Below are positions 1 through 64,000 of a stretch of DNA of 64,000 nucleotides, piece by piece (the first letter of the stretch is position 1; each line of letters opens with the position of its first letter). The translations under genes and the position numbers were made by a program. Under the pieces are notes generated by a model, which saw nothing but the letters and a program-made list of their open reading frames with translations, had not been told where the DNA came from and made no database searches. This DNA comes from Lathyrus oleraceus. Lineage: Eukaryota; Streptophyta; Magnoliopsida; Fabales; Fabaceae. The stretch lies in NCBI RefSeq assembly GCF_024323335.1, contig NC_066585.1, forward strand, positions 83,812,614 through 83,876,613. The letters run 5' to 3'.

Positions 1-166
1 TTAGGGTGATTGCAGGAGTAATAATATTCTGACTCTTCAGTTATATATTTCAAAAACATAAATTTTTTTCCAGTATTGAAGTTACAGCCGCTATGGTCGA
101 AGGCCCTAATAGATAAACCGGGATAGCTTCGCGCTTTTCATTTATGAACTCTTCTAAATCCACTAC

Positions 167-509
167 CTATAATGCTATAGCACCTCTATTTGATAACACT
201 GACAAAATCAATAAAATTAAGCTTGTTTGACAAAAGACATTATGTTAAATTTCCCTGTATACTATATAAATTCGAAACAATTAATCCCCCAAATGAGATT
301 TCTTTTCCATTATTTAATTCAGTTATTCTGCAGGTGGACAACTAACTTGAACTTTTCTAATGTCACACATTTTGTTGTTGTTCAACTTACCTTTGGCATC
401 CCTATTCTTTGAGGGGTCCAGTCCTTTCTGAGCAACTTGTGCCTTGTTGACCTGAAACCGGTGTAACAATCAATTCCTTTGATTTAATAATGCTAAAGAT
501 ACATCGCAA

Positions 510-546
<37 letters not shown>

Positions 547-1651
547 GAAAATTAGGAAACAAAATTAGGTTATATGGCCAGACAGACTTACAGCGTTGAA
601 CAGCTTGACCACTGAAAGAAATCGGTAGTAGTCCGTGTTCATAACAACAGTCAAATCAGTAAAAGGAAATGGAACTCACTAACAAAAATAAAATAGACCT
701 CTATTCAAAAGAAAAAGAAGCTAATTTACCTCCTTTGGTTGCTACACTTATTAGAAACTTTTCGTGTGAGTCCAAATAAGTAGCAGGCTTGACATGTCCC
801 TTTTCTGCTAGCTGTAAAAACCAATAAGATAGAAATTGTCAGACTGATTACCAGATAGATAATATTTTGGGATATGAAAATTGGAGATACACGTAAATTT
901 TAGTACTGATTGGGATATCATTAAAATCAGTCAACTTGAAATTTAAAATTACCATCAGCTTTTCCTTTTTTGCCTCTCCCTTGACCTTGCGCTCTGCCTC
1001 CTCTTCCGCAAGCTTTTCTATAACAAGATTCTTTTGTGCCGACAATACTGGACCCTATAGAGTTCTCCAAGTTTTAAAAAATACCAATTTTCTAATTCTC
1101 TAATTAACATTAGCATGTTGAAAGATCACCTAGCTTACCAACAAGTCATCAGAAACACTCTTCTTTATGATACTCTTGAAGGCCATCTTGAATGCTTTAC
1201 AACCTTCGGTGAATTTGGTAATTCCTGGCTGAATTTCATCGCCGTCTTCTCCTTCATCCTCGGAGAAACTAACTTTCTTATCAGTAACAGACTTCTTCTG
1301 CATTCCCTGTCCTCCTTCATCTTCAGACAACTCTTCATTTTCTATGTCTTCCTCCTTGTGCTTTTTTTTGGTGAAAGATACTACACCTCTAGTCTTCATC
1401 GGTGCAGCACCTCTAGTCTTCAAAGTAGCAGGGGCAGCTGTCTCGTTTTCATCATCATCATCAGAATTATACTCTAGTGCTCGCTTGTGGTAAAGTTTCT
1501 TCATTTTTTGGTCGATTTTAACTTTCCTCTGTCCACGTGGTGGCTGCATCACTTTTGGTTTTTTATTTGACTTTTTGTGGCCTTGGTTCCTACCAAACTT
1601 CCTCTTTCCCAAACCTCTTCCAGATTCAACCACTAGTGTTTCTTCAGCCAT
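167..1651 (-). CDS. RRP15: RRP15-like ribosomal RNA-processing protein, six exons, short C-terminus
   Basis: Nucleolar protein of 60S-subunit assembly (RRP15 family). Exons on the minus strand, placed by reading GT/AG sites: 1139-1651, 953-1054, 730-811, 592-611, 391-451 and 167-198; the 810 nt keep frame and give about 269 residues. The N-terminus is rich in Lys/Arg and acidic stretches (nuclear/nucleolar type). The conserved core follows: ITKFTEGCKAFKMAFKSI, then EKLAEEEAERK, AEKGHVKPATYLDSHEKF and ATKGVVKLFNAVNKAQVAQ, with a 20-nt micro-exon coding VKLFNA. Exon 6 begins VLSNRGAIAL and meets TAG at once. From general family knowledge the C-terminal tail is usually longer, so this looks truncated, or the true last exon lies beyond the left edge. 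Family call is strong; exon 6 is less certain. The start is the first Met of the long first exon. Confidence 0.87.
511..544. repeat. (GA)n microsatellite in an RRP15 intron
   Basis: An uninterrupted run of GA dinucleotides, about 17 units, inside the intron between exons 4 and 5 of the RRP15-like gene. Likely length-polymorphic. Confidence 0.95.
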
Positions 1652-2640
1652 TGAATTGTTTTATGATTCAACCTATATGTCACACATGAAGATATGTCAT
1701 GAGCTGAGCAACTTTATAAATGCAAAACGATGATTTTCAAAGTATTAACAGAAAATAAACAACTCTTTCTAAAAGTCCCAGATCAATGTAGGATTGTGGA
1801 GAAAAATCTTATGGAAATAGAAACAGGATTTAACAGAGATATAGAGATCCAGGGAAAAGAGAGAGAAATTGTTAACTGATCATTGAATTCTTATTTTGGA
1901 CCCAATACATCAACTTCTGTTGACCCAACTTCTTAATTTTAATTAGAGATTATCCTTACTTTCCTCTAAACCTCACTTACAAAATTTAACAATCTTACTA
2001 TTATGTAATTGATGTAAAGATATTTAAATTCAAATCGATTCAAAATAAAAAATCACAAAATCAGAGATAAGATGCAGAGCAAATGTTACAAATTACACAA
2101 ACCAAATATTACACAACAAATAAAATAGAACTATAAAAGCAAGACATTGTTTCAGCAAACCCAGTTCAAAATGCAAGATGCAAGATAAATTAGAGGGACT
2201 GCATAACCTGCAAATAATACACATATCCTTCTAAGGTCTTATGCATCAAGAGTAAAATCTAAGGTCTTTGATGATAAAACCATTATTACTAACAATTGAA
2301 CTTAAGCATAATGATGAATATTGAATAGCAAGCTGTGGTTTCTCTAATTGTTAGTCAGCTACATAATCCATCAACCTTCAAGATAATACATGAAACACAG
2401 AAACATGATAAACAGAGCCAAAAACGAAAAAGCTAATAACGAAAAGTGATTTTGTGACCTTCACTTCTGATTTTGCTTTCCCAAACTTCGATTCTGAACG
2501 AAGGGAATTGAGAGTTACGAGGGTTAGGGTTTTTCAATAATCAGTTCACTGGTTGTATTCACTATTCGCAGTCTTAGGGATCTTCACGAATTAAAAATTG
2601 GAAAATAAAAGAACAAATATGTATCGGATGATGGTGATGG
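1652..2640 (-). promoter_or_regulatory. RRP15 5' leader/promoter with telo-box
   Basis: About 1 kb upstream of the RRP15 start codon. On the minus strand it contains AAACCCTAA at 2523-2533, the telo-box typical of plant ribosomal-protein and ribosome-biogenesis promoters. An AG acceptor lies just before the ATG, at about 1668, so a 5'-UTR intron separating the telo-box-proximal transcription start from the coding exon is plausible but inferred. No other gene is seen here. Confidence 0.5.
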
Positions 2641-3517
2641 ATTCACGATGTAAAATGTTTTACACCGATAATAATATATAGTAATTAATTTCTTTTAGAT
2701 ATGAAGAATTGATTTTGAAGTGTTTGTTTTTTTAAAATAAAATTTATTTTATCTTTATAATTGATTTGACTTGAAGTAATAATTTGTAGTTTTTTTTAGG
2801 AACATTCTGAATGTATTTCTCACATATTTTTGTTTGTTATCATGCCTCCCTGTAGTTGTTATTTTGTAAAAGGATTGACGTAGATGTCTATTTCGTTTTA
2901 TTTATAATTTTTTTTTTGGAGTTTATTACAAAATTTGAATATTCCATTCAACAATTGAAATCCTGAAAAATTTAAGCGGGAAAACGAATTTTGGATAATC
3001 TTTTATTCTTCATAATCATAACTAAAATATCCTTAAACTCTTTCAAAAAATTTATGCATTTTTATTCAAGATTTTTATTTACAAACATAATTCTATTATA
3101 TTTTGACATTAAAAGGTGCAAAATCGTCGGGATTTATAAGTAATGTATATCTATATCATTGATCATCATTTAGATGAGCTGATTTTTCTTTCTGTAATAT
3201 AAAACATATTTCAAATATATTAAATCCGGATTCTTGAAGGATTTATACGGAAATTAAAATTCAAATGCGTTAAATGTTGATTGAAATTGTCTTTTTTTTT
3301 ATTGGTTGCGGGTATAGTGCACTTTGATGTTGTGAACAAAGTTAATGCATCTAAGGATGGTAATTCATAATTACCCCAACAAGTTCTATCTACCATGGGG
3401 TTGGAAAAGAATTTACCAATAAACATGAGTTTGCTTTATGTAAGCATATGGTTAGTATAAAGACCAAAAAAAAAACATGTGCTTCAATGAGGTGTGAAAG
3501 AAAGGGTTAGTATAAAG
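2641..3517. other. AT-rich intergenic DNA, nothing recognised
   Basis: AT-rich sequence with poly-A/T stretches. The only open frames are short and show no family resemblance. Confidence 0.6.
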
Positions 3518-3631
3518 GACATATTAGAAAGTTGAAACGCGATGACACAATGCAGGACATATTAAAAAGTTAAAACGCGATGACACAATGCATGACATAT
3601 TAGAAAGTTGAAACGCGATGACACAATGCAG
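3518..3631. repeat. 38-bp tandem repeat, three copies
   Basis: Three head-to-tail copies of a 38-bp unit starting at 3518, 3556 and 3594. Each contains GACATATTA, AAAACGCG or GAAACGCG, and ATGACACAATGCA, with only a few substitutions between copies. Non-coding minisatellite. Confidence 0.9.
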
Positions 3632-4259
3632 ATGTTCTTTTAAGTTACACTGATACCACAAGACAAATAATACAAGGACATTTAATATAATGTGTGGTGT
3701 ACATAATAATAGTTTGTGATACCCGAACAAAAAATGTTAGAGGTAGTCGCGGAAGGGATCAAATAAGTCAAGGGTGAAGATGCAAAAATTGTCAAACCTT
3801 AGATGTTGACACATTTTTTTATGCATTTTAATTTCCATCTTAAAATGATTCATGGATGTAATGTTAGTTTGATATTTTTATGGATGTAATTCATATACAT
3901 TTTGATGTGTTTTAATGTATATCTAACATTACTTGTATAAACATTAGAACTAAGGTTTTGATTTGTTTGCATATAATAAAATAAGTACTTTCAATTGGTC
4001 TAGTGGGAATCAGACTAAATCTGGATTTCAATATCCAGAAAAAAAATTGTGCTTGTCTGCTTGTGTCTGCTTTGTACATGATAAAAAATTGGGAGAGACC
4101 TTTTGGGGTGAATCTGAATATCAATCTCCAAATTATCCCCGAGACAATAATATATTTGGATGATCCATAATGGTCTAAAACTTATATAAATATGAATAAT
4201 ATATTTTTAACAAACACTCCAAAATGAATCAATATTAGTATATTACATTTGCTTACTTC
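3632..4259. other. Intergenic DNA without recognised gene
   Basis: AT-rich. An open frame of 66 codons (3963-4163, plus) starting MFAYNKISTFNWSSGN has no family I recognise and is probably chance or transposon debris. Confidence 0.5.
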
Positions 4260-4596
4260 AACAATGTGACGTCTCTTTTTGAATTTAGGGTCATAGAGAA
4301 TACCTCTTTTGTAGACCTGAAATCCATACTAAAGAATCTTTTTACACTATATCGACAATAGAAGACTGCCTAAGATCGAGTATCATTCACCCATGATTGA
4401 TAACGAAAGAAATATTAGTTTTAGTAAGTTTGAGCTGAAGAACGATGGAAATGTAAGTGTTATGTGGAGTATATTTCATCGTTACTTAACTAAGGGTCCA
4501 ATCAAGGTGAATGTGACACTTGCGAGATTAACTTACGATATTCTAAAGATAATGACATGTCATGACCCATCTATTGGTGATGAAATGTCAAATTAA
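4260..4596 (+). pseudogene. Mutator-like transposase N-terminal fragment
   Basis: The plus strand first reads VIENTSFVDLKSILKNL. After a frame change it reads ISFSKFELKNDGNVSVMW and IFHRYLTKGPIKVNVTLA before a stop. Phrases of this kind occur in the N-terminal part of plant Mutator-like (MuDR-type) transposases, upstream of the DDE domain. No transposase core or terminal inverted repeat is seen nearby, so this is a short relic with a frameshift. Recognition rests on pattern memory, hence moderate confidence. Confidence 0.45.
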
Positions 4597-4852
4597 TGTT
4601 ATGCTGCATCTAAGTTATTTTATATCTATGTTAGGTTATATTATATATTGTGTGTATGTGATAAAGATCGATGTTAAAGTTATGTTATGAGTTATGTGTA
4701 TGTGATTGATAGAATTGTATTTATTTTTTATTAATTTGTATTTATTTTGATCTGATTTGACATAATTTTAGGTAAAACATAATTACAAATAAATAAATAA
4801 ATAAATACATATTAATACAAAATAAATATATATTCTATCGATGACAACAATC

Positions 4853-5215
4853 GGGTGAATTCAAATTTTAATATTCGGACAAATTTCAAAGACAACATTG
4901 AATTTGTATTATGTGTATATGCATAAGGTGAAATTGAATTTCAATCTTCGGACATACCTACGAGATAACAAAATGTGAATTGTGTGAATTGTGTGTATAT
5001 ATGTGCATAAGGTGAAACTGAATTTCAATCTTCGGACATACCTACGAGATAAGAAAACGTGAATCCTGTGAATTGTGTGTATATATGATAATAAAAGGGT
5101 AAATTCAAATTTCAATATTCAAACAAACTTGCGACTTTGTATTGTATGTGAATTATGGATATAGGCGATACCATAGGGTGAATTCCGATTTTGTTATTCA
5201 AACATATTTTTTAAT
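4853..5215. repeat. Degenerate ~80-bp tandem repeat, about five copies
   Basis: Related blocks start near 4853, 4926, 5010, 5097 and 5176. Each has GGTGAA(A/T)T followed by ATTTCAAT(A/C)TTC and a GTGTATATATG-type spacer. The two central copies are nearly identical and share TTCGGACATACCTACGAGAT; the outer copies are decayed. Non-coding. Confidence 0.75.
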
Positions 5216-5797
5216 TACATTTAGAGTGATTTTGAGATTAGATTTGTAGTCTTACGTATGAATTCGAAATTCCAAGCAGTACAAAAAGGATATTTTCGAA
5301 TTTTCATTAAAGTGGATGAGTAATGATAAAGGTGCCGTGAACAATTCTCCTTCAATAATGTGAAATAATAATTTGCAAGTATAATTGATATAATACTTTA
5401 AGAAAGAAATTTCAAACATCATACTCATACAATGAAATACAGTTAGTTAGGCATAAACGGGACCATTTGAGTTTTGACACAAGGGTCCATTTTCAAACTA
5501 ACAAATTAATGGTTTGAAAAGGGACTGTACATGACACACGAATGATGATTGACCATTAACTAATTCCAACCGAACCACTTCTTCATTAATGTACTTCTTA
5601 AAACAAATTGTCTAATACAAATGCAATGCTTTTGGTAGTGAAATTGAGTATGTGGTAGGACATAAAGTTTCTCCAATAGACGAAACATTGAAAACTGCAT
5701 AGTAAAAATCATCTCCAATAGATCAAACAGGACAACATAACTTCATTTTCCTTTGATTGAATCGACATATCAATGCTTGTGCCCACAATGAGTTTAT
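5216..5797. other. Intergenic DNA and 3' flank of FAAH
   Basis: No gene recognised. The right edge is the 3' side of the FAAH gene: an AATAAA hexamer overlaps and follows the stop codon on the minus strand (about 5791-5797), a candidate polyadenylation signal. Confidence 0.5.
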
Positions 5798-8700
5798 TTA
5801 ATTTTTTCTCAGCAGATCATAAAATATAGCTGGCTTTCTGTATTCTGACAAGCATATACTCTGTCATCATAGCGACACCATAATGTTAGGTTCATAAATT
5901 TGTGGATCACACCACTCAATAACAAAATTTAGTGGTCACACATGTTGTAACGTTACAGTAGCGTTGCTAAATTTTATTAACTTGTAACGCAAGGAACTTA
6001 TTTACCTGCATTGCAAATGCCAAGTGAATCAGTGTTGCTTCAGCCCAAGGCTTTCCTATAAGCTGAAGACCAATTGGTAAACCCAATTTATCATATCCAA
6101 CCTGTGTCATAAAAGATGATTCAGCTGAGTAGTGTAATCAGTAATGTCACAAGTGAGAGTGTAAAAGAAGAGTAGAGTATAATCGGTTATACCGGAACAG
6201 TGACAGCAGGGAGTCCGAGGAAGTTTCCTGCTATGGAATAGCGAATAAGTGCAGCTGAAATAACGGCCACGAACGAATCAGATTTTACGTTACCAACATC
6301 TTTTTAACTAGCATGCACAGCTCTAAGTGTACTGTCAAATCGAATCTATATACCTCCGTTGACATAGTCGAGTTCGCCTGTCTTGAGTGCATCGTTTTGA
6401 ATTTGGTATGCAGTCACACTGTCATGTCATATGTATTAGGCATATGTTACCTAAGAATAAAAACTGTTACATATTAAAAATGTGCTAAGTTTGAGAAAGT
6501 GGAACAAACCCTGTCATTGGCGACACAATCACATCTGCTTTGGAAAATATTTTCTTGTAAAACTGCAATTGACGGTTCCTGTATTCACGAAGCGCGTAAC
6601 TACGAATTAGTCCTTTTGCATGTATGTGTATGAAAACTAAGTCATAAATTACCTCATCTTCTGAGCTTTAATATACTCCATGCTGCTGAAAGCACTATAG
6701 ATGTTAACTGCTACCCTTGCATCCCATCCAAATTCGGCTAATTTTCTGAAGATGTAATTTTGTGATGTCAGTAATCATAACTCTTCTTAATTTAGAGGAA
6801 AATAGAGTAAACTCAAGGGTTTAAAATTCCATACTTATTTCGAAAGGAATCAAGAGCAGTGTGACACTCTGATGCAATTGTTAGATAATGTGCTAGGCGC
6901 ATCTCTTCGATTTCTGGTAAAGTTACATCTTCAATCTTGTATATTTAAAACAAAATTTGCAGGTTAGTAATAAGAAATCACTTTACTCAATGAAAGTTCC
7001 ATTGGTTTTATTAGAAGCTGTTTTGCTCAGAATAGCTTATACATAAATACTTATATGATAAACGCTTATGATATAAGCACTTAATTATGCAGTTTGGGCT
7101 ATATTTTGGTACCTTCCAACCATATTGACCGTGGAGTTTGCTCAGAGCATGAGAACAGCATATTCTGATATCATCACTACAATCATCAAACCACTAATTT
7201 ATGAAATCAGTGGTTAAAGGACATAGCAAATGTTAGAACAGCTTATTTTTTCTAATATATGAATAGAAAAGCAAAAAATATTTATAATAGCATGAAAAGG
7301 TATTTCTGACCTTGTCATACTTTGCCAACTTGATGTCTGATAAGGACTTTGTTAAAGGCAGCAGTGGAAGATTTATCTTGGCCTAAGATATTGCTCAAAA
7401 TACTTTCATTAGTTTACAAATTCACAAGAAAATTGGTATTTTATGAAACGGATAAGTGATCAAAATCACTTGGAATTTGAAAAGAAAAAGTTCTTACAGG
7501 CAAACTAGAGGGCTGATGAGACGGAATTTGGCCGCTGATTGCTGCGTAACTGTAAATATTGAAATTTTAGAATCTGTGAAACCAATGTTAAAACTTACTT
7601 GAAGAAAAAAATATCATGGTAAGGACGAGTACTAACGCGATCAATGAATCCTCAACCGTGCCTGCTAGTATTCCAACCATTCCAACTGTCCAGTTTAGAG
7701 GAAGAACTCTGAATGTAACAAACTATTGTTATTCTAAATCACTACACAACATGACAACGACAATCCTCCCCGAGTATATTTCAATCGAACACTCACCCGT
7801 CATGAGGTATACGGCCAAAAGTCGGTTTTAGACCGACAACACCACAAAGTGCTGCAGGCATCCTTACAGAACCTCCCCCATCGACACCAAGAGCAATAGG
7901 ACACAACCCTGCGGACACCACCGAAGCAGATCCACTGGAAGAACCTCCTGCAATCCTATTGACATCATATGGATTTCTAGAAGCCCTGTGGAGTGTATAT
8001 AAACAGCTAAGCTCTTGTCAATACAAATTCATTAATATATAACTTAGTAGGCAAGGCACCGAAAAATGTAAAAAAAATGTGAATACAAGTACTATAGTAT
8101 ATATAACTCATGGTTTCTTACCCGTAATGTGGATTTATACCGCTAGTTCCCGCGCCAAGTTCATGCATATTAGTCTTTCCAACAAGTATGGCGCCGCATA
8201 ATCTTAAACGCTTAACGCAGCAAGCGTCATCCGTACAAGACCTTTGTTTATGCAGCCATTTTGTACCCCCTACATGACGGACGCCATTTAAAGATGCTCA
8301 AGTCGAGTAGTGAATAGAATTTACGAGCTAACGCATGTCAAATTTTGCACTACCTGTAGTAGGATATGGTAAACAGTCTATTTCATCCTTGACAGCAACA
8401 AGAACTCCATCAAGCACAGAGATAGGTTCCCCTACAAAAAACAACATGCACCAAATTAGTATCAGAACTCAGAAGAAGGTTGGAACACAAGACCTATCCT
8501 TTTGATCTATCGCTTCGATAAAGTACCTTTCTGATACCGAAGAGTTGATTCATTTGCTTGTTTTAGTATATCTTCAACATTGTAGTTGATGAAGAATCCC
8601 ATTTGAAGTGGAGGTTTTGAAGATTCATTAACAGAAGCTATAAATCTTTCTGCAACCATGTTTGGTGTTATATCTTGTGAGGTGTAGGCTCCGAAATAGT

Positions 8701-9445
8701 CCATTATGGTCCACCGATTAAACGAAGCTTTTGTTCCATTAATTGGTTTTTCCAAAGTTGTAGGTAAACAATCTATTGCAAGATGAACTTTTTCTGGTGA
8801 AGTCAAAGCAGAATCCAAGCATTTGATTTCTTGTTCTTTGTGATCTGCTAGATTAAACTCAAAATCATAAACACATTAACACGAAACGAAATTGAGTTAT
8901 GATCATTAAAAGAACCTAGTTGGAAATAACAAACCTTCAAATTGATGTGAGGGAACATAAAGTGGTGATTCTTCTATATCTGCATTTGTAATATGCTGCA
9001 AAAAAGTTGAAGATGTTCTTGAATCAGAACAAAACTTCACGAAAACATAATTTTTCGAACAACTATAGAACAAGATCATACCTTATGAATAAGATTATTT
9101 CTTTTCAACATATACAATAGAAAATTTCCAAATATACTCTCCAACAGCCAACTGAAAATCTTGACCACAATCCCAGCCATGCGCGGAGCTATCATGATCA
9201 TGATTGTTGAATATTACCATTAACGAAGCGAAAAAACATCATAACAAGCTTTCTATAAAAGAAACTATACCAGTACTTTCATGTCATAATCAAATCAAGA
9301 AACTTATATATGAGATGTTAATAAAAAAACTATAAGATTATGAACCTTTAACATTGGCTTGGAGATAGAATTCAGTGCTATCAGGGCCTAAGTTCACATC
9401 TGTCACAGACTTGTAAACCACACCTTTGCTTTTGAAGAAATCCAT
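5798..9445 (-). CDS. FAAH: Fatty acid amide hydrolase (plant FAAH), 18 exons, complete
   Basis: Amidase-signature serine hydrolase that cleaves N-acylethanolamines to ethanolamine and free fatty acid; plant FAAH is membrane-associated. Exons (minus): 9346-9445, 9082-9188, 8935-8995, 8527-8847, 8354-8431, 8122-8269, 7797-7985, 7637-7708, 7498-7549, 7311-7382, 7113-7193, 6835-6935, 6653-6745, 6510-6578, 6354-6418, 6193-6254, 6006-6101, 5798-5860. Every junction is GT/AG, the 1830 nt stay in frame, and the product is about 609 residues, close to the roughly 607 of the Arabidopsis enzyme. Seen: a hydrophobic stretch near residues 39-61; catalytic Lys about 211 in VAVKDEID; cis-Ser about 287 in GGSSSGSA; nucleophile Ser about 311 in DGGGSVR (24 apart, as in the family); C-terminal [16 protein letters not shown] and FYDLL. 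Exon 4 has a TAG-CAG tandem acceptor (one-residue ambiguity). No break seen; probably functional. Confidence 0.95.
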
Positions 9446-9540
9446 TAGTCTAGGGAATTTGTTAATCTTTAGAAGATGAACAGAAAAATGGAAATATATA
9501 TATATATATATAAAATAGATGAACTCGATGTACATATATT
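9446..9540 (-). promoter_or_regulatory. FAAH 5' leader with TA-repeat/TATA region
   Basis: Upstream of the FAAH ATG a run of about seven TA units (about 9498-9513, extending into TAAAAT on the plus strand) sits about 55-70 bp before the start codon, followed on the minus strand by a CT-rich leader. It is a plausible TATA element, but the transcription start is not determinable from sequence. Confidence 0.4.
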
Positions 9541-10469
9541 ACTAATTTTCATAATGATGATTTTGACTTGGATTTGGATTGATAACTACTAGAAAACATG
9601 TCATTTTCATTAACAGTGAGTATTTTGCATGAAAAGAACTAAGAACTCAACATTATATTCCTCTTGCTATTCTTATTCCTGATTATATATACATAGAAGA
9701 ATCCAATGTAAATATATATTTAAAAGCTAGATCATTGCATACAGATTTAGTTTAGTGCATTAAAATTTGAGTGGTCCATTGAAAAAAAAGTTGTTATATA
9801 TAATGGTTCTAGCATTTTTGGGGTTGATTACTAAAAGTCCTATAAATTTCGGCTATTTAATGCTTTAGCCATAGCTCTATGCAAAATTTTCGTTTTAAAT
9901 TAGTGATAAGTTTATTTGGAATAACGATTCTCATCTACTTGGTTGTTGTGGAACCATCTCCTAGAGCCGTCTAAATGAAGTAATGGAGTAGGTTGAATTT
10001 GTAAGATTTGATAATCTTTTCATTTATTTACTTTTCTCTAATAAAGTTGAAGAGATACAAAACAAGATAGTCATTCATTCACCATCACAAAAGATTATTT
10101 GTGATTAATATCTAAATAAGGAAAAATATTTGCACAAGAGTTTCTTTCTTTAAGAATATTGTGGATAAAAATGTCATAATTTTTAATCAGATAACTTAAA
10201 ATCAAAATTAGTTTTTTTTTTTTTTTTAAGTTAGCATAATGATAAAATAGACGGAAAAATGATTATTCTTATTCTTTTTTATGATAAAACAATTATAAAA
10301 TTCTAGTTTAAATAGAGTTACAACAATATTAAGTACAATCAACCTATACCTAATGAAATAATGATAAAATAAGTGAGATAGGAAAGAAATAATGTTGCAT
10401 TAGGACATCACAAAATTGTATGATTATGTGTGATATCCAAAATCTTCTACATTATTCTACACTCTTCCT
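9541..10469. other. AT-rich spacer, possibly the 3' LTR remnant of the adjacent copia element
   Basis: No coding sequence. Next to the copia pol end (10470) the minus strand has a purine-rich stretch (about 10470-10485) followed by TGTAGAATAATG, which could be a polypurine tract and LTR start. If so, the LTR runs leftwards into this spacer, but its end and the partner LTR were not found. Confidence 0.35.
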
Positions 10470-13230
10470 CAATCTGGGTGATAAATGTCTATCATTCTAT
10501 ATTGGTTCTAATGTCTTCAAACTTGCTTTTGGGAAGAGCTTTAGATAGAATGTCTATTGTCTGATTTCATGATGGTACATGAGTGATACTTATGACACCA
10601 TGGTCAATCTTCTCTTTTATAAAATATCGGTCAATTTCCACATGTTTTGTTCTATCATGATAAACCGGATTCTTTGCCATGTTGATGGCAGCTTTGTTGT
10701 CATATAAATTTTCTATTGAGTGTTCAATGGAAATCTTAAGTTCTTCCGACATCCTTTTTATCCAAATTCCCTCCCAAATGTCATGTGTCATGGTCCTTAG
10801 TTGAGCTTTTTCACTGATCCTGACAACTACTGATTGTTTCTTACTCCTCCAAGTAAATGTATCCCCCCTACGAAAGAGTAATACCCATTAGTTGAACTTC
10901 GGTCTATTGCACAACCTGCTCAGTTTGAATCTATGTACATCTCAATGCCCATGTTATGATTTTTCTTGAAATATAGACCTCTTCCTAGAGTACATTTTAG
11001 GTATTGGAAGATCATCCTTACCGCTTGCATGTTGGTATCTAAGGGATTAAACATATGTCGGCTTTCCATACTAGCAACAAATCCAATATCCGGTCTAGTA
11101 TGAGTTAGGTATATCAATTTTCCAACTAGACTTTGGTACCTAGTTGTATCAGTTGGAAAGTTATCAACTTCTACAATATTCTGTTTTGCTGATTCCATAG
11201 GAGTATTTGCTGCCTTACATTCAAGTATCCTTATTTTTTGGAGTAAGTCCAATGTATACTTCCTTCGGGACATGTAAATGTCATCCTTTGTTCGAGCAAT
11301 CTCCATTCCTAGAAAGTACTTGAGCTGCCCTAAGTCTTTGACCCAAATTCTCTTGCCAAATTTTTTAAGACGTTCTACTTGCTTATGATCATCTTCGGTG
11401 ATGACAATGTCATCAACAATGACAATAAATAAGGTTGTCTTTTCGTCTAGAGAATGTTTAAAAAATATTGTATGATCTAATTGGCATTGAGTAAATCTAT
11501 CTACTTTAACAACTCGGGTCATCCTATTAAACCCCGCTTTAGGAGACTGTTTTAGCCCGTACAATGACTTTCGTAGTATGCAAACCTTGTTCGTGGTGTT
11601 TGATGTTTCAATACTTGAAGGAATTTGCATGAACATTTCTTCTTATAACTCAACATTTAGGAAGGCATTTTTTATGTCTAGTTGGTGTAGTGGTCAGTCT
11701 AAATTTACAGCCAAGAAGAGTATAACATGGACTGAATTGAGTTTGACCACCAGAGAAAATGTTTCCTCATAGTCCACTCCATATGATTAAGTGAATCCCT
11801 TGACAGCAACCTAGCTTTGTACCTGTTTATACTTCCATCAACATTATATTTGATAGAAAAAATCCACTTGCACCCCACTGATTTCTTTCCTTTTGGCAAA
11901 GTAGTGATCTCCCAAGTTCTATTTTCAGACAAGACTTTTATCTACTCGTTTACAGTTTTTGTCCATTCAGGTAGTTTGAAGGCTTCCTGAATATTTCTAG
12001 GGATATAAGTGTTGTCCAAAGATGCTACAAAGGATATTTGAGCTAATTTTTCGTACAACATGTATCTCTTTATAGGATGATGAGTATATTTTCTCAACCA
12101 TTTTCTTAAATAAATGAGGACATCAAGATTAGCATCATAAGTACAAATAGGTTCAAATATAGGAGTATAATTACCTGAGGAATTTCCCAGTTCTGGGTCC
12201 AGGTTGGACTCATGGCTTAACATTTGGATTGTGCTTGATTCTATCATCTTCTGGTTTCTTCCTTTTTTCTAGTATAAACATTCCAACCTTCTTGTGCAAT
12301 AGTAGGGGCGGGATTCTATTTAGAGGCTAAATGGTTTTCTTCTTGGTCTATTGAAGCTACTGGCGTTGGTTCAGGTTCATTGTGGTTAGTGGGTGTGGTA
12401 TAAAATAATGGACCTGACTATAGGCCCAAACATTTGAGGTCTATTAAATCTTGTTGAGTTCTTGGTGGTATTATCTCCCCCTAAGTTGAAAATTTTGGAT
12501 AACAGGGTTGATTCTCAAAGAATGTTACATCCATTTAATGATATAATTTTTCGGTTTGAGGAGAGTAACACGTATACCTCTTTTAGTGACTTGAGTACCC
12601 CAAAAAAATACATTTGATAGATTTGGGATCAAGTTTACAGTTTAGGTTGTGGTTGTGAACAAAAGCTGAACATCAAACGCTTTTAAGGGAATCGAAGTAA
12701 TGATTATATTGGTTGGGTAGGATTTTTGAAGGGCTGAGTATGGAAAATTGAAGTTAAGGATATAGGGAGGCATTCTATTTATGAGGTAGGTTGCAGATAG
12801 TATAACTTCTCCCCAAAATTGCTTTGGAACATTTGTAGCCATCATGAGGGACCTTGTCACCTCTAAGAGGTTACGATTCTTTCTCTCCGCCATCCCATTT
12901 TGTTGAGGGGTGTCCAACACATGAACTTTGATGCATAATTTCGTGTTTTTGTAAATAGAGATTTAACATTGAGTGAAAATACTCTCAACCATTATTTGTT
13001 CTTAGAACTTGAATTTTGGTTTGAAATTGAGTTTCCACCATTTTGTGATAATTTTCTAATATTCCTCTCACTTCCGATTTTTCTTTCATGAGGAATACCC
13101 AAGTGGTTCTTATGTGGTCATCTATGAAGGTGGCAAACCACCTAACACATGTAATGTTGTTGACTCTTGATGGTCCACATACATCACTATGAACCAAGTA
13201 AAATGGTCTCCCTAATAAAAAATACAATTG
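10470..13230 (-). pseudogene. Broken Ty1/copia retrotransposon (INT-RT-RNase H)
   Basis: Minus-strand copia pol in order from high to low coordinates. Integrase core: LVHSDVCGPSRV and FIDDHIRTTWVFLM (12985-13227), then TPQQNGMAERKNR and FWGEVILSATYLINRMP (12642-12920). RT start: WEITTLPKGKKSVGCKW and YKARL (11705-11932). RT core: SLYGLKQSPKAGF, VDDIVIT, LGQLKYFLGMEIA and GKLIYLTHTRPDI (10920-11636). RNase H: NLYDNKAAINMAKNPVYHDR and HVEIDRYFIKEKI (10567-10791), ending LSKALPKSKFEDIR. Several frameshifts and stops separate these pieces and gag/protease are absent on the right, so the copy is dead and 5'-truncated. No paired LTRs or target duplication found. Confidence 0.88.
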
Positions 13231-14245
<1,015 letters not shown>

Positions 14246-14557
14246 TGAATAATGGGAGCAAGCTTATTCACGAGATTGAGGTTACAAACGGGGTTATTGA
14301 TATGCTGGAGTTATTGTTAAACAAAGCCAAGGAAGTTGAAGCTATTAGGGATTACATTAATATTGTTGAGTTGTCAGGTGGAACAGACTATAAGAAGATT
14401 CTTTTCAAGAATCTTAACCCCTGAAAAGATGTGGAAGGTAGATGCTATTGTGAATGACCTAATGAATATGGATGCAACTGATTCCGAATCAGATGAAGAC
14501 CTTGAGAACTATGAAAACCTTGTGAACTGCACAAATACAACTAGGTATGAAGATTGA
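14246..14557 (+). pseudogene. Small unrecognised ORF broken by one in-frame stop
   Basis: A single plus-strand frame runs from ATG 14246 (MNNGSKLIHEIEVTNGVIDM) through an acidic C-terminus (ATDSESDEDLENYENL) to TGA at 14555-14557, about 103 codons. It is interrupted only by one TGA near 14426, after FKNLNP. I do not recognise the family. The N-terminal half looks helical, with an Ile/Leu/Glu/Lys-rich pattern. It may be a host gene fragment carried by the possible CACTA element that ends at 15073, or a young pseudogene. Confidence 0.35.
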
Positions 14558-14779
14558 AGATCTTGTTGTGTTTCACATGATTTGTTGTCGGTTTTTGTTG
14601 TTGACAAATTTTTGTATGTTGATAACTTTTTGTTGGATTACAATGTACTGCTAGTTTATATTAACATGTTGTTTTTTTAGATGGTGTTTGTAGGATTACA
14701 ATTAATTTGTGTTGCTATGAATAATTAAAATTTTCTGATTATTATCTCAAAAGTTTATTTGAATGGTTGTATATGGTTA

Positions 14780-15073
14780 ATGAGATGTAGGGAAAAACAA
14801 GCAATCCCAATAAACTATTGCGCATACCTTAACGGTTGGAACAAATAACCGTGGTGAAATGTTAAAACCCAAGAATGGCATTGTTGGGTTTCAAACCAAG
14901 AACCTATAAATTATTTCACAACGATTGTCTTCTTTATCCATTGTTATAAGTAGCATACTACCTAACTTATAACCATTGTCACTCGGCCGTTGTGGAAACC
15001 AACATACTTACAATCACACGCTACCTAACAACGAAGTGAAACCATAATTATATGTATTTTCCATAGTAGTGAA
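14780..15073. mobile_element. Probable CACTA-type transposon end
   Basis: Read on the minus strand from 15073 the sequence starts CACTACTATGG, like CACTA/EnSpm termini. Subterminal repeats of the type CCGTGGTGAAAT and AACGATTGT or AACGGTT follow, which plant CACTA ends often carry. It abuts the copia integrase exactly at 15074, so it seems to have inserted in that element. A matching opposite end was not found; motifs ACCATGGTGA near 13819 and 13886 may be its remains. Confidence 0.4.
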
Positions 15074-17345
15074 TATTCCAAATGGAATATGTGAGACTTG
15101 TCAAATTGGAAAGCAACATAGAGATTCATTTCCAACTGGAATGTCTTGGCGAGCAAAAAAGCTGCTAGAGATGATTTTTTCAGACTTGTGTTCAGTGGAA
15201 ATACCAACACCTAATGGATGTAAGTACTTTATTAATTTTATTGATAATTTTAGTAGAAAGGATTTGGTGTCTTTCTTGAAACAAAAATCAGTGGAATGTG
15301 ATGCCTTCAATACATTCAAGGATTTATAGAAAAACAAAGTGGTTGTAAAATCAAAGCATTGGGAACATACGGAGGCCAAGAATACCTCGTTGGTTCAAGT
15401 TTCTTTGAGCAACATGGAATTGAGAATCAATTAACAACAAGATACGCACCTCAACAGAATGTCAAAAGAACAATCATGGATAAGGTGAGATGCATGCTAA
15501 AAGCCAAACAAATGTCAAAAGAATTTTGGGCAGAAGTAGTGGCTACTGCAATTTATATTTTGAACAAGTGTCTAACAAAAAGTGTTCAAGAAAAGAGTCC
15601 TGGAGAAGCTTGGAGTGGAAGAAGACCTTCAATCTGAAACCTTAAAGTTTTTGGATTTATTTCATATGCTCATGTACCAAATCAATTGAGAAAGAAGTTG
15701 GATGACAAACGAGAGAGATGTATCTTTGTTGGTTATAGTTCAAACTCAAAGGCTTATAAACTCTACAATCTGGATACAAAGAAGGTAATTATCAATCGAG
15801 ATATGACTCTTGATGAAGGAGGAATGTGAGATTGGTACTAAAAGTCACAATATGTTTCCAATAGTTGCTTCAAATGATTACGAAAAGAAGAATGAACATA
15901 ATCCAACATCTGATGAGCCAGAAACATCCAATAGACAACAAAGGTCGTGTAGATTACCAGCCAGACTGTAAGATTGTGTTTTGGATAACGATAATGATCC
16001 ATCTGATGAAGAGATTATCAACTTTGCTTTATTTGCAGATTGTGGTCCATTTACTTTTGAAGAAGTCGCAAATGATGAAAATCGGAGAAATGTCATGAAT
16101 GAAGAAATCAATGCAACTGGGAAGAATAAAATATGGGAGCTGACAAAGTTACCAGCAGACAAGAAACCTACAGGAGTGAAGTGGTTATACAAGACAAAGT
16201 ACAAATCCAGTGGTGAGATTGATCACTTTAAAGCAAGGTTGGTGGCAAAAGGATACAAGAAAAAATTTAGGTATTGATTACTTTGAAGTATTTGCTCATG
16301 TTGCAAGGTTGGATACAATTTGAATGTTTATTTCGATCTCAGCTCAAAATAATTGGAAAATACATAAAATGCATGTTAAGTCTGCATTCCTCAATGGTAA
16401 TCTGGAAGAGGAATTGTATGTTGAGCAGCCAACCGAATATGTAGTCAATGGAAGGGAAGATAAAGTCTACAGATTGAAAAAATCATTATATGGCTTGAAG
16501 CAGGCGCTAAGAGTTTGGTATAAGAAGATTGATTCTTATTTTGTGCACAATGATTTTCAGAGTGTCTGTTTGAGCACACGTTATATATTAAATTCTTCGA
16601 GCCTGGAGATGTTCTTATTGTTTGCTTGTATGTTTATGATCTGATTTTTACCGACAATATTCAATGATGGCTACAAAATTTAAGGAGGCTATGATAAGTT
16701 GTTTTGAAATGACAAATTTGGGACTGATGTCATATTTCTTTGGCATTGAGGTCGTCCAACAAAATGATAAAAAAAATTATTTCTCAAAAGACGTATGCAA
16801 GTGATATTTTGAAGAAGTTCAAGATGGAGAATTCAAAGCCAATTTACATGTCCGTTGAAGAAAAATTGAAGTTAACGAGAGAAAATGGTGGCAAGAGAGT
16901 ATACTCAACCTAATATAAAAGTTTGATCGAAAGTCTGAGATATTTGACTATGACAAGAACATATATAGTTTATGGAGTTGGTTTGCTTAGTCGATTCATG
17001 GAAGAACCATGTGTTAGTCATTTGTAAGGAACTAAGAGGGTTCTTCGTTATATCAAAGGTACATTGATTGATGAAATTTTTTATGCTAGTAATAATGATG
17101 TGGAGTTTGTTGGATACACATAGTGATTGGATTGAATATATAGATGAGAAGAATTTTAGAAGAAATACACTAGAAGCATAATAGTCCTACAAAAATATAT
17201 TGTGATAACAAGTCAACTATTGAACTGAGTAAGAATCCAACTTTTCTTGAACGGTCCATACATATTAATATTCGATTTAACAAGATAAAAGAGTTGATAG
17301 GTGAGAAAGAAGTAGTGGTCGAATATTGTTCCACTAAAAAACAAA
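15074..17345 (+). pseudogene. Broken Ty1/copia retrotransposon (INT-RT-RNase H)
   Basis: Plus-strand copia pol starting within the GAG-pre-integrase zinc region. Seen in order: GICETCQIGKQHRDSFP and CKYFINFIDNFSRK (15069-15329); TTRYAPQQN and FWAEVVATAIYILNK (15359-15637); NKIWELTKLPADKKPTGVKW and HFKARLVAKGYK (15981-16277); [20 protein letters not shown] and [18 protein letters not shown] (16324-16644); then short frames with LRYIKGT, IYCDNKSTIELSKNP and KIKELIG to about 17345. Many frameshifts and stops, and the YVDD region is corrupted. The 5' part (LTR, gag, protease) is missing at the CACTA-like boundary. It is a different family from the copia fragment at 10.5-13.2 kb. Confidence 0.87.
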
Positions 17346-20300
17346 TTACATATATTTTTATAAAACTATTAAAAATTAAATTATCTTACGAGTTAAAAAA
17401 TGCTTGGAATGATGCGAGCTTCATTTAAGGGAGACAAAGTTAGAATAAAATAAAATAAAATAAATACAAGAGTTAAGTTGGAAGAAGTGACTAAAATATC
17501 TCAGGTTTTAGTCTTTTCCTTAATCACTAAGTAATGAGTACTAAGTTACATATTTAGCCTTTGTCTTAATCATTATGTAATAGGATGTGACATGCTTTCA
17601 TTCTTCATTATTATGAACCGCCTATAGATTTTTTTAATGACCAAGATTGCTTACTTAGAAGTTAATAAAAAGCATGGCTTATGTACATGTTGTTATTAAT
17701 TTTAGTTCATCTTGTTACATTTAAATAACAAACCTTGTAATGAGATATTATTGTTTGACGAATTTAACCTCTATAACAATATATGGTTTCACTACCAGAA
17801 TTAAATTTCAAATTTGTTGATTGATCAATTCAAAATCACTATGATCACTTCTGTTAAAATCACTTTTCTTTTTCTAATTGTTGGAGGTGTTGAGGTAGAT
17901 ACCCTTTTATAGTGACATTAGTAAATTGGTTGAATAAGCAAATATCACGGTTAGGTATAGGCACTAATATAAACAAAAATAAACAATTTTGGAGCTTTTT
18001 TTTAATACATAATTAATCAATTAAATATCAACAAGAGTATTTTAATAATTTTATCTTTTGGGGTTGACTATTAGTGCTAAGCAGATTTAAACATAAATTG
18101 ATCTGAACTTTGAATATTTTGGGTCGACTGGTATAAAGCAGATCTACATTCCTATAAATTTTGGTTATTTAATAATTTTTTAATATTTTATCATAATTCT
18201 CATCTTTATTACACTGATTTTATTCTCGTATTGATTTTTAACCGTCAAATATTTTGTTCCGTATAAAATCGTAGGTCTTACTGTAATCCGATAAAAAAAT
18301 TTCTTTAATTTTGAATAATATATTTGCATGACATAAAAAATCTGACATCATTCTTCATTTCAATTTTTCAATTTTAATTCGATAGTTTAAATCATTTTCT
18401 ATTTTTCTATTATTTTGTATTATCGATCTACTAGATTTAAATCATGTGACTTATCGATAAGATTTTAGGATAGAAAATTTGCTAGGTGAAAATGTATTTG
18501 TTATAAGATCATCATCACAAGGTGCGACTTTGTCTGCAGTAGTTATACCGAACCAGTGAAGTAGAAAGGAAAAGTATATTAGGTAAAAGGTTCAGACTTG
18601 AAGCTCGTGACAAGATCCATTAGGAATGCATGTGTATGTTCTTACTTTTCTTTTAGTAAAGTGGCATGTGTAGTGTACTAAATTTCAGGATTATCCACCT
18701 TTGAAAGTAAATAAAGTGTTCTAAAATAAGTTTATAATGTGATTGATTGTGATATCATGCAATCAAGTACTAGTATAACCAATAGTAAGACCATTTATAA
18801 GGGATAGTTGAAAAAGTTATTAAGAAATTGAATAACCGTTGAAAGTATTTGATGTTGAAAAGATTTAATACTTTGAATGAGTAGGGAATAAGACTCGCGT
18901 AAAACACTTGTCGAAATCCTATTTGCTGCTATAATTTTTTAGATTTTTATTTCATCCTAATTATTTGGGGACAAATCAATTTTTTTCACCAAAATTCATC
19001 ATTTTTTTTTGTCTATAAATAGAGATTTGGTTCATTTGGTTTGGACACACAAAAAAATTCGACTTTTTCCTCTAATTTTTCTATTTAGTCTCCAATAAAC
19101 TCTTGTTTATAGATCTAAACATCTTTTTAGCCTCCAATCGACTTTTTTCCCTTTTTTTAATTTCAATCGGTAATTGTTATTAATATATAATCATAAAAAT
19201 AAAAATATAAAAGAAAATAAGAATATGAAATAAAAATGGTGAGCTAGGTGAATAAAAGTTGATTCGGTGTTGAATTATTAGGTAGAAAAGAGAGAAGATG
19301 ATGTAGAGTGTAAAAAGTAAAAAAAATGAGATTGTTCAATATGTAAACTATTGTACATAGTCTAAACTATTGCAAATAATCTAAAATGTAGAGTCTTCAA
19401 ATATTTGATTAATGTGGTGTATGACAAGCAGAAAAGATAAGATATGATAGGAAGGTTGGAAAAATAATGAGAGTAATAATCAAAGATAATGACTTTTTTC
19501 TTGTCTGGCCTCTTTTTTGAAACAAAATTTCTTTGCTCTTGTTTAAAAAAAATTAATTCTAAGATACCTCACTTGTAGAAGGGACTCGCCCAATCATTGG
19601 ATCTGAGTACATTACCTTTTTTTATGTATATCATCGATTATTCATTGGACCAGTGTCTAAATATTTTAATATTTTTTTGTATTTTAGTTTTTTAAATGTT
19701 TTTATTAGTTTTTAAATTAATATAATTATATTTTTAATATTTTATTATTAACATAATATATTTTATTTTATTTTTATTTTTTTACTATATTTTTAAATTT
19801 TTTAAAAATAGTTTTTGTACTATAGTTTGTTATATAATGATATAATATTTATTTACAATAATGATTTATTAGTTATTTAAAATAATTTTTTAATATAATT
19901 ATACTATTTATTTTATTTAATAATATTTTAATCACCTGTGACATTTATTGGCCGAGAGAAGTCTTGGTTTGTAGACCCTCGTCTAATGAAAGTCCAATGA
20001 TTTGTATATTGATTTTCTATAAATAGTTTGATGTGAAGAAACGGTATTCATCTCACTTAGCGGGAATTTTTTGTAAATATGTTTGCATGGACTCTTGTGT
20101 TTTATAAGCATGAAAAAAAAAGAGTGTTTTTCTAGATCCACAATGAAATTTCAGAACATTGATTGCAGCCATCAACACGAGTTTTTGATAGTTGGGTGGT
20201 CAACGTATGAAGGTGAGAAAAGTAGAGTATCGTTGTCCATACATAACATTGACGGATGATAGCCCTGAGAGTACGTACCTATATTATTGGGATCATATAC

Positions 20301-20585
20301 AAAATGATTTTAGATGTCCAATGTATGTTTTCAACACATAGTTGAGAAGTTAACAAAGGAGTTGAAGATGCACTTGCGTTGATTGTTGTTGTTGATTAGT
20401 TTCTTAAGAATCATTTTGAACTTTAGTTGATGTAACTGTACTCTTTAATCCGAATTTTTTAATATTAAATATATTTCTTATTGTTTGTTCCATAGACATT
20501 AGAAAGATGTTACATTAGATAACTAAATACTTGACTAAAAGATGAACTAAAAAAACCAACATAATCATTTAGACGGATATGTTGT
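17346..20585. other. 3.2 kb AT-rich DNA with nothing recognised
   Basis: Very AT-rich, long T runs around 19650-19930. No coding frame of interest, no LTR pair, no tRNA. A CACTACCAGAA at 17787 resembles a CACTA terminus but has no partner. The right edge is the start of the Tat-type LTR. Confidence 0.5.
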
Positions 20586-21428
20586 TGTTAGCTAAGATTT
20601 TTACAGAGGGAAAAATCTCAGCATATGCACAAGTGAAGGGAAATTAGACGTTTGATGACGTGTACATGGTTGAAGTCTCAAGTGGAGAAAAATGAGACTT
20701 AGTATTTTTTGGAACGTGTTTGAAAGATATTTCGACATCAACATTTCGACAGTATCAAGCGCGTCGAAGTGGCGCTTATTTGAGCGCGCAAAGGTGTTTT
20801 GTTCAAAATCATTCACTATTTCTTAGTTTTATCCTGAAAGACACGTGGAGGGAATGCAGTGACGAAATGCATGCAGAAGTCTATGTGGCTAAAGCTGAAG
20901 AATGGGGCGTTAGGAAGAAGTTATTTCATAGTAGTATAAATAGTGTTTCTAGTGTTAGAATTCAAGGTGTTCATTTGATTTCATCACAGAATCTCACATA
21001 ACTCAAAGTACCAGCGTAAGAGAAAAGAGTTTTACTGAGAGAATGTATGAATCCTGAAATACCACCTTTATTTTAATGCAAAGTTCTCAATTCAATTTAT
21101 GATTTATGCCCCATATGATTTCATATTTACTTTAATTGCATTGTCACTTTATTTTCCGTTCTTATAACAATTTTTTTCATTATTGTCGAAGTGACATTTT
21201 TTACATATTTTTACAACAATTTCAACCAAGTTGAAATCAGTCTCTCTCAATCAACACTATAAAAGCATAGTTTTTAGCAATATGTCCTAGAATTCTCTAG
21301 TTGATCCTGCGAGTAATCTTTAAATAATAAACTAGCGGTTGTTTACCAAATTCTAGTGTAAACATCTGCATTTGGCCATTTTTTACGCATATGGCCTAGT
21401 GGTTGTTTACCAAATTCCAGTGTAAACA
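20586..21428 (+). repeat. 5' LTR of Tat element B
   Basis: 843 bp, TG...CA, with the PBS two bases downstream. The last 90 bp contain a direct repeat: GTTTACCAAATTC(T/C)AGTGTAAACA occurs at about 21340-21364 and again at the LTR end. The 3' LTR of the same element retains the first copy and stops before the second. Confidence 0.8.
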
Positions 21429-21430
21429 AG

Positions 21431-21450
21431 TTGGCACGTCCAGTGGGATC
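21431..21450 (+). promoter_or_regulatory. Primer-binding site of Tat element B
   Basis: TTGGCACGTCCAGTGGGATC follows the LTR after two bases, the position and GGCAC...GTGGGA style of primer-binding sites in legume Tat/Athila-type elements. The exact tRNA was not determined. Confidence 0.55.
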
Positions 21451-22639
21451 TGTGCTAAACTTTTGCCTGTTATAGAAACTCGTAAATTTATTTCGTAAAC
21501 TTGCATTACGTTCATGAATTATTCTAGGTAGTTTGCATGCGTTTAAGAAGTGGAAAGTCTTTACCAAAAATTATGTGTCCCTCTATAGATAACACAAGTG
21601 CATAGAATAATCCCCATAATATAGTAGAACAACCAATCAGATCGACGATTGAAGATGCGGTTGTGTCAACGCTGGTTAGGGTAATGGCTTTAGTAGTGTC
21701 ATCAACGCCAGTGGCACTAGTGCCATCATAGGGGATAACACCCCTACCACAGTCAGGAAGTACCCTGTTCAACCCTGTAGTCGCAAGGCCTCTGTTTCGG
21801 TTCTAAATGCCAATGAACAATAAGGATTACTTTTATGGCATGCCAACGTCTATGATGGTTGGCCTACATACTAACATGTAAACTTTTAGTGATAATGCAA
21901 TGACAACGGTGTCTTCGTATAACCCATAAAATGCCTCGGCATCAACCATCAATAATATGGTTCGACCAGGAGGAATAAGTTATATCACCCAAATATTACC
22001 ATCGTTGAATACCACTTCCACGATGTCTATGAGGCAACAAATGGGCGACAGTACCCTGAAGTTGGTTAACACTGTCACCCAACAAATGGCAACCATTTTC
22101 AATCTGTTGATTACAAACACAAACCAAACCTATGAACCATCGGAAAACTAAATGGGGAGAATAGATGATTTTTTTGGCACACCCCAAATTCCTCTTTGAC
22201 CAACCACTTAAGTATCAAATGTTGGGCAGGTGGAAATGCCTGCAAATGGATTAGTTAAGGAAAATGTAGGCCAAAATCAAGGATTTCGACCAGAATCAGT
22301 CCCAAATATGAAAGAAGTAGAATACTTAGGTTAGGCCAATCCCAGACCCCTGATGGTTCAGAGAAACCAAGATGTTGATCAGGTTGTTTGAAATGTTCAA
22401 CAAAATAATTTTGTTGGGCATTATAACATAGCCAGTGAGGTCGAACATATCTTGGTCCAAAACGGCCTTAATGTGGGACTCCACATGCATAACTTCATTT
22501 CCCTTTTGTCAAAGTATGTTTGACAAACGGAATTACCCAGGGGTTGGAAATTCCCCAAATTCACTAAGTTTGTTGGCGACGGTAGTGAGTCGACGGTCGA
22601 ACATGTCGCAAGGTACCAAACTGAAATTGGTGACATTGA
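21451..22639 (+). pseudogene. Tat gag leader and N-terminal gag, broken
   Basis: Degenerate plus-strand sequence after the PBS. Toward the right it reads gag-like text: GLHMHNFISLL, then KFVGDGSESTVEHVARYQTE ending EIGDI at 22639, where an insert starts. The same gag continues at 25443 with NNENLRIRYFPSSLMKNAF. Stops and frameshifts are present throughout. Confidence 0.65.
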
Positions 22640-25440
22640 TGTCATACCCCAAAATTTGTCCTACTTCTTTTACATTTTCATCTGACTTTTGACCCTAAAT
22701 TCATCGGCATATTCATTCATGTACAATTGCATTTCTTATATAAACATCATTAGTTCAGAGGTTGGTGTTCATGGCACAAGTGCTGGATAAGTTCCTCTTC
22801 ATGGTGTTCTTAAGAAGCAAGCCTATGGTATTTTGGTGTTGCATTTAATCGTATCATTGGATCTGATTATGAACTGCAAATGTGATTGGTCAATCTTTTA
22901 TGGACTTGGTCATTTTGTATGGATTCAAGAAAAGGTTTTGCAATTCAGAGTCGAGTAGAAGAAGTCAAGATTCATTCCTTCAAATTCATGTTTCATTCAA
23001 GTACAAGTTCAAATATTCAACGTTCCATTACAAAAAAGTTCAAAACCAAACTACACTATTTTACATCATTTAACCCACAATTGACTCTTGATCAACTGTT
23101 GAATTTTTAGTCAAATGGTTGACCAAAGTCAATTGACCATCCTAAACAATACTCGTTTCATCCCTTCGTGAGTCCTCCATATTTAAGCTACCCAAATCTT
23201 CAAGGTTCCAAAATACCACGTCAAAGCGTTGTTCTCACCATGTGCCATACCTACGAAACCATACACAACGCAAAATGAGTCACAAAAATCACTGCATAGC
23301 TTACATCTGCAAGCCACTACATCTGAAGAATCAAAAAACTAAGTTTCAAGTTAGTAACCGGTTACCAAGAATCAGGTAACCGGTTACACATGTTCTTTTC
23401 CAGCAGCATTGCAGAACCATTTCAAAACATACCAAACCAGTTCACATAGCAACAATAATACATAACCGCAAAAGAAAATGCAGTAACACATCCTTTACAC
23501 TTTGAACCAAGCATTTCTAACACACTAACATCCATCAAAATATTGAACTATACTAACTCATTCCAATCCTAAGACCAAGCCAAGCTAAAAATTCCATAAC
23601 AATCCCTGCATTTAACACTTCAATAATAGTTCCAACTAACAACTTAATAACTCATTAACACCATTAACATCATAACCAACTTTCTCATGAGAACACTTAA
23701 CATTAATTGTTGTCGAAACTTTTAACCACCATTTCCAGGAAAAGTGACCGAAACGGTTGGAAGATCCATCTATATAAACTCATCACTCTCTTAAATCTAA
23801 GGAGGTTCATTTATCAACCAAAGGCTCTAATCATTTTCTGCAGAAAACCACTCATTGAAAATTCAGCTTTCATTCTTTCAATTCATCTTCTCCAATTCCT
23901 CTTCCTACATTAAAGCTCTATCACCATTGGAGCAAGCTTCACCTTGAAGTTAGTCACAATTGAGGTAAACCTCCTACATTTTACACTACTCTTACACTCC
24001 CATAATCAACATCAACAAATTATCGATTGAAATTAGCATACCTCTATTTTTCTTCATCTTCATCACCTTCAAATTTCAACAAATTCCAAGACAATTCTCC
24101 GTCTTGCATGTCGGTGAATTTTTATTCCTTCTTGTTTGCTGAATTTTTGTTACCACAATGTAGATTTTGTATTGGATAATCAAAACCCCGAGGTTTGGTG
24201 GCTTGATTGTTCTCCACCTGCATTTAATTTCAGTTTTCATGGTTAGGGTTCATAATTTTCTTGCTTCAATTTAAAGAATTGGTTAATCTTTGGAAAGAAT
24301 TGATGAGAGATTAGGAAAGAGGAGGTTGAGAGGAGTAGATTGATGGTAATATTTAGTAATTCCGACCAACTCCGCCGCCTCCGACACGGTGGAGCAAAGC
24401 TCTGATGGTGGTGTTTTTGACATCTTCATGAACATGATGTGTAGAGATGAAGAATAACTTTGTTGAATTTTCCCCCTTCCCTTGGCCATTTTCGGTTGGG
24501 CTTAGAGCCATTAAGCCCACTGTTTTTCTCTTCATACCCCTATTTTGCTTAGGCTACCTTTTGTTGAACCCAACAATAACACCTTGTATTTGAGTCTTAT
24601 CTGTTAGGCCCAAAGCCTCTGTTTCTAGGCTACATACCCTCTGGTGTATAAACCCATGCGGATTTAATTGCTTTTCTTTTATTTCTTATTTTTCATCAAT
24701 TATTTTGTCAATTGTTCTTATGCTTTTAATTCATGAACATGCACATTCTAACTCATGTAAATTCATAGTAAATTCATGTATCATGGTTAATTAGAATATT
24801 TTCTCTTTTGGAAGTTAGGTTCCAACATGCTTAATTTCAATGCCATGTTAAATCATAAAAAAATACACATTAAAAATGGTTAGTTTAATTAGGATGGATT
24901 TCTACTTTAGATTTTAATTGAATTTAGTATAGAGTTTAGCTCTCTATTTTTAATTAGAAATCAAATTCTTTACTCTTGATTACATATATGAATTATGATT
25001 GTGATTTTGCCACTTAAATGATTCCTATGTGCTCATTGGTTTAATTTTGCATGGTGTATGATTATCCCCCATTTGAAACAAATGTATCCCACTCTCATGA
25101 AAGTGTAATAATTTTATCGCTTTTCTCACTCGTTCATTAATGTAGAAATAATCAAAAGCAAACTAAAAAGAACCTTTTTCAAAAGGGAAAAAATAAACTT
25201 GATCTAACGTCAAGTGTTTTTCCAAATCAAACTTAATTGAATGCAACGCGAGTACTTGATCCAACGTCAAGTACCTCTTTCATTTAATTCACACAATTGT
25301 CACATTCAATATCAAACACTTTATCTTACGTCAAGTCATTTTCAAAACATATTTTACAATAAACCGGATGAAAAAGGATGGTGGTGTACATACTTGTACA
25401 CACCATTTCTCAAGTACTTGGGTTGTCGGCCGTACTTAGG
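22640..25440. mobile_element. 2.8-kb non-coding LTR-like insert in Tat gag
   Basis: It interrupts gag precisely between EIGDI and NNENL. It begins TGTCATACCCCAAAATTTG, resembling the start of the Ogre-type solo LTR at 41094 (TGTAACACCTCAAAATTTG), so it is probably a solo LTR or truncated LTR of a related large element. It has no coding potential and contains a perfect palindrome pair (23354-23387) and repeated GATC(C/T)AACGTCAAGT motifs at about 25200-25275. A clear target-site duplication and the exact right border could not be found. Confidence 0.55.
23354..23387. repeat. Pair of perfect 12-bp palindromes GTAACCGGTTAC
   Basis: GTAACCGGTTAC occurs twice, separated by the 10-nt linker CAAGAATCAG, giving a centre-to-centre distance of 22 bp. 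Each has a central CpG. The arrangement parallels the palindrome pairs in the copia and chromovirus LTRs of this window. Confidence 0.95.
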
Positions 25441-25442
25441 TT

Positions 25443-26738
25443 GTGGTTATTTCCAACAATGAGAACTTGAGGATACGATATTTCCCTAGTTCCCTCATGA
25501 AAAATGCTTTCACTTGGTTTACCATACTCCTAGCGAACTCCATCCATGATTGGACTCATTTAGAAAGACTGTTCCATGAACTATTTTATACGGGATACTC
25601 TAAGATCAGTTTGAAGGAATTGGCGAGTATTAAGCGTAAGTTTAGTGAGCCAATAGATGATTATATAAATAGGTTTTGATTGTTGAAGGCAAGGTCTTTC
25701 ACACAAATTCCCGAACATTAACTAGTCGAAATGGTTATTTGTGGTTTAGATTATTCCATTAGGAAGAAGATAGACACCCAATATTTAAGAGATATGGCCC
25801 AATTAGCAGACCGAGTTCGACAGGTAGAACGTTTAAAAGCCGAAAAGTCTAGGGCAAGTAAGAACAATAGAAGGGAAAGGGTAACGTACGTAGAAATGGA
25901 TGAAGATAATTAGGAAATATGTAGTAATACTATAGGTTTTGACGAAAGCGAAATCGATTTGTTCGAATTGAAACAAGGGTCACCTTACTCTTGCAAGGTT
26001 CTTGCACCTACGAACGAAAAAAAAAACCGTTGAAATAGAAAAAATGATAAGTTCCCTAAAAGAACATACACCTTCTACGTGACGAAGTGTGATGAGATCT
26101 TTGATTCACTAGTCAAAGATGGCCAAATTATAGTGCCACTTGGCGCTAAAATGTCGTCGTTAGAACAACGGAAAAAACGAGGGTTTTGCAAGTATCACAA
26201 TTTTTTAGGCTATAAAACTTCACAATATTTTCTTTTTAGGGATCTTATGCATAATGCTATTAAGGACAGAAGGTTGAATTTTGGTGACAAGGGAAAGTCC
26301 CAGATGAAGATTGACTCAGATCCCTTGCAAGTGACAGATACCCATTACACTGAACCTACTGATGTCAATATGATCGAGGCTACTGAAGGAATTCATAACA
26401 AGGGCCCTATGGTTGAAACTGATGTGGGTTTCAAACAAGGTCTCGAAATGACTGAGGCTCCTGAAGATCTCAGGGTCAGATTGCAGAAGATTGAGATTGT
26501 TGATGGTTCCAACATGCAAGTCAACATGGTCGAACTGGGTGAAGATGCTGACATGGGGGTACATGAGGAAAGCACCCAACAAAGTGAATATCAAGTGAAG
26601 GTTGCTTCTCCTAAAAAGGACGAAAGCTTAATCGAATTCCTCCATTGCTTCCAGAGGAAGAAGTCTGAAGTGATAATGTGCCCAAGGTGCAATTCCGTCT
26701 TCAACAAGAAAGTTGCTGAGAATATAGAGAGAGTTTGA
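25443..26738 (+). pseudogene. Tat gag, central and C-terminal part
   Basis: Ty3/gypsy capsid region: NNENLRIRYFPSSL, NAFTWFTILLANSIHDWTHL, ERLFHELFYTGYSKISLKEL, EPIDDYINRF, then after a stop EMVICGLDYSIRKKIDTQYL and LADRVRQVERLKAEK. A longer open frame (26079-26738) covers the gag tail with FCKYHNFLGYKTSQYF, a degenerate relative of a CxxH-type knuckle. In-frame stops near 25677 and 25911 break it. It continues gag from the left of the 2.8-kb insert. Confidence 0.8.
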
Positions 26739-29170
26739 ATTGCTCGTCATAGGGGCAACTGGAAGGACGCTCAAAACTAGTATGTCTTCAACAAACGGGG
26801 AATCCCTTGAAGACAACAACAGGGAGGCCCAAATATCCATAAGAACATGCAAGCCTTATTCAAGCCCATTGTTGATGCCTCTAGGGACAAATGGGTGAGG
26901 CCCACTGAAAAATAGGGCCAAGGTCAAGATAAGTGAAAAACATTGAGACTGACCAAAGTTATTTTATGGATGAGGTTAACCATGTGGATAAGCGCCATTT
27001 TGACAAGAATTTGGCGAACATTGCTCCTTGCAGCCCTGCGGGCTTACCATACATGCCTTATGATAAGGCATTTTACTTTCTAAATCTGCACCCAACCCAT
27101 GGTTTCAACTGGGATAAAGAGATTAGGGGGAAGTATACGAAGTTATAGGGATGCCAGGACTCCGACCTACTGGATGGGGAGACGAAGATAATGATTATGT
27201 CTGAATCCAACACGCTGGAAAAGATTTCGGCTTACATAGCCGAAAACAGGTTAAAAGCGGCCTTAGAGGCCGAAGTAAAGTACATGGACGTCGAAGCCAA
27301 ATGGACCAAAGTACACATATAAGAGTATGGTATTGATTTTGAAGTAGATCCCCCCTGATAAACAACATGTTGAGGTGACTAGCCAGAGGCTCGACGCCAT
27401 CTATGATAACGAGCCTTTGGGTTTTGAGAAGGATCCTATAGCACCTAATATCAAAATGCTAGCGCAAGATCCTCTAGAAGAAATTGACTTGGGAGATGTA
27501 ATAAGCAAAAGGACAACGTATATCAGCGTCAACCTTAGCCTAGAACTCAAGGTCGAAGTGATCCAACCCTTAAAAGAGTACAAAGACTATTTTTCTTGGG
27601 ATTACAGTGGGATGCCTGAATTGACTAAGGATTTGGTGGAGTTAAAATTGCCTATAAAGCCTGGGAGGAAGCCCGTCAAGCAAACTCCAAGGAGTTTCAC
27701 ACCAGAAATCCTGTCGAAAATCAAAGAAGAAATCGAAAGGCTTCTCAAATGTAAGTTCATCTGCATAAGAAGGTATGTCGAATAGATTTCAAATATCTAT
27801 CCGATTATAAAAAAGAACGGAACTTTGAGGGTTTGCATTGACTTCAGAGATTTGAATGTAGCAACCCCAAGGGATGAATAACCAATGCTAATGGCAGAAA
27901 TTCTAGTCGATTCAGCCGCAGGTTTCGAGTATCTTAGTATGCTTGATGGGTATTCTGGATATAACTAGATTTTCATTGTTGACGAAGATGTCCCTAAAAC
28001 CGCGTTTCGGTGCCCAAGAGCCTTGGGCACCTATGAATGGGTGGTCATGCCCTTTGGTTTGAAAAGAGCAATGGATTCTATTTTTCATGATTTCATTGAG
28101 ACTTTTATGCAGATCTACATTAACGATATTGTTGTTAAGTCTGTATCAAGAAAAAGTCACATTGACCATCTCCGACAGTCATTCGAAAGAATGAGGAAAC
28201 ATGGTCTGAAGATGAATCCTTTCAAGTTTGTGTTTTGTATGCAGGCAGGGGATTTTTTAGGCTTTGTGGTCCATAAAAAGGGGATTGAAATCAACCAAAA
28301 TAAGACCAAGGCCATAATGGAAGCGAAAGTGCCATCAACGAAGAAGGAACTACAGTCCTTGTTAGGAAAGATTAACTTCCTAAGGAGGTTCATCTTGAAC
28401 CTAAGTGGTAAAACTCAAGCCTTTTCGCCTCCTCTTCGAATGGAAAAGGAAGGTTTCGAATAGGGACAAGAACAACAGGAAGCATTCGACAAAATTAAAT
28501 ATTATCTTGTTCGTCCTCCAATTCTATCACCTCCTTGTAGAAGTAAAAGTATGAGGTTATATATTTCTTCATTTGATGTAACTATAGGGAGCATGCTTGC
28601 TCAGGAGAATGAAAATGACATCGAAAGAGCCATTTATTATCTTAGTTGAGTCCTTAGTGATGCATAAACTAGGTATATTATGGTTGAAAAATTATGCATG
28701 TGTTTGTACTTCTCTTGCACTATATAAAGTTGGTTGATGTGTATGTTTCGTCTCATTTTGACATAATAAAACATATGCTTTCTAAGCCAATACATGGTAG
28801 AATTGGGAAATGGTCACTTGCTTTAACTGAGTATTCTTTGACCTATATGCCTTTGAAAGCTATGAAAGGGCAAGTAGTCGCAGATTTTATCGTTGATCAT
28901 GCTATGGTCAAAACGCCCCAAGCCTTTGTAGAACTTGAACCTTGGAAGTTATATTTCGATGGTTCTAGTCATAAAGAAGGAATTGGGATTGAAGTTCTAA
29001 TCATTTCTCCTAACAAAATTCCAACAAAATTCAAGTACCGGATAAAGGGTTCTTGCTCGAACGATGAGGCTCAATATGAAGCTTTGATAGCTGGCCTCGA
29101 AATCTTGTTGGAATTGGGGGCAACTAGAGTCGAAATAAGTAATGACTCTGAACTGGTTGCCAAATAGATG
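26739..29170 (+). pseudogene. Tat element A protease/RT/RNase H with second archaeal-type RNase H
   Basis: After a gag-pol linker with the unassigned block CSPAGLPYMPYDKAFYFLNL, the RT runs from about 27375: KPGRKPVKQTPRSFTPEILS, KKNGTLRVCIDFRDLN, TYEWVVMPFGLKRA (a short deletion follows), then QIYINDIVVKS (28113-28145), where the first Asp of the catalytic pair reads Asn. The RNase H region is frameshifted. A second, archaeal-type RNase H follows (WKLYFDGSSHKEGIGIEVLI, NDEAQYEALIAGLEIL, SNDSELVAK; 28690-29170). Dual RNase H is a hallmark of the Tat lineage and is the main basis for the classification. Stops at about 27782, 28461 and 29165. Dead. Confidence 0.85.
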
Positions 29171-29299
29171 AATAGGGAATACAAATGTGTCAAATAAAAT
29201 TTGATCGTGTATTTCATGGTAGAAAATAGATTGTTGTGAAAGTTTGACTACGTGAACATTAGGCACATCCCTCGACTCAAAAATTAAGAGGCTAATGAT

Positions 29300-30706
29300 T
29301 TGGCCCAAATTGCTTTTGGGTGCAAAGTGTCGAAAGAAAATTTGGAAGACTTAATTGAAGTTCGAGGAAGAATAATGGCAACCAAGTTATCTCCATCAGA
29401 TTTGGAAATGACAAAGTTAGGATTTACAGACGGAGAAAATTTCAAAATATTGGCCATAGATAACTTGACTGACACAGATTGGAGAAAGCCAATAGTAGAT
29501 TATCTGGAAAACCCAACAAGATTTACAGAGCAAACAATCAGGTACCGTGCTTTAAGTTATACTCTTACGGGAAACGAGTGTTTCAAAAAGACACCTGAAG
29601 GAATTATGCTCAAACTCCTTAGTGAAAGTGAGACATATTTAGCTTTGTCAAATGTCCATAGTGGGGCATGTGGGGCTCATCAAGTTGGCCATAAAATGAA
29701 GTGGTTGTTGTTTCGACAAGGAATTTATTGGCTGACAATGTTGAAAGGTTGCATTGAGTTCACTAAAGGTTCCAAGAATTCCAGATACATGCAGGCATTC
29801 ATCATGTTCCTTCAAGCGAACTACATTCCATAGCCTTGGCTCTTTAGAGGTTGGGCATTAGATTTGGTTGGTGAGATTCGAACGACCTCATCTAAAGGTT
29901 AGATGTACATTTTAGTAGGTATTAATTACTTTACTAAATGGATTGAAGCCATACCTTTGGTGAATGTTGATCAAGAAGCAGTGATTGAATTTATCCAAAG
30001 GTACATAACTTATAGGTTTGGAATCCCTGAAACCATTACAACTTATCAAGGATCAGTTTTCACTGGTCGAAAGATGCAGGAATTTGCTAAAGAAATAGGG
30101 ATTAAATTGCTAACGTCTACGCCTTATTATGCTCAGACGAATGGTCAAGTCAAAGCACCAAACAAGGTGGTGATTGGGTTAATAAAGAAGCACATGGGGA
30201 AAAAGCCAAAGAATTGGCATAAAACTTTAGATCAAATTGTTTGGGCTTGTCGAACATCTCCTAAGGAAGCCATGAATGCTACGCCTTTTCGTTTGACTTA
30301 TGGGCATGACGCAATTTTACTAGTAAAAACTTGTCTTCAGTCAACTAGAGTTCAAAGGCAATGCGATATTTCGTCTGAGTCTTATTAGAATATGATGATT
30401 GATGAACTAGTTGACTTAGATGAAGAAAGGATGAAAGCCTTAGAGTTATTGAGAAGACAAAATAAGATAGTAGAGAAAGCATGTAATAAAAAGGTCCAAA
30501 TTAAAACATTTTCGATTGGAAATTTGGTATGGAAGGTAATCCTACCTATGGATCGAAAAGATAGAACACTTGGTAAATGGTCCCTAAATTGGGAAGGACC
30601 TTTCCAAATTATCCGAGTTTTTTTTAATAACGCTTATGAAATAGAAGAGTTAGCAGAAGATAAAAGACTCCTGAGGGTAAATGGTAAATATTTGAAAAAA
30701 ATATAA
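29300..30706 (+). pseudogene. Tat element A integrase
   Basis: Integrase in two to three frames: zinc-binding region about GACGAHQVGHKMKWLLFRQG; core ALDLVGEIRTTSSKG, YFTKWIEAIPLVNVDQEAVI and YITYRFGIPETITTYQGSVF; STPYYAQTNGQVKAPNKV; NWHKTLDQIVWACRTSPKEA; tail FSIGNLVWKVILPMDRKDRT and ILRVNGKYLKKI. The second catalytic Asp reads Tyr (TTYQGS, 30044-30046) and the catalytic Glu reads Lys (NGQVKAP, 30152-30154), besides stops at about 29832, 29900 and 30387. Catalytically dead. Confidence 0.85.
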
Positions 30707-30806
30707 ACCTATACTCCAAGAAATTAAGATATTAACAGAATAAACGCATGTGCAACATAGAAGCCAAAATGGTAAGTCAAAAGGCCAAAATGGCTAAGGT
30801 TGTTCA

Positions 30807-33221
30807 TTACAAAATTACATTATCCAGAAGTTCCGAAGTCACAAAATAAAATTGATTCAACGTCCAACTAAGTGCATAAATTAGTTGGGAGAGAAGTCTT
30901 AATTCGGTTGTATTTTGTAATGGACACCTGCAGGCAGCGTTCGAGGACAAACTTGCCAAGAGTAAGGGTATCAATTTAGGTTCCCAATTGTTGGGTTCTA
31001 TCGATTTGGTAGACGCCCACCTTAATATCTTTGTCAAGTTGCTGGCGATCAAGCTTTTGGATCTCGTCCTGATGATCCTTGGCCTTTCGAATTTTAGTCT
31101 GCAATTCCTTAATTTGTTCTTCCCAAGCAGAGATATTGGCAACACAGGTATCGAATTCTTATTGATTTTGAGAGAAGGATTTCTCTATAATTTCAACCTT
31201 AGTAGTTTATCCAGTAGCTGCATCCCATTATTCTGCTTGAGTTTCTTTTTTCCTCTCAATTTTGGTCAAAGGTTCTTGCTTGCGCAAGAGACCCGCAAAG
31301 ACTTGATCGATAAGAAACTCGAGCTCCACTAACAAATTTGCATCTTCTGGAGAAATGCTTAGAATGTCAACCTTTTTCAACATATTTTTGATTCCATAAT
31401 TTCCATTTAGGTTGCCCTCCAACACTTAGATTAGGTTGGTATCGAAAGCTTTCTCTCTGATTTGTTGGAGGAGTTCGTCAGCAGTTTCGACAGTAGAACG
31501 AATACCATAAGCAATTGAAGAACCCAAGCCTTTCTCAGTAGAGCTTGCTCGTGCACTCATCATAGCCTTCAAATATTCAACTAGCTTATTCTTCTTCAGA
31601 TTATCTAGTTCTTCTTGAGTAAGAGGAGTGTTGGTGACTTTCGAAGAGATTATGGGTTCCTTAATAATCTCAGCAGATGGGTTAGTAACAGTTATATTAT
31701 CCATTGGGGTTTTTTGAGGACCTTCTTCAACCTAATTTTCTTCATCAATGTTGGGCATGGTTTCATCTTTGTCATTATGCCCATCTTCGTCATGATTTGG
31801 AATTTTTGGGGAAGAGAGAAAAGTTTTAGCGAATCTTGTCGAAGAAATTTTATTGAATCCTCACAGACGAACCATTCTAGGAATGAAGGTCCAAATGCAA
31901 AGCCAAGATCAGTGCTAGGCAATCGTGGGAACTTTAGTGGCTGAAGTCTAAAAGCTAACTCATATTTGTTTTTGGGCTTCATGCACGAAGGAATTTTTAA
32001 ATCAGGAAGTTTCTCTAGAAACTTATCTCTTAAAATAAATGTTGCCTCACAGATGGTTCGACTGAGATTATCAGGTCTGTATGCAATTTCAAAGTATTTC
32101 TGAAATGCTTGAATCTCCTTGATGTGAGTTGTTATACCTTTCTTGTGCTATATAGAAGTAAAAACACCAGTTAGATGTTGAGTAAGGGCAGGGACGTCGA
32201 ATATTTCATTCGTGTAGTAATTTTTCCACCAAGTGTCAAATTCTTGTGTGTAGTAAAGTGATGGTCGAAAAGAGATGGGAGTAAGTCATGTCACTTGGGT
32301 CAAAGATTTCTCCAGTTGGTTGAAAACCAGTGATATCAGCAATATCGAAAAGGGTAGGAGTCAACATTCTGCAGGGGAAATGAAAAGTATTGTGAGTATT
32401 ATCCCAAAAATATAAAGAGGCTATTAACATATTTTGACTATATCCTGGCCCTACTTTCGACAATTGAATCATGTCATAAATACCCATTTCTTTCCAAAAT
32501 TGGGATTTCTTATTCTCAAATTTGGTAAGCCAAGTGAGATAGGGTTCAGGGTCTTTCGATAAGGGGAAAGAGAGAAACACTCTAAGAGTGCCACTCATAT
32601 AATTTAGATTGATAGGCTTTTTGTTTCTAAGGCTTCAGTCGAAGACTTTGTACGATGATAAGTAGGGATTTTTTTATAGTTTTTCAACATCAGTATTAGG
32701 GTCAGGCAAAGGACCCATATACGCATTAGTTTTACCAATAATAGTGAGAGGAATCAATACTTGGGATTGATAGATTTTTCGCTTTTCTTCAAGGAGATGA
32801 GGTTCAGGAACATATTCTTGATTTCCTACTAGTGATGGTTTTGCAATCTGGGTTACGGGTGATAAGAAATCTTGTTGTTGTTTTCCAACTTTGTTGTTCT
32901 TGGTTTTTGAAGATGCCTTCGTTGATGATTTGAACTTTGAAAGAGGAAAAGTTTAAGTAAGTTGTTTCTGAGAAGAAATTGCAGGAAAATTAGAGGTTAT
33001 GAGCTCAAGAAATGGAAATTTTACAAAGGAGGATGGTGAAGAATATTTATTGAGGGAGAAAAATTCGTTAACATTTCCTTTGTGATGACAGGTGGAACGA
33101 ATAATGGTACGCGTGTATGTTTTTCATTGGTTGAGCAGGTGGTTGCCCTTTTAGTTGCTATACTGCTTCTGATATAGGGATAATGATGGTGTTTATAGTT
33201 CGCACGTTTCTGATAGGACAT
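30807..33221 (-). pseudogene. Antisense plant-mobile-domain gene inside Tat element A
   Basis: Runs opposite to gag-pol between integrase and the 3' LTR. Minus-strand pieces in order: N-terminus about 32600-33221 with VGNQEYVPEPHLLEEKRKIY and SQVLIPLTIIGKTNAYMGPL; PMD at 32236-32598 with WKEMGIYDMIQLSKVGPGYS, ASLYFWDNTHNTFHFPCRML and TPTLFDIADITGFQPTGEIF; then Lys/Glu-rich helical segments (31692-31982, 31426-31704, 31228-31425, 30807-31145). PMD is a host/transposon-shared domain; antisense extra ORFs of this kind are known in Tat elements. Several stops and frameshifts make this copy a pseudogene. No link to retrotransposition chemistry is evident; a silencing-related or expression role is inference. 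Confidence 0.75.
33189..33200 (-). promoter_or_regulatory. Candidate TATA box for the antisense gene (element A)
   Basis: On the minus strand CTATAAACACC lies about 140 bp inside the PPT, just upstream of the antisense PMD gene. A matching CTATAAATACC occurs in the same relative place in element B (60551-60560), which supports a real antisense core promoter. Confidence 0.5.
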
Positions 33222-33320
33222 TTTAAAAAAGTGGTCATGATGATTGTGATGTCACAACAGTAAGTATTGTCGCGTAAAAGCTTTCAAAAAATGTCTCTTT
33301 CTCCATTTGGTCGAAAAAGA

Positions 33321-33337
33321 CATTTTGGGGGGGCAAT
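33321..33337 (+). other. Polypurine tract of element A
   Basis: CATTTTGGGGGGGCAAT directly before an LTR start TGTTAGCTG at 33339. It corresponds to the AGACATTTTTGGGGG tract before the B 3' LTR at 60859. Confidence 0.65.
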
Positions 33338-33338
33338 T

Positions 33339-34073
33339 TGTTAGCTGTAATTTCGACGCTAAAAAAGATATAAGAAGTCAAGTATAAAACTTAAGGAAAT
33401 AATTGAAGAAATCCAAGTTGACTTCGACGGGAGTTAGGCAAAGCCTTTTCGACTGGAATTTGGCAAGGAAATTGCTATATTGTCAAAATAGCTAGGATTT
33501 AGAAGTTTTTGAAATGGTTCGAAGATGAGTTCGACGAAGATAATTCAAAATGAGGTTAATAACCATATTTTGGTCTTATTTGTTCCTTCAAAGGACGTGT
33601 GGAGGCGAAACACATGCAAGCAAGAACGTGTCATTTTATGAGAAAAAATTGTTTGTTACCGTTACTGTCGAAGTAGTATAAATATGAGTCTTAGCATTAA
33701 GATTCAGGGTGTTCAATATTGTGTCAAACTCAAAACCACTTGATTTATATAAGTGTTATTGAGAAAAAGAGTTTTATGAGAATATGTATGTATGAGACAC
33801 CATATTTTCATTCAATATCAATTTATTTACATTAAAGTCATTTTTATTCCATTTACATTCCTGTCGAAATTATGTTCTTTCTTCATATTTTCTATAAATC
33901 TTCTTTTCATTACTTTTAATTGCAACATTATCGTCGAAGAACTTACTAGTAAAAAAAATCTTAAACAAAAACTATACACATATGTCCTAGGATCAATCTA
34001 GTTGATCCTGTAAGTAACCAAAGTATCAATTTTGGAAGACTAGCGCATGTTTACCAAAATCCAAGGTAAACAC
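33339..34073 (+). repeat. 3' LTR of Tat element A
   Basis: 735 bp, TGTTAGCTG...GTAAACA. Distinct from the B LTRs over most of its length but sharing the terminal part (ATGTCCTAGGATCAATCTAG, GTTGATCCTG, TTTACCAAAATCCA). It contains a TATA-like AGTATAAATATGAG near 33676. No matching 5' LTR of this subtype is seen in the window. Confidence 0.75.
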
Positions 34074-36372
34074 TTCAATCTATGTTGGGAAAAATAAATT
34101 TCCTATGAAGGTTCATCTCCAACTTAAGCGGTAAGACTCAGTCGTTCTCGCCATTACTTCGACTCAAGAAAGACAACGAGTTTGTTTGAGGGAGCAATCA
34201 GCAAGAGGCTTTTGACAATATTAAAGAATATCTGATGAAGCATCCAATCTTGTTACCTCCAAGTAAAAATAGGAGTATAAGGTTGTACATAGTTGTGTCG
34301 AATTTGACCATAGGAAGTATGTTAGCACAAGAGGACGAGAATGGTGCTGAAAGAGTCATTTATTACCTCAGTCAAATCTTGATAGATGCAGAGACTAGGT
34401 ATAACGCAATTGAAAAATTATGGTTGTTGCTGTATTTCTCATGTACCAAACTCAAGCATTATATAAAACCAGTGGATGTTTATGTTTACTCTCATTTTGA
34501 CGTTATTAAACATATGATGTCAATGCCTATATTACACAGTCGAATATGAAAGTGGTCCTTGGAGCTTATTGAATATCCGTTGACTTATTGGCCTTTGAAA
34601 GCAGTAAAAGGATAAATTTTTACAGGCTTCATTGTCAACCATTCAGTGGTCGAATCAATAGAAGGATGCGTAGGAACTAGGCATAAGGATGGAACCCGAG
34701 TGAGAGTATTTATAATTTCACCATAAGACATACCAACCAAATTCAAGTTTAGGTCAAAGGGCTATGTTCTAACAATGAGGCAGAATATGAAGCCTTAATA
34801 ACAAACCTTCAGATTTTATTGGATTTGGGGGCAAGAAATGTCAAAATAAAAGGAAACTCAGAGTTGGTGGTTAGACAATTGAAAAAAGAGTATAAATGCA
34901 TCAAAGAGACAATTGAAACGTTTTGACCATGTATCTATCGACCATATACTATGATTAGAAAATCAACAAGAAAATGACCTATCCCAAATTGCTTCAAGTA
35001 GAGGTTTCTTCAATATCAAAACTTATGGGGGGAAATGAAACTGAGTTTACAACATAGGACTCAGAAAAATTTGAAATTTTTGAAGATTTCGAGACTTAAA
35101 AAGTTTTGGCCATTGACTCAATGTCAGATAATGATTGGCGAAAAACCATTTTCGGATACTTGGGAAATCCAACAGGAGTTCCTGATCGTAAGGTTAAATA
35201 TAGAGCCCTAAGTTATGTAACTATGGAGAATGAGTTGTTTAAGAAAACTCCTGAAGGAATACTTCTTAAGTGCCTTGGAGAGAGTGAAGCATATTTAGAA
35301 ATCTCCGAAGTACATAGAGGATCATGTGGCCTCATCAGGCAGACTATAGAATGAAGTGGTTATTAGTTCGACCAGGGGTGTATTGGTCAAATTTGTTGAA
35401 AGATTACATAGATTTCGCCAAGGGCTATCAAGAATTCCAAAAGCAATCAAGTATCCAACATGTGTCTGCAAGTGAGTTACACTCAATAGTCAAGCCATGG
35501 CCTTTTAGAGGATGTGCTTTAGACATAATTGGTGAAATCAAGCCCTCATCGCTGAAAGGGAATAAATATATCTTGGTAGAGATAGATTATTTCACTAAGT
35601 GGATAGAAGTTATCCCTTTGTATAATGTCAAACAAGAAGAAGCGGTCAATTTCATCTAGAATCATATTATATATAGACTCAAAATACTTTAGACTATCAC
35701 AAATGACCAAGGCTCAGTGTTTTCAGGGCGAAAAATGGTGGAGTTTGCCTCAGAAGTTAGCTTCAAGCTGCTAACTTTGACACCTTATCACGCTCAAGCC
35801 AATGGTCAGGTAGAAGCGGTTACCAAGATAATGATTGGTTTAATAAAAAACATGTCGGTCAGAAGTCAAGAAATTGGCATAGAACCATAAATTAAGTGTT
35901 ATTGGGATGTCGAAACTCTCCCAAAGAATCGACTAATTCCACGCCGTTTCAACTGGTTTACGGTCATGATGCAGTACTCCCTTTAGAGATTCATTTGCAT
36001 TCAGTTAGAATTCAAAGACAAATAGAAATTCCGACTGAATACTATTGGGATATGTGCTAGACGAATTAAGTGATTTGGATGAAGAGAGATTAGCTTCTCT
36101 GTATGTCTTAATAAGACAAAAAGAATGAGTAGCTAAGGCATACAATAAAAAGGTTTAAACCAAAACTTTCAACTTAGGAGACTTGTTTTAGAAATTCATC
36201 ATGCCCATACATAGAAAATGCAAAGCCTTGGGCAAGTGGTCCCCTAATTGGGAGGGGCCCATTTAAAATTCTACAAGCATACACAAACAATGCATACGAA
36301 GTCGAAGAATTGACCCCTAAAGGTCGAATCCTGCGAATAAATGGCAAGTATTTAAAACAATATAGGCTTATA
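34074..36372 (+). pseudogene. Tat element B RT end, RNase H and integrase, broken
   Basis: Starts abruptly in RT (LQSMLGKINFL, aligning with LQSLLGKINFL of element A at 28347), then RLYIVVSNLTIGSMLAQEDE and ERVIYYLSQILIDAETRY with RNase H remnants (34235-34549), a shattered archaeal-type RNase H (34680-34900), integrase RGCALDIIGEIKPSSLKGNK and YFTKWIEVIPLYNVKQEEAV (35324-35659), and later frames with NDQGSVFSGRKM-like, PYHAQANGQVEAV-like and GRILRINGKYLKQY-like text to 36372. Numerous stops. The gag, protease and RT N-terminus of this copy are absent between the A LTR and this point. Confidence 0.8.
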
Positions 36373-36509
36373 TTTAATAAAATATAACTTCATAATTAAA
36401 AAGGCTAATACAGTAGCCTTAAAATTGTCGAAATGCCAAAAGAGGGGGCATATTTAGCAATTACAAAAAACCAAAATGTCATTGTTAATAATAAAAAACT
36501 TCAAACAAA

Positions 36510-39500
36510 GCACAACTATGGAAAATCAGCCCTGGAAAGAGAGAGAGTTTTAAGCATCTCATAATGAAGATTTGTTGTGGCCAATCGACAATCAACTTGG
36601 GAAATTATTGATGCAAAACCTTCAAGCTCAACATCAAGAGTGGTGACAGTTTCCAGGTGTTGGATTCCAATATGGGTTTCTTTATCTAGTTGCAGTTGAC
36701 TGACCCGTCGGAGTGTTTTCTTTTCACCTTCAGCTTCCTGCACCTTTTTCTGTAGGGCTTCAATCTCTTTTTTCCAATTAAGGATTTGGGAATCCAAGAC
36801 GGTGACAACTTCATCTTCCTGGAGAAGAGTCTTCTCCAATTGCTCAGCATGTTAATCAGATTCATTAGCTAAGTTCCATGCTTTCGACCTTTCATCTGCT
36901 TTAGGCGCCATTTTTGTATAGGAATCTTGTTTTCTTTGAAAATAAGCAAGGATGTGGTCGAATAGTGGTACAAAAGCTACTATGAAGTCAACAACTTCGC
37001 TGGGGTCATCGGGAACATCGAGTTTCTTCAACAGTGACTTGATACCATACCCGTAAAGAAAGTATTTTCCAAGTGCTTCGAAAAGATCAAATCCATTAAG
37101 TTGGTCTTTGAGTTGGTGAAAGACTTTGTCAATAGTTTATGGCCCAGTGTTTCCTCCACAGACACTTGAGGAATCAAATCCATTAAGCCTTGGGATTTGT
37201 TTTCTTCAATGCTGCCAACTCTTCTTGAGAAAGAATGTTGATGGGCGAGGGAGTTAGTTTGATAGACGATGTTTGTTGAGCCTCCCCTTAAATATTTGAG
37301 GTAGTCTCCGCATTTGGTTGTTCAACATTGGCTAGTGTCTTAGTGGTTTTTGGTTGGTGGTGAAAATTTTGAACTGGATGAGGGTTACCAGAAGAAGGAG
37401 TTTGTTTAGGCTCTCCTTGCTCGAAGGTTTCCCCAAGAGAAGTCGCGTCCATTTCCATTTCATGTTCGCCTTCTTCCTCAGAAGTCGAGGAGGTTTATTC
37501 AGTTGGTTGGGCTTTGTTGGTTGAGTTATAGGAAATAATATATCAACTTTTACGGGCTTATTAACCTCTTCAGTGCAGAAGGAGTCTGATTGTGGGTGAG
37601 CTGGTAGTTTGAGGCATTGTACGAATAAAGGTCGACACAGGTTTGGTCGATGGTTTGTCCTTCAAAGATTAAATTGTTAATACTTAGAGAAAATGAAGTG
37701 AGAAAGGATAAATAAAAATACACTTACTTTTAAAGCGACTGCATATGGGCTTGAATTGGCGCTCTGAGTCGAGACGAGTCTCCTCGATGTACCTGTCGCT
37801 TTTTCACTCTTCCCTGCGACAACTTTCTTCTCCTTCTTTATTTTTAGAGTGGGAGCTACTTTAGGGCTAGGGGAGACTTTCCTAGCGCCAACATTAGTGT
37901 TTCTTGGTTTCTTTTTCTATGGAGGAGGGGGAATTCTATGAGGGTAAAAATTTAAGGCAAGAGCATATTTGTCCTTTGTGTAATTAGGAATGCGCAAGTT
38001 TGGAAGTTTCGCCATCCTTTTTTTCCTTTAGTGTAATAGCTGCTTCGGGAATCATCTGACTAAGATCATCAGGGTCATACATAATTTCAAAGTATTTATG
38101 GAAAGCCTGGATCTTTTTGATGTGTTTGGCTATACCTTTTTTGAAATTTTGTTGCAGAATAGAGAAAGCATCAGTCAGTTATTGAGTTAATGTGGCAACA
38201 TTCATAAATTCTTTTGCATGATAAGCTTTCCACCAAATGTTGAAAATTCTAGAGTGCAGTAAAATAATGGTTGGAAAGCAAATGGAGTAAGCATGTGGAG
38301 ATCAGTAGCATGTTGAGCTAATATTTGAAGGTAATCGTCTTCAAAAAAGTCAATGGTGCAAACACATGATTCACTTTTTGAACTGAGTAATGGCCTTGGC
38401 ACATTCTGGTTAATTCCAAATTGACACGACACCAGATTAGGCTGATAGCAAATAATCTTCACGTTCTCCTTAGAGGTCCCAAGTCTGATTGATACGAGTT
38501 TAGGAGTCAAGAAGTCTTCTCATATTTGCTTTGACTCAGTTGCTTGTTCGTCAGTAACAGAGAATGGTTGAATAAACTATTCAGGGCCATGAGTCCTTTC
38601 AGCAAAGGGAGCCATTATTGGGCTAAAATGGTAACGCTTGGTGAACATCAAGAAGTATGACGAGAATGCTTCTCGGTCTGATCTATTTTTGTTGGTTGGG
38701 GTCATTTGGGTTAATCGATCACCTTCAATACACTTATCCATAATAGTCGCGTCAGCATTGCTAGGCTTGTCGGCATCCATAGGAAGCTCAAATGTGGCAT
38801 TCATCTAGAGTTGAAGTAACCAAAAGGGTCATGATAACAACAAATTGTCTTTGGGCTGGATATTCCTTAAGACTTTTGTGGCTAATCCTAGAGATTCATA
38901 TAGGGACCTTAAGGTCAGTTGGTTGAGGTAGATATCCTTACCTTCATGCAGTTGGTTGGCTAAGGTAATATATCTTTTGGCTACCTTTAAGGATTTACAG
39001 CAAAAGATGCACCTCGACAGCAACAGTGCAAGAAAGCCAATGTGTTCCCCGTCCAAAACTTCAGTAGTGTTAGCAACATGATAGTCATCAATATACTTGC
39101 CAAAGCTGGCATGATTAGCGTTGAAGTTGATGGTGTCTTCGTCACTCTAATTAGGGTCAAAAGTTTTTCCAGTTGGGTGAAGGCTAGTGACGGCTGCTAA
39201 GTCAAATAAGGTGGGTGTCACCATTCCACCGGGGAGTTGGAAGGTCTTATAGATGTTTTCCCATAAGTACAGGGATGCGACCAACATGTTCTGGCAATAA
39301 GCAGGAACGATTCTCGACAATTAAATCAAGTTGAAAAAATACCCCTAGCCTTCCAGGTTTCACTCATTTTCGACTCAATTTTGTTCAGCCCTATGATGTA
39401 ATCCTCATGCTTTTTGGTAGGGGGAGTTGGACGAAAGACATGTAAATTGGAAGTCAATTACTCTAAGTTCAAAGGTTCCTTAATACTCACTACAAGTTTG

Positions 39501-39790
39501 GTTATATGATAAAAAGGGAAAAATCCCTAAGCTTAGTAAGATCCACTGAGGAATCGCGCATTAGACCCATAAGTGCATGGGTATTTCCAAAAATGGAGTA
39601 AGGGATGATCACCTGGGACTTGTAGATACGTATTTTTTCTTCATAGTTAGGTGGCTTTGGAACGTATTGTTAATTCCCAACGACATTTGCAGAAGAAATC
39701 ATGTGAGTTAATGGAAAAGACTCTTTGGTAGCTTTGTTGTTCGTGGTTTTGGAGGCTGTTGTTTTAAGCTTGCGGGTTTTGGGTAACTTT
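36510..39790 (-). pseudogene. Antisense plant-mobile-domain gene inside Tat element B
   Basis: Second, longer copy of the antisense gene, opposite to pol. From the right: KLPKTRKLKTTASKTTNNKA, YEEKIRIYKSQVIIPYSIFG and NTHALMGLMRD; PMD-like MVTPTLFDLAAVTSLHPTGK; DTINFNANHASFGKYIDDYH and EHIGFLALLLSRCIFCCKSL (38829-39160); NATFELPMDADKPSNADATI (38577-38804); then less conserved segments and a coiled coil with KKEIEALQKKVQEAEGEKKT (36516-36839). Stops interrupt it, e.g. after FDPN at about 39147. Its right end, toward its promoter, is cut at 39790 by the copia element and resumes at 60482. Confidence 0.72.
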
Positions 39791-41093
39791 TGTTAGACGG
39801 TGTGGCTAGTGATCGAGAGGGGGGGGGGGGGGGGGGGGGTGAATAGATCACCTCTTTAAAATTAAACGGATTTAATGTTTTATCAGAGTTTTCAAAGTTG
39901 GCGGAAAATTTCAGTCCCGAATCGACTTCCGTCTATTCTGAACCGCTACTAGAAAACCGGACACACGAGTTTAATGCTGGATTTGAATGAGAATGGCAGA
40001 AACTATCAACACCAGAATTTTAGCTAATTGAATGCACTTATCATTAAAGTCTATTTCCAATGAATAAAACCTAGCTAACAATTTTGTCAAACAGTTGGTG
40101 TGTATGTGATCAATGATAAACAACAGTGAAGTTTAGTTAAAGAGGTTTTCTTGCCACTGCTGTCTTGCAAAAGGCACAATCACAACACACTAACTGAAAT
40201 TGCGAAAACTGTTTGAAACGTAAAGAGGAGTAAGGTAAGAATACAATACGCAGGGATTTGGTAAGGAAGTTCCCCACGTCGTCCTCGCGTGTGGGTACGT
40301 CTCCCTCTCAATTTCAAATGAAATTGAGAACTTTGATTATCAATTATTGCCGAATTCGTTGATACAAGGTTATGATACAAAGGCAGAATTCTAAATTCCA
40401 AGAACTTCTTCTTGTATGAAACCTCCACTTGATCTGAGCATAATCAAGAATTTCCTGCACGAAATTGCAAACAATTCACCGGTTCCACGACCTGCTTGCG
40501 AAATCCCCCGATCTCCAAACGCAACGCTGCGGCTGAATCTGTTCTGCAAACGTGACTAACAAACCCGCAAGAACACTCTAGTTCTTGAAGGACAAACCAG
40601 TAGGTTTTTCCTCGAAACCCCCTTCAATCTTCAACTCAGCTAGATCCTCGATCGTTCCACTGAAAACCCTCAGCTAGATCCTTGATCGTACCACTGAACG
40701 TTATCTCGTTGATCCTTTAATCCAAAGAACAAGAATGATTATGTGTTGATGTTCTTGAAGAAAAGTGATTGAGAAGATGAAGAAGATGAAGTCTCTTTCA
40801 GGTTTCTATCTGCTCTCAAACAACTGCTGCTACACTGCTTTGATCTTGTGTACAATTGTTTTTCCCTCTAAGAATTCGTATTTTTCACTGCTGTCACAAC
40901 ATCTCTTATATATGCTGAAAAACAGAAACTGTTAGAGCACAAAACAGACTTATGCATTGATACATGAGAGTATGCATCGATGCATACTGTAAGATAAGTG
41001 AGTTTTTGGTGAATTGAATTAAGCATGGATCGATGCATAATTCGTATGTATTGATGCATATGACATTTCAACTGACATGCATCGATGGATAAT
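39791..41093 (-). repeat. Copia left LTR, part 1
   Basis: Matches 58789-60077 closely. It ends in the ATAAT target site of the Ogre-type solo LTR. It resumes at 45987-46006 and, after the chromovirus, at 54779-55166. Confidence 0.92.
39819..39839. repeat. Poly-G run of 21 in the copia LTR
   Basis: GAGA followed by 21 consecutive G. The equivalent site in the right LTR (58817-58823) has only 7 G, so the tract expanded after insertion or is a sequencing/assembly artefact. The G-strand could form a G-quadruplex. Confidence 0.9.
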
Positions 41094-44000
41094 TGTAACA
41101 CCTCAAAATTTGCCCTCCTCTCTTGGGACTAGCTTAACATGTGGCATATCATTTTTAGGTCATTAGTCATTGCATATTGCATACCATGTGGTTACATTGT
41201 GCAAGTCATCCTCATAAGTCTTGATCAGAAGATGAAGAGGTCATGATGCAAGCTAGGGTTTCATTGGACTGGATCACTAATCATCTGAGGATATGGTGGT
41301 TCAACTTAGGGTTTCATGGTTTATCAAGGAGATTGATCTTCATCTTGGTGGAAATGATACATCATCATCATCATGGTTTTGATATCATCCAAGAGATTCA
41401 GAAGATTGATCAGATACCTTGGGATTAGGGTTTTGACCACTGGTCAACCCTAATCAGTTGCATTGGGCCAATCAGGGCATAGCAAGGAGATGGGGTCTAT
41501 AATGGATATGGGGATCATCATGTGATTATATTGAGCATATGAAGGCTAGGGTTTCATCATTGAGCCATTTCATCAGAGGATTGAGGCTCAGATTGATCAG
41601 TGCACAACTAAATTCATCTATCAGTTGAAAAAGTCAACTGTGGTCAACTGTGCTTGATTTTATGGATTTGGAGGTGGGAGAGAGTTGGATACACTTCATT
41701 CATGTTGAAACAAGTTTCACTTGACATGTCAAAGCTCAAGAATGAAGAAAATAAAGTCAGACAAAAAGTTGCCAAAAATAGAAAGTGACTTGTAATGGAA
41801 GTTTCCAAAAATGGAAAATTTTTCACCACAAAATTACATGTCCAAAAAAGCTTCAAATGAAAATTTGTTCAACATGAAAGTTGTAGATCTTGCTCTCACC
41901 TTTCCAAAAAGTCCAAGAACTTGAAATTCCCATGCATGGTTGGCAAGTTATGGTCCATTCATTTTTCAAAAATGCCTATAATCAAAGTGGCCTAACTTTC
42001 ACATGGAATGTCCAATTTGAGTGATCTTTTTGTGAGCAAACCCCATTTCACATGTACTTTCATGGTGTGTGATCAAAATTCATCAAAAATGGTCAAGGCA
42101 AAAAGTCAATTTTCAAGTGGATTTATGTGTATTTTTGGTGTGAGATAGTGAATTTGAGCAATACTTGGAATTTGGACATGAAACCAATGCCAACACACTC
42201 CAAATGCAAAATGTGATTTGCTCCAACTGTCATGTGCTGTCATAGTGCATAATTTGGCAAGGTCATTTTTGGACTTTCATTGAAAATGCAATTATGCTAA
42301 TCACTTGATTTTTGGTAATTGAGATTAGGAAGTGGATTAGCATTGGTATATATTGTTAAGCATAACAGAAAATGCTAATTACAATCACATTCTCCAAAGA
42401 TCTGTAACTGAATTTCACCAAAACCTCTCAAAATTCTCAAAAATCTTCATCACTTTTTTTCATCAATCTTCACCAAATCTTCATCATTCTTGCTGATTCT
42501 TCGTGGATTCATCTTCCACAAGGTTCATTGAGGAGCTGTTTTGCTGAATCATTGCCTAAAACTCCAAGAATTGGAACTGTCACAAGTGAGCACAACAATG
42601 GCAAATGGATGGATCTTGCACATGAAGCATCTTTGAGCTAGGACCTGCACTCCAATCATCTTCCTGTACATCAATCCTCATCTGTTTCACAAAATTACGC
42701 CTGGAAACTCACGAATCGAGACCTGCAATCTCCACAAGGTGTTTTTTCGAATCTCATCATCGCATGAATTATTATATGCCTTTTGTAGGTCTTTGAACGT
42801 AGAATGCAATGATGCTTTTAGTTTGTGAATTGACTGAGTATTGAATGTGTAATCGTGAATTAAAGTTTGATGCGCATTTCGTTTTTTGCTCGATCCCGTT
42901 TGTATGTTAGGAATTAGGTTAAGCCAGTTAGGTATTCGTCATGTACATGTTCATACGGTTCTAATGACTATAAGCTTGTGGCATTTGGTTGAAATTTGGT
43001 GTTCTTGACTTTCTGAAATTTCTGGACTTGTTCGTGAGGAAGAACAAGATGAACACGCGCTCAGATCTTGAATTTCCATGGCCTTGTTTCAAATTGTGTT
43101 TGGCGCGTGAATTGGCCAATGAGCGCTTGCCAACGCTTCTAAATGGAGCGACGTCGTTTTGGCCAATTGCTTTAGTATTACGAGAATGCCACTGATTCAA
43201 TAATTATTTATATTATTTCATTTCCTTTTCTTTTTTTTTATTTCATTTTGTTACATGATCTTTAGAAATTCATAGAGACTTCATTTTTCATCCAAATTGA
43301 GTGAGATTTTTTGCATGATATTCCGGAGGATGTGTAGAATTTAATCATGATTTTTGTGGAATTTTTGCATGTGTAGAAAATTAAAATGCCTAGGGTTGGA
43401 TTGTATGTGTCACATTTGTGTATGTCTTGCCATATCCTTCATGAAATGTTGATGCTTTCAGAGAAATGAGGGAAATTTTTTGTGCTTGTTCTGGACATGT
43501 TGATGGTGATTTTCATGTAGAGTTTGTAATTTTTGGATACTTGGTTGAAGAGATATGAATTTTTTATTAGAGGTGTGACAATTTGTGTCACACCAAGCAT
43601 TGTGAACTTCATGATTTTATTTAAAATACCTAGGAATGTTGAATTGAGTTGAAATTTTGCATGAATGAACATATGAATGTTGAGATCACATGAGATTTTT
43701 TCTGGAATTTTTGATGACATTTTCTAATTGATTGTGATTTTCTCTTCTGTTGGCTCATTTTGTGACATTGTGTGACACATGGTTGTATTTTGTTTGTGAA
43801 ATTCTCATAGTGTATTGGATGAGTGTAACATTTGACATGTGGATTGTAGACACATTATAGGTCATTATGATTTTGATCCCATTCATTTATCTTGTTGTGA
43901 CACTGTTTTATGATTTATGGAAGTTGATGCTTGTGTTGATGCCTTGTGTTGGCTTGTTTGAAATTGTCTGAACTTCTTGATTTTCACTGGCCTACTTCCT

Positions 44001-45342
44001 TTTGTCCAATTTAGCTGAAAATTGACATGCTATGCATTGAATGTGTCCTGTTTAGACTTGAATTTTTGTGGAATTAATTGATTTGTTTTGATATGGATTT
44101 GATTGAGATAGTTCTGTTTGGTCATTTGAAGTTGCAAATTACATGATTGATGCTAAATTGTGCATGAAATGATAATGGTGATTGATATGAGCATGGGACC
44201 AATTGCATTTGCTTTTAATTTGTTTGAATGTGATTTTGAATAATTTTCACTTGCTGTTTAGAGTTTTTCATCTCCTTTGGACCCTAGGCTTGGCCTAGTG
44301 GTCTAGTTTCTCATGTTTGGTTTGGATTTTCAGGTTAAAAGTGCAAAAGGCTTAAGGAAAAAATTCAAGTTGTAAATTGAGATTGTTTGATGTTGTCAAC
44401 TAACATTGGTTTTGTGTTGTAGGGTTTGATGCTTGAGTTTGAGCTCATGGCTTGCACTTATGTGCATTAACTTGTGTTTGACTGTACAAATTGACTGTTT
44501 GATCTTTGCTGTTTACTGTTGATTTGTCTGAGTACTGATGATACTTGATTGATTTCAGGTACATTAAGTCGCTTCAGTTCCTTGAGAACTTGCTTGCTGT
44601 TGCTTGGTTTTTAAACCAATTGAGGTAGAATTCCTAACTCCATGTAGTCTGGAAGACCTGGCCTGTTACTTGGCCAGGCAACTGTCTGAAGTCCTCCTTA
44701 AGAGGCGATGTTTGTGCTTGTTTGCTTTTCGTGCCAAGCAGGTAAAGACCTTGATTAAGGCAATTGGTGGATCAAAGAGATATGCAATCTATCTCCCACT
44801 ATTCTGTTGAGTCGTCCCTCTGCTCACACCATTGTGTTGATGCATTGGGACACAAACCCAAGATCTTGTACTTTGTACAGTTGTGTCAGAGTCTTTGAGC
44901 GTAGAAGGGTTCCATCTTTCTGAACCCACGCTCCTTTGTCTGAAGCTCTCCCTGGCCAGGGATAAGAGCTGTGAAGTCTAATCTTCACTCACCTTTCATC
45001 TGCTTCACCTTAGCCCCTCAATGGCAAGGTTAAGAGCGAATACTACCCTTGTACAGATGACTTGCCTCGGCAGTCGAACCCTTTGTTTGAGCCCACTTGA
45101 CTGGATATAGAGTGTGCTTTGTGAATATTTGCTTGAAATGCTTGTTTTGTTTTGTTGATGCTTGCATGCTTGCTTTCTTCCTGGATAGGATTAGCTTGCT
45201 GTTGTGCAAGTAGGTAGAAACCACAACATAGGGCAATGATGCATGATAACACTAGGCTCGAGTCCAGCTCCCTAGTAGTGTGTCTTCCCTTGGTTTCTGG
45301 CTAGAATTTCTTTCCCTTTCAGGGGAACTACGTCGCCCTGAT

Positions 45343-45359
45343 CCTCATACCAGATGAGG
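45343..45359 (+). other. LTR hairpin 1
   Basis: CCTCAT-ACCAG-ATGAGG: 6-bp stem, 5-nt loop, followed by TACGTAGGCA and preceded by GAACTACGTCGCCCTGAT. Partner of hairpin 2, exactly 300 bp downstream. Confidence 0.6.
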
Positions 45360-45642
45360 TACGTAGGCAGGAGGCCGTGCGAGGTCTCTCCGGGCACTTT
45401 TCTTTCCTTTTGTGTGTGTGCTTGACGGTTATAGGCTCGAGTTCCCGACTCCCTATTAACTCGTTGGTTGTTGTGTGCTTGGAAGCTGATGTAAGTCCAT
45501 GGAGTGGCATTCGGGTTCCAGTGTGCGTGTGTTTGGTTCGGATGCCGATGTAAGTCCAGTGATTGGCTTTCGGGCTCCAGGTTTGCCTGTGTTTGTGTGT
45601 GTCTTGTTTGGCGTGCGTGAGCCGAACTACGGCAGCTCTGAA

Positions 45643-45659
45643 TCTCGTTCCAGACGAGA
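45643..45659 (+). other. LTR hairpin 2, covarying with hairpin 1
   Basis: TCTCGT-TCCAG-ACGAGA, preceded by GAACTACGGCAGCTCTGA and followed by TACGTAGGCA. Relative to hairpin 1, two base pairs changed on both sides (C-G to T-A, A-T to G-C), which keeps the stem. Confidence 0.6.
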
Positions 45660-46645
45660 TACGTAGGCATAGGACGCGATGTCCTAGCGAGCCCTCTTCC
45701 TCTTCTCCCCCACCTGTGTTGTCTTCGGTGTGTGTGTATGATGTTTGTTTAGCAACCTTTTCTTTCTTTTAGAGCGTGGATCCCGTCGAGTACGACGGAC
45801 GTGAGGGGTGCTAATACCTTCCCCTTGCGTAACCGACTCCCTTACCCTTTCTCTTTGGTCGCGTGACCTTGCTTTTTCCAGGTTTACTCTGAGCGTTTCC
45901 TTTCCCTCTTTGGGATAAATAACGCACGGTGGCGGCTCTGTGTTGTTTTTGTTTCCGCCCGCCGGTTGTTTTTCGCGGATGCGACAATAATTCGTATGCA
46001 TTGATATGTAACACCCCAATTAAAATAAGCTAATTATTTAATTTAAATTAATATTTTATTTATTAATTTAATTGAATAATTAGAAGTTTGGATTAATAAT
46101 ATTATTATTTTGGAATAATAATTATTGGGATTATTATTATTGGATTATTATTTTTATTATTGGAATAAAGTGGAAATCAGTAAAAAGGTCCCATTTAGTA
46201 AAAAGGTTATTGTTTTCACGTGAAAAGGAAAAAGAGACAGATCGTGGAAAAGGGCAAAAAGAGAACCAGAGAACAAGGGATTGAAGGGAGGAAAAGCTTG
46301 AAGCTGCAGAATTTGCCGGATTAACTCAGGTAAGGGGGGTTTATCGTTGATTAACGGGTATTGTATGATAATATGTCATGGGTAGTGATAGACCTTTAAT
46401 TTACCTTTGAATTGGATGATTATGATGAATTTGTGGAAATAATTGATGAACGAAATTGGGTGATAATCGAAAGAAATTCGTAAGAATTGTATGTGATAAT
46501 GTTATGAGTTGTGAAATCGAATTGGGGAATGGTTCGGGTTAGATGATACGAGTGATTTCTGTGTAAATTTGGACTGTGGAAGGTGAGATCGAATAGAACT
46601 CGTAGCAGAAAAGCCATTGCAGATCTGAGAATGCTGGTTTCTGGT

Positions 46646-46875
46646 CATACGCGTATGGCACTAGGCAATACGCGTATGGGATGGCTGGTACGCGTATGGC
46701 GCTAGGCAATACGCGTATGGATGAGGAAGATGAAATTTTGAACGTAAAATGGTCTCTGGTGGTACGCGTATGGGGAAGTGATACGCGTAGCATACGCGTA
46801 TGGAATTGGGCAATACGCGTATGGCTTGGTCAGGATTTAGGCAATACGCGTATGGCATGGGCAATACGCGTATGG
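46646..46875. repeat. Array of ten TACGCGTA palindromes, helically phased (5' LTR)
   Basis: TACGCGTA starts at 46648, 46669, 46689, 46710, 46763, 46782, 46793, 46814, 46845 and 46865, mostly within CAATACGCGTATGG. Spacings are 21, 20, 21, 53, 19, 11, 21, 31 and 20 bp, all near whole multiples of 10.5. ACGCGT also fits the CGCG-box consensus of plant CAMTA factors. Confidence 0.93.
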
Positions 46876-47227
46876 GCAGGATTGTGATTTCCTGTGCTGT
46901 TGTTGTGCAGTTTTTGACTGGTTAGGCTGAGTAGTGAGACTTAGCTGAGGTATGATGTAATAGGGATCATTTCCCGTTGTTTTGAGTAGTATAGGTATTA
47001 GTAGAGTGTGCTAATACTGTGTTTGATTTTATGGCATGTTGTGATATGCTTTTGTGATAAATGTATTGACAATATGTTGAGGATAGGTGTTGATATGCAG
47101 GATGCTGTGAATGTATCAGTTATGTATGCATTTGTGAATAGACTGTTTGTGGCTTAGAGTGTGAGCATATGTCTATTTTGAGTTGTTGTTGTTGTTGTAT
47201 TGCTAGGTAATTAGCATGCATGATTAG

Positions 47228-47559
47228 CCTGTGGGGCTGTAGCTAATTCCCATGGTGAGGAATTAGTGAGTGAATTCTTGTGGAATTGTTGCTGATGTTG
47301 GCATACTAGATGAGTAGTGTGCATAGTCTAGCCTCTGGGGCTGTAGCTAATTCCCATGGTGAGGAATTAGTGAGTGAGTCATTAGATCTCAATGAGTGGG
47401 ACTAGTGAGCTCAGTAGCCGTATCCGGAGGGATCGGTGAGCTTGGACTATATGTTCAAGAAGAGTCGGTACCGCATTTCATGGAGTCTCATTACATAATG
47501 AATGCATGGCATAGCCTGTGGGGCTGTAGCTAATTCCCATTGTGAGGAATTAGTGAGTA
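47228..47559 (+). repeat. Three dispersed copies of a hairpin-forming 45-bp repeat
   Basis: GGGGCTGTAGCTAATTCC, then CATGGTGA (CATTGTGA in the third copy), then GGAATTAGTGAG. CTAATTCC and GGAATTAG are exact complements (8-bp stem, 8-nt loop). Copies start at about 47228, 47331 and 47513 and recur in the 3' LTR. Confidence 0.85.
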
Positions 47560-48128
47560 AATCGTTGTGTTGTGTTGTTGGTGTTGAGCATGTTTTGAGA
47601 TTTTACCTATGCTATTTGTTATTGTTGAGTATGAGGTTGCGTTGATACTGCTGTTATGGAGTGGGTAGTCTGGTTAGGGTGATTTGATGCGTTATTTACT
47701 TAACATTACATGTTGTTGTATAATGCTTGTTATATTGATTGAGGAACTCACCCTTACAACTATTTTTCAGGTAACGAGCAGTGAGTTGAGTAGAAGATAA
47801 TGTTGGAGTCTAGTGTAGTCTCCTAGTGGGTCATGCTCTGGTAGATGTAACATCGGGATGGGATGTTTGAATATTTTATTGATTGGTTGTGAATCATTTT
47901 GCATGTAATATGTTACATGTTTGGAATAATTGAATTGATTTCTATCCGCTGCGTATTATGCAGATACTTTATATTTTGAATTGGATAAATGAGCATGACA
48001 GGACACTTTGATGATTAGTGTGTGATGTTTGTGTGACACCCTTCGGGGCATAATTACTCTGATTAATATGTTATTATTTTTTTTATTATTTAAATAATTT
48101 GGGGTATTTTAGAAGGGTGTTACATTAG

Positions 48129-48140
48129 TGGTATCAGAGC
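48129..48140 (+). promoter_or_regulatory. Chromovirus primer-binding site
   Basis: TGGTATCAGAGC, complementary to the 3' end of initiator methionine tRNA, four bases after the LTR end. Confidence 0.93.
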
Positions 48141-48249
48141 ATAGTCGGTCGTGTCGAGTCGTAGTTATTCTGTTTCCCCTGTACGGGATAGGTGTTGTGT
48201 AACCCTATCAGTACTTACTATTTTAGCTTGTTGGGTTTTCAGAATAGAG

Positions 48250-51200
48250 ATGGCTGGAAGAGGTAGAGATGATGCTGCGATTGCTGAGGCTCTGGGTATG
48301 CTAGCTGGAGTACTTGGAGGAAATCCGAATGTGGTGGGAATGGGAGCTGCTCGTCAGTTGAGTGAGTTCCAAAAGAACAATCCTCCAATGTTCAAGGGAG
48401 CATACGATCCAGATGGTGCTCAGAAGTGGTTGAAGGAGATTGAGAGAATCTTCAGAGTAACTGAGTGTGCTGATAATCAGAAGGTCAGGTTCGGTACGCA
48501 TATGCTGTCAGAAGAAGCTGACGATTGGTGGGTTGCTACCCGCACTGAGTTGGAAACTGCTGGAGATGCTGAGATTTCTTGGGCTGTGTTCAGAGAGAGA
48601 TTTCTGAGGAAGTACTTTCCCGAGGATGTCAGAGGAAAGAAAGAAATTGAGTTCTTGGAATTGAAGCAGGGTAACAGGTCCGTTACGGAGTATGCTGCCA
48701 AGTTCACAGAGCTGTCGAAGTATTACACTCCCTATGCTGAGGCTGCTGGGGAATTTTCCAAGTGTGTGAAGTTTGAGAACGGGTTGCGTCCCGAGATCAA
48801 GCAAGCGATTAGATATCAGAGGATTAGAGTGTTTTCTGATCTGGTTGACTGTTGCAGGATTTTTGAACAGGATTCCAAGGCCAGAGCTGAGAGCTATCAG
48901 CAGAGGGTTGATAGGAAAGGCAAGAATCAGATTGATCGTGGAAAACCGTATCCAGCTGGCAAAGGTTTTCAGAGGCAGAGTGGAATGAAAAGGCCTAGCG
49001 GGGGAGACTCTAGTGCTCCTGTTAAGTGTTACCGATGTGGTCGGGCTGGACATCGTGTTCATGAGTGTACCAGTGCTGAGATGAAGTGTTTCAAGTGTGG
49101 AAAAGGTGGTCATTTGGCTGCAGAGTGCCGGTTGAAGACTGTGACTTGTTTCAACTGTGGAGAGTTGGGTCATATCAGTCCACAGTGTCCAAAGCCAAAG
49201 AAAGAGAATCAGTCAGGAGGCAAGGTTTTTGCTTTATCGGGTTCTGAGACTTCTGCAGATGATCGTTTGATCCGAGGTACGTGTTATATTAATGGCTTTC
49301 CTCTTGTAGCTATTATTGACACAGGTGCGACTCATTCTTTTATATCGTTGGATTGTGCTGTGAAACTTAAGTTAGAGATATCTGAGATGCGTGGTAGTAT
49401 GGTGATTGATACTCCTGCGAAGGGTTCAGTGACTACTACTTCTGTTTGTTTAAGTTGCCCCTTGAGTATTTTTGGTAGAGCCTTTGGGATAGATCTTGTG
49501 TGTCTTCCATTAGTGCAGATTGACGTTATTCTGGGTATGAACTGGTTGGTGTTCAACCGAGTTTCTATCAACTGTTTTGATAAGACTGTGATATTTCCTG
49601 AGATTGAAGAAGGAAAGAGTTTGTTTCTATCAGCCAGGCAGGTGAATGAGGAAGTGGCAGATGGGGCAGAGTTGTTTATGCTGTTAGCGACTTTGGAAGC
49701 TAAAGATAAACTGGTGATTGGCGATCTAGCTGTAGTGTGTGATTTTCCTGAGGTGTTTCCGGAAGAAGTGAATGAATTGCCACCAGAACGTGAAGTTGAG
49801 TTCTCGATTGATTTAGTACCTGGTACTAGACCAATATCGATGGCTCCGTACCGTATGTCTGCTGTTGAGTTAGCTGAATTGAAGAGTCAATTGGAAGATC
49901 TGTTGGATAAGAAATTTATTCGTCCGAGTGTGTCACCGTGGGGTGCACCAGTGTTGTTGGTTAAGAAGAAAGAAGGTACTATGAGGTTGTGTGTGGACTA
50001 CAGGCAATTGAATAAAGTGACGATCAAGAATCGGTATCCTTTACCGAGGATTGATGATTTGATGGATCAATTGGTTGGTGCTAGTGTGTTCAGCAAGATA
50101 GACTTGAGATCTGGGTATCATCAGATACGTGTGAAAACTGAAGATATTCAGAAGACTGCTTTCAGAACGAGGTATGGACATTATGAGTATTCTGTAATGC
50201 CTTTTGGTGTGACTAATGCGCCGGGAGTATTCATGGAGTACATGAATAGAATTTTCCATCCGTATCTAGATCAGTTCGTTGTGGTATTTATTGATGACAT
50301 TTTGGTGTATTCGAAATCTGAAGAAGAGCATGCTGAGCATTTGAGAGTGGTTTTAGGAGTGCTGCGAGAAAAGCAGTTATTTGCTAAACTCTCAAAGTGT
50401 GAATTTTGGTTAGAAGAGGTTAGTTTTCTTGGTCATGTGATTTCAAGAGGTGGTGTTGCTGTTGATCCTTCTAAGATAGAAGCGGTATCTAAGTGGGAAG
50501 CTCCGAAGTCAGTTTCTGAGATAAGAAGTTTTCTTGGACTTGCAGGTTACTATAGGAAGTTTATTGAGGGATTCTCTAAGTTGGCATTACCGTTGACAAT
50601 GTTGACCAGAAAGGGGCAAGCGTTTGTTTGGGACTCAAAATGTGAAGAAGGTTTCCAAGAGTTAAAGAGAAGGTTGACTACTGCTCCTATTCTGATATTA
50701 CCGAGTTCGTCGGAACCATTTGAGGTTTTCTGTGATGCTTCATTGTTGGGTTTAGGTGGTGTGTTGATGCAGAATAAGCAGGTTATAGCTTATGCTTCGA
50801 GACAACTGAGGGTTCATGAGAGGAACTATCCGACACATGATTTAGAGTTGGCAGCTGTGGTATTTGTTCTGAAGTTATGGAGGCATTATTTGTACGGGTC
50901 AAGATTTGAAGTTTTCAGTGACCATAAGAGTTTAAAGTATTTGTTCGATCAGAAAGAGCTGAATATGAGACAGAGGAGATGGTTAGAATTTCTGAAGGAT
51001 TATGATTTTGGTTTGAATTACCATCCGGGTAAAGCAAACGTTGTGGCTGACGCATTGAGTCGGAAATCATTGCATATGTCTATGCTAATGACTAAAGAGT
51101 TGGATTTAATTGAGCAGTTTAGAGATTTGAGTTTGGTGTGTGAGAGTACTCACAATAGTGTTAAATTGGGAATGTTGAAATTAACAAGTGGTATTCTGAA

Positions 51201-52620
51201 CGAGATCAGAGAGGGTCAGAAATCCGATATGCTTTTGGTTGATAAGTTGACGTTAGTGAATCAAGGTCAAGGTGGTGAATTCAGAGTTGATGAGAATGGT
51301 GTTTTGAGATTTGGCGATCGGGTGTGTATTCCGAATGTTATTGAGCTTAAGAAGAGTATTCTTGAGGAAGGACATCGTAGTGGCTTAAGTATTCATCCTG
51401 GAGCTACGAAGATGTATCATGATTTGAAAAGGTTATTTTGGTGGCCGGGAATGAAAAGAGAAATTGCGAGTTTTGTTTATTCCTGTTTGACTTGTCAGAA
51501 GTCAAAGATTGAGCATCAGAAGCCGTCTGGGCTAATGCAACCGTTGGCTATTCCGGAGTGGAAGTGGGATAGTATCAGTATGGATTTTGTTGCTGGTTTG
51601 CCGAGGACAAATAAGAATTTTGAGGCTATTTGGGTGATTGTTGATAGATTGACGAAGTCGGCTCATTTCATTCCGATCAGAATGGATTATCCGTTAGAGA
51701 GGTTGGCTGAGTTGTATATTGAGAAGATTGTAAGTTTGCATGGTATTCCGTCGAGTATTGTTTCGAACAGAGATCCTAGATTTACATCAAAGTTTTGGGA
51801 TGGGTTGCAGAGAGCTTTGGGAACTAAGCTGAGATTGAGTTCTGCATATCACCCGCAGACTGATGGTCAGACTGAGAGGACGATTCAGTCATTAGAAGAT
51901 CTTTTGAGAGCTTGTGTTTTGGAAAAAGGAGGTGCTTGGGATTGTTATTTGCCTTTGATTGAATTTACCTACAACAATAGTTTTCATTCGAGCATTGGTA
52001 TGGCACCGTTTGAAGCTTTGTATGGTAGGAGATGTCGGACACCTTTGTGTTGGTATGAGTCCGGTGAGAGTGCTGTGGTTGGACCGGAGATTGTTCAACA
52101 AACTACGGAAAAGATTAAGATGATTCAGGAGAAGATGAGAATTGCTCAGAGTCGTCAGAAGAGTTATCATGATAAGAGGAGGAAGTCACTTGAATTCCAA
52201 GAGGGAGATCACGTGTTTCTTCGTGTTACTCCGATAACTGGTGTTGGTCGAGCTTTGAAGTCGAAGAAGTTGACACCTCGATTTATTGGTCCTTATCAGA
52301 TTTTGGAGAGGATAGGAGAGGTAGCCTATCGTATCGCCTTACCACCGTCGCTTGCGAATTTACATGATGTTTTTCATGTGTCTCAGTTGAGGAGATACAT
52401 TCATGATCCGTCGCATGTAGTCCAAATAGATGATGTACAGGTGAGAGATAACCTGACTGTTGAAACATCACCTATGAGGATCGAGGATCGAGAGTTGAAG
52501 CAGTTGCGGGGTAAAGAGATTGCCTTGGTGAAGGTAGCTTGGGGAGGACCAGCAGGCGGCAATGTGACTTGGGAACTTGAGAGTCAGATGAAGGAGTCTT
52601 ATCCGGAGTTGTTCGCTTGA
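48250..52620 (+). CDS. Chromovirus Gag-Pol polyprotein, ORF intact, integrase Asp substituted
   Basis: One uninterrupted frame of 1456 codons from [10 protein letters not shown]; an in-frame Met at 48151 lies almost at the PBS, so 48250 is preferred. Domains: capsid about 70-170; three CCHC knuckles starting at Cys260, Cys280 and Cys300 (most gypsy Gags have one or two); protease with Asp357 in [14 protein letters not shown] with FIDD 680-683; RNase H with Asp829 in [10 protein letters not shown]; integrase HHCC from His1042 to Cys1082; core Asp1112 and Glu1209; C-terminal chromodomain-like tail ([29 protein letters not shown]), which points to Tekay/Del. The middle catalytic residue of D,D35E is Asn1173 (SNRDPRF, codon 51766-51768); the family has Asp here. 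So the ORF is intact but strand transfer is predicted to be impaired. Confidence 0.95.
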
Positions 52621-52649
52621 GGTATGTTTTCGAGGACGAAAACTCTTTT

Positions 52650-52662
52650 AGTGGGGGAGAGT
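52650..52662 (+). other. Chromovirus polypurine tract
   Basis: AGTGGGGGAGAGT immediately before the 3' LTR start TGTAACACC. Confidence 0.9.
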
Positions 52663-54778
52663 TGTAACACCCCAATTAAAATAAGCTAATTATTTAATTT
52701 AAATTAATATTTTATTTATTAATTTAATTGAATAATTAGAAGTTTGGATTAATAATATTATTATTTTGGAATAATAATTATTGGGATTATTATTATTGGA
52801 TTATTATTTTTATTATTGGAATAAAGTGGAAATCAGTAAAAAGGTCCCATTTAGTAAAAAGGTTATTGTTTTCACGTGAAAAGGAAAAAGAGACAGATCG
52901 TGGAAAAGGGCAAAAAGAGAACCAGAGAACAAGGGATTGAAGGGAGGAAAAGCTTGAAGCTGCAGAATTTGCCGGATTAACTCAGGTAAGGGGGTTTATC
53001 GTTGATTAACGGGTATTGTATGATAATATGTCATGGGTAGTGATAGACCTTTAATTTACCTTTGAATTGGATGATTATGATGAATTTGTGGAAATAATTG
53101 ATGAACGAAATTGGGTGATAATCGAAAGAAATTCGTAAGAATTGTATGTGATAATGTTATGAGTTGTGAAATCGAATTGGGGAATGGTTCGGGTTAGATG
53201 ATACGAGTGATTTCTGTGTAAATTTGGACTGTGGAAGGTGAGATCGAATAGAACTCGTAGCAGAAAAGCCATTGCAGATCTGAGAATGCTGGTTTCTGGT
53301 CATACGCGTATGGCACTAGGCAATACGCGTATGGGATGGCTGGTACGCGTATGGCGCTAGGCAATACGCGTATGGATGAGGAAGATGAAATTTTGAACGT
53401 AAAATGGTCTCTGGTGGTACGCGTATGGGGAAGTGATACGCGTAGCATACGCGTATGGAATTGGGCAATACGCGTATGGCTTGGTCAGGATTTAGGCAAT
53501 ACGCGTATGGCATGGGCAATACGCGTATGGGCAGGATTGTGATTTCCTGTGCTGTTGTTGTGCAGTTTTTGACTGGTTAGGCTGAGTAGTGAGACTTAGC
53601 TGAGGTATGATGTAATAGGGATCATTTCCCGTTGTTTTGAGTAGTATAGGTATTAGTAGAGTGTGCTAATACTGTGTTTGATTTTATGGCATGTTGTGAT
53701 ATGCTTTTGTGATAAATGTATTGACAATATGTTGAGGATAGGTGTTGATATGCAGGATGCTGTGAATGTATCAGTTATGTATGCATTTGTGAATAGACTG
53801 TTTGTGGCTTAGAGTGTGAGCATATGTCTATTTTGAGTTGTTGTTGTTGTTGTATTGCTAGGTAATTAGCATGCATGATTAGCCTGTGGGGCTGTAGCTA
53901 ATTCCCATGGTGAGGAATTAGTGAGTGAATTCTTGTGGAATTGTTGCTGATGTTGGCATACTAGATGAGTAGTGTGCATAGTCTAGCCTCTGGGGCTGTA
54001 GCTAATTCCCATGGTGAGGAATTAGTGAGTGAGTCATTAGATCTCAATGAGTGGGACTAGTGAGCTCAGTAGCCGTATCCGGAGGGATCGGTGAGCTTGG
54101 ACTATATGTTCAAGAAGAGTCGGTACCGCATTTCATGGAGTCTCATTACATAATGAATGCATGGCATAGCCTGTGGGGCTGTAGCTAATTCCCATTGTGA
54201 GGAATTAGTGAGTAAATCGTTGTGTTGTGTTGTTGGTGTTGAGCATGTTTTGAGATTTTACCTATGCTATTTGTTATTGTTGAGTATGAGGTTGCGTTGA
54301 TACTGCTGTTATGGAGTGGGTAGTCTGGTTAGGGTGATTTGATGCGTTATTTACTTAACATTACATGTTGTTGTATAATGCTTGTTATATTGATTGAGGA
54401 ACTCACCCTTACAACTATTTTTCAGGTAACGAGCAGTGAGTTGAGTAGAAGATAATGTTGGAGTCTAGTGTAGTCTCCTAGTGGGTCATGCTCTGGTAGA
54501 TGTAACATCGGGATGGGATGTTTGAATATTTTATTGATTGGTTGTGAATCATTTTGCATGTAATATGTTACATGTTTGGAATAATTGAATTGATTTCTAC
54601 CCGCTGCGTATTATGCAGATACTTTATATTTTGAATTGGATAAATGAGCATGACAGGACACTTTGATGATTAGTGTGTGATGTTTGTGTGACACCCTTCG
54701 GGGCATAATTACTCTGATTAATATGTTATTATTTTTTTTATTATTTAAATAATTTGGGGTATTTTAGAAGGGTGTTAC
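52663..54778 (+). repeat. Chromovirus 3' LTR
   Basis: Nearly identical to 46007-48124; TACGCGTA array at 53301-53530, hairpin repeats at about 53882, 53986 and 54169. It ends GGTGTTAC, lacking the last A, directly before GATACATAGG of the host copia LTR. Confidence 0.95.
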
Positions 54779-55166
54779 GATACATAGGACATTTCAACTA
54801 ATCATGGATCGATGCAAGGCACGTATGGATCGATCCATAGAGCATTTTGCCTGTCCATGTATCGATACATAACTCGTATGCATCGATGCATACTGAACAA
54901 AAAAGTTTTGTGATTTGCAACATGCTGTATGTATCGATGCATAGGCTTATGTGTTGATGCATACTGACACAAAATGGATTTTATGAGTTCTTTTAAGAGA
55001 TGTATCAATGTAGGTCTTTATGTACAGTCATGCAACAATAGAATGGGATAAAAACACAGTAAAAACACAAATGTATCATGTAAGGTAATGCACAGCCAAT
55101 ATTTGGATGATGATCACACAATTTGCTATCATTCAAAATTTATTCAAAGTAAAGAATTTTCTCACA
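54779..55166 (-). repeat. Copia left LTR, final part
   Basis: Continues the copia LTR after the chromovirus; matches 60089-60476, including the ATCGAT palindrome array, and ends CTCACA. Confidence 0.92.
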
Positions 55167-55879
55167 AACTCCCCCTTTTTGATGATGGCAAATTTTTGGC
55201 AAGATGTGTGATACTCCCCTTGAGTTTGTGCATGTCTGCACTCCCCCTGAGTTTGTGCATGTCTGTCAACATCTGCATTTCTCCCCCTTTGTCAACATCA
55301 AAAAGAAGAAAAAAACAGGTTTATCAAGGCAACATGTAGCAGAACACAGCAAAATTGATAGATAAACTAACAATCACACAGAATGAAGCTTACAAAGTAA
55401 AGAATCACTCACAAAGAATGACAAATAAGGGCAATAACAGCAGAAGTAAACAGAAGGTTATAAGCATTTAAGTAGTATGAACGAGTTTAAGAATTACATA
55501 AGCTAACCATATATTGTGCAACAAAAAAAACTTAAGCAACATGAAAAAAATGCATTTAATCCAAATAGCAGTCAGTATGTGTCGATGCATATGGCCATGA
55601 ATCGATCCATAGCATGCAAGTTTGTTTTTAAAGGGTCTATGTATCGATACAAACGACGGATGGATCGATACATCCTGAACCAGTTTTGAGAAATTTGAAA
55701 TGCATAAGATATGAATCGATGCATACATGTTTGGATCGATACATACTGATGCCAAACCAGATTTTAATGAATTTTTGTGCAGTATGGATTTGCATTATGC
55801 CCAGAAGTATGATTCACAAATCAGAATTTTTAATGTTCAAACAGTATAAGCAAAAAAACTTTTGTTCTAACATACACAA
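55167..55879 (-). other. Copia PPT and 3' untranslated region with a second palindrome array
   Basis: On the minus strand the PPT AAAAAGGGGGAGT precedes the LTR, and further CCCCCT-rich blocks (about 55216-55290, plus reading) look like duplicated PPT-flanking sequence. At 55580-55740 six ATCGAT- or GTCGAT-centred palindromes recur at spacings of 20, 42, 21, 51 and 20 bp. No coding sequence. Confidence 0.75.
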
Positions 55880-57200
55880 TCATATAATTCTAAATGAGAT
55901 ATAGATAGGAGTGATATTACCTCTGTTGGTGTAACCTTGTGAGGAATAAGTATAATCTAAAACAAATCTCATCAAACTAGGTGAGGCATAATAAAAATAA
56001 GAAGAAACATGCTTATCCTTATCCAGATTTCCGTTGGTAGGCATAGGGGTGTCAATTGATTTTGAGTCATTCATTCCAAAGCGCTTGAGTAGTTCTCTGC
56101 AGTATTTTGTTTGACATACTGCTGTACCCTCATCAAGTTGCTTTATCTGCATTCCTAGGAAGTAATTCAGCTCCCCCATGAGACTCATCTCAAATTCACC
56201 CTGTATAACCTTAGAGAATTCTTCGACCAAGTGTATGTTAGTTGAACCAAAAATTATATCGTCTACATAAACTTGAACTAAAAGGATGTGCTTTCCTTTG
56301 TGCTTAATAAAGAGAGTATTATCCACTTTACCTCTTGAATATCCAGGATCAATTAGAAATTTGCTAAGCCTTTCATACCAAACTCGAGGGGCTTGTTTAA
56401 GACCATACAAAGCTCGTTTTAATTTGTAAACATGATCTGGATTTTCAGCATTCTCAAAACCAGGAGGTTGTGAAACATATACCTCTTCATTTATGACACC
56501 ATTAAGAAAAGCACTCTTTACGTCCATTTGGTAAAGCTTAAAGTCGTTGGAACACGCATAGGCAAGCAAGAGACGTATAGCTTCAAGGCGAGCAACTGGA
56601 GCATAAGTTTCCTCATAGTTTATGCCCTCCTCTTGGTTATACCCTTGTGCTACTAAACGTGCCTTGTTCCTAGTAATCACTCCGTTTTCATCAAGCTTAT
56701 TTCTAAAAACCCACTTAGTGCCTATGATATGATGATCTCGCGGACGAGGGACAAGTTCCCAAACGTCATTTCTTTTAAATTGATTAAGCTCTTCTTGCAT
56801 GGCCATTAGCCAAAATTCATCAATCAAGGCCTCTTTGGCATTTTTAGGTTCTACTTGTGAAACAAACGCGAAGTGAGAACAAAAATTACTTATCTTAGAA
56901 CGGGTCATTACTCCCTTTGAAATGTCTCCCAAGATGTTGTCAATGGGATGGTCTTTTGAGGATTTCCAAGCTGTTGGAAGATCATTCACTGCAGCTGTCT
57001 TTTCTTCCTCATTCTCTTCATGACTAGTATCTTCCTCCTTCTCATGGGCAGCTGTTTTGGACTGATCAGTTTCCTCAACAGCTTCCTTGAGTATGTCTTC
57101 TGTAGATACCCCTGCGTCATCAAAAGAAATACCTTTTCCGACATTTTTCGGATAAGACTCATCAAAAGAAACATGAACAGATTCTTCAACAGTAAGTAAA
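55880..57200 (-). pseudogene. Copia reverse transcriptase, RNase H deleted
   Basis: After the integrase deletion the minus strand reads a linker ([20 protein letters not shown]) in one frame, then an open frame of 369 codons (55880-56989): [87 protein letters not shown], intact [10 protein letters not shown], and [16 protein letters not shown]. It then breaks off after [15 protein letters not shown]; RNase H and any env-like ORF are missing. RT motifs are intact, but no complete pol product can be made. Confidence 0.88.
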
Positions 57201-57519
57201 TGCTTATTATACTATTTACTCTTACTCCCTTAAACACAATGTTCTGTTCAGCATGTTCAATTATGCAGCAAGTTTTTGTGAAAGAAACTTTATAACCCTT
57301 GTCACGCAATTGACTTATGCTTAACAAGTTGTGTTTAAGCCCCTCTACTAAATGGACATCAGAAATAGTAGTGGTAGAGGGATTACCTACACTACCTTTG
57401 CCGAGTATAGCTCCTTTGTTATTGTCTCCATAAGTAACATATCCCTTCTTCTTTGCTTTGAAGTCTATGAAAAGCGATATGTCACCGGTCATGTGCCTTG
57501 AGCAGCCGCTGTCATGAAA
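57200..57519 (-). pseudogene. Copia protease, with integrase deletion downstream
   Basis: Reads FHDSGCSRHMTGDISLFIDF, GYVTYGDNNKGAILGKGSVG and HLVEGLKHNLLSISQLRDKG. It is separated from gag by one TGA (57520-57522), at the position that usually codes Trp before the protease active site DSG. After IVFKGVRVN the sequence jumps to the integrase-RT linker in another frame, so the whole integrase is deleted near 57195-57230. Confidence 0.8.
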
Positions 57520-58755
57520 TCATCTTCTATCTACGGAAGCAAGGCACTCATCCTTTTTATCATTGATTTTCTTCTTGTGGTAGGACAAATTTTTGGTGTG
57601 AGCCGTAAGGCACAGATTTGCAGTTTCATCACTATCACTTGAACTTTGTGTGCTTGATGAATCACTATCACTTTCCCATGCAATGTAAGCTCTTCTTTGT
57701 TTGCTGTACCCTTTTGGTGAAGCTTTTCTTTGATCCTTATACTTCATAGGGCAGTCCGTTTTATAATGTCCAGATTTACCACAATTAAAACAAGATCCTC
57801 TTCCTCTACTCTTCTTGTTCTCTTCTTGTTTCGAATCTGTAGATTGTCTTCGAAACTTCATGAGATTTTTATCGGAATGCTTGACTTTGTTCTTTCGAAT
57901 GAATCTATTATATTTCCTTACAAAAAGTCTCATTTCCTCATCATCCAAATCTTTGTCACTACTAGAATCATTGTCACTTTGCTCTTTTCGTGAGGACTTA
58001 GAGCTAGAGGCCACAAGAGCTATTGGCTTCTTCTCTCCCTCTTTGTCTCTTTTCTTCTCCTTTTCCTTCTTACTTTTGTTCTCATATTTTTCAAGACTTT
58101 CCAATGCTTGCTGATGTTCTTCCAGCTTTCCAAACAAGGTTGTAATCGTAAGTCTCGTTAGATCGTTGGCTTCCTTAATTGCTGTTACTTTAGGTTGCCA
58201 TTCCCTGCTAAGACACCTGAGAATTTTATTAGTAGCAATTTCATTGGAAATAGGTTTTCCAAACGCATTCAATCGGTTAGTTAGATGAGTGAATCTCTTT
58301 TGCATGTCGGAGATAGATTCTCCTTGTTTCATGCGAAAGAGCTCAAACTCTTGATTGAGTGTGTTAATCCGGGACTGTTTTACTTCAGTAGTACCCTCAT
58401 GGGCAACTTCTAAAGCATCCCACATTTCTTTAGCTGTCGTGCAATGGGATACTCGATAATACTCATCAACACCAAGTGCTGAAATTAGCATGTTTCGAGC
58501 TCTCCAATCACACGACCACTTTTTCTCATCTTTCTCATTCCAATCATCTTCTGGTTTAGGTACTATGGCGCCAGCCGCATTTGTCATGGTAATTTGAAAC
58601 GGACCATTTTCAATGGCAGCCCATACTAGCCTATCCACAGAATTTATATGAACTCGCATGCAGTCTTTCCAGTAGCCGTAATTTTCACCGTTGAAAATAG
58701 GCGCTCTATTATACGCCCCCTTTGGTTCAGAATCCATACTGTTACAGGCAGCCAC
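57520..58755 (-). CDS. Copia Gag protein (SIRE/Maximus-like), intact
   Basis: 411 codons. Starts MAACNSMDSEPK (a second in-frame Met follows six codons later, also plausible). Capsid region typical of copia UBN2 type: APIFNGENYGYWKDCMRVHI, ARNMLISALGVDEYYRV, EMWDALEVAHEGTTEVKQSR, FELFRMKQGESISDMQKRFT, NKILRCLSREWQPKVTAI. A Lys/Glu-rich and then acidic Ser-rich linker follows, and one CCHC knuckle CFNCGKSGHYKTDC. The start lies about 20 bases inside the PBS. Gag is the only complete protein left, as is common in non-autonomous elements that depend on partners for pol. Confidence 0.9.
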   Translation of the reverse strand: MAACNSMDSEPKGAYNRAPIFNGENYGYWKDCMRVHINSVDRLVWAAIENGPFQITMTNAAGAIVPKPEDDWNEKDEKKWSCDWRARNMLISALGVDEYYRVSHCTTAKEMWDALEVAHEGTTEVKQSRINTLNQEFELFRMKQGESISDMQKRFTHLTNRLNAFGKPISNEIATNKILRCLSREWQPKVTAIKEANDLTRLTITTLFGKLEEHQQALESLEKYENKSKKEKEKKRDKEGEKKPIALVASSSKSSRKEQSDNDSSSDKDLDDEEMRLFVRKYNRFIRKNKVKHSDKNLMKFRRQSTDSKQEENKKSRGRGSCFNCGKSGHYKTDCPMKYKDQRKASPKGYSKQRRAYIAWESDSDSSSTQSSSDSDETANLCLTAHTKNLSYHKKKINDKKDECLASVDRR

Positions 58756-58774
58756 AGAGCACCAGCGAACCGGC

Positions 58775-58786
58775 GCTCTGATACCA
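58775..58786 (-). promoter_or_regulatory. Copia primer-binding site
   Basis: Minus strand TGGTATCAGAGC, initiator Met tRNA type, two bases from the LTR edge at 58789. Confidence 0.92.
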
Positions 58787-58788
58787 CT

Positions 58789-60476
58789 TGTTAGACGGTG
58801 TGGCTAGTGATCGAGAGGGGGGGTGAATAGATCACCTCTTTAAAATTAAACGGATTTAATGTTTTATCAGAGTTTTCAAAGTTGGCGGAAAATTTCAGTC
58901 CCGAATCGACTTCCGTCTATTCTGAACCGCTACTAGAAAACCGGACACACGAGTTTAATGCTGGATTTGAATGAGAATGACAGAAACTATCAACACCAGA
59001 ATTTTAGCTAATTGAATGCACTTATCATTAAAGTCTATTTCCAATGAATAAAACCTAGCTAACAATTTTGTCAAACAGTTGGTGTGTATGTGATCCATGA
59101 TAAACAGCAGTGAAGTTTAGTTAAAGAGGTTTTCTTGCCACTGCTGTCTTGCAAAAGGCACAATCACAACACACTAACTGAAATTGCGAAAATTGTTTGA
59201 AACGTAAAGAGGAGTAAGGTAAGAATACAATACGCAGAGATTTGGTAAGGAAGTTCCCCACGTCGTCCTCGCGTGTGGGTACGTCTCCCTCTCAATTTCA
59301 AATGAAATTGAGAACTTTGATTATCAATTATTGCCGAATTCGTTGATACAAGGTTATGATACAAAGACAGAATTCTAAATTCCAAGAACTTCTTCTTGTA
59401 TGAAACCTCCACTTGATCTGAGCACAATCAAGAATTTCCTGCACGAAATTGCAAACAATTCACCGGTTCCACGACCTGCTTGCGAAATCCGCCGATCTCC
59501 AAACGCAACGCTGCGGCTGAATCTGTTCTGCAAACGTGACTAACAAACCCGCAAGAACACTCCAGTTCTTGAAGGACAAACCAGTAGGTTTTTCCTCGAA
59601 ACCCCCTTCAATCTTCAACTCAGCTAGATCCTCGATCGTTCCACTGAAAACCCTCAGCTAGATCCTTGATCGTACCACTGAACGTTATCTCGTTGATCCT
59701 TTAATCCAAAGAACAAGAATGATTATGTGTTGATATTCTTGAAGAAAAGTGATTGAGAAGATGAAGAAGATGAAGTCTCTTTCAGGTTTCTATCTGCTCT
59801 CAAACAACTGCTGCTACACTGCTTTGATCTTGTGTACAATTGTTTTTCCCTCTAAGAATTCGTATTTTTCACTGCTGTCACAATATCTCTTATATATGCT
59901 GAAAAACAGAAACTGTTAGAGCACAAAACAGACTTATGCATTGATACATGAGAGTATGCATCGATGCATACTGTAAGATAAGTGAGTTTTTGGTGAATTG
60001 AATTAAGCATGGATCGATGCATAATTCGTATGTATTGATGCATATGACATTTCAACTAACATGCATCGATGCATAATTCGTATGCATTGATACATAGGAC
60101 ATTTCAACTAATCATGGATCGATGCAAGGCACGTATGGATCGATCCATAGAGCATTTTTCCTGTCCATGTATCGATACATGACTCGTATGCATCGATGCA
60201 TACTGAACAAAAAAGTTTTGTGATTTGCAACATGCTGTATGTATCGATGCATAGGCTTATGTGTTGATGCATACTGACACAAAATGGATTTTATGAGTTC
60301 TTTTAAGAGATGTATCAATGTAGGTCTTTATGTACAGTCATGCAACAATAGAATGGGATAAAAACACAGTAAAAACACAAATGTATCATGTAAGGTAATG
60401 CACAGCCAATATTTGGATGATGATCACACAATTTGCTATCATTCAAAATTTATTCAAAGTAAAGAATTTTCTCACA
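58789..60476 (-). repeat. Copia 5' LTR (right side in window)
   Basis: 1688 bp, uninterrupted copy, flanked on the right by the ACTTT duplication. It contains the palindrome array at 59937-60319 and serves as the empty-site reference for both insertions in the left LTR. Confidence 0.95.
59937..60319. repeat. Array of 13 ATCGAT-centred palindromes, helically phased
   Basis: Imperfect to perfect palindromes such as ATGCATCGATGCAT, TGTATCGATACA and TATGGATCGATCCATA. Centres near 59942, 59962, 60015, 60036, 60067, 60088, 60120, 60141, 60173, 60194, 60245, 60265 and 60316. Spacings are 20, 53, 21, 31, 21, 32, 21, 32, 21, 51, 20 and 51 bp: pairs about 21 bp apart, with gaps of about three or five helical turns. 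Pairs share a (C)GTATG-type linker, so dimer-unit duplication is likely. Confidence 0.9.
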
Positions 60477-60481
60477 ACTTT

Positions 60482-60858
60482 AAAGAAAAATTTGCAAAGG
60501 AGAATTTCTTAAGACAATGGAAGAAAAAGAGAAGAAAAATAAAGGAAATGGTATTTATAGCAAAGGAGGAAAACCCTTCAGTTCTTGTGTTTCACAAATG
60601 GCGCGAAGTGGGTTGGCATGTGTCATCTCCTAAGAGGAGAGATCGAAACTATCTGATACACTTAGCCACGCCACCCTACGAAGGCGCAACCATGATAATG
60701 GAAGTTATGGTTTAATGGGAAACACACGTTTTCAAGGTGACTAATGATGGAAAGATCATGATGCCCATGACGTCATCCCACTAGATGAATAGTATTTTAA
60801 GAAAGTAAAAAAAACTCTTATCTCCTTTTCGTCGAAAGAGACATTTTTGGGGGAAATT
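60482..60858 (-). other. Tat element B: promoter side of the antisense gene and PPT
   Basis: Continues element B after the copia. The minus strand has CTATAAATACC at 60551-60560, then a CT-rich leader running toward the copia junction, where the antisense PMD gene is interrupted. On the plus strand the PPT AGACATTTTTGGGGG lies just before the LTR. Confidence 0.6.
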
Positions 60859-61677
60859 TGTTAGCTAAAATTTTCGATAGAGGAAAAAATCCCAGCATAA
60901 GCACAAGTCAAGGGCAATTAGAAGTTTGATGACATGTACATGATTGAAGTCTCAAGTGAAGAAAAATGGGACTTAGTATTTTTTGGAACGTGTTTGGAAG
61001 ATATTTCGACAACAACATTTCGACAGCATCAAATGCGTCGAAGTGGCGGTTATTTGAGCGTGCAAAGGTGTTATGTTCAAAATCAATAATTACTTCTTAG
61101 TTTTATCCTGAAAGACACATAGAGGGAATTTAGGGACGAAATACATGCTGAAGTCTACGTGGCTAAAGCTGAAGAATGGAATGTTAGGAAGTAGTTATTT
61201 CATACTAGTATAAATAAAGTTTCTAGTGTTAGAATTTGAGGTGTTCATTTGATTTCATCACATAGTCTCACATATACTCAAAGTATTAGCGTTAGAGAAA
61301 AGAATTTTACTGGGAGAATAGATGAATCCTGAAGCACCACCTTTATATCAATGGAAAGTTTTCAATTCATTTTATGATTTATGCCCAGTTTCTTTCATCT
61401 TTACTTTAATTGTGTTGTCACTCTTTTTTTCGTTTTTACAACAATTCTTATTTTTTCATTATTGTCAAAGTGACGTTTTTTACATCTTTTTTACAACTAT
61501 TTTGACCAAGTTGAAAGCAAACTCTCTCAACCAACACTATAAAAGCATAATTGTTAGCACTATGTCCTAGAATTCTCTAGTTGATCCTACGAGTAACCTT
61601 CAAATAAGAGACTAACAATTGTTTACAAATTCTAGTGTAAACAGCTGCATTTGGACATTTTTTTATGCATATGGCCT
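60859..61677 (+). repeat. 3' LTR of Tat element B, slightly truncated
   Basis: Starts TGTTAGCTAAAATTTTCG; matches 20586-21428 with numerous substitutions and indels. The match stops at about 61677 (GCATATGGCCT), short of the last ~35 bp of the 5' LTR. Confidence 0.75.
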
Positions 61678-62036
61678 TTTTGTCGATAAATCACACACCT
61701 TCTCTTTTCTTTTTCAACAGTGTCCATTTTGGTTCTAATTCTGGTGGTATTTAGGTGTCCTTTCTTCTTCCTTCGCATAGAATCATCGTGGCAAAAAGTA
61801 AATCCTTCATATTGTAGCCAGTTTTCCTTGTGTGGAAGTCCAATGAAGCTTTCCTTGTAGACTTTGAATACGTTAAGAATTTTTAACACATTTGATATGT
61901 GAATGGAGTAGTTTTGGCGTATACTAGAACATGCTGCGATGAAATGCGAATAAGGTAAATGAAATGCTTGAAAATTTTCACAATTGCAATATATCACATG
62001 GAGGAAAAGTATGTAAGTTTGTAACCATACACTCAC
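61678..62036 (-). pseudogene. Mutator-like transposase C-terminal fragment with SWIM-type zinc finger
   Basis: The minus strand reads VIYCNCENFQAFHLPYSHFI, then AACSSIRQNYSIHISNVLKI, FKVYKESFIGLPHKENWLQY, DDSMRRKKKGHLNTTRIRTK and RRCVIYRQKGHMHKK. This is the SWIM zinc-finger plus C-terminal knuckle of plant Mutator-like transposases. The third metal ligand reads Tyr (LPYSH) and the terminal knuckle has lost a Cys, so the piece is decayed. The DDE domain is not seen upstream. Confidence 0.72.
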
Positions 62037-62719
62037 TATGTTTTATAAGATAATTATTTGCATTCTAACTATTATATTTCGTGTAACAGTTTATATGAAG
62101 GGCATACCTTCGATATCCACCGTGTGATTATAGTGATAGCCTAAAGTGTGAAAACATCTATAATATGTTTCTTTATTGTTGAAATGCATTAAACAGATAG
62201 GGTCAAACTCCAGTTTGGATTTGAACAACAAATCTCTTCTCAGCCAAAATGTCTAAGGGAGCACCATGAGATGACCATGATCTAGTCATGAGGTATTCAT
62301 TGGCGCGAATTGAACAAAGATGGGCACAAAGAATGGAAAAAATAAGGAATCTGATATTGGAGGGGACATGGTAGATGGTGAGTGTAAGTCAAGTCAAGGA
62401 TGTCTGGATTGGTTTAAGTCAATTCCATTTATGCATGTTGTTGACACGTAATTTTTTTACAATCCAGTCAACATGCCTCTTCTTCAACACAACAAATAGC
62501 CCTGCCCATACATCATGTAATTCCCTAAGTGTACACATCACAATTTAGGTTTCAGACATCTTAATTCGCACAACAAATATACCAGCACACCCAAACCACA
62601 CAACAAAACACATTTTATGTCACCTCATATCAACAACAAACTCTTCACACTCCAACCCCTCAAACAAACTACTACTGTAGCGGTAAATTCATGACCATCA
62701 AGCTATAGATAAGCTAGAC
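62037..62719. other. Unassigned DNA between MULE fragment and Ogre-type LTR
   Basis: No continuous coding frame. Some minus-strand text near 62230-62290 is open but unrecognised; it may be further transposase debris. Confidence 0.45.
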
Positions 62720-64000
62720 GTCAAGAAAACCAGAGTCGCCGCCGCGCTTTTATTGTTTCCAAGAGAAAAGGAAAAAGTACGAACAAAACCCAAAAATAAG
62801 AAGTTTTCAAATCAAAATTAATAAAATGCCAGATATTACAGGTAAGGGGGTTGGTTACACAGAAGGAAGGTATTAGCACCCAAAGTGTCCTAGGTACTCC
62901 TAGGGAGCCCTTTTTTGTGTGCATATGTGTTTTTGTACAAATGATGTTTGCAAATAAAAAGAGTGTGGGAATGAGAAAAGAATTCATTAATTATATTTTT
63001 GTGTTTGACAAGACCTTCGGACTTGTGCCTACGTACCAACATAAAAATGAGGGATCAAAACCTCGTAGTTCGTGGTATCAATTTCAAAGTGGGTGCAGTG
63101 TTTTTTTAACAAAAATTTAAGTTTAAAAGGTACAAGGGCCTAAAAATGGTTTGAATAAGCGTTAGTTATTTTTGGCTTTTGAAATTTTAAGTCAAGTATA
63201 GTTAAATTTATTCACAAGTTTGATTAAGAAAAGGAGTTTGAAAATGCAATGGCATAAGGCCAAAGTTTCTAATTTGCAATATGGTCAAAGTTTAGAAATC
63301 AACAAACACAAACAAAGAAGATTTTAAAAGGAGGGAGAGATTCTGAAATTAAAGAAGTGGGGAGGAGATGAAGAGATTAATCCTAAGCATACATTTAAAA
63401 GTTGAGAGTTGAAAAGATCTGACCAATGGGCTACAATCCAATAGACAAGAATGTCATATAGAAACCCAAATTTTCCTTGGACTTTTGAATCAAGCAACAA
63501 ACAATACACAAATAGCAAGTTGAAGAGAAAGGCCTCAAATAAAGATAGCCACGTCCAAGCTTAGCAACTCCATGATCTTCTTCAAAATTTCCCATGTGTC
63601 AGATGAATTCAAAGATGGCATAAGTCACAGGTTCAAAATAACAGCTTCACAATGATCATGTTGCAGATGAACTCAAATGGATCTTCAAAGTTGTATCAGA
63701 TGAATGTTCTTCACAAGTACTTGGTTACATGAAAGTTGGCATTGGTCAAGTCCTTTGCATAGGGAGTGTTGCCTAGATTCTAAGTCCAATAGTCTCAGAT
63801 CAAACTAACAGTCCACACAAGATATTTTTTAGGGTTTTTGTTCTTATTATGTACATTAAGGTCAAAATACCACAAAGTCAAACAAGTATATACAAACACA
63901 ATATATCACAAAATATGGTCCAAATGGACAAAGCAAAAATGACATAAAAATAAACAACTTGAATGGTATGAATAATGGCAAATGAATAAGGCTTAAAATT
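62720..64000 (-). mobile_element. Reverse-oriented Ogre-type LTR, running off the window
   Basis: CCAGAGTCGCCGCCGCGC at 62730-62750 and GGAAGGTATTAGCACCC at 62866-62882 are the reverse complement of the Ogre-type 3' LTR blocks seen at 45800-45940 (GGTGCTAATACCTTCC, GGTGGCGGCTCTG). The GAACTACG...TACGTAGGCA unit also recurs in reverse at about 63020-63075. So an Ogre-family LTR enters from the right with its 3' end near 62700; the rest lies outside the window. Confidence 0.7.

What the first reader, a model, noticed from the sequence alone, without database searches (positions are those of the whole stretch)
23354..60319. Convergent architecture: paired CpG-centred palindromes in three unrelated LTR families
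Three LTR-type sequences here share a design, not a sequence: perfect palindromes with a central CG (GTAACCGGTTAC, TACGCGTA, ATCGAT-type), arranged as pairs 20-22 bp apart with short linkers. Two belong to different retrotransposon superfamilies. I know no named feature type for this. One idea (inference): the host has several dimeric, methylation-sensitive DNA-binding proteins, and LTRs repeatedly evolve phased arrays for them, either to recruit transcription or to hold nucleosomes. Alternatively such arrays arise by a common replication or repair mechanism at hairpin-forming sites.
Basis: partly seen in the sequence, partly recalled or inferred. Interest (0 to 1): 0.9.

Follow-up and report, generated by a model that had tools for sequence, protein, structure and literature searches.

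The report
Phased palindrome arrays in retrotransposon LTRs
Jumping genes of this plant genome carry control regions with short mirror-symmetric DNA words repeated at whole turns of the double helix, and related copies carry different words in the same slot, which points to swappable docking sites for proteins.

Summary
In the host genome (3.795 Gb; species not named) paired palindromes occur at least 1,194 (GTAACCGGTTAC), 35,242 (ATACGCGTAT), 2,028 (ATGNATCGATNCAT) and 955 (GAGTCGACTC, a fourth type) times; the reversed-pattern control is 0 each time.

(1) Centre-to-centre distances sit on multiples of about 10.5 bp (20-22, 31-32, 42, 51-53, 74), so boxes lie on one face of the helix; 193 of 200 listed genome pairs fall within 1.5 bp of a multiple. 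(2) In one Ty3/gypsy family the same LTR slot holds either an ACGCGT array (window, L019) or an AACCGGTT array (L009, L015): unrelated sequence between related flanks. AACCGGTT arrays also occur beside copia genes (L003, L025).

Palindromic repeated motifs are known in Sirevirus LTRs (PMC2829016), and the ATCGAT array fits them. Gypsy arrays, slot exchange and helical phasing are extensions I did not find in ten paper searches. Best reading: cis-regulatory arrays for dimeric host DNA-binding proteins, moved by recombination. 'CpG-centred' is wrong for TACGCGTA. No binding protein is known.

The parts
23354..23387 (.). Pair of GTAACCGGTTAC palindromes, centres 22 bp apart; host element not identified
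   Evidence: same pair type at least 1194 times in the genome, control 0; no partner repeat; TATA-like site 389 bp downstream on +
46007..48123 (+). 5' LTR of Ty3/gypsy element (TGTAACACCCC...GGTGTTAC), module A type
   Evidence: 99.9% identical to 52663-54778; joining the flanks of the element gives the sequence of the neighbouring copia LTR, GATA doubled
46646..46875 (.). ACGCGT array, 10 boxes, distances 21,20,21,53,19,11,21,31,20
48145..52620 (+). gag-pol ORF of the gypsy element, 1491 aa
   Evidence: Pfam gag, CCHC, protease, RVT_1, RNase H, integrase H2C2, SH3_Tf2-1; no chromodomain hit in the last 92 aa
52663..54778 (+). 3' LTR of the gypsy element
53301..53530 (.). ACGCGT array in the 3' LTR
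58789..60477 (-). 5' LTR of Sirevirus-like Ty1/copia element on the minus strand
   Evidence: repeats at 39790-41094 (97.9%) and 54779-55167 (99.5%); junction sequences; PBS-like TGGTATCAGAGC next to it (label recalled)
59942..60245 (-). ATCGAT array in the copia LTR, 12 boxes at up to 2 mismatches, distances 20,53,21,31,21,32,21,32,21,51,20; TATATAA 46 bp beyond the last box in the sense direction
54779..55167 (-). Part of the copia 3' LTR with ATCGAT array 54808-54933; the rest of this LTR is 39791-41093 and 45987-46006
55583..55737 (-). Second ATCGAT array, between the coding region and the 3' LTR (linker), distances 20,42,21,51,20
55169..55290 (-). Repeated polypurine-tract-like GGGGGAG copies before the 3' LTR
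   Evidence: read by eye; tandem repeat 55213-55265
55880..58803 (-). copia coding region in three separate ORFs (gag, Pol_BBD, RVT_2)
40952..41094 (-). ATCGAT array in the displaced piece of the copia 3' LTR

Best explanation
The arrays are cis-regulatory binding arrays of LTR retrotransposons. Shown: several unrelated palindromes, each with one or two CpGs at the middle, are repeated at whole helical turns; in one gypsy family the boxes are conserved while the DNA between them diverges; and that family carries two alternative arrays in the same LTR slot, with flanks whose kinship disagrees with the array, which means recombination. Inferred: each palindrome is the site of a dimeric DNA-binding protein; boxes on one face of the helix let dimers contact each other (pairs two turns apart, pairs repeated at five or seven turns); the proteins are encoded by the host, because the same box serves gypsy and copia elements; binding promotes LTR transcription or resists silencing; and swapping arrays lets an element change the factor it uses.
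For: Phasing: 10 arrays, one per element family, box type and location, give 56 distances, 55 within 1.5 bp of a multiple of 10.5; Rayleigh R 0.888 at 10.45 bp, reached by 0 of 300 random sets over a period scan and by 0 of 2000 jittered sets at 10.5 bp; with each distance counted once per array, 34 of 35. Thirteen loci fetched later: 75 distances, R 0.786, best period 10.4. Listed genome-wide pairs: 50 of 50, 50 of 50, 48 of 50 and 45 of 50 within 1.5 bp of a multiple, where 27-33% are expected (computed). Conservation: AACCGGTT boxes 1 of 84, 2 of 84 and 1 of 84 mismatches against 46 of 213, 37 of 212 and 22 of 212 in spacers; ACGCGT boxes 8 of 89 against 50 of 205 (one-sided Fisher p 8e-7 to 4e-3). 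Slot exchange: module A against B 33-44% identical in the 100-column steps 500-900, flanks 60-96% and mostly above 70% (columns 0-1300); L019 (module A) is closer to L015 (module B) than to the window in both flanks, 1000 of 1000 bootstraps each, and in 0 of 1000 in the module. Genome-wide, B box plus the conserved flank at 2422 places, A box plus the same flank at 1074; 4 of 100 listed B rows (apparently two elements) carry an A-type stretch after the B array. Shared use: AACCGGTT arrays in gypsy L009 and L015 and beside copia genes in L003 and L025. Promoter: TATATAA just after the window's copia array.
Against: No protein is identified and no binding, expression or methylation data exist here. 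In the gypsy family the TATA-like sites that my pattern found lie about 450 bp before the array in four of five LTRs, and the window copy has none there, so 'upstream enhancer' does not fit. TATA-like sites 60-160 bp from an array occur in 11 of 34 arrays, but several are copies of one family and some are antisense. GTCGAC arrays are less clean: 25, 26, 29, 33, 67 and 93 bp also occur. The 13 later loci were picked from the pair lists, so at least one distance in each was selected beforehand, and 7 distances outside 8-110 bp were dropped. The 10 arrays are not all unrelated (two from the window's copia element; L003 and L025 are one family), and distances inside one array are not independent, because units duplicate. 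Compensating symmetric changes at the free ATCGAT position are weak: 14 of 29 against 9.4 expected. Motif columns were defined by exact boxes, which favours their conservation somewhat. The arrays also fold as strong RNA hairpins.
Confidence: 0.62

Rival explanations
1. RNA-level function: transcribed arrays fold into hairpins (box pairs as stems) that serve RNA dimerisation or packaging, or that the host cuts into small RNAs, as proposed for maize Sirevirus palindromes.
For: Six array pieces fold with z-scores -4.0 to -7.5. Small RNAs map to maize Sirevirus palindromes (passages of PMC5311732, and PMC10760457).
Against: Any palindrome array folds well. Hairpins do not require distances of 31-32, 42, 51-53 or 74 bp on a 10.5-bp comb. 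Compensating changes are weak.
Confidence: 0.17
2. Nucleosome or chromatin design: phased CpG boxes set the rotation of DNA on a nucleosome, or present methylated CpGs on one face to readers.
For: The 10.5-bp phase; A/T steps look lower near the box phase in three of four classes.
Against: That signal is confounded by decayed boxes and by position; after masking, in three classes, it is inconsistent (23/60, 36/59, 17/61; 14/26, 10/22, 4/22; 44/113, 55/105, 50/98). It does not explain 10-14 bp of conserved palindrome.
Confidence: 0.1
3. A TE-encoded factor binds the boxes, as VANC proteins bind motif arrays in VANDAL elements to undo silencing.
For: Motif arrays in noncoding TE DNA, tandem gain and loss, motif turnover between related copies (passages of PMC5735166) look alike.
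Against: The gypsy ORF has only gag-pol domains in Pfam, and the same AACCGGTT box serves gypsy and copia elements.
Confidence: 0.07
4. Neutral by-product: tandem duplication of 21-bp units with later spacer decay, without selection on boxes or phase.
For: Some arrays are plain 21-bp tandems (L037).
Against: Boxes are conserved while spacers diverge; odd multiples (31.5, 52.5, 73.5) are not multiples of 21.
Confidence: 0.04

Closest known systems
Palindromic repeated motifs (RM boxes) of Sirevirus LTRs (Bousios et al. 2010, PMC2829016; section 9 and passages seen)
   Same: Many copies of a dyad-symmetric box in the first half of the LTR just before a TATA box, extra copies in the linker, CpG-rich, flanks unrelated between elements; Tnd-1 has an ATCGAT-core box
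   Different: There the motif is called Sirevirus-specific (against classic copia elements), usually with a CGG-CCG core, and the parts I saw give no helical phasing and no exchange of motif within a family. Here a gypsy family has such arrays, with two alternative boxes in one slot
Maize copia palindrome CACCGGACNNNGTCCGGTG, also frequent in Helitrons (PMC10760457, passages)
   Same: One palindrome shared by unrelated TE superfamilies; [quoted passage not shown]
   Different: Other sequence and host; the passages treat secondary structure and small RNAs, not helical spacing
Tnt1 BII boxes (PMC3316501, passages)
   Same: LTR boxes known to bind host (defence-induced) factors
   Different: Another copia element; the passages do not describe palindromes or phased arrays
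VANC target motif arrays in VANDAL elements (PMC5735166, passages)
   Same: Dense short motifs in noncoding TE DNA that turn over fast by tandem repeats
   Different: Motif YAGTATTAY is not a palindrome; DNA transposons; bound by a TE-encoded protein; mostly specific to one family

Membership tests
Sirevirus with RM boxes (window copia element) | At least eight copies of a palindromic box in the element | tested here: met
   12 boxes at up to 2 mismatches in the 5' LTR, 59942-60245; 8 with an exact ATCGAT core
Sirevirus with RM boxes (window copia element) | Boxes begin 200-400 bp into the LTR, TATA box shortly after | tested here: met
   exact ATCGAT cores from 232 to 515, TATATAA at 584 of the sense sequence
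Sirevirus with RM boxes (window copia element) | Multiple polypurine tracts before the 3' LTR | tested here: met
   repeated GGGGGAG-type copies at 55169-55290, read by eye only
Sirevirus with RM boxes (window copia element) | Additional boxes in the linker before an envelope-like gene | tested here: inconclusive
   linker boxes present (55583-55737); no envelope-like gene among the ORFs scanned
Sirevirus with RM boxes (window copia element) | CGG-CCG core | tested here: not met
   core is ATCGAT, as in Tnd-1, the one exception in the paper
Sirevirus with RM boxes (window copia element) | Reverse transcriptase placed in the Sirevirus clade | not tested
   only Pfam copia domains
Sirevirus RM as a Sirevirus-only feature | Absent from other LTR elements | tested here: not met
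   gypsy family with ACGCGT or AACCGGTT arrays
VANC-type anti-silencing system | Element encodes the protein that binds its motifs | tested here: inconclusive
   the gypsy ORF shows gag-pol domains only and boxes are shared across superfamilies, which speaks against it; other ORFs and other elements were not exhaustively scanned
LTR enhancer array bound by host factors (Tnt1-like) | Demonstrated protein binding and enhancer activity | not testable with these tools
   sequence evidence only

The most novel reading that the evidence does not exclude
The host has a set of dimeric DNA-binding proteins with different palindromic sites but one shared geometry of cooperation (two, three, five and seven helical turns). 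LTR elements of both superfamilies plug into this set with interchangeable array cassettes, so that a family changes its host factor by one recombination event; the cassettes work independently of their place relative to the start site.
Probability: 0.3. Interest if true: 0.85.

Novelty: new variant of a known kind. Interest (0 to 1): 0.66.

Why it matters
Palindromic LTR motifs have been described since 2010, and the 2010 paper could not name a common binding factor. A 10.5-bp comb over four unrelated boxes says that the constraint acts on double-stranded DNA and on one face of the helix, which favours protein binding over RNA structure and gives a clean bench test (half-turn insertions). Natural elements that differ mainly in the array are ready-made comparisons. 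Arrays by the thousand in one genome also offer enough sites to find the proteins by DAP-seq or pull-down.

Tried and rejected
Viral contigs were scanned for three pair patterns: 0, 0 and 1 hit. The hit (L005, an IMG/VR contig) looks like a short repeat inside a reading frame (by eye); I take it as coincidence.

L009 first looked like a transposon with terminal inverted arrays; BLAST showed two gypsy copies in opposite orientation.

Compensating base changes as proof of palindrome selection: weak. Nucleosome-type A/T phasing: confounded and then inconclusive. TATA-box distance as a general rule: suggestive only.

Papers. Ten searches were answered. GTAACCGGTTAC: one paper, by its title on protein-peptide evolution, listing only. 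Four other box words: 123 papers, 20 listed, none of those titles on plant LTRs. Retrotransposon, palindrome and 'helical turn' together: 2 papers, not opened. 'Helical phasing' with palindrome and TE terms: 225 papers hold three of the four, 8 listed, none of these 8 with the phrase. Pea retrotransposon papers (186 papers, 20 listed) were not opened. Passages of PMC10578108 name another palindrome in a maize enod40 insertion. Bousios et al. 2016 (Genome Research) is not held; I know it only through other papers, so helical spacing could be reported there.

Not obtained: the total number of the conserved gypsy flank, the GTTAACCGGTTAAC pair count, ACGCGT distances of 41-70 bp, relatives of the 23354 sequence.
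Full report
What the window is. Size and number suggest pea or a close relative; that is inference. It holds nested retrotransposons. A Ty3/gypsy element spans 46007-54778, with LTRs 99.9% identical and one intact gag-pol ORF. It sits inside the 3' LTR of a Sirevirus-like copia element on the minus strand, whose 5' LTR is 58789-60477; joining the flanks gives the sequence of that 5' LTR, with GATA duplicated.

The observation. All three palindrome sets are present at the stated places. Like-core pairs of 10-bp palindromes within 60 bp number 21 in the window against 0.2 in shuffles, and 38 in 200 kb of random stretches against 0.5. Arrays of the four box types turned up in 6 of the 20 random stretches (L007, L009, L015, L019, L023, L025), including a fourth box, GAGTCGACTC. 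Genome-wide pair counts are 1,194 for GTAACCGGTTAC (gap 5-15), 35,242 for ATACGCGTAT, 2,028 for ATGNATCGATNCAT and 955 for GAGTCGACTC (gap 1-30 each). The built-in control, the same pattern read backwards (also palindromic, same base content), gave 0 four times. One correction: the dyad of TACGCGTA is GpC, with a CpG on each side.

Helical phasing. In 22 arrays of the window and the first loci the 118 consecutive distances fall at 11, 19-22, 31-32, 42, 50-54, 63, 74, 85 and 104 bp (arrays were cut where neighbours lay more than 120 bp apart, and distances under 8 bp were not counted; homologous copies are included). For 10 arrays, one per element family, box type and location, 55 of 56 distances lie within 1.5 bp of a multiple of 10.5, and 34 of 35 if each distance is counted once per array; no random or jittered set reached the observed value. 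These 10 are not all unrelated: two come from the window's copia element, and L003 and L025 are one family. Thirteen loci taken later from the pair lists gave the same comb, weaker because of the GTCGAC arrays (R 0.786 over 75 distances; 7 distances outside 8-110 bp dropped; at least one distance per locus was selected beforehand). In the genome-wide lists (first 50 places each, all on C1) the GTAACCGGTTAC pairs are 21 or 22 apart (17 and 33; 17-27 allowed), ATACGCGTAT pairs 20, 21, 31 or 32 (8, 31, 7, 4; 11-40 allowed), ATCGAT pairs 21, 30-33, 42 or 44 (26, 17, 5, 2; 15-44 allowed), and GTCGAC pairs 21, 29, 31 or 33 (36, 5, 4, 5; 11-40 allowed). Many of these places are copies of one another, so they are not 200 independent facts.

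Selection on the boxes. Between three LTRs with the AACCGGTT array, boxes differ at 1 of 84, 2 of 84 and 1 of 84 sites and spacers at 46 of 213, 37 of 212 and 22 of 212; between the two ACGCGT arrays 8 of 89 and 50 of 205.

Slot exchange. L009, L015 and L019 belong to the window's gypsy family (94-97% identical proteins). In the LTR alignment a stretch of roughly 500 columns holds either the ACGCGT array (window, L019) or the AACCGGTT array (L015 and two copies in L009). Inside it the two kinds are 33-44% identical, hardly more than forced alignment of unrelated DNA; outside, A against B, 60-96%, mostly above 70%. L019 is nearer to L015 than to the window in both flanks (0.096 against 0.196 and 0.091 against 0.184; 1000 of 1000 bootstraps each), yet it carries the window's module. 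Four of 100 listed rows, apparently two elements on C1, show the AACCGGTT array followed by a stretch typical of the other module. Both forms are numerous: 2,422 and 1,074 places next to the same conserved flank, exact pattern only. So the array behaves as a cassette that recombination moves within the family.

Shared boxes across superfamilies. AACCGGTT arrays with pairs two turns apart, repeated at about seven turns, also lie beside copia genes. L003 has a copia reverse transcriptase, an array, and then a stretch with a second array that is 94% identical to L025, where a copia gag gene follows; that this shared stretch is the LTR is inferred. The window's copia element and L007 use ATCGAT instead. 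Box type therefore does not follow element lineage.

How it may work. Comb spacing concerns double-stranded DNA; palindromes suggest dimers; conservation suggests function; sharing across superfamilies suggests host-encoded proteins. In the window's copia LTR the array ends 46 bp before TATATAA, much as described for Sireviruses. In the gypsy family TATA-like sites lie about 450 bp before the array in four of five LTRs (none found in the window copy), and a conserved CAG/GTAAGG lies between, so there the array may lie in a leader intron; that is inference. An orientation- and place-tolerant enhancer or anti-silencing array is the reading I find most likely. RNA hairpins are the main rival: the arrays fold well, and maize Sirevirus palindromes collect small RNAs, but hairpins do not need the comb.

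Known or new. Palindromic repeated motifs of Sirevirus LTRs were described by Bousios et al. 2010, including an ATCGAT-core box in Tnd-1, and a maize palindrome is shared by copia and Helitron elements. Hence a new variant of a known kind. Ten paper searches (listed in Tried and rejected, with what I opened) showed me no report of helical phasing, of gypsy arrays of this type or of slot exchange; the 2016 paper on maize palindromes is not held.

Noticed in passing
window 41094-45986 and 46007-54778: Two different insertions hit the ATCGAT array of the same copia LTR about 16 bp apart (apparent direct repeats ATAAT and GATA); the gypsy one lies within a decayed box. Arrays may be insertion-prone, open DNA.
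   Followed up: partly
window 46327-46335 and the same place in L009, L015, L019: Conserved CAG/GTAAGG, a good plant splice donor by recall, ahead of the array of the gypsy LTR: possible leader intron.
   Followed up: no
L038 400-650: Mixed boxes that join half of the GTCGAC box to half of the ATCGAT box (GAGTCGATACAT), as if half-sites were read separately (heterodimers?).
   Followed up: no
L016 9716-9833: TAATCGATTA boxes 23 bp apart, possibly C-to-T derivatives of TAACCGGTTA or a fifth box type.
   Followed up: no
window 28349-30713 and 34072-36372: Two degenerate gypsy-like copies in tandem, 65-66% identical in the aligned pieces.
   Followed up: no
window 13711-13797: Perfect TA repeat of 43.5 copies next to a TG repeat.
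   Followed up: no
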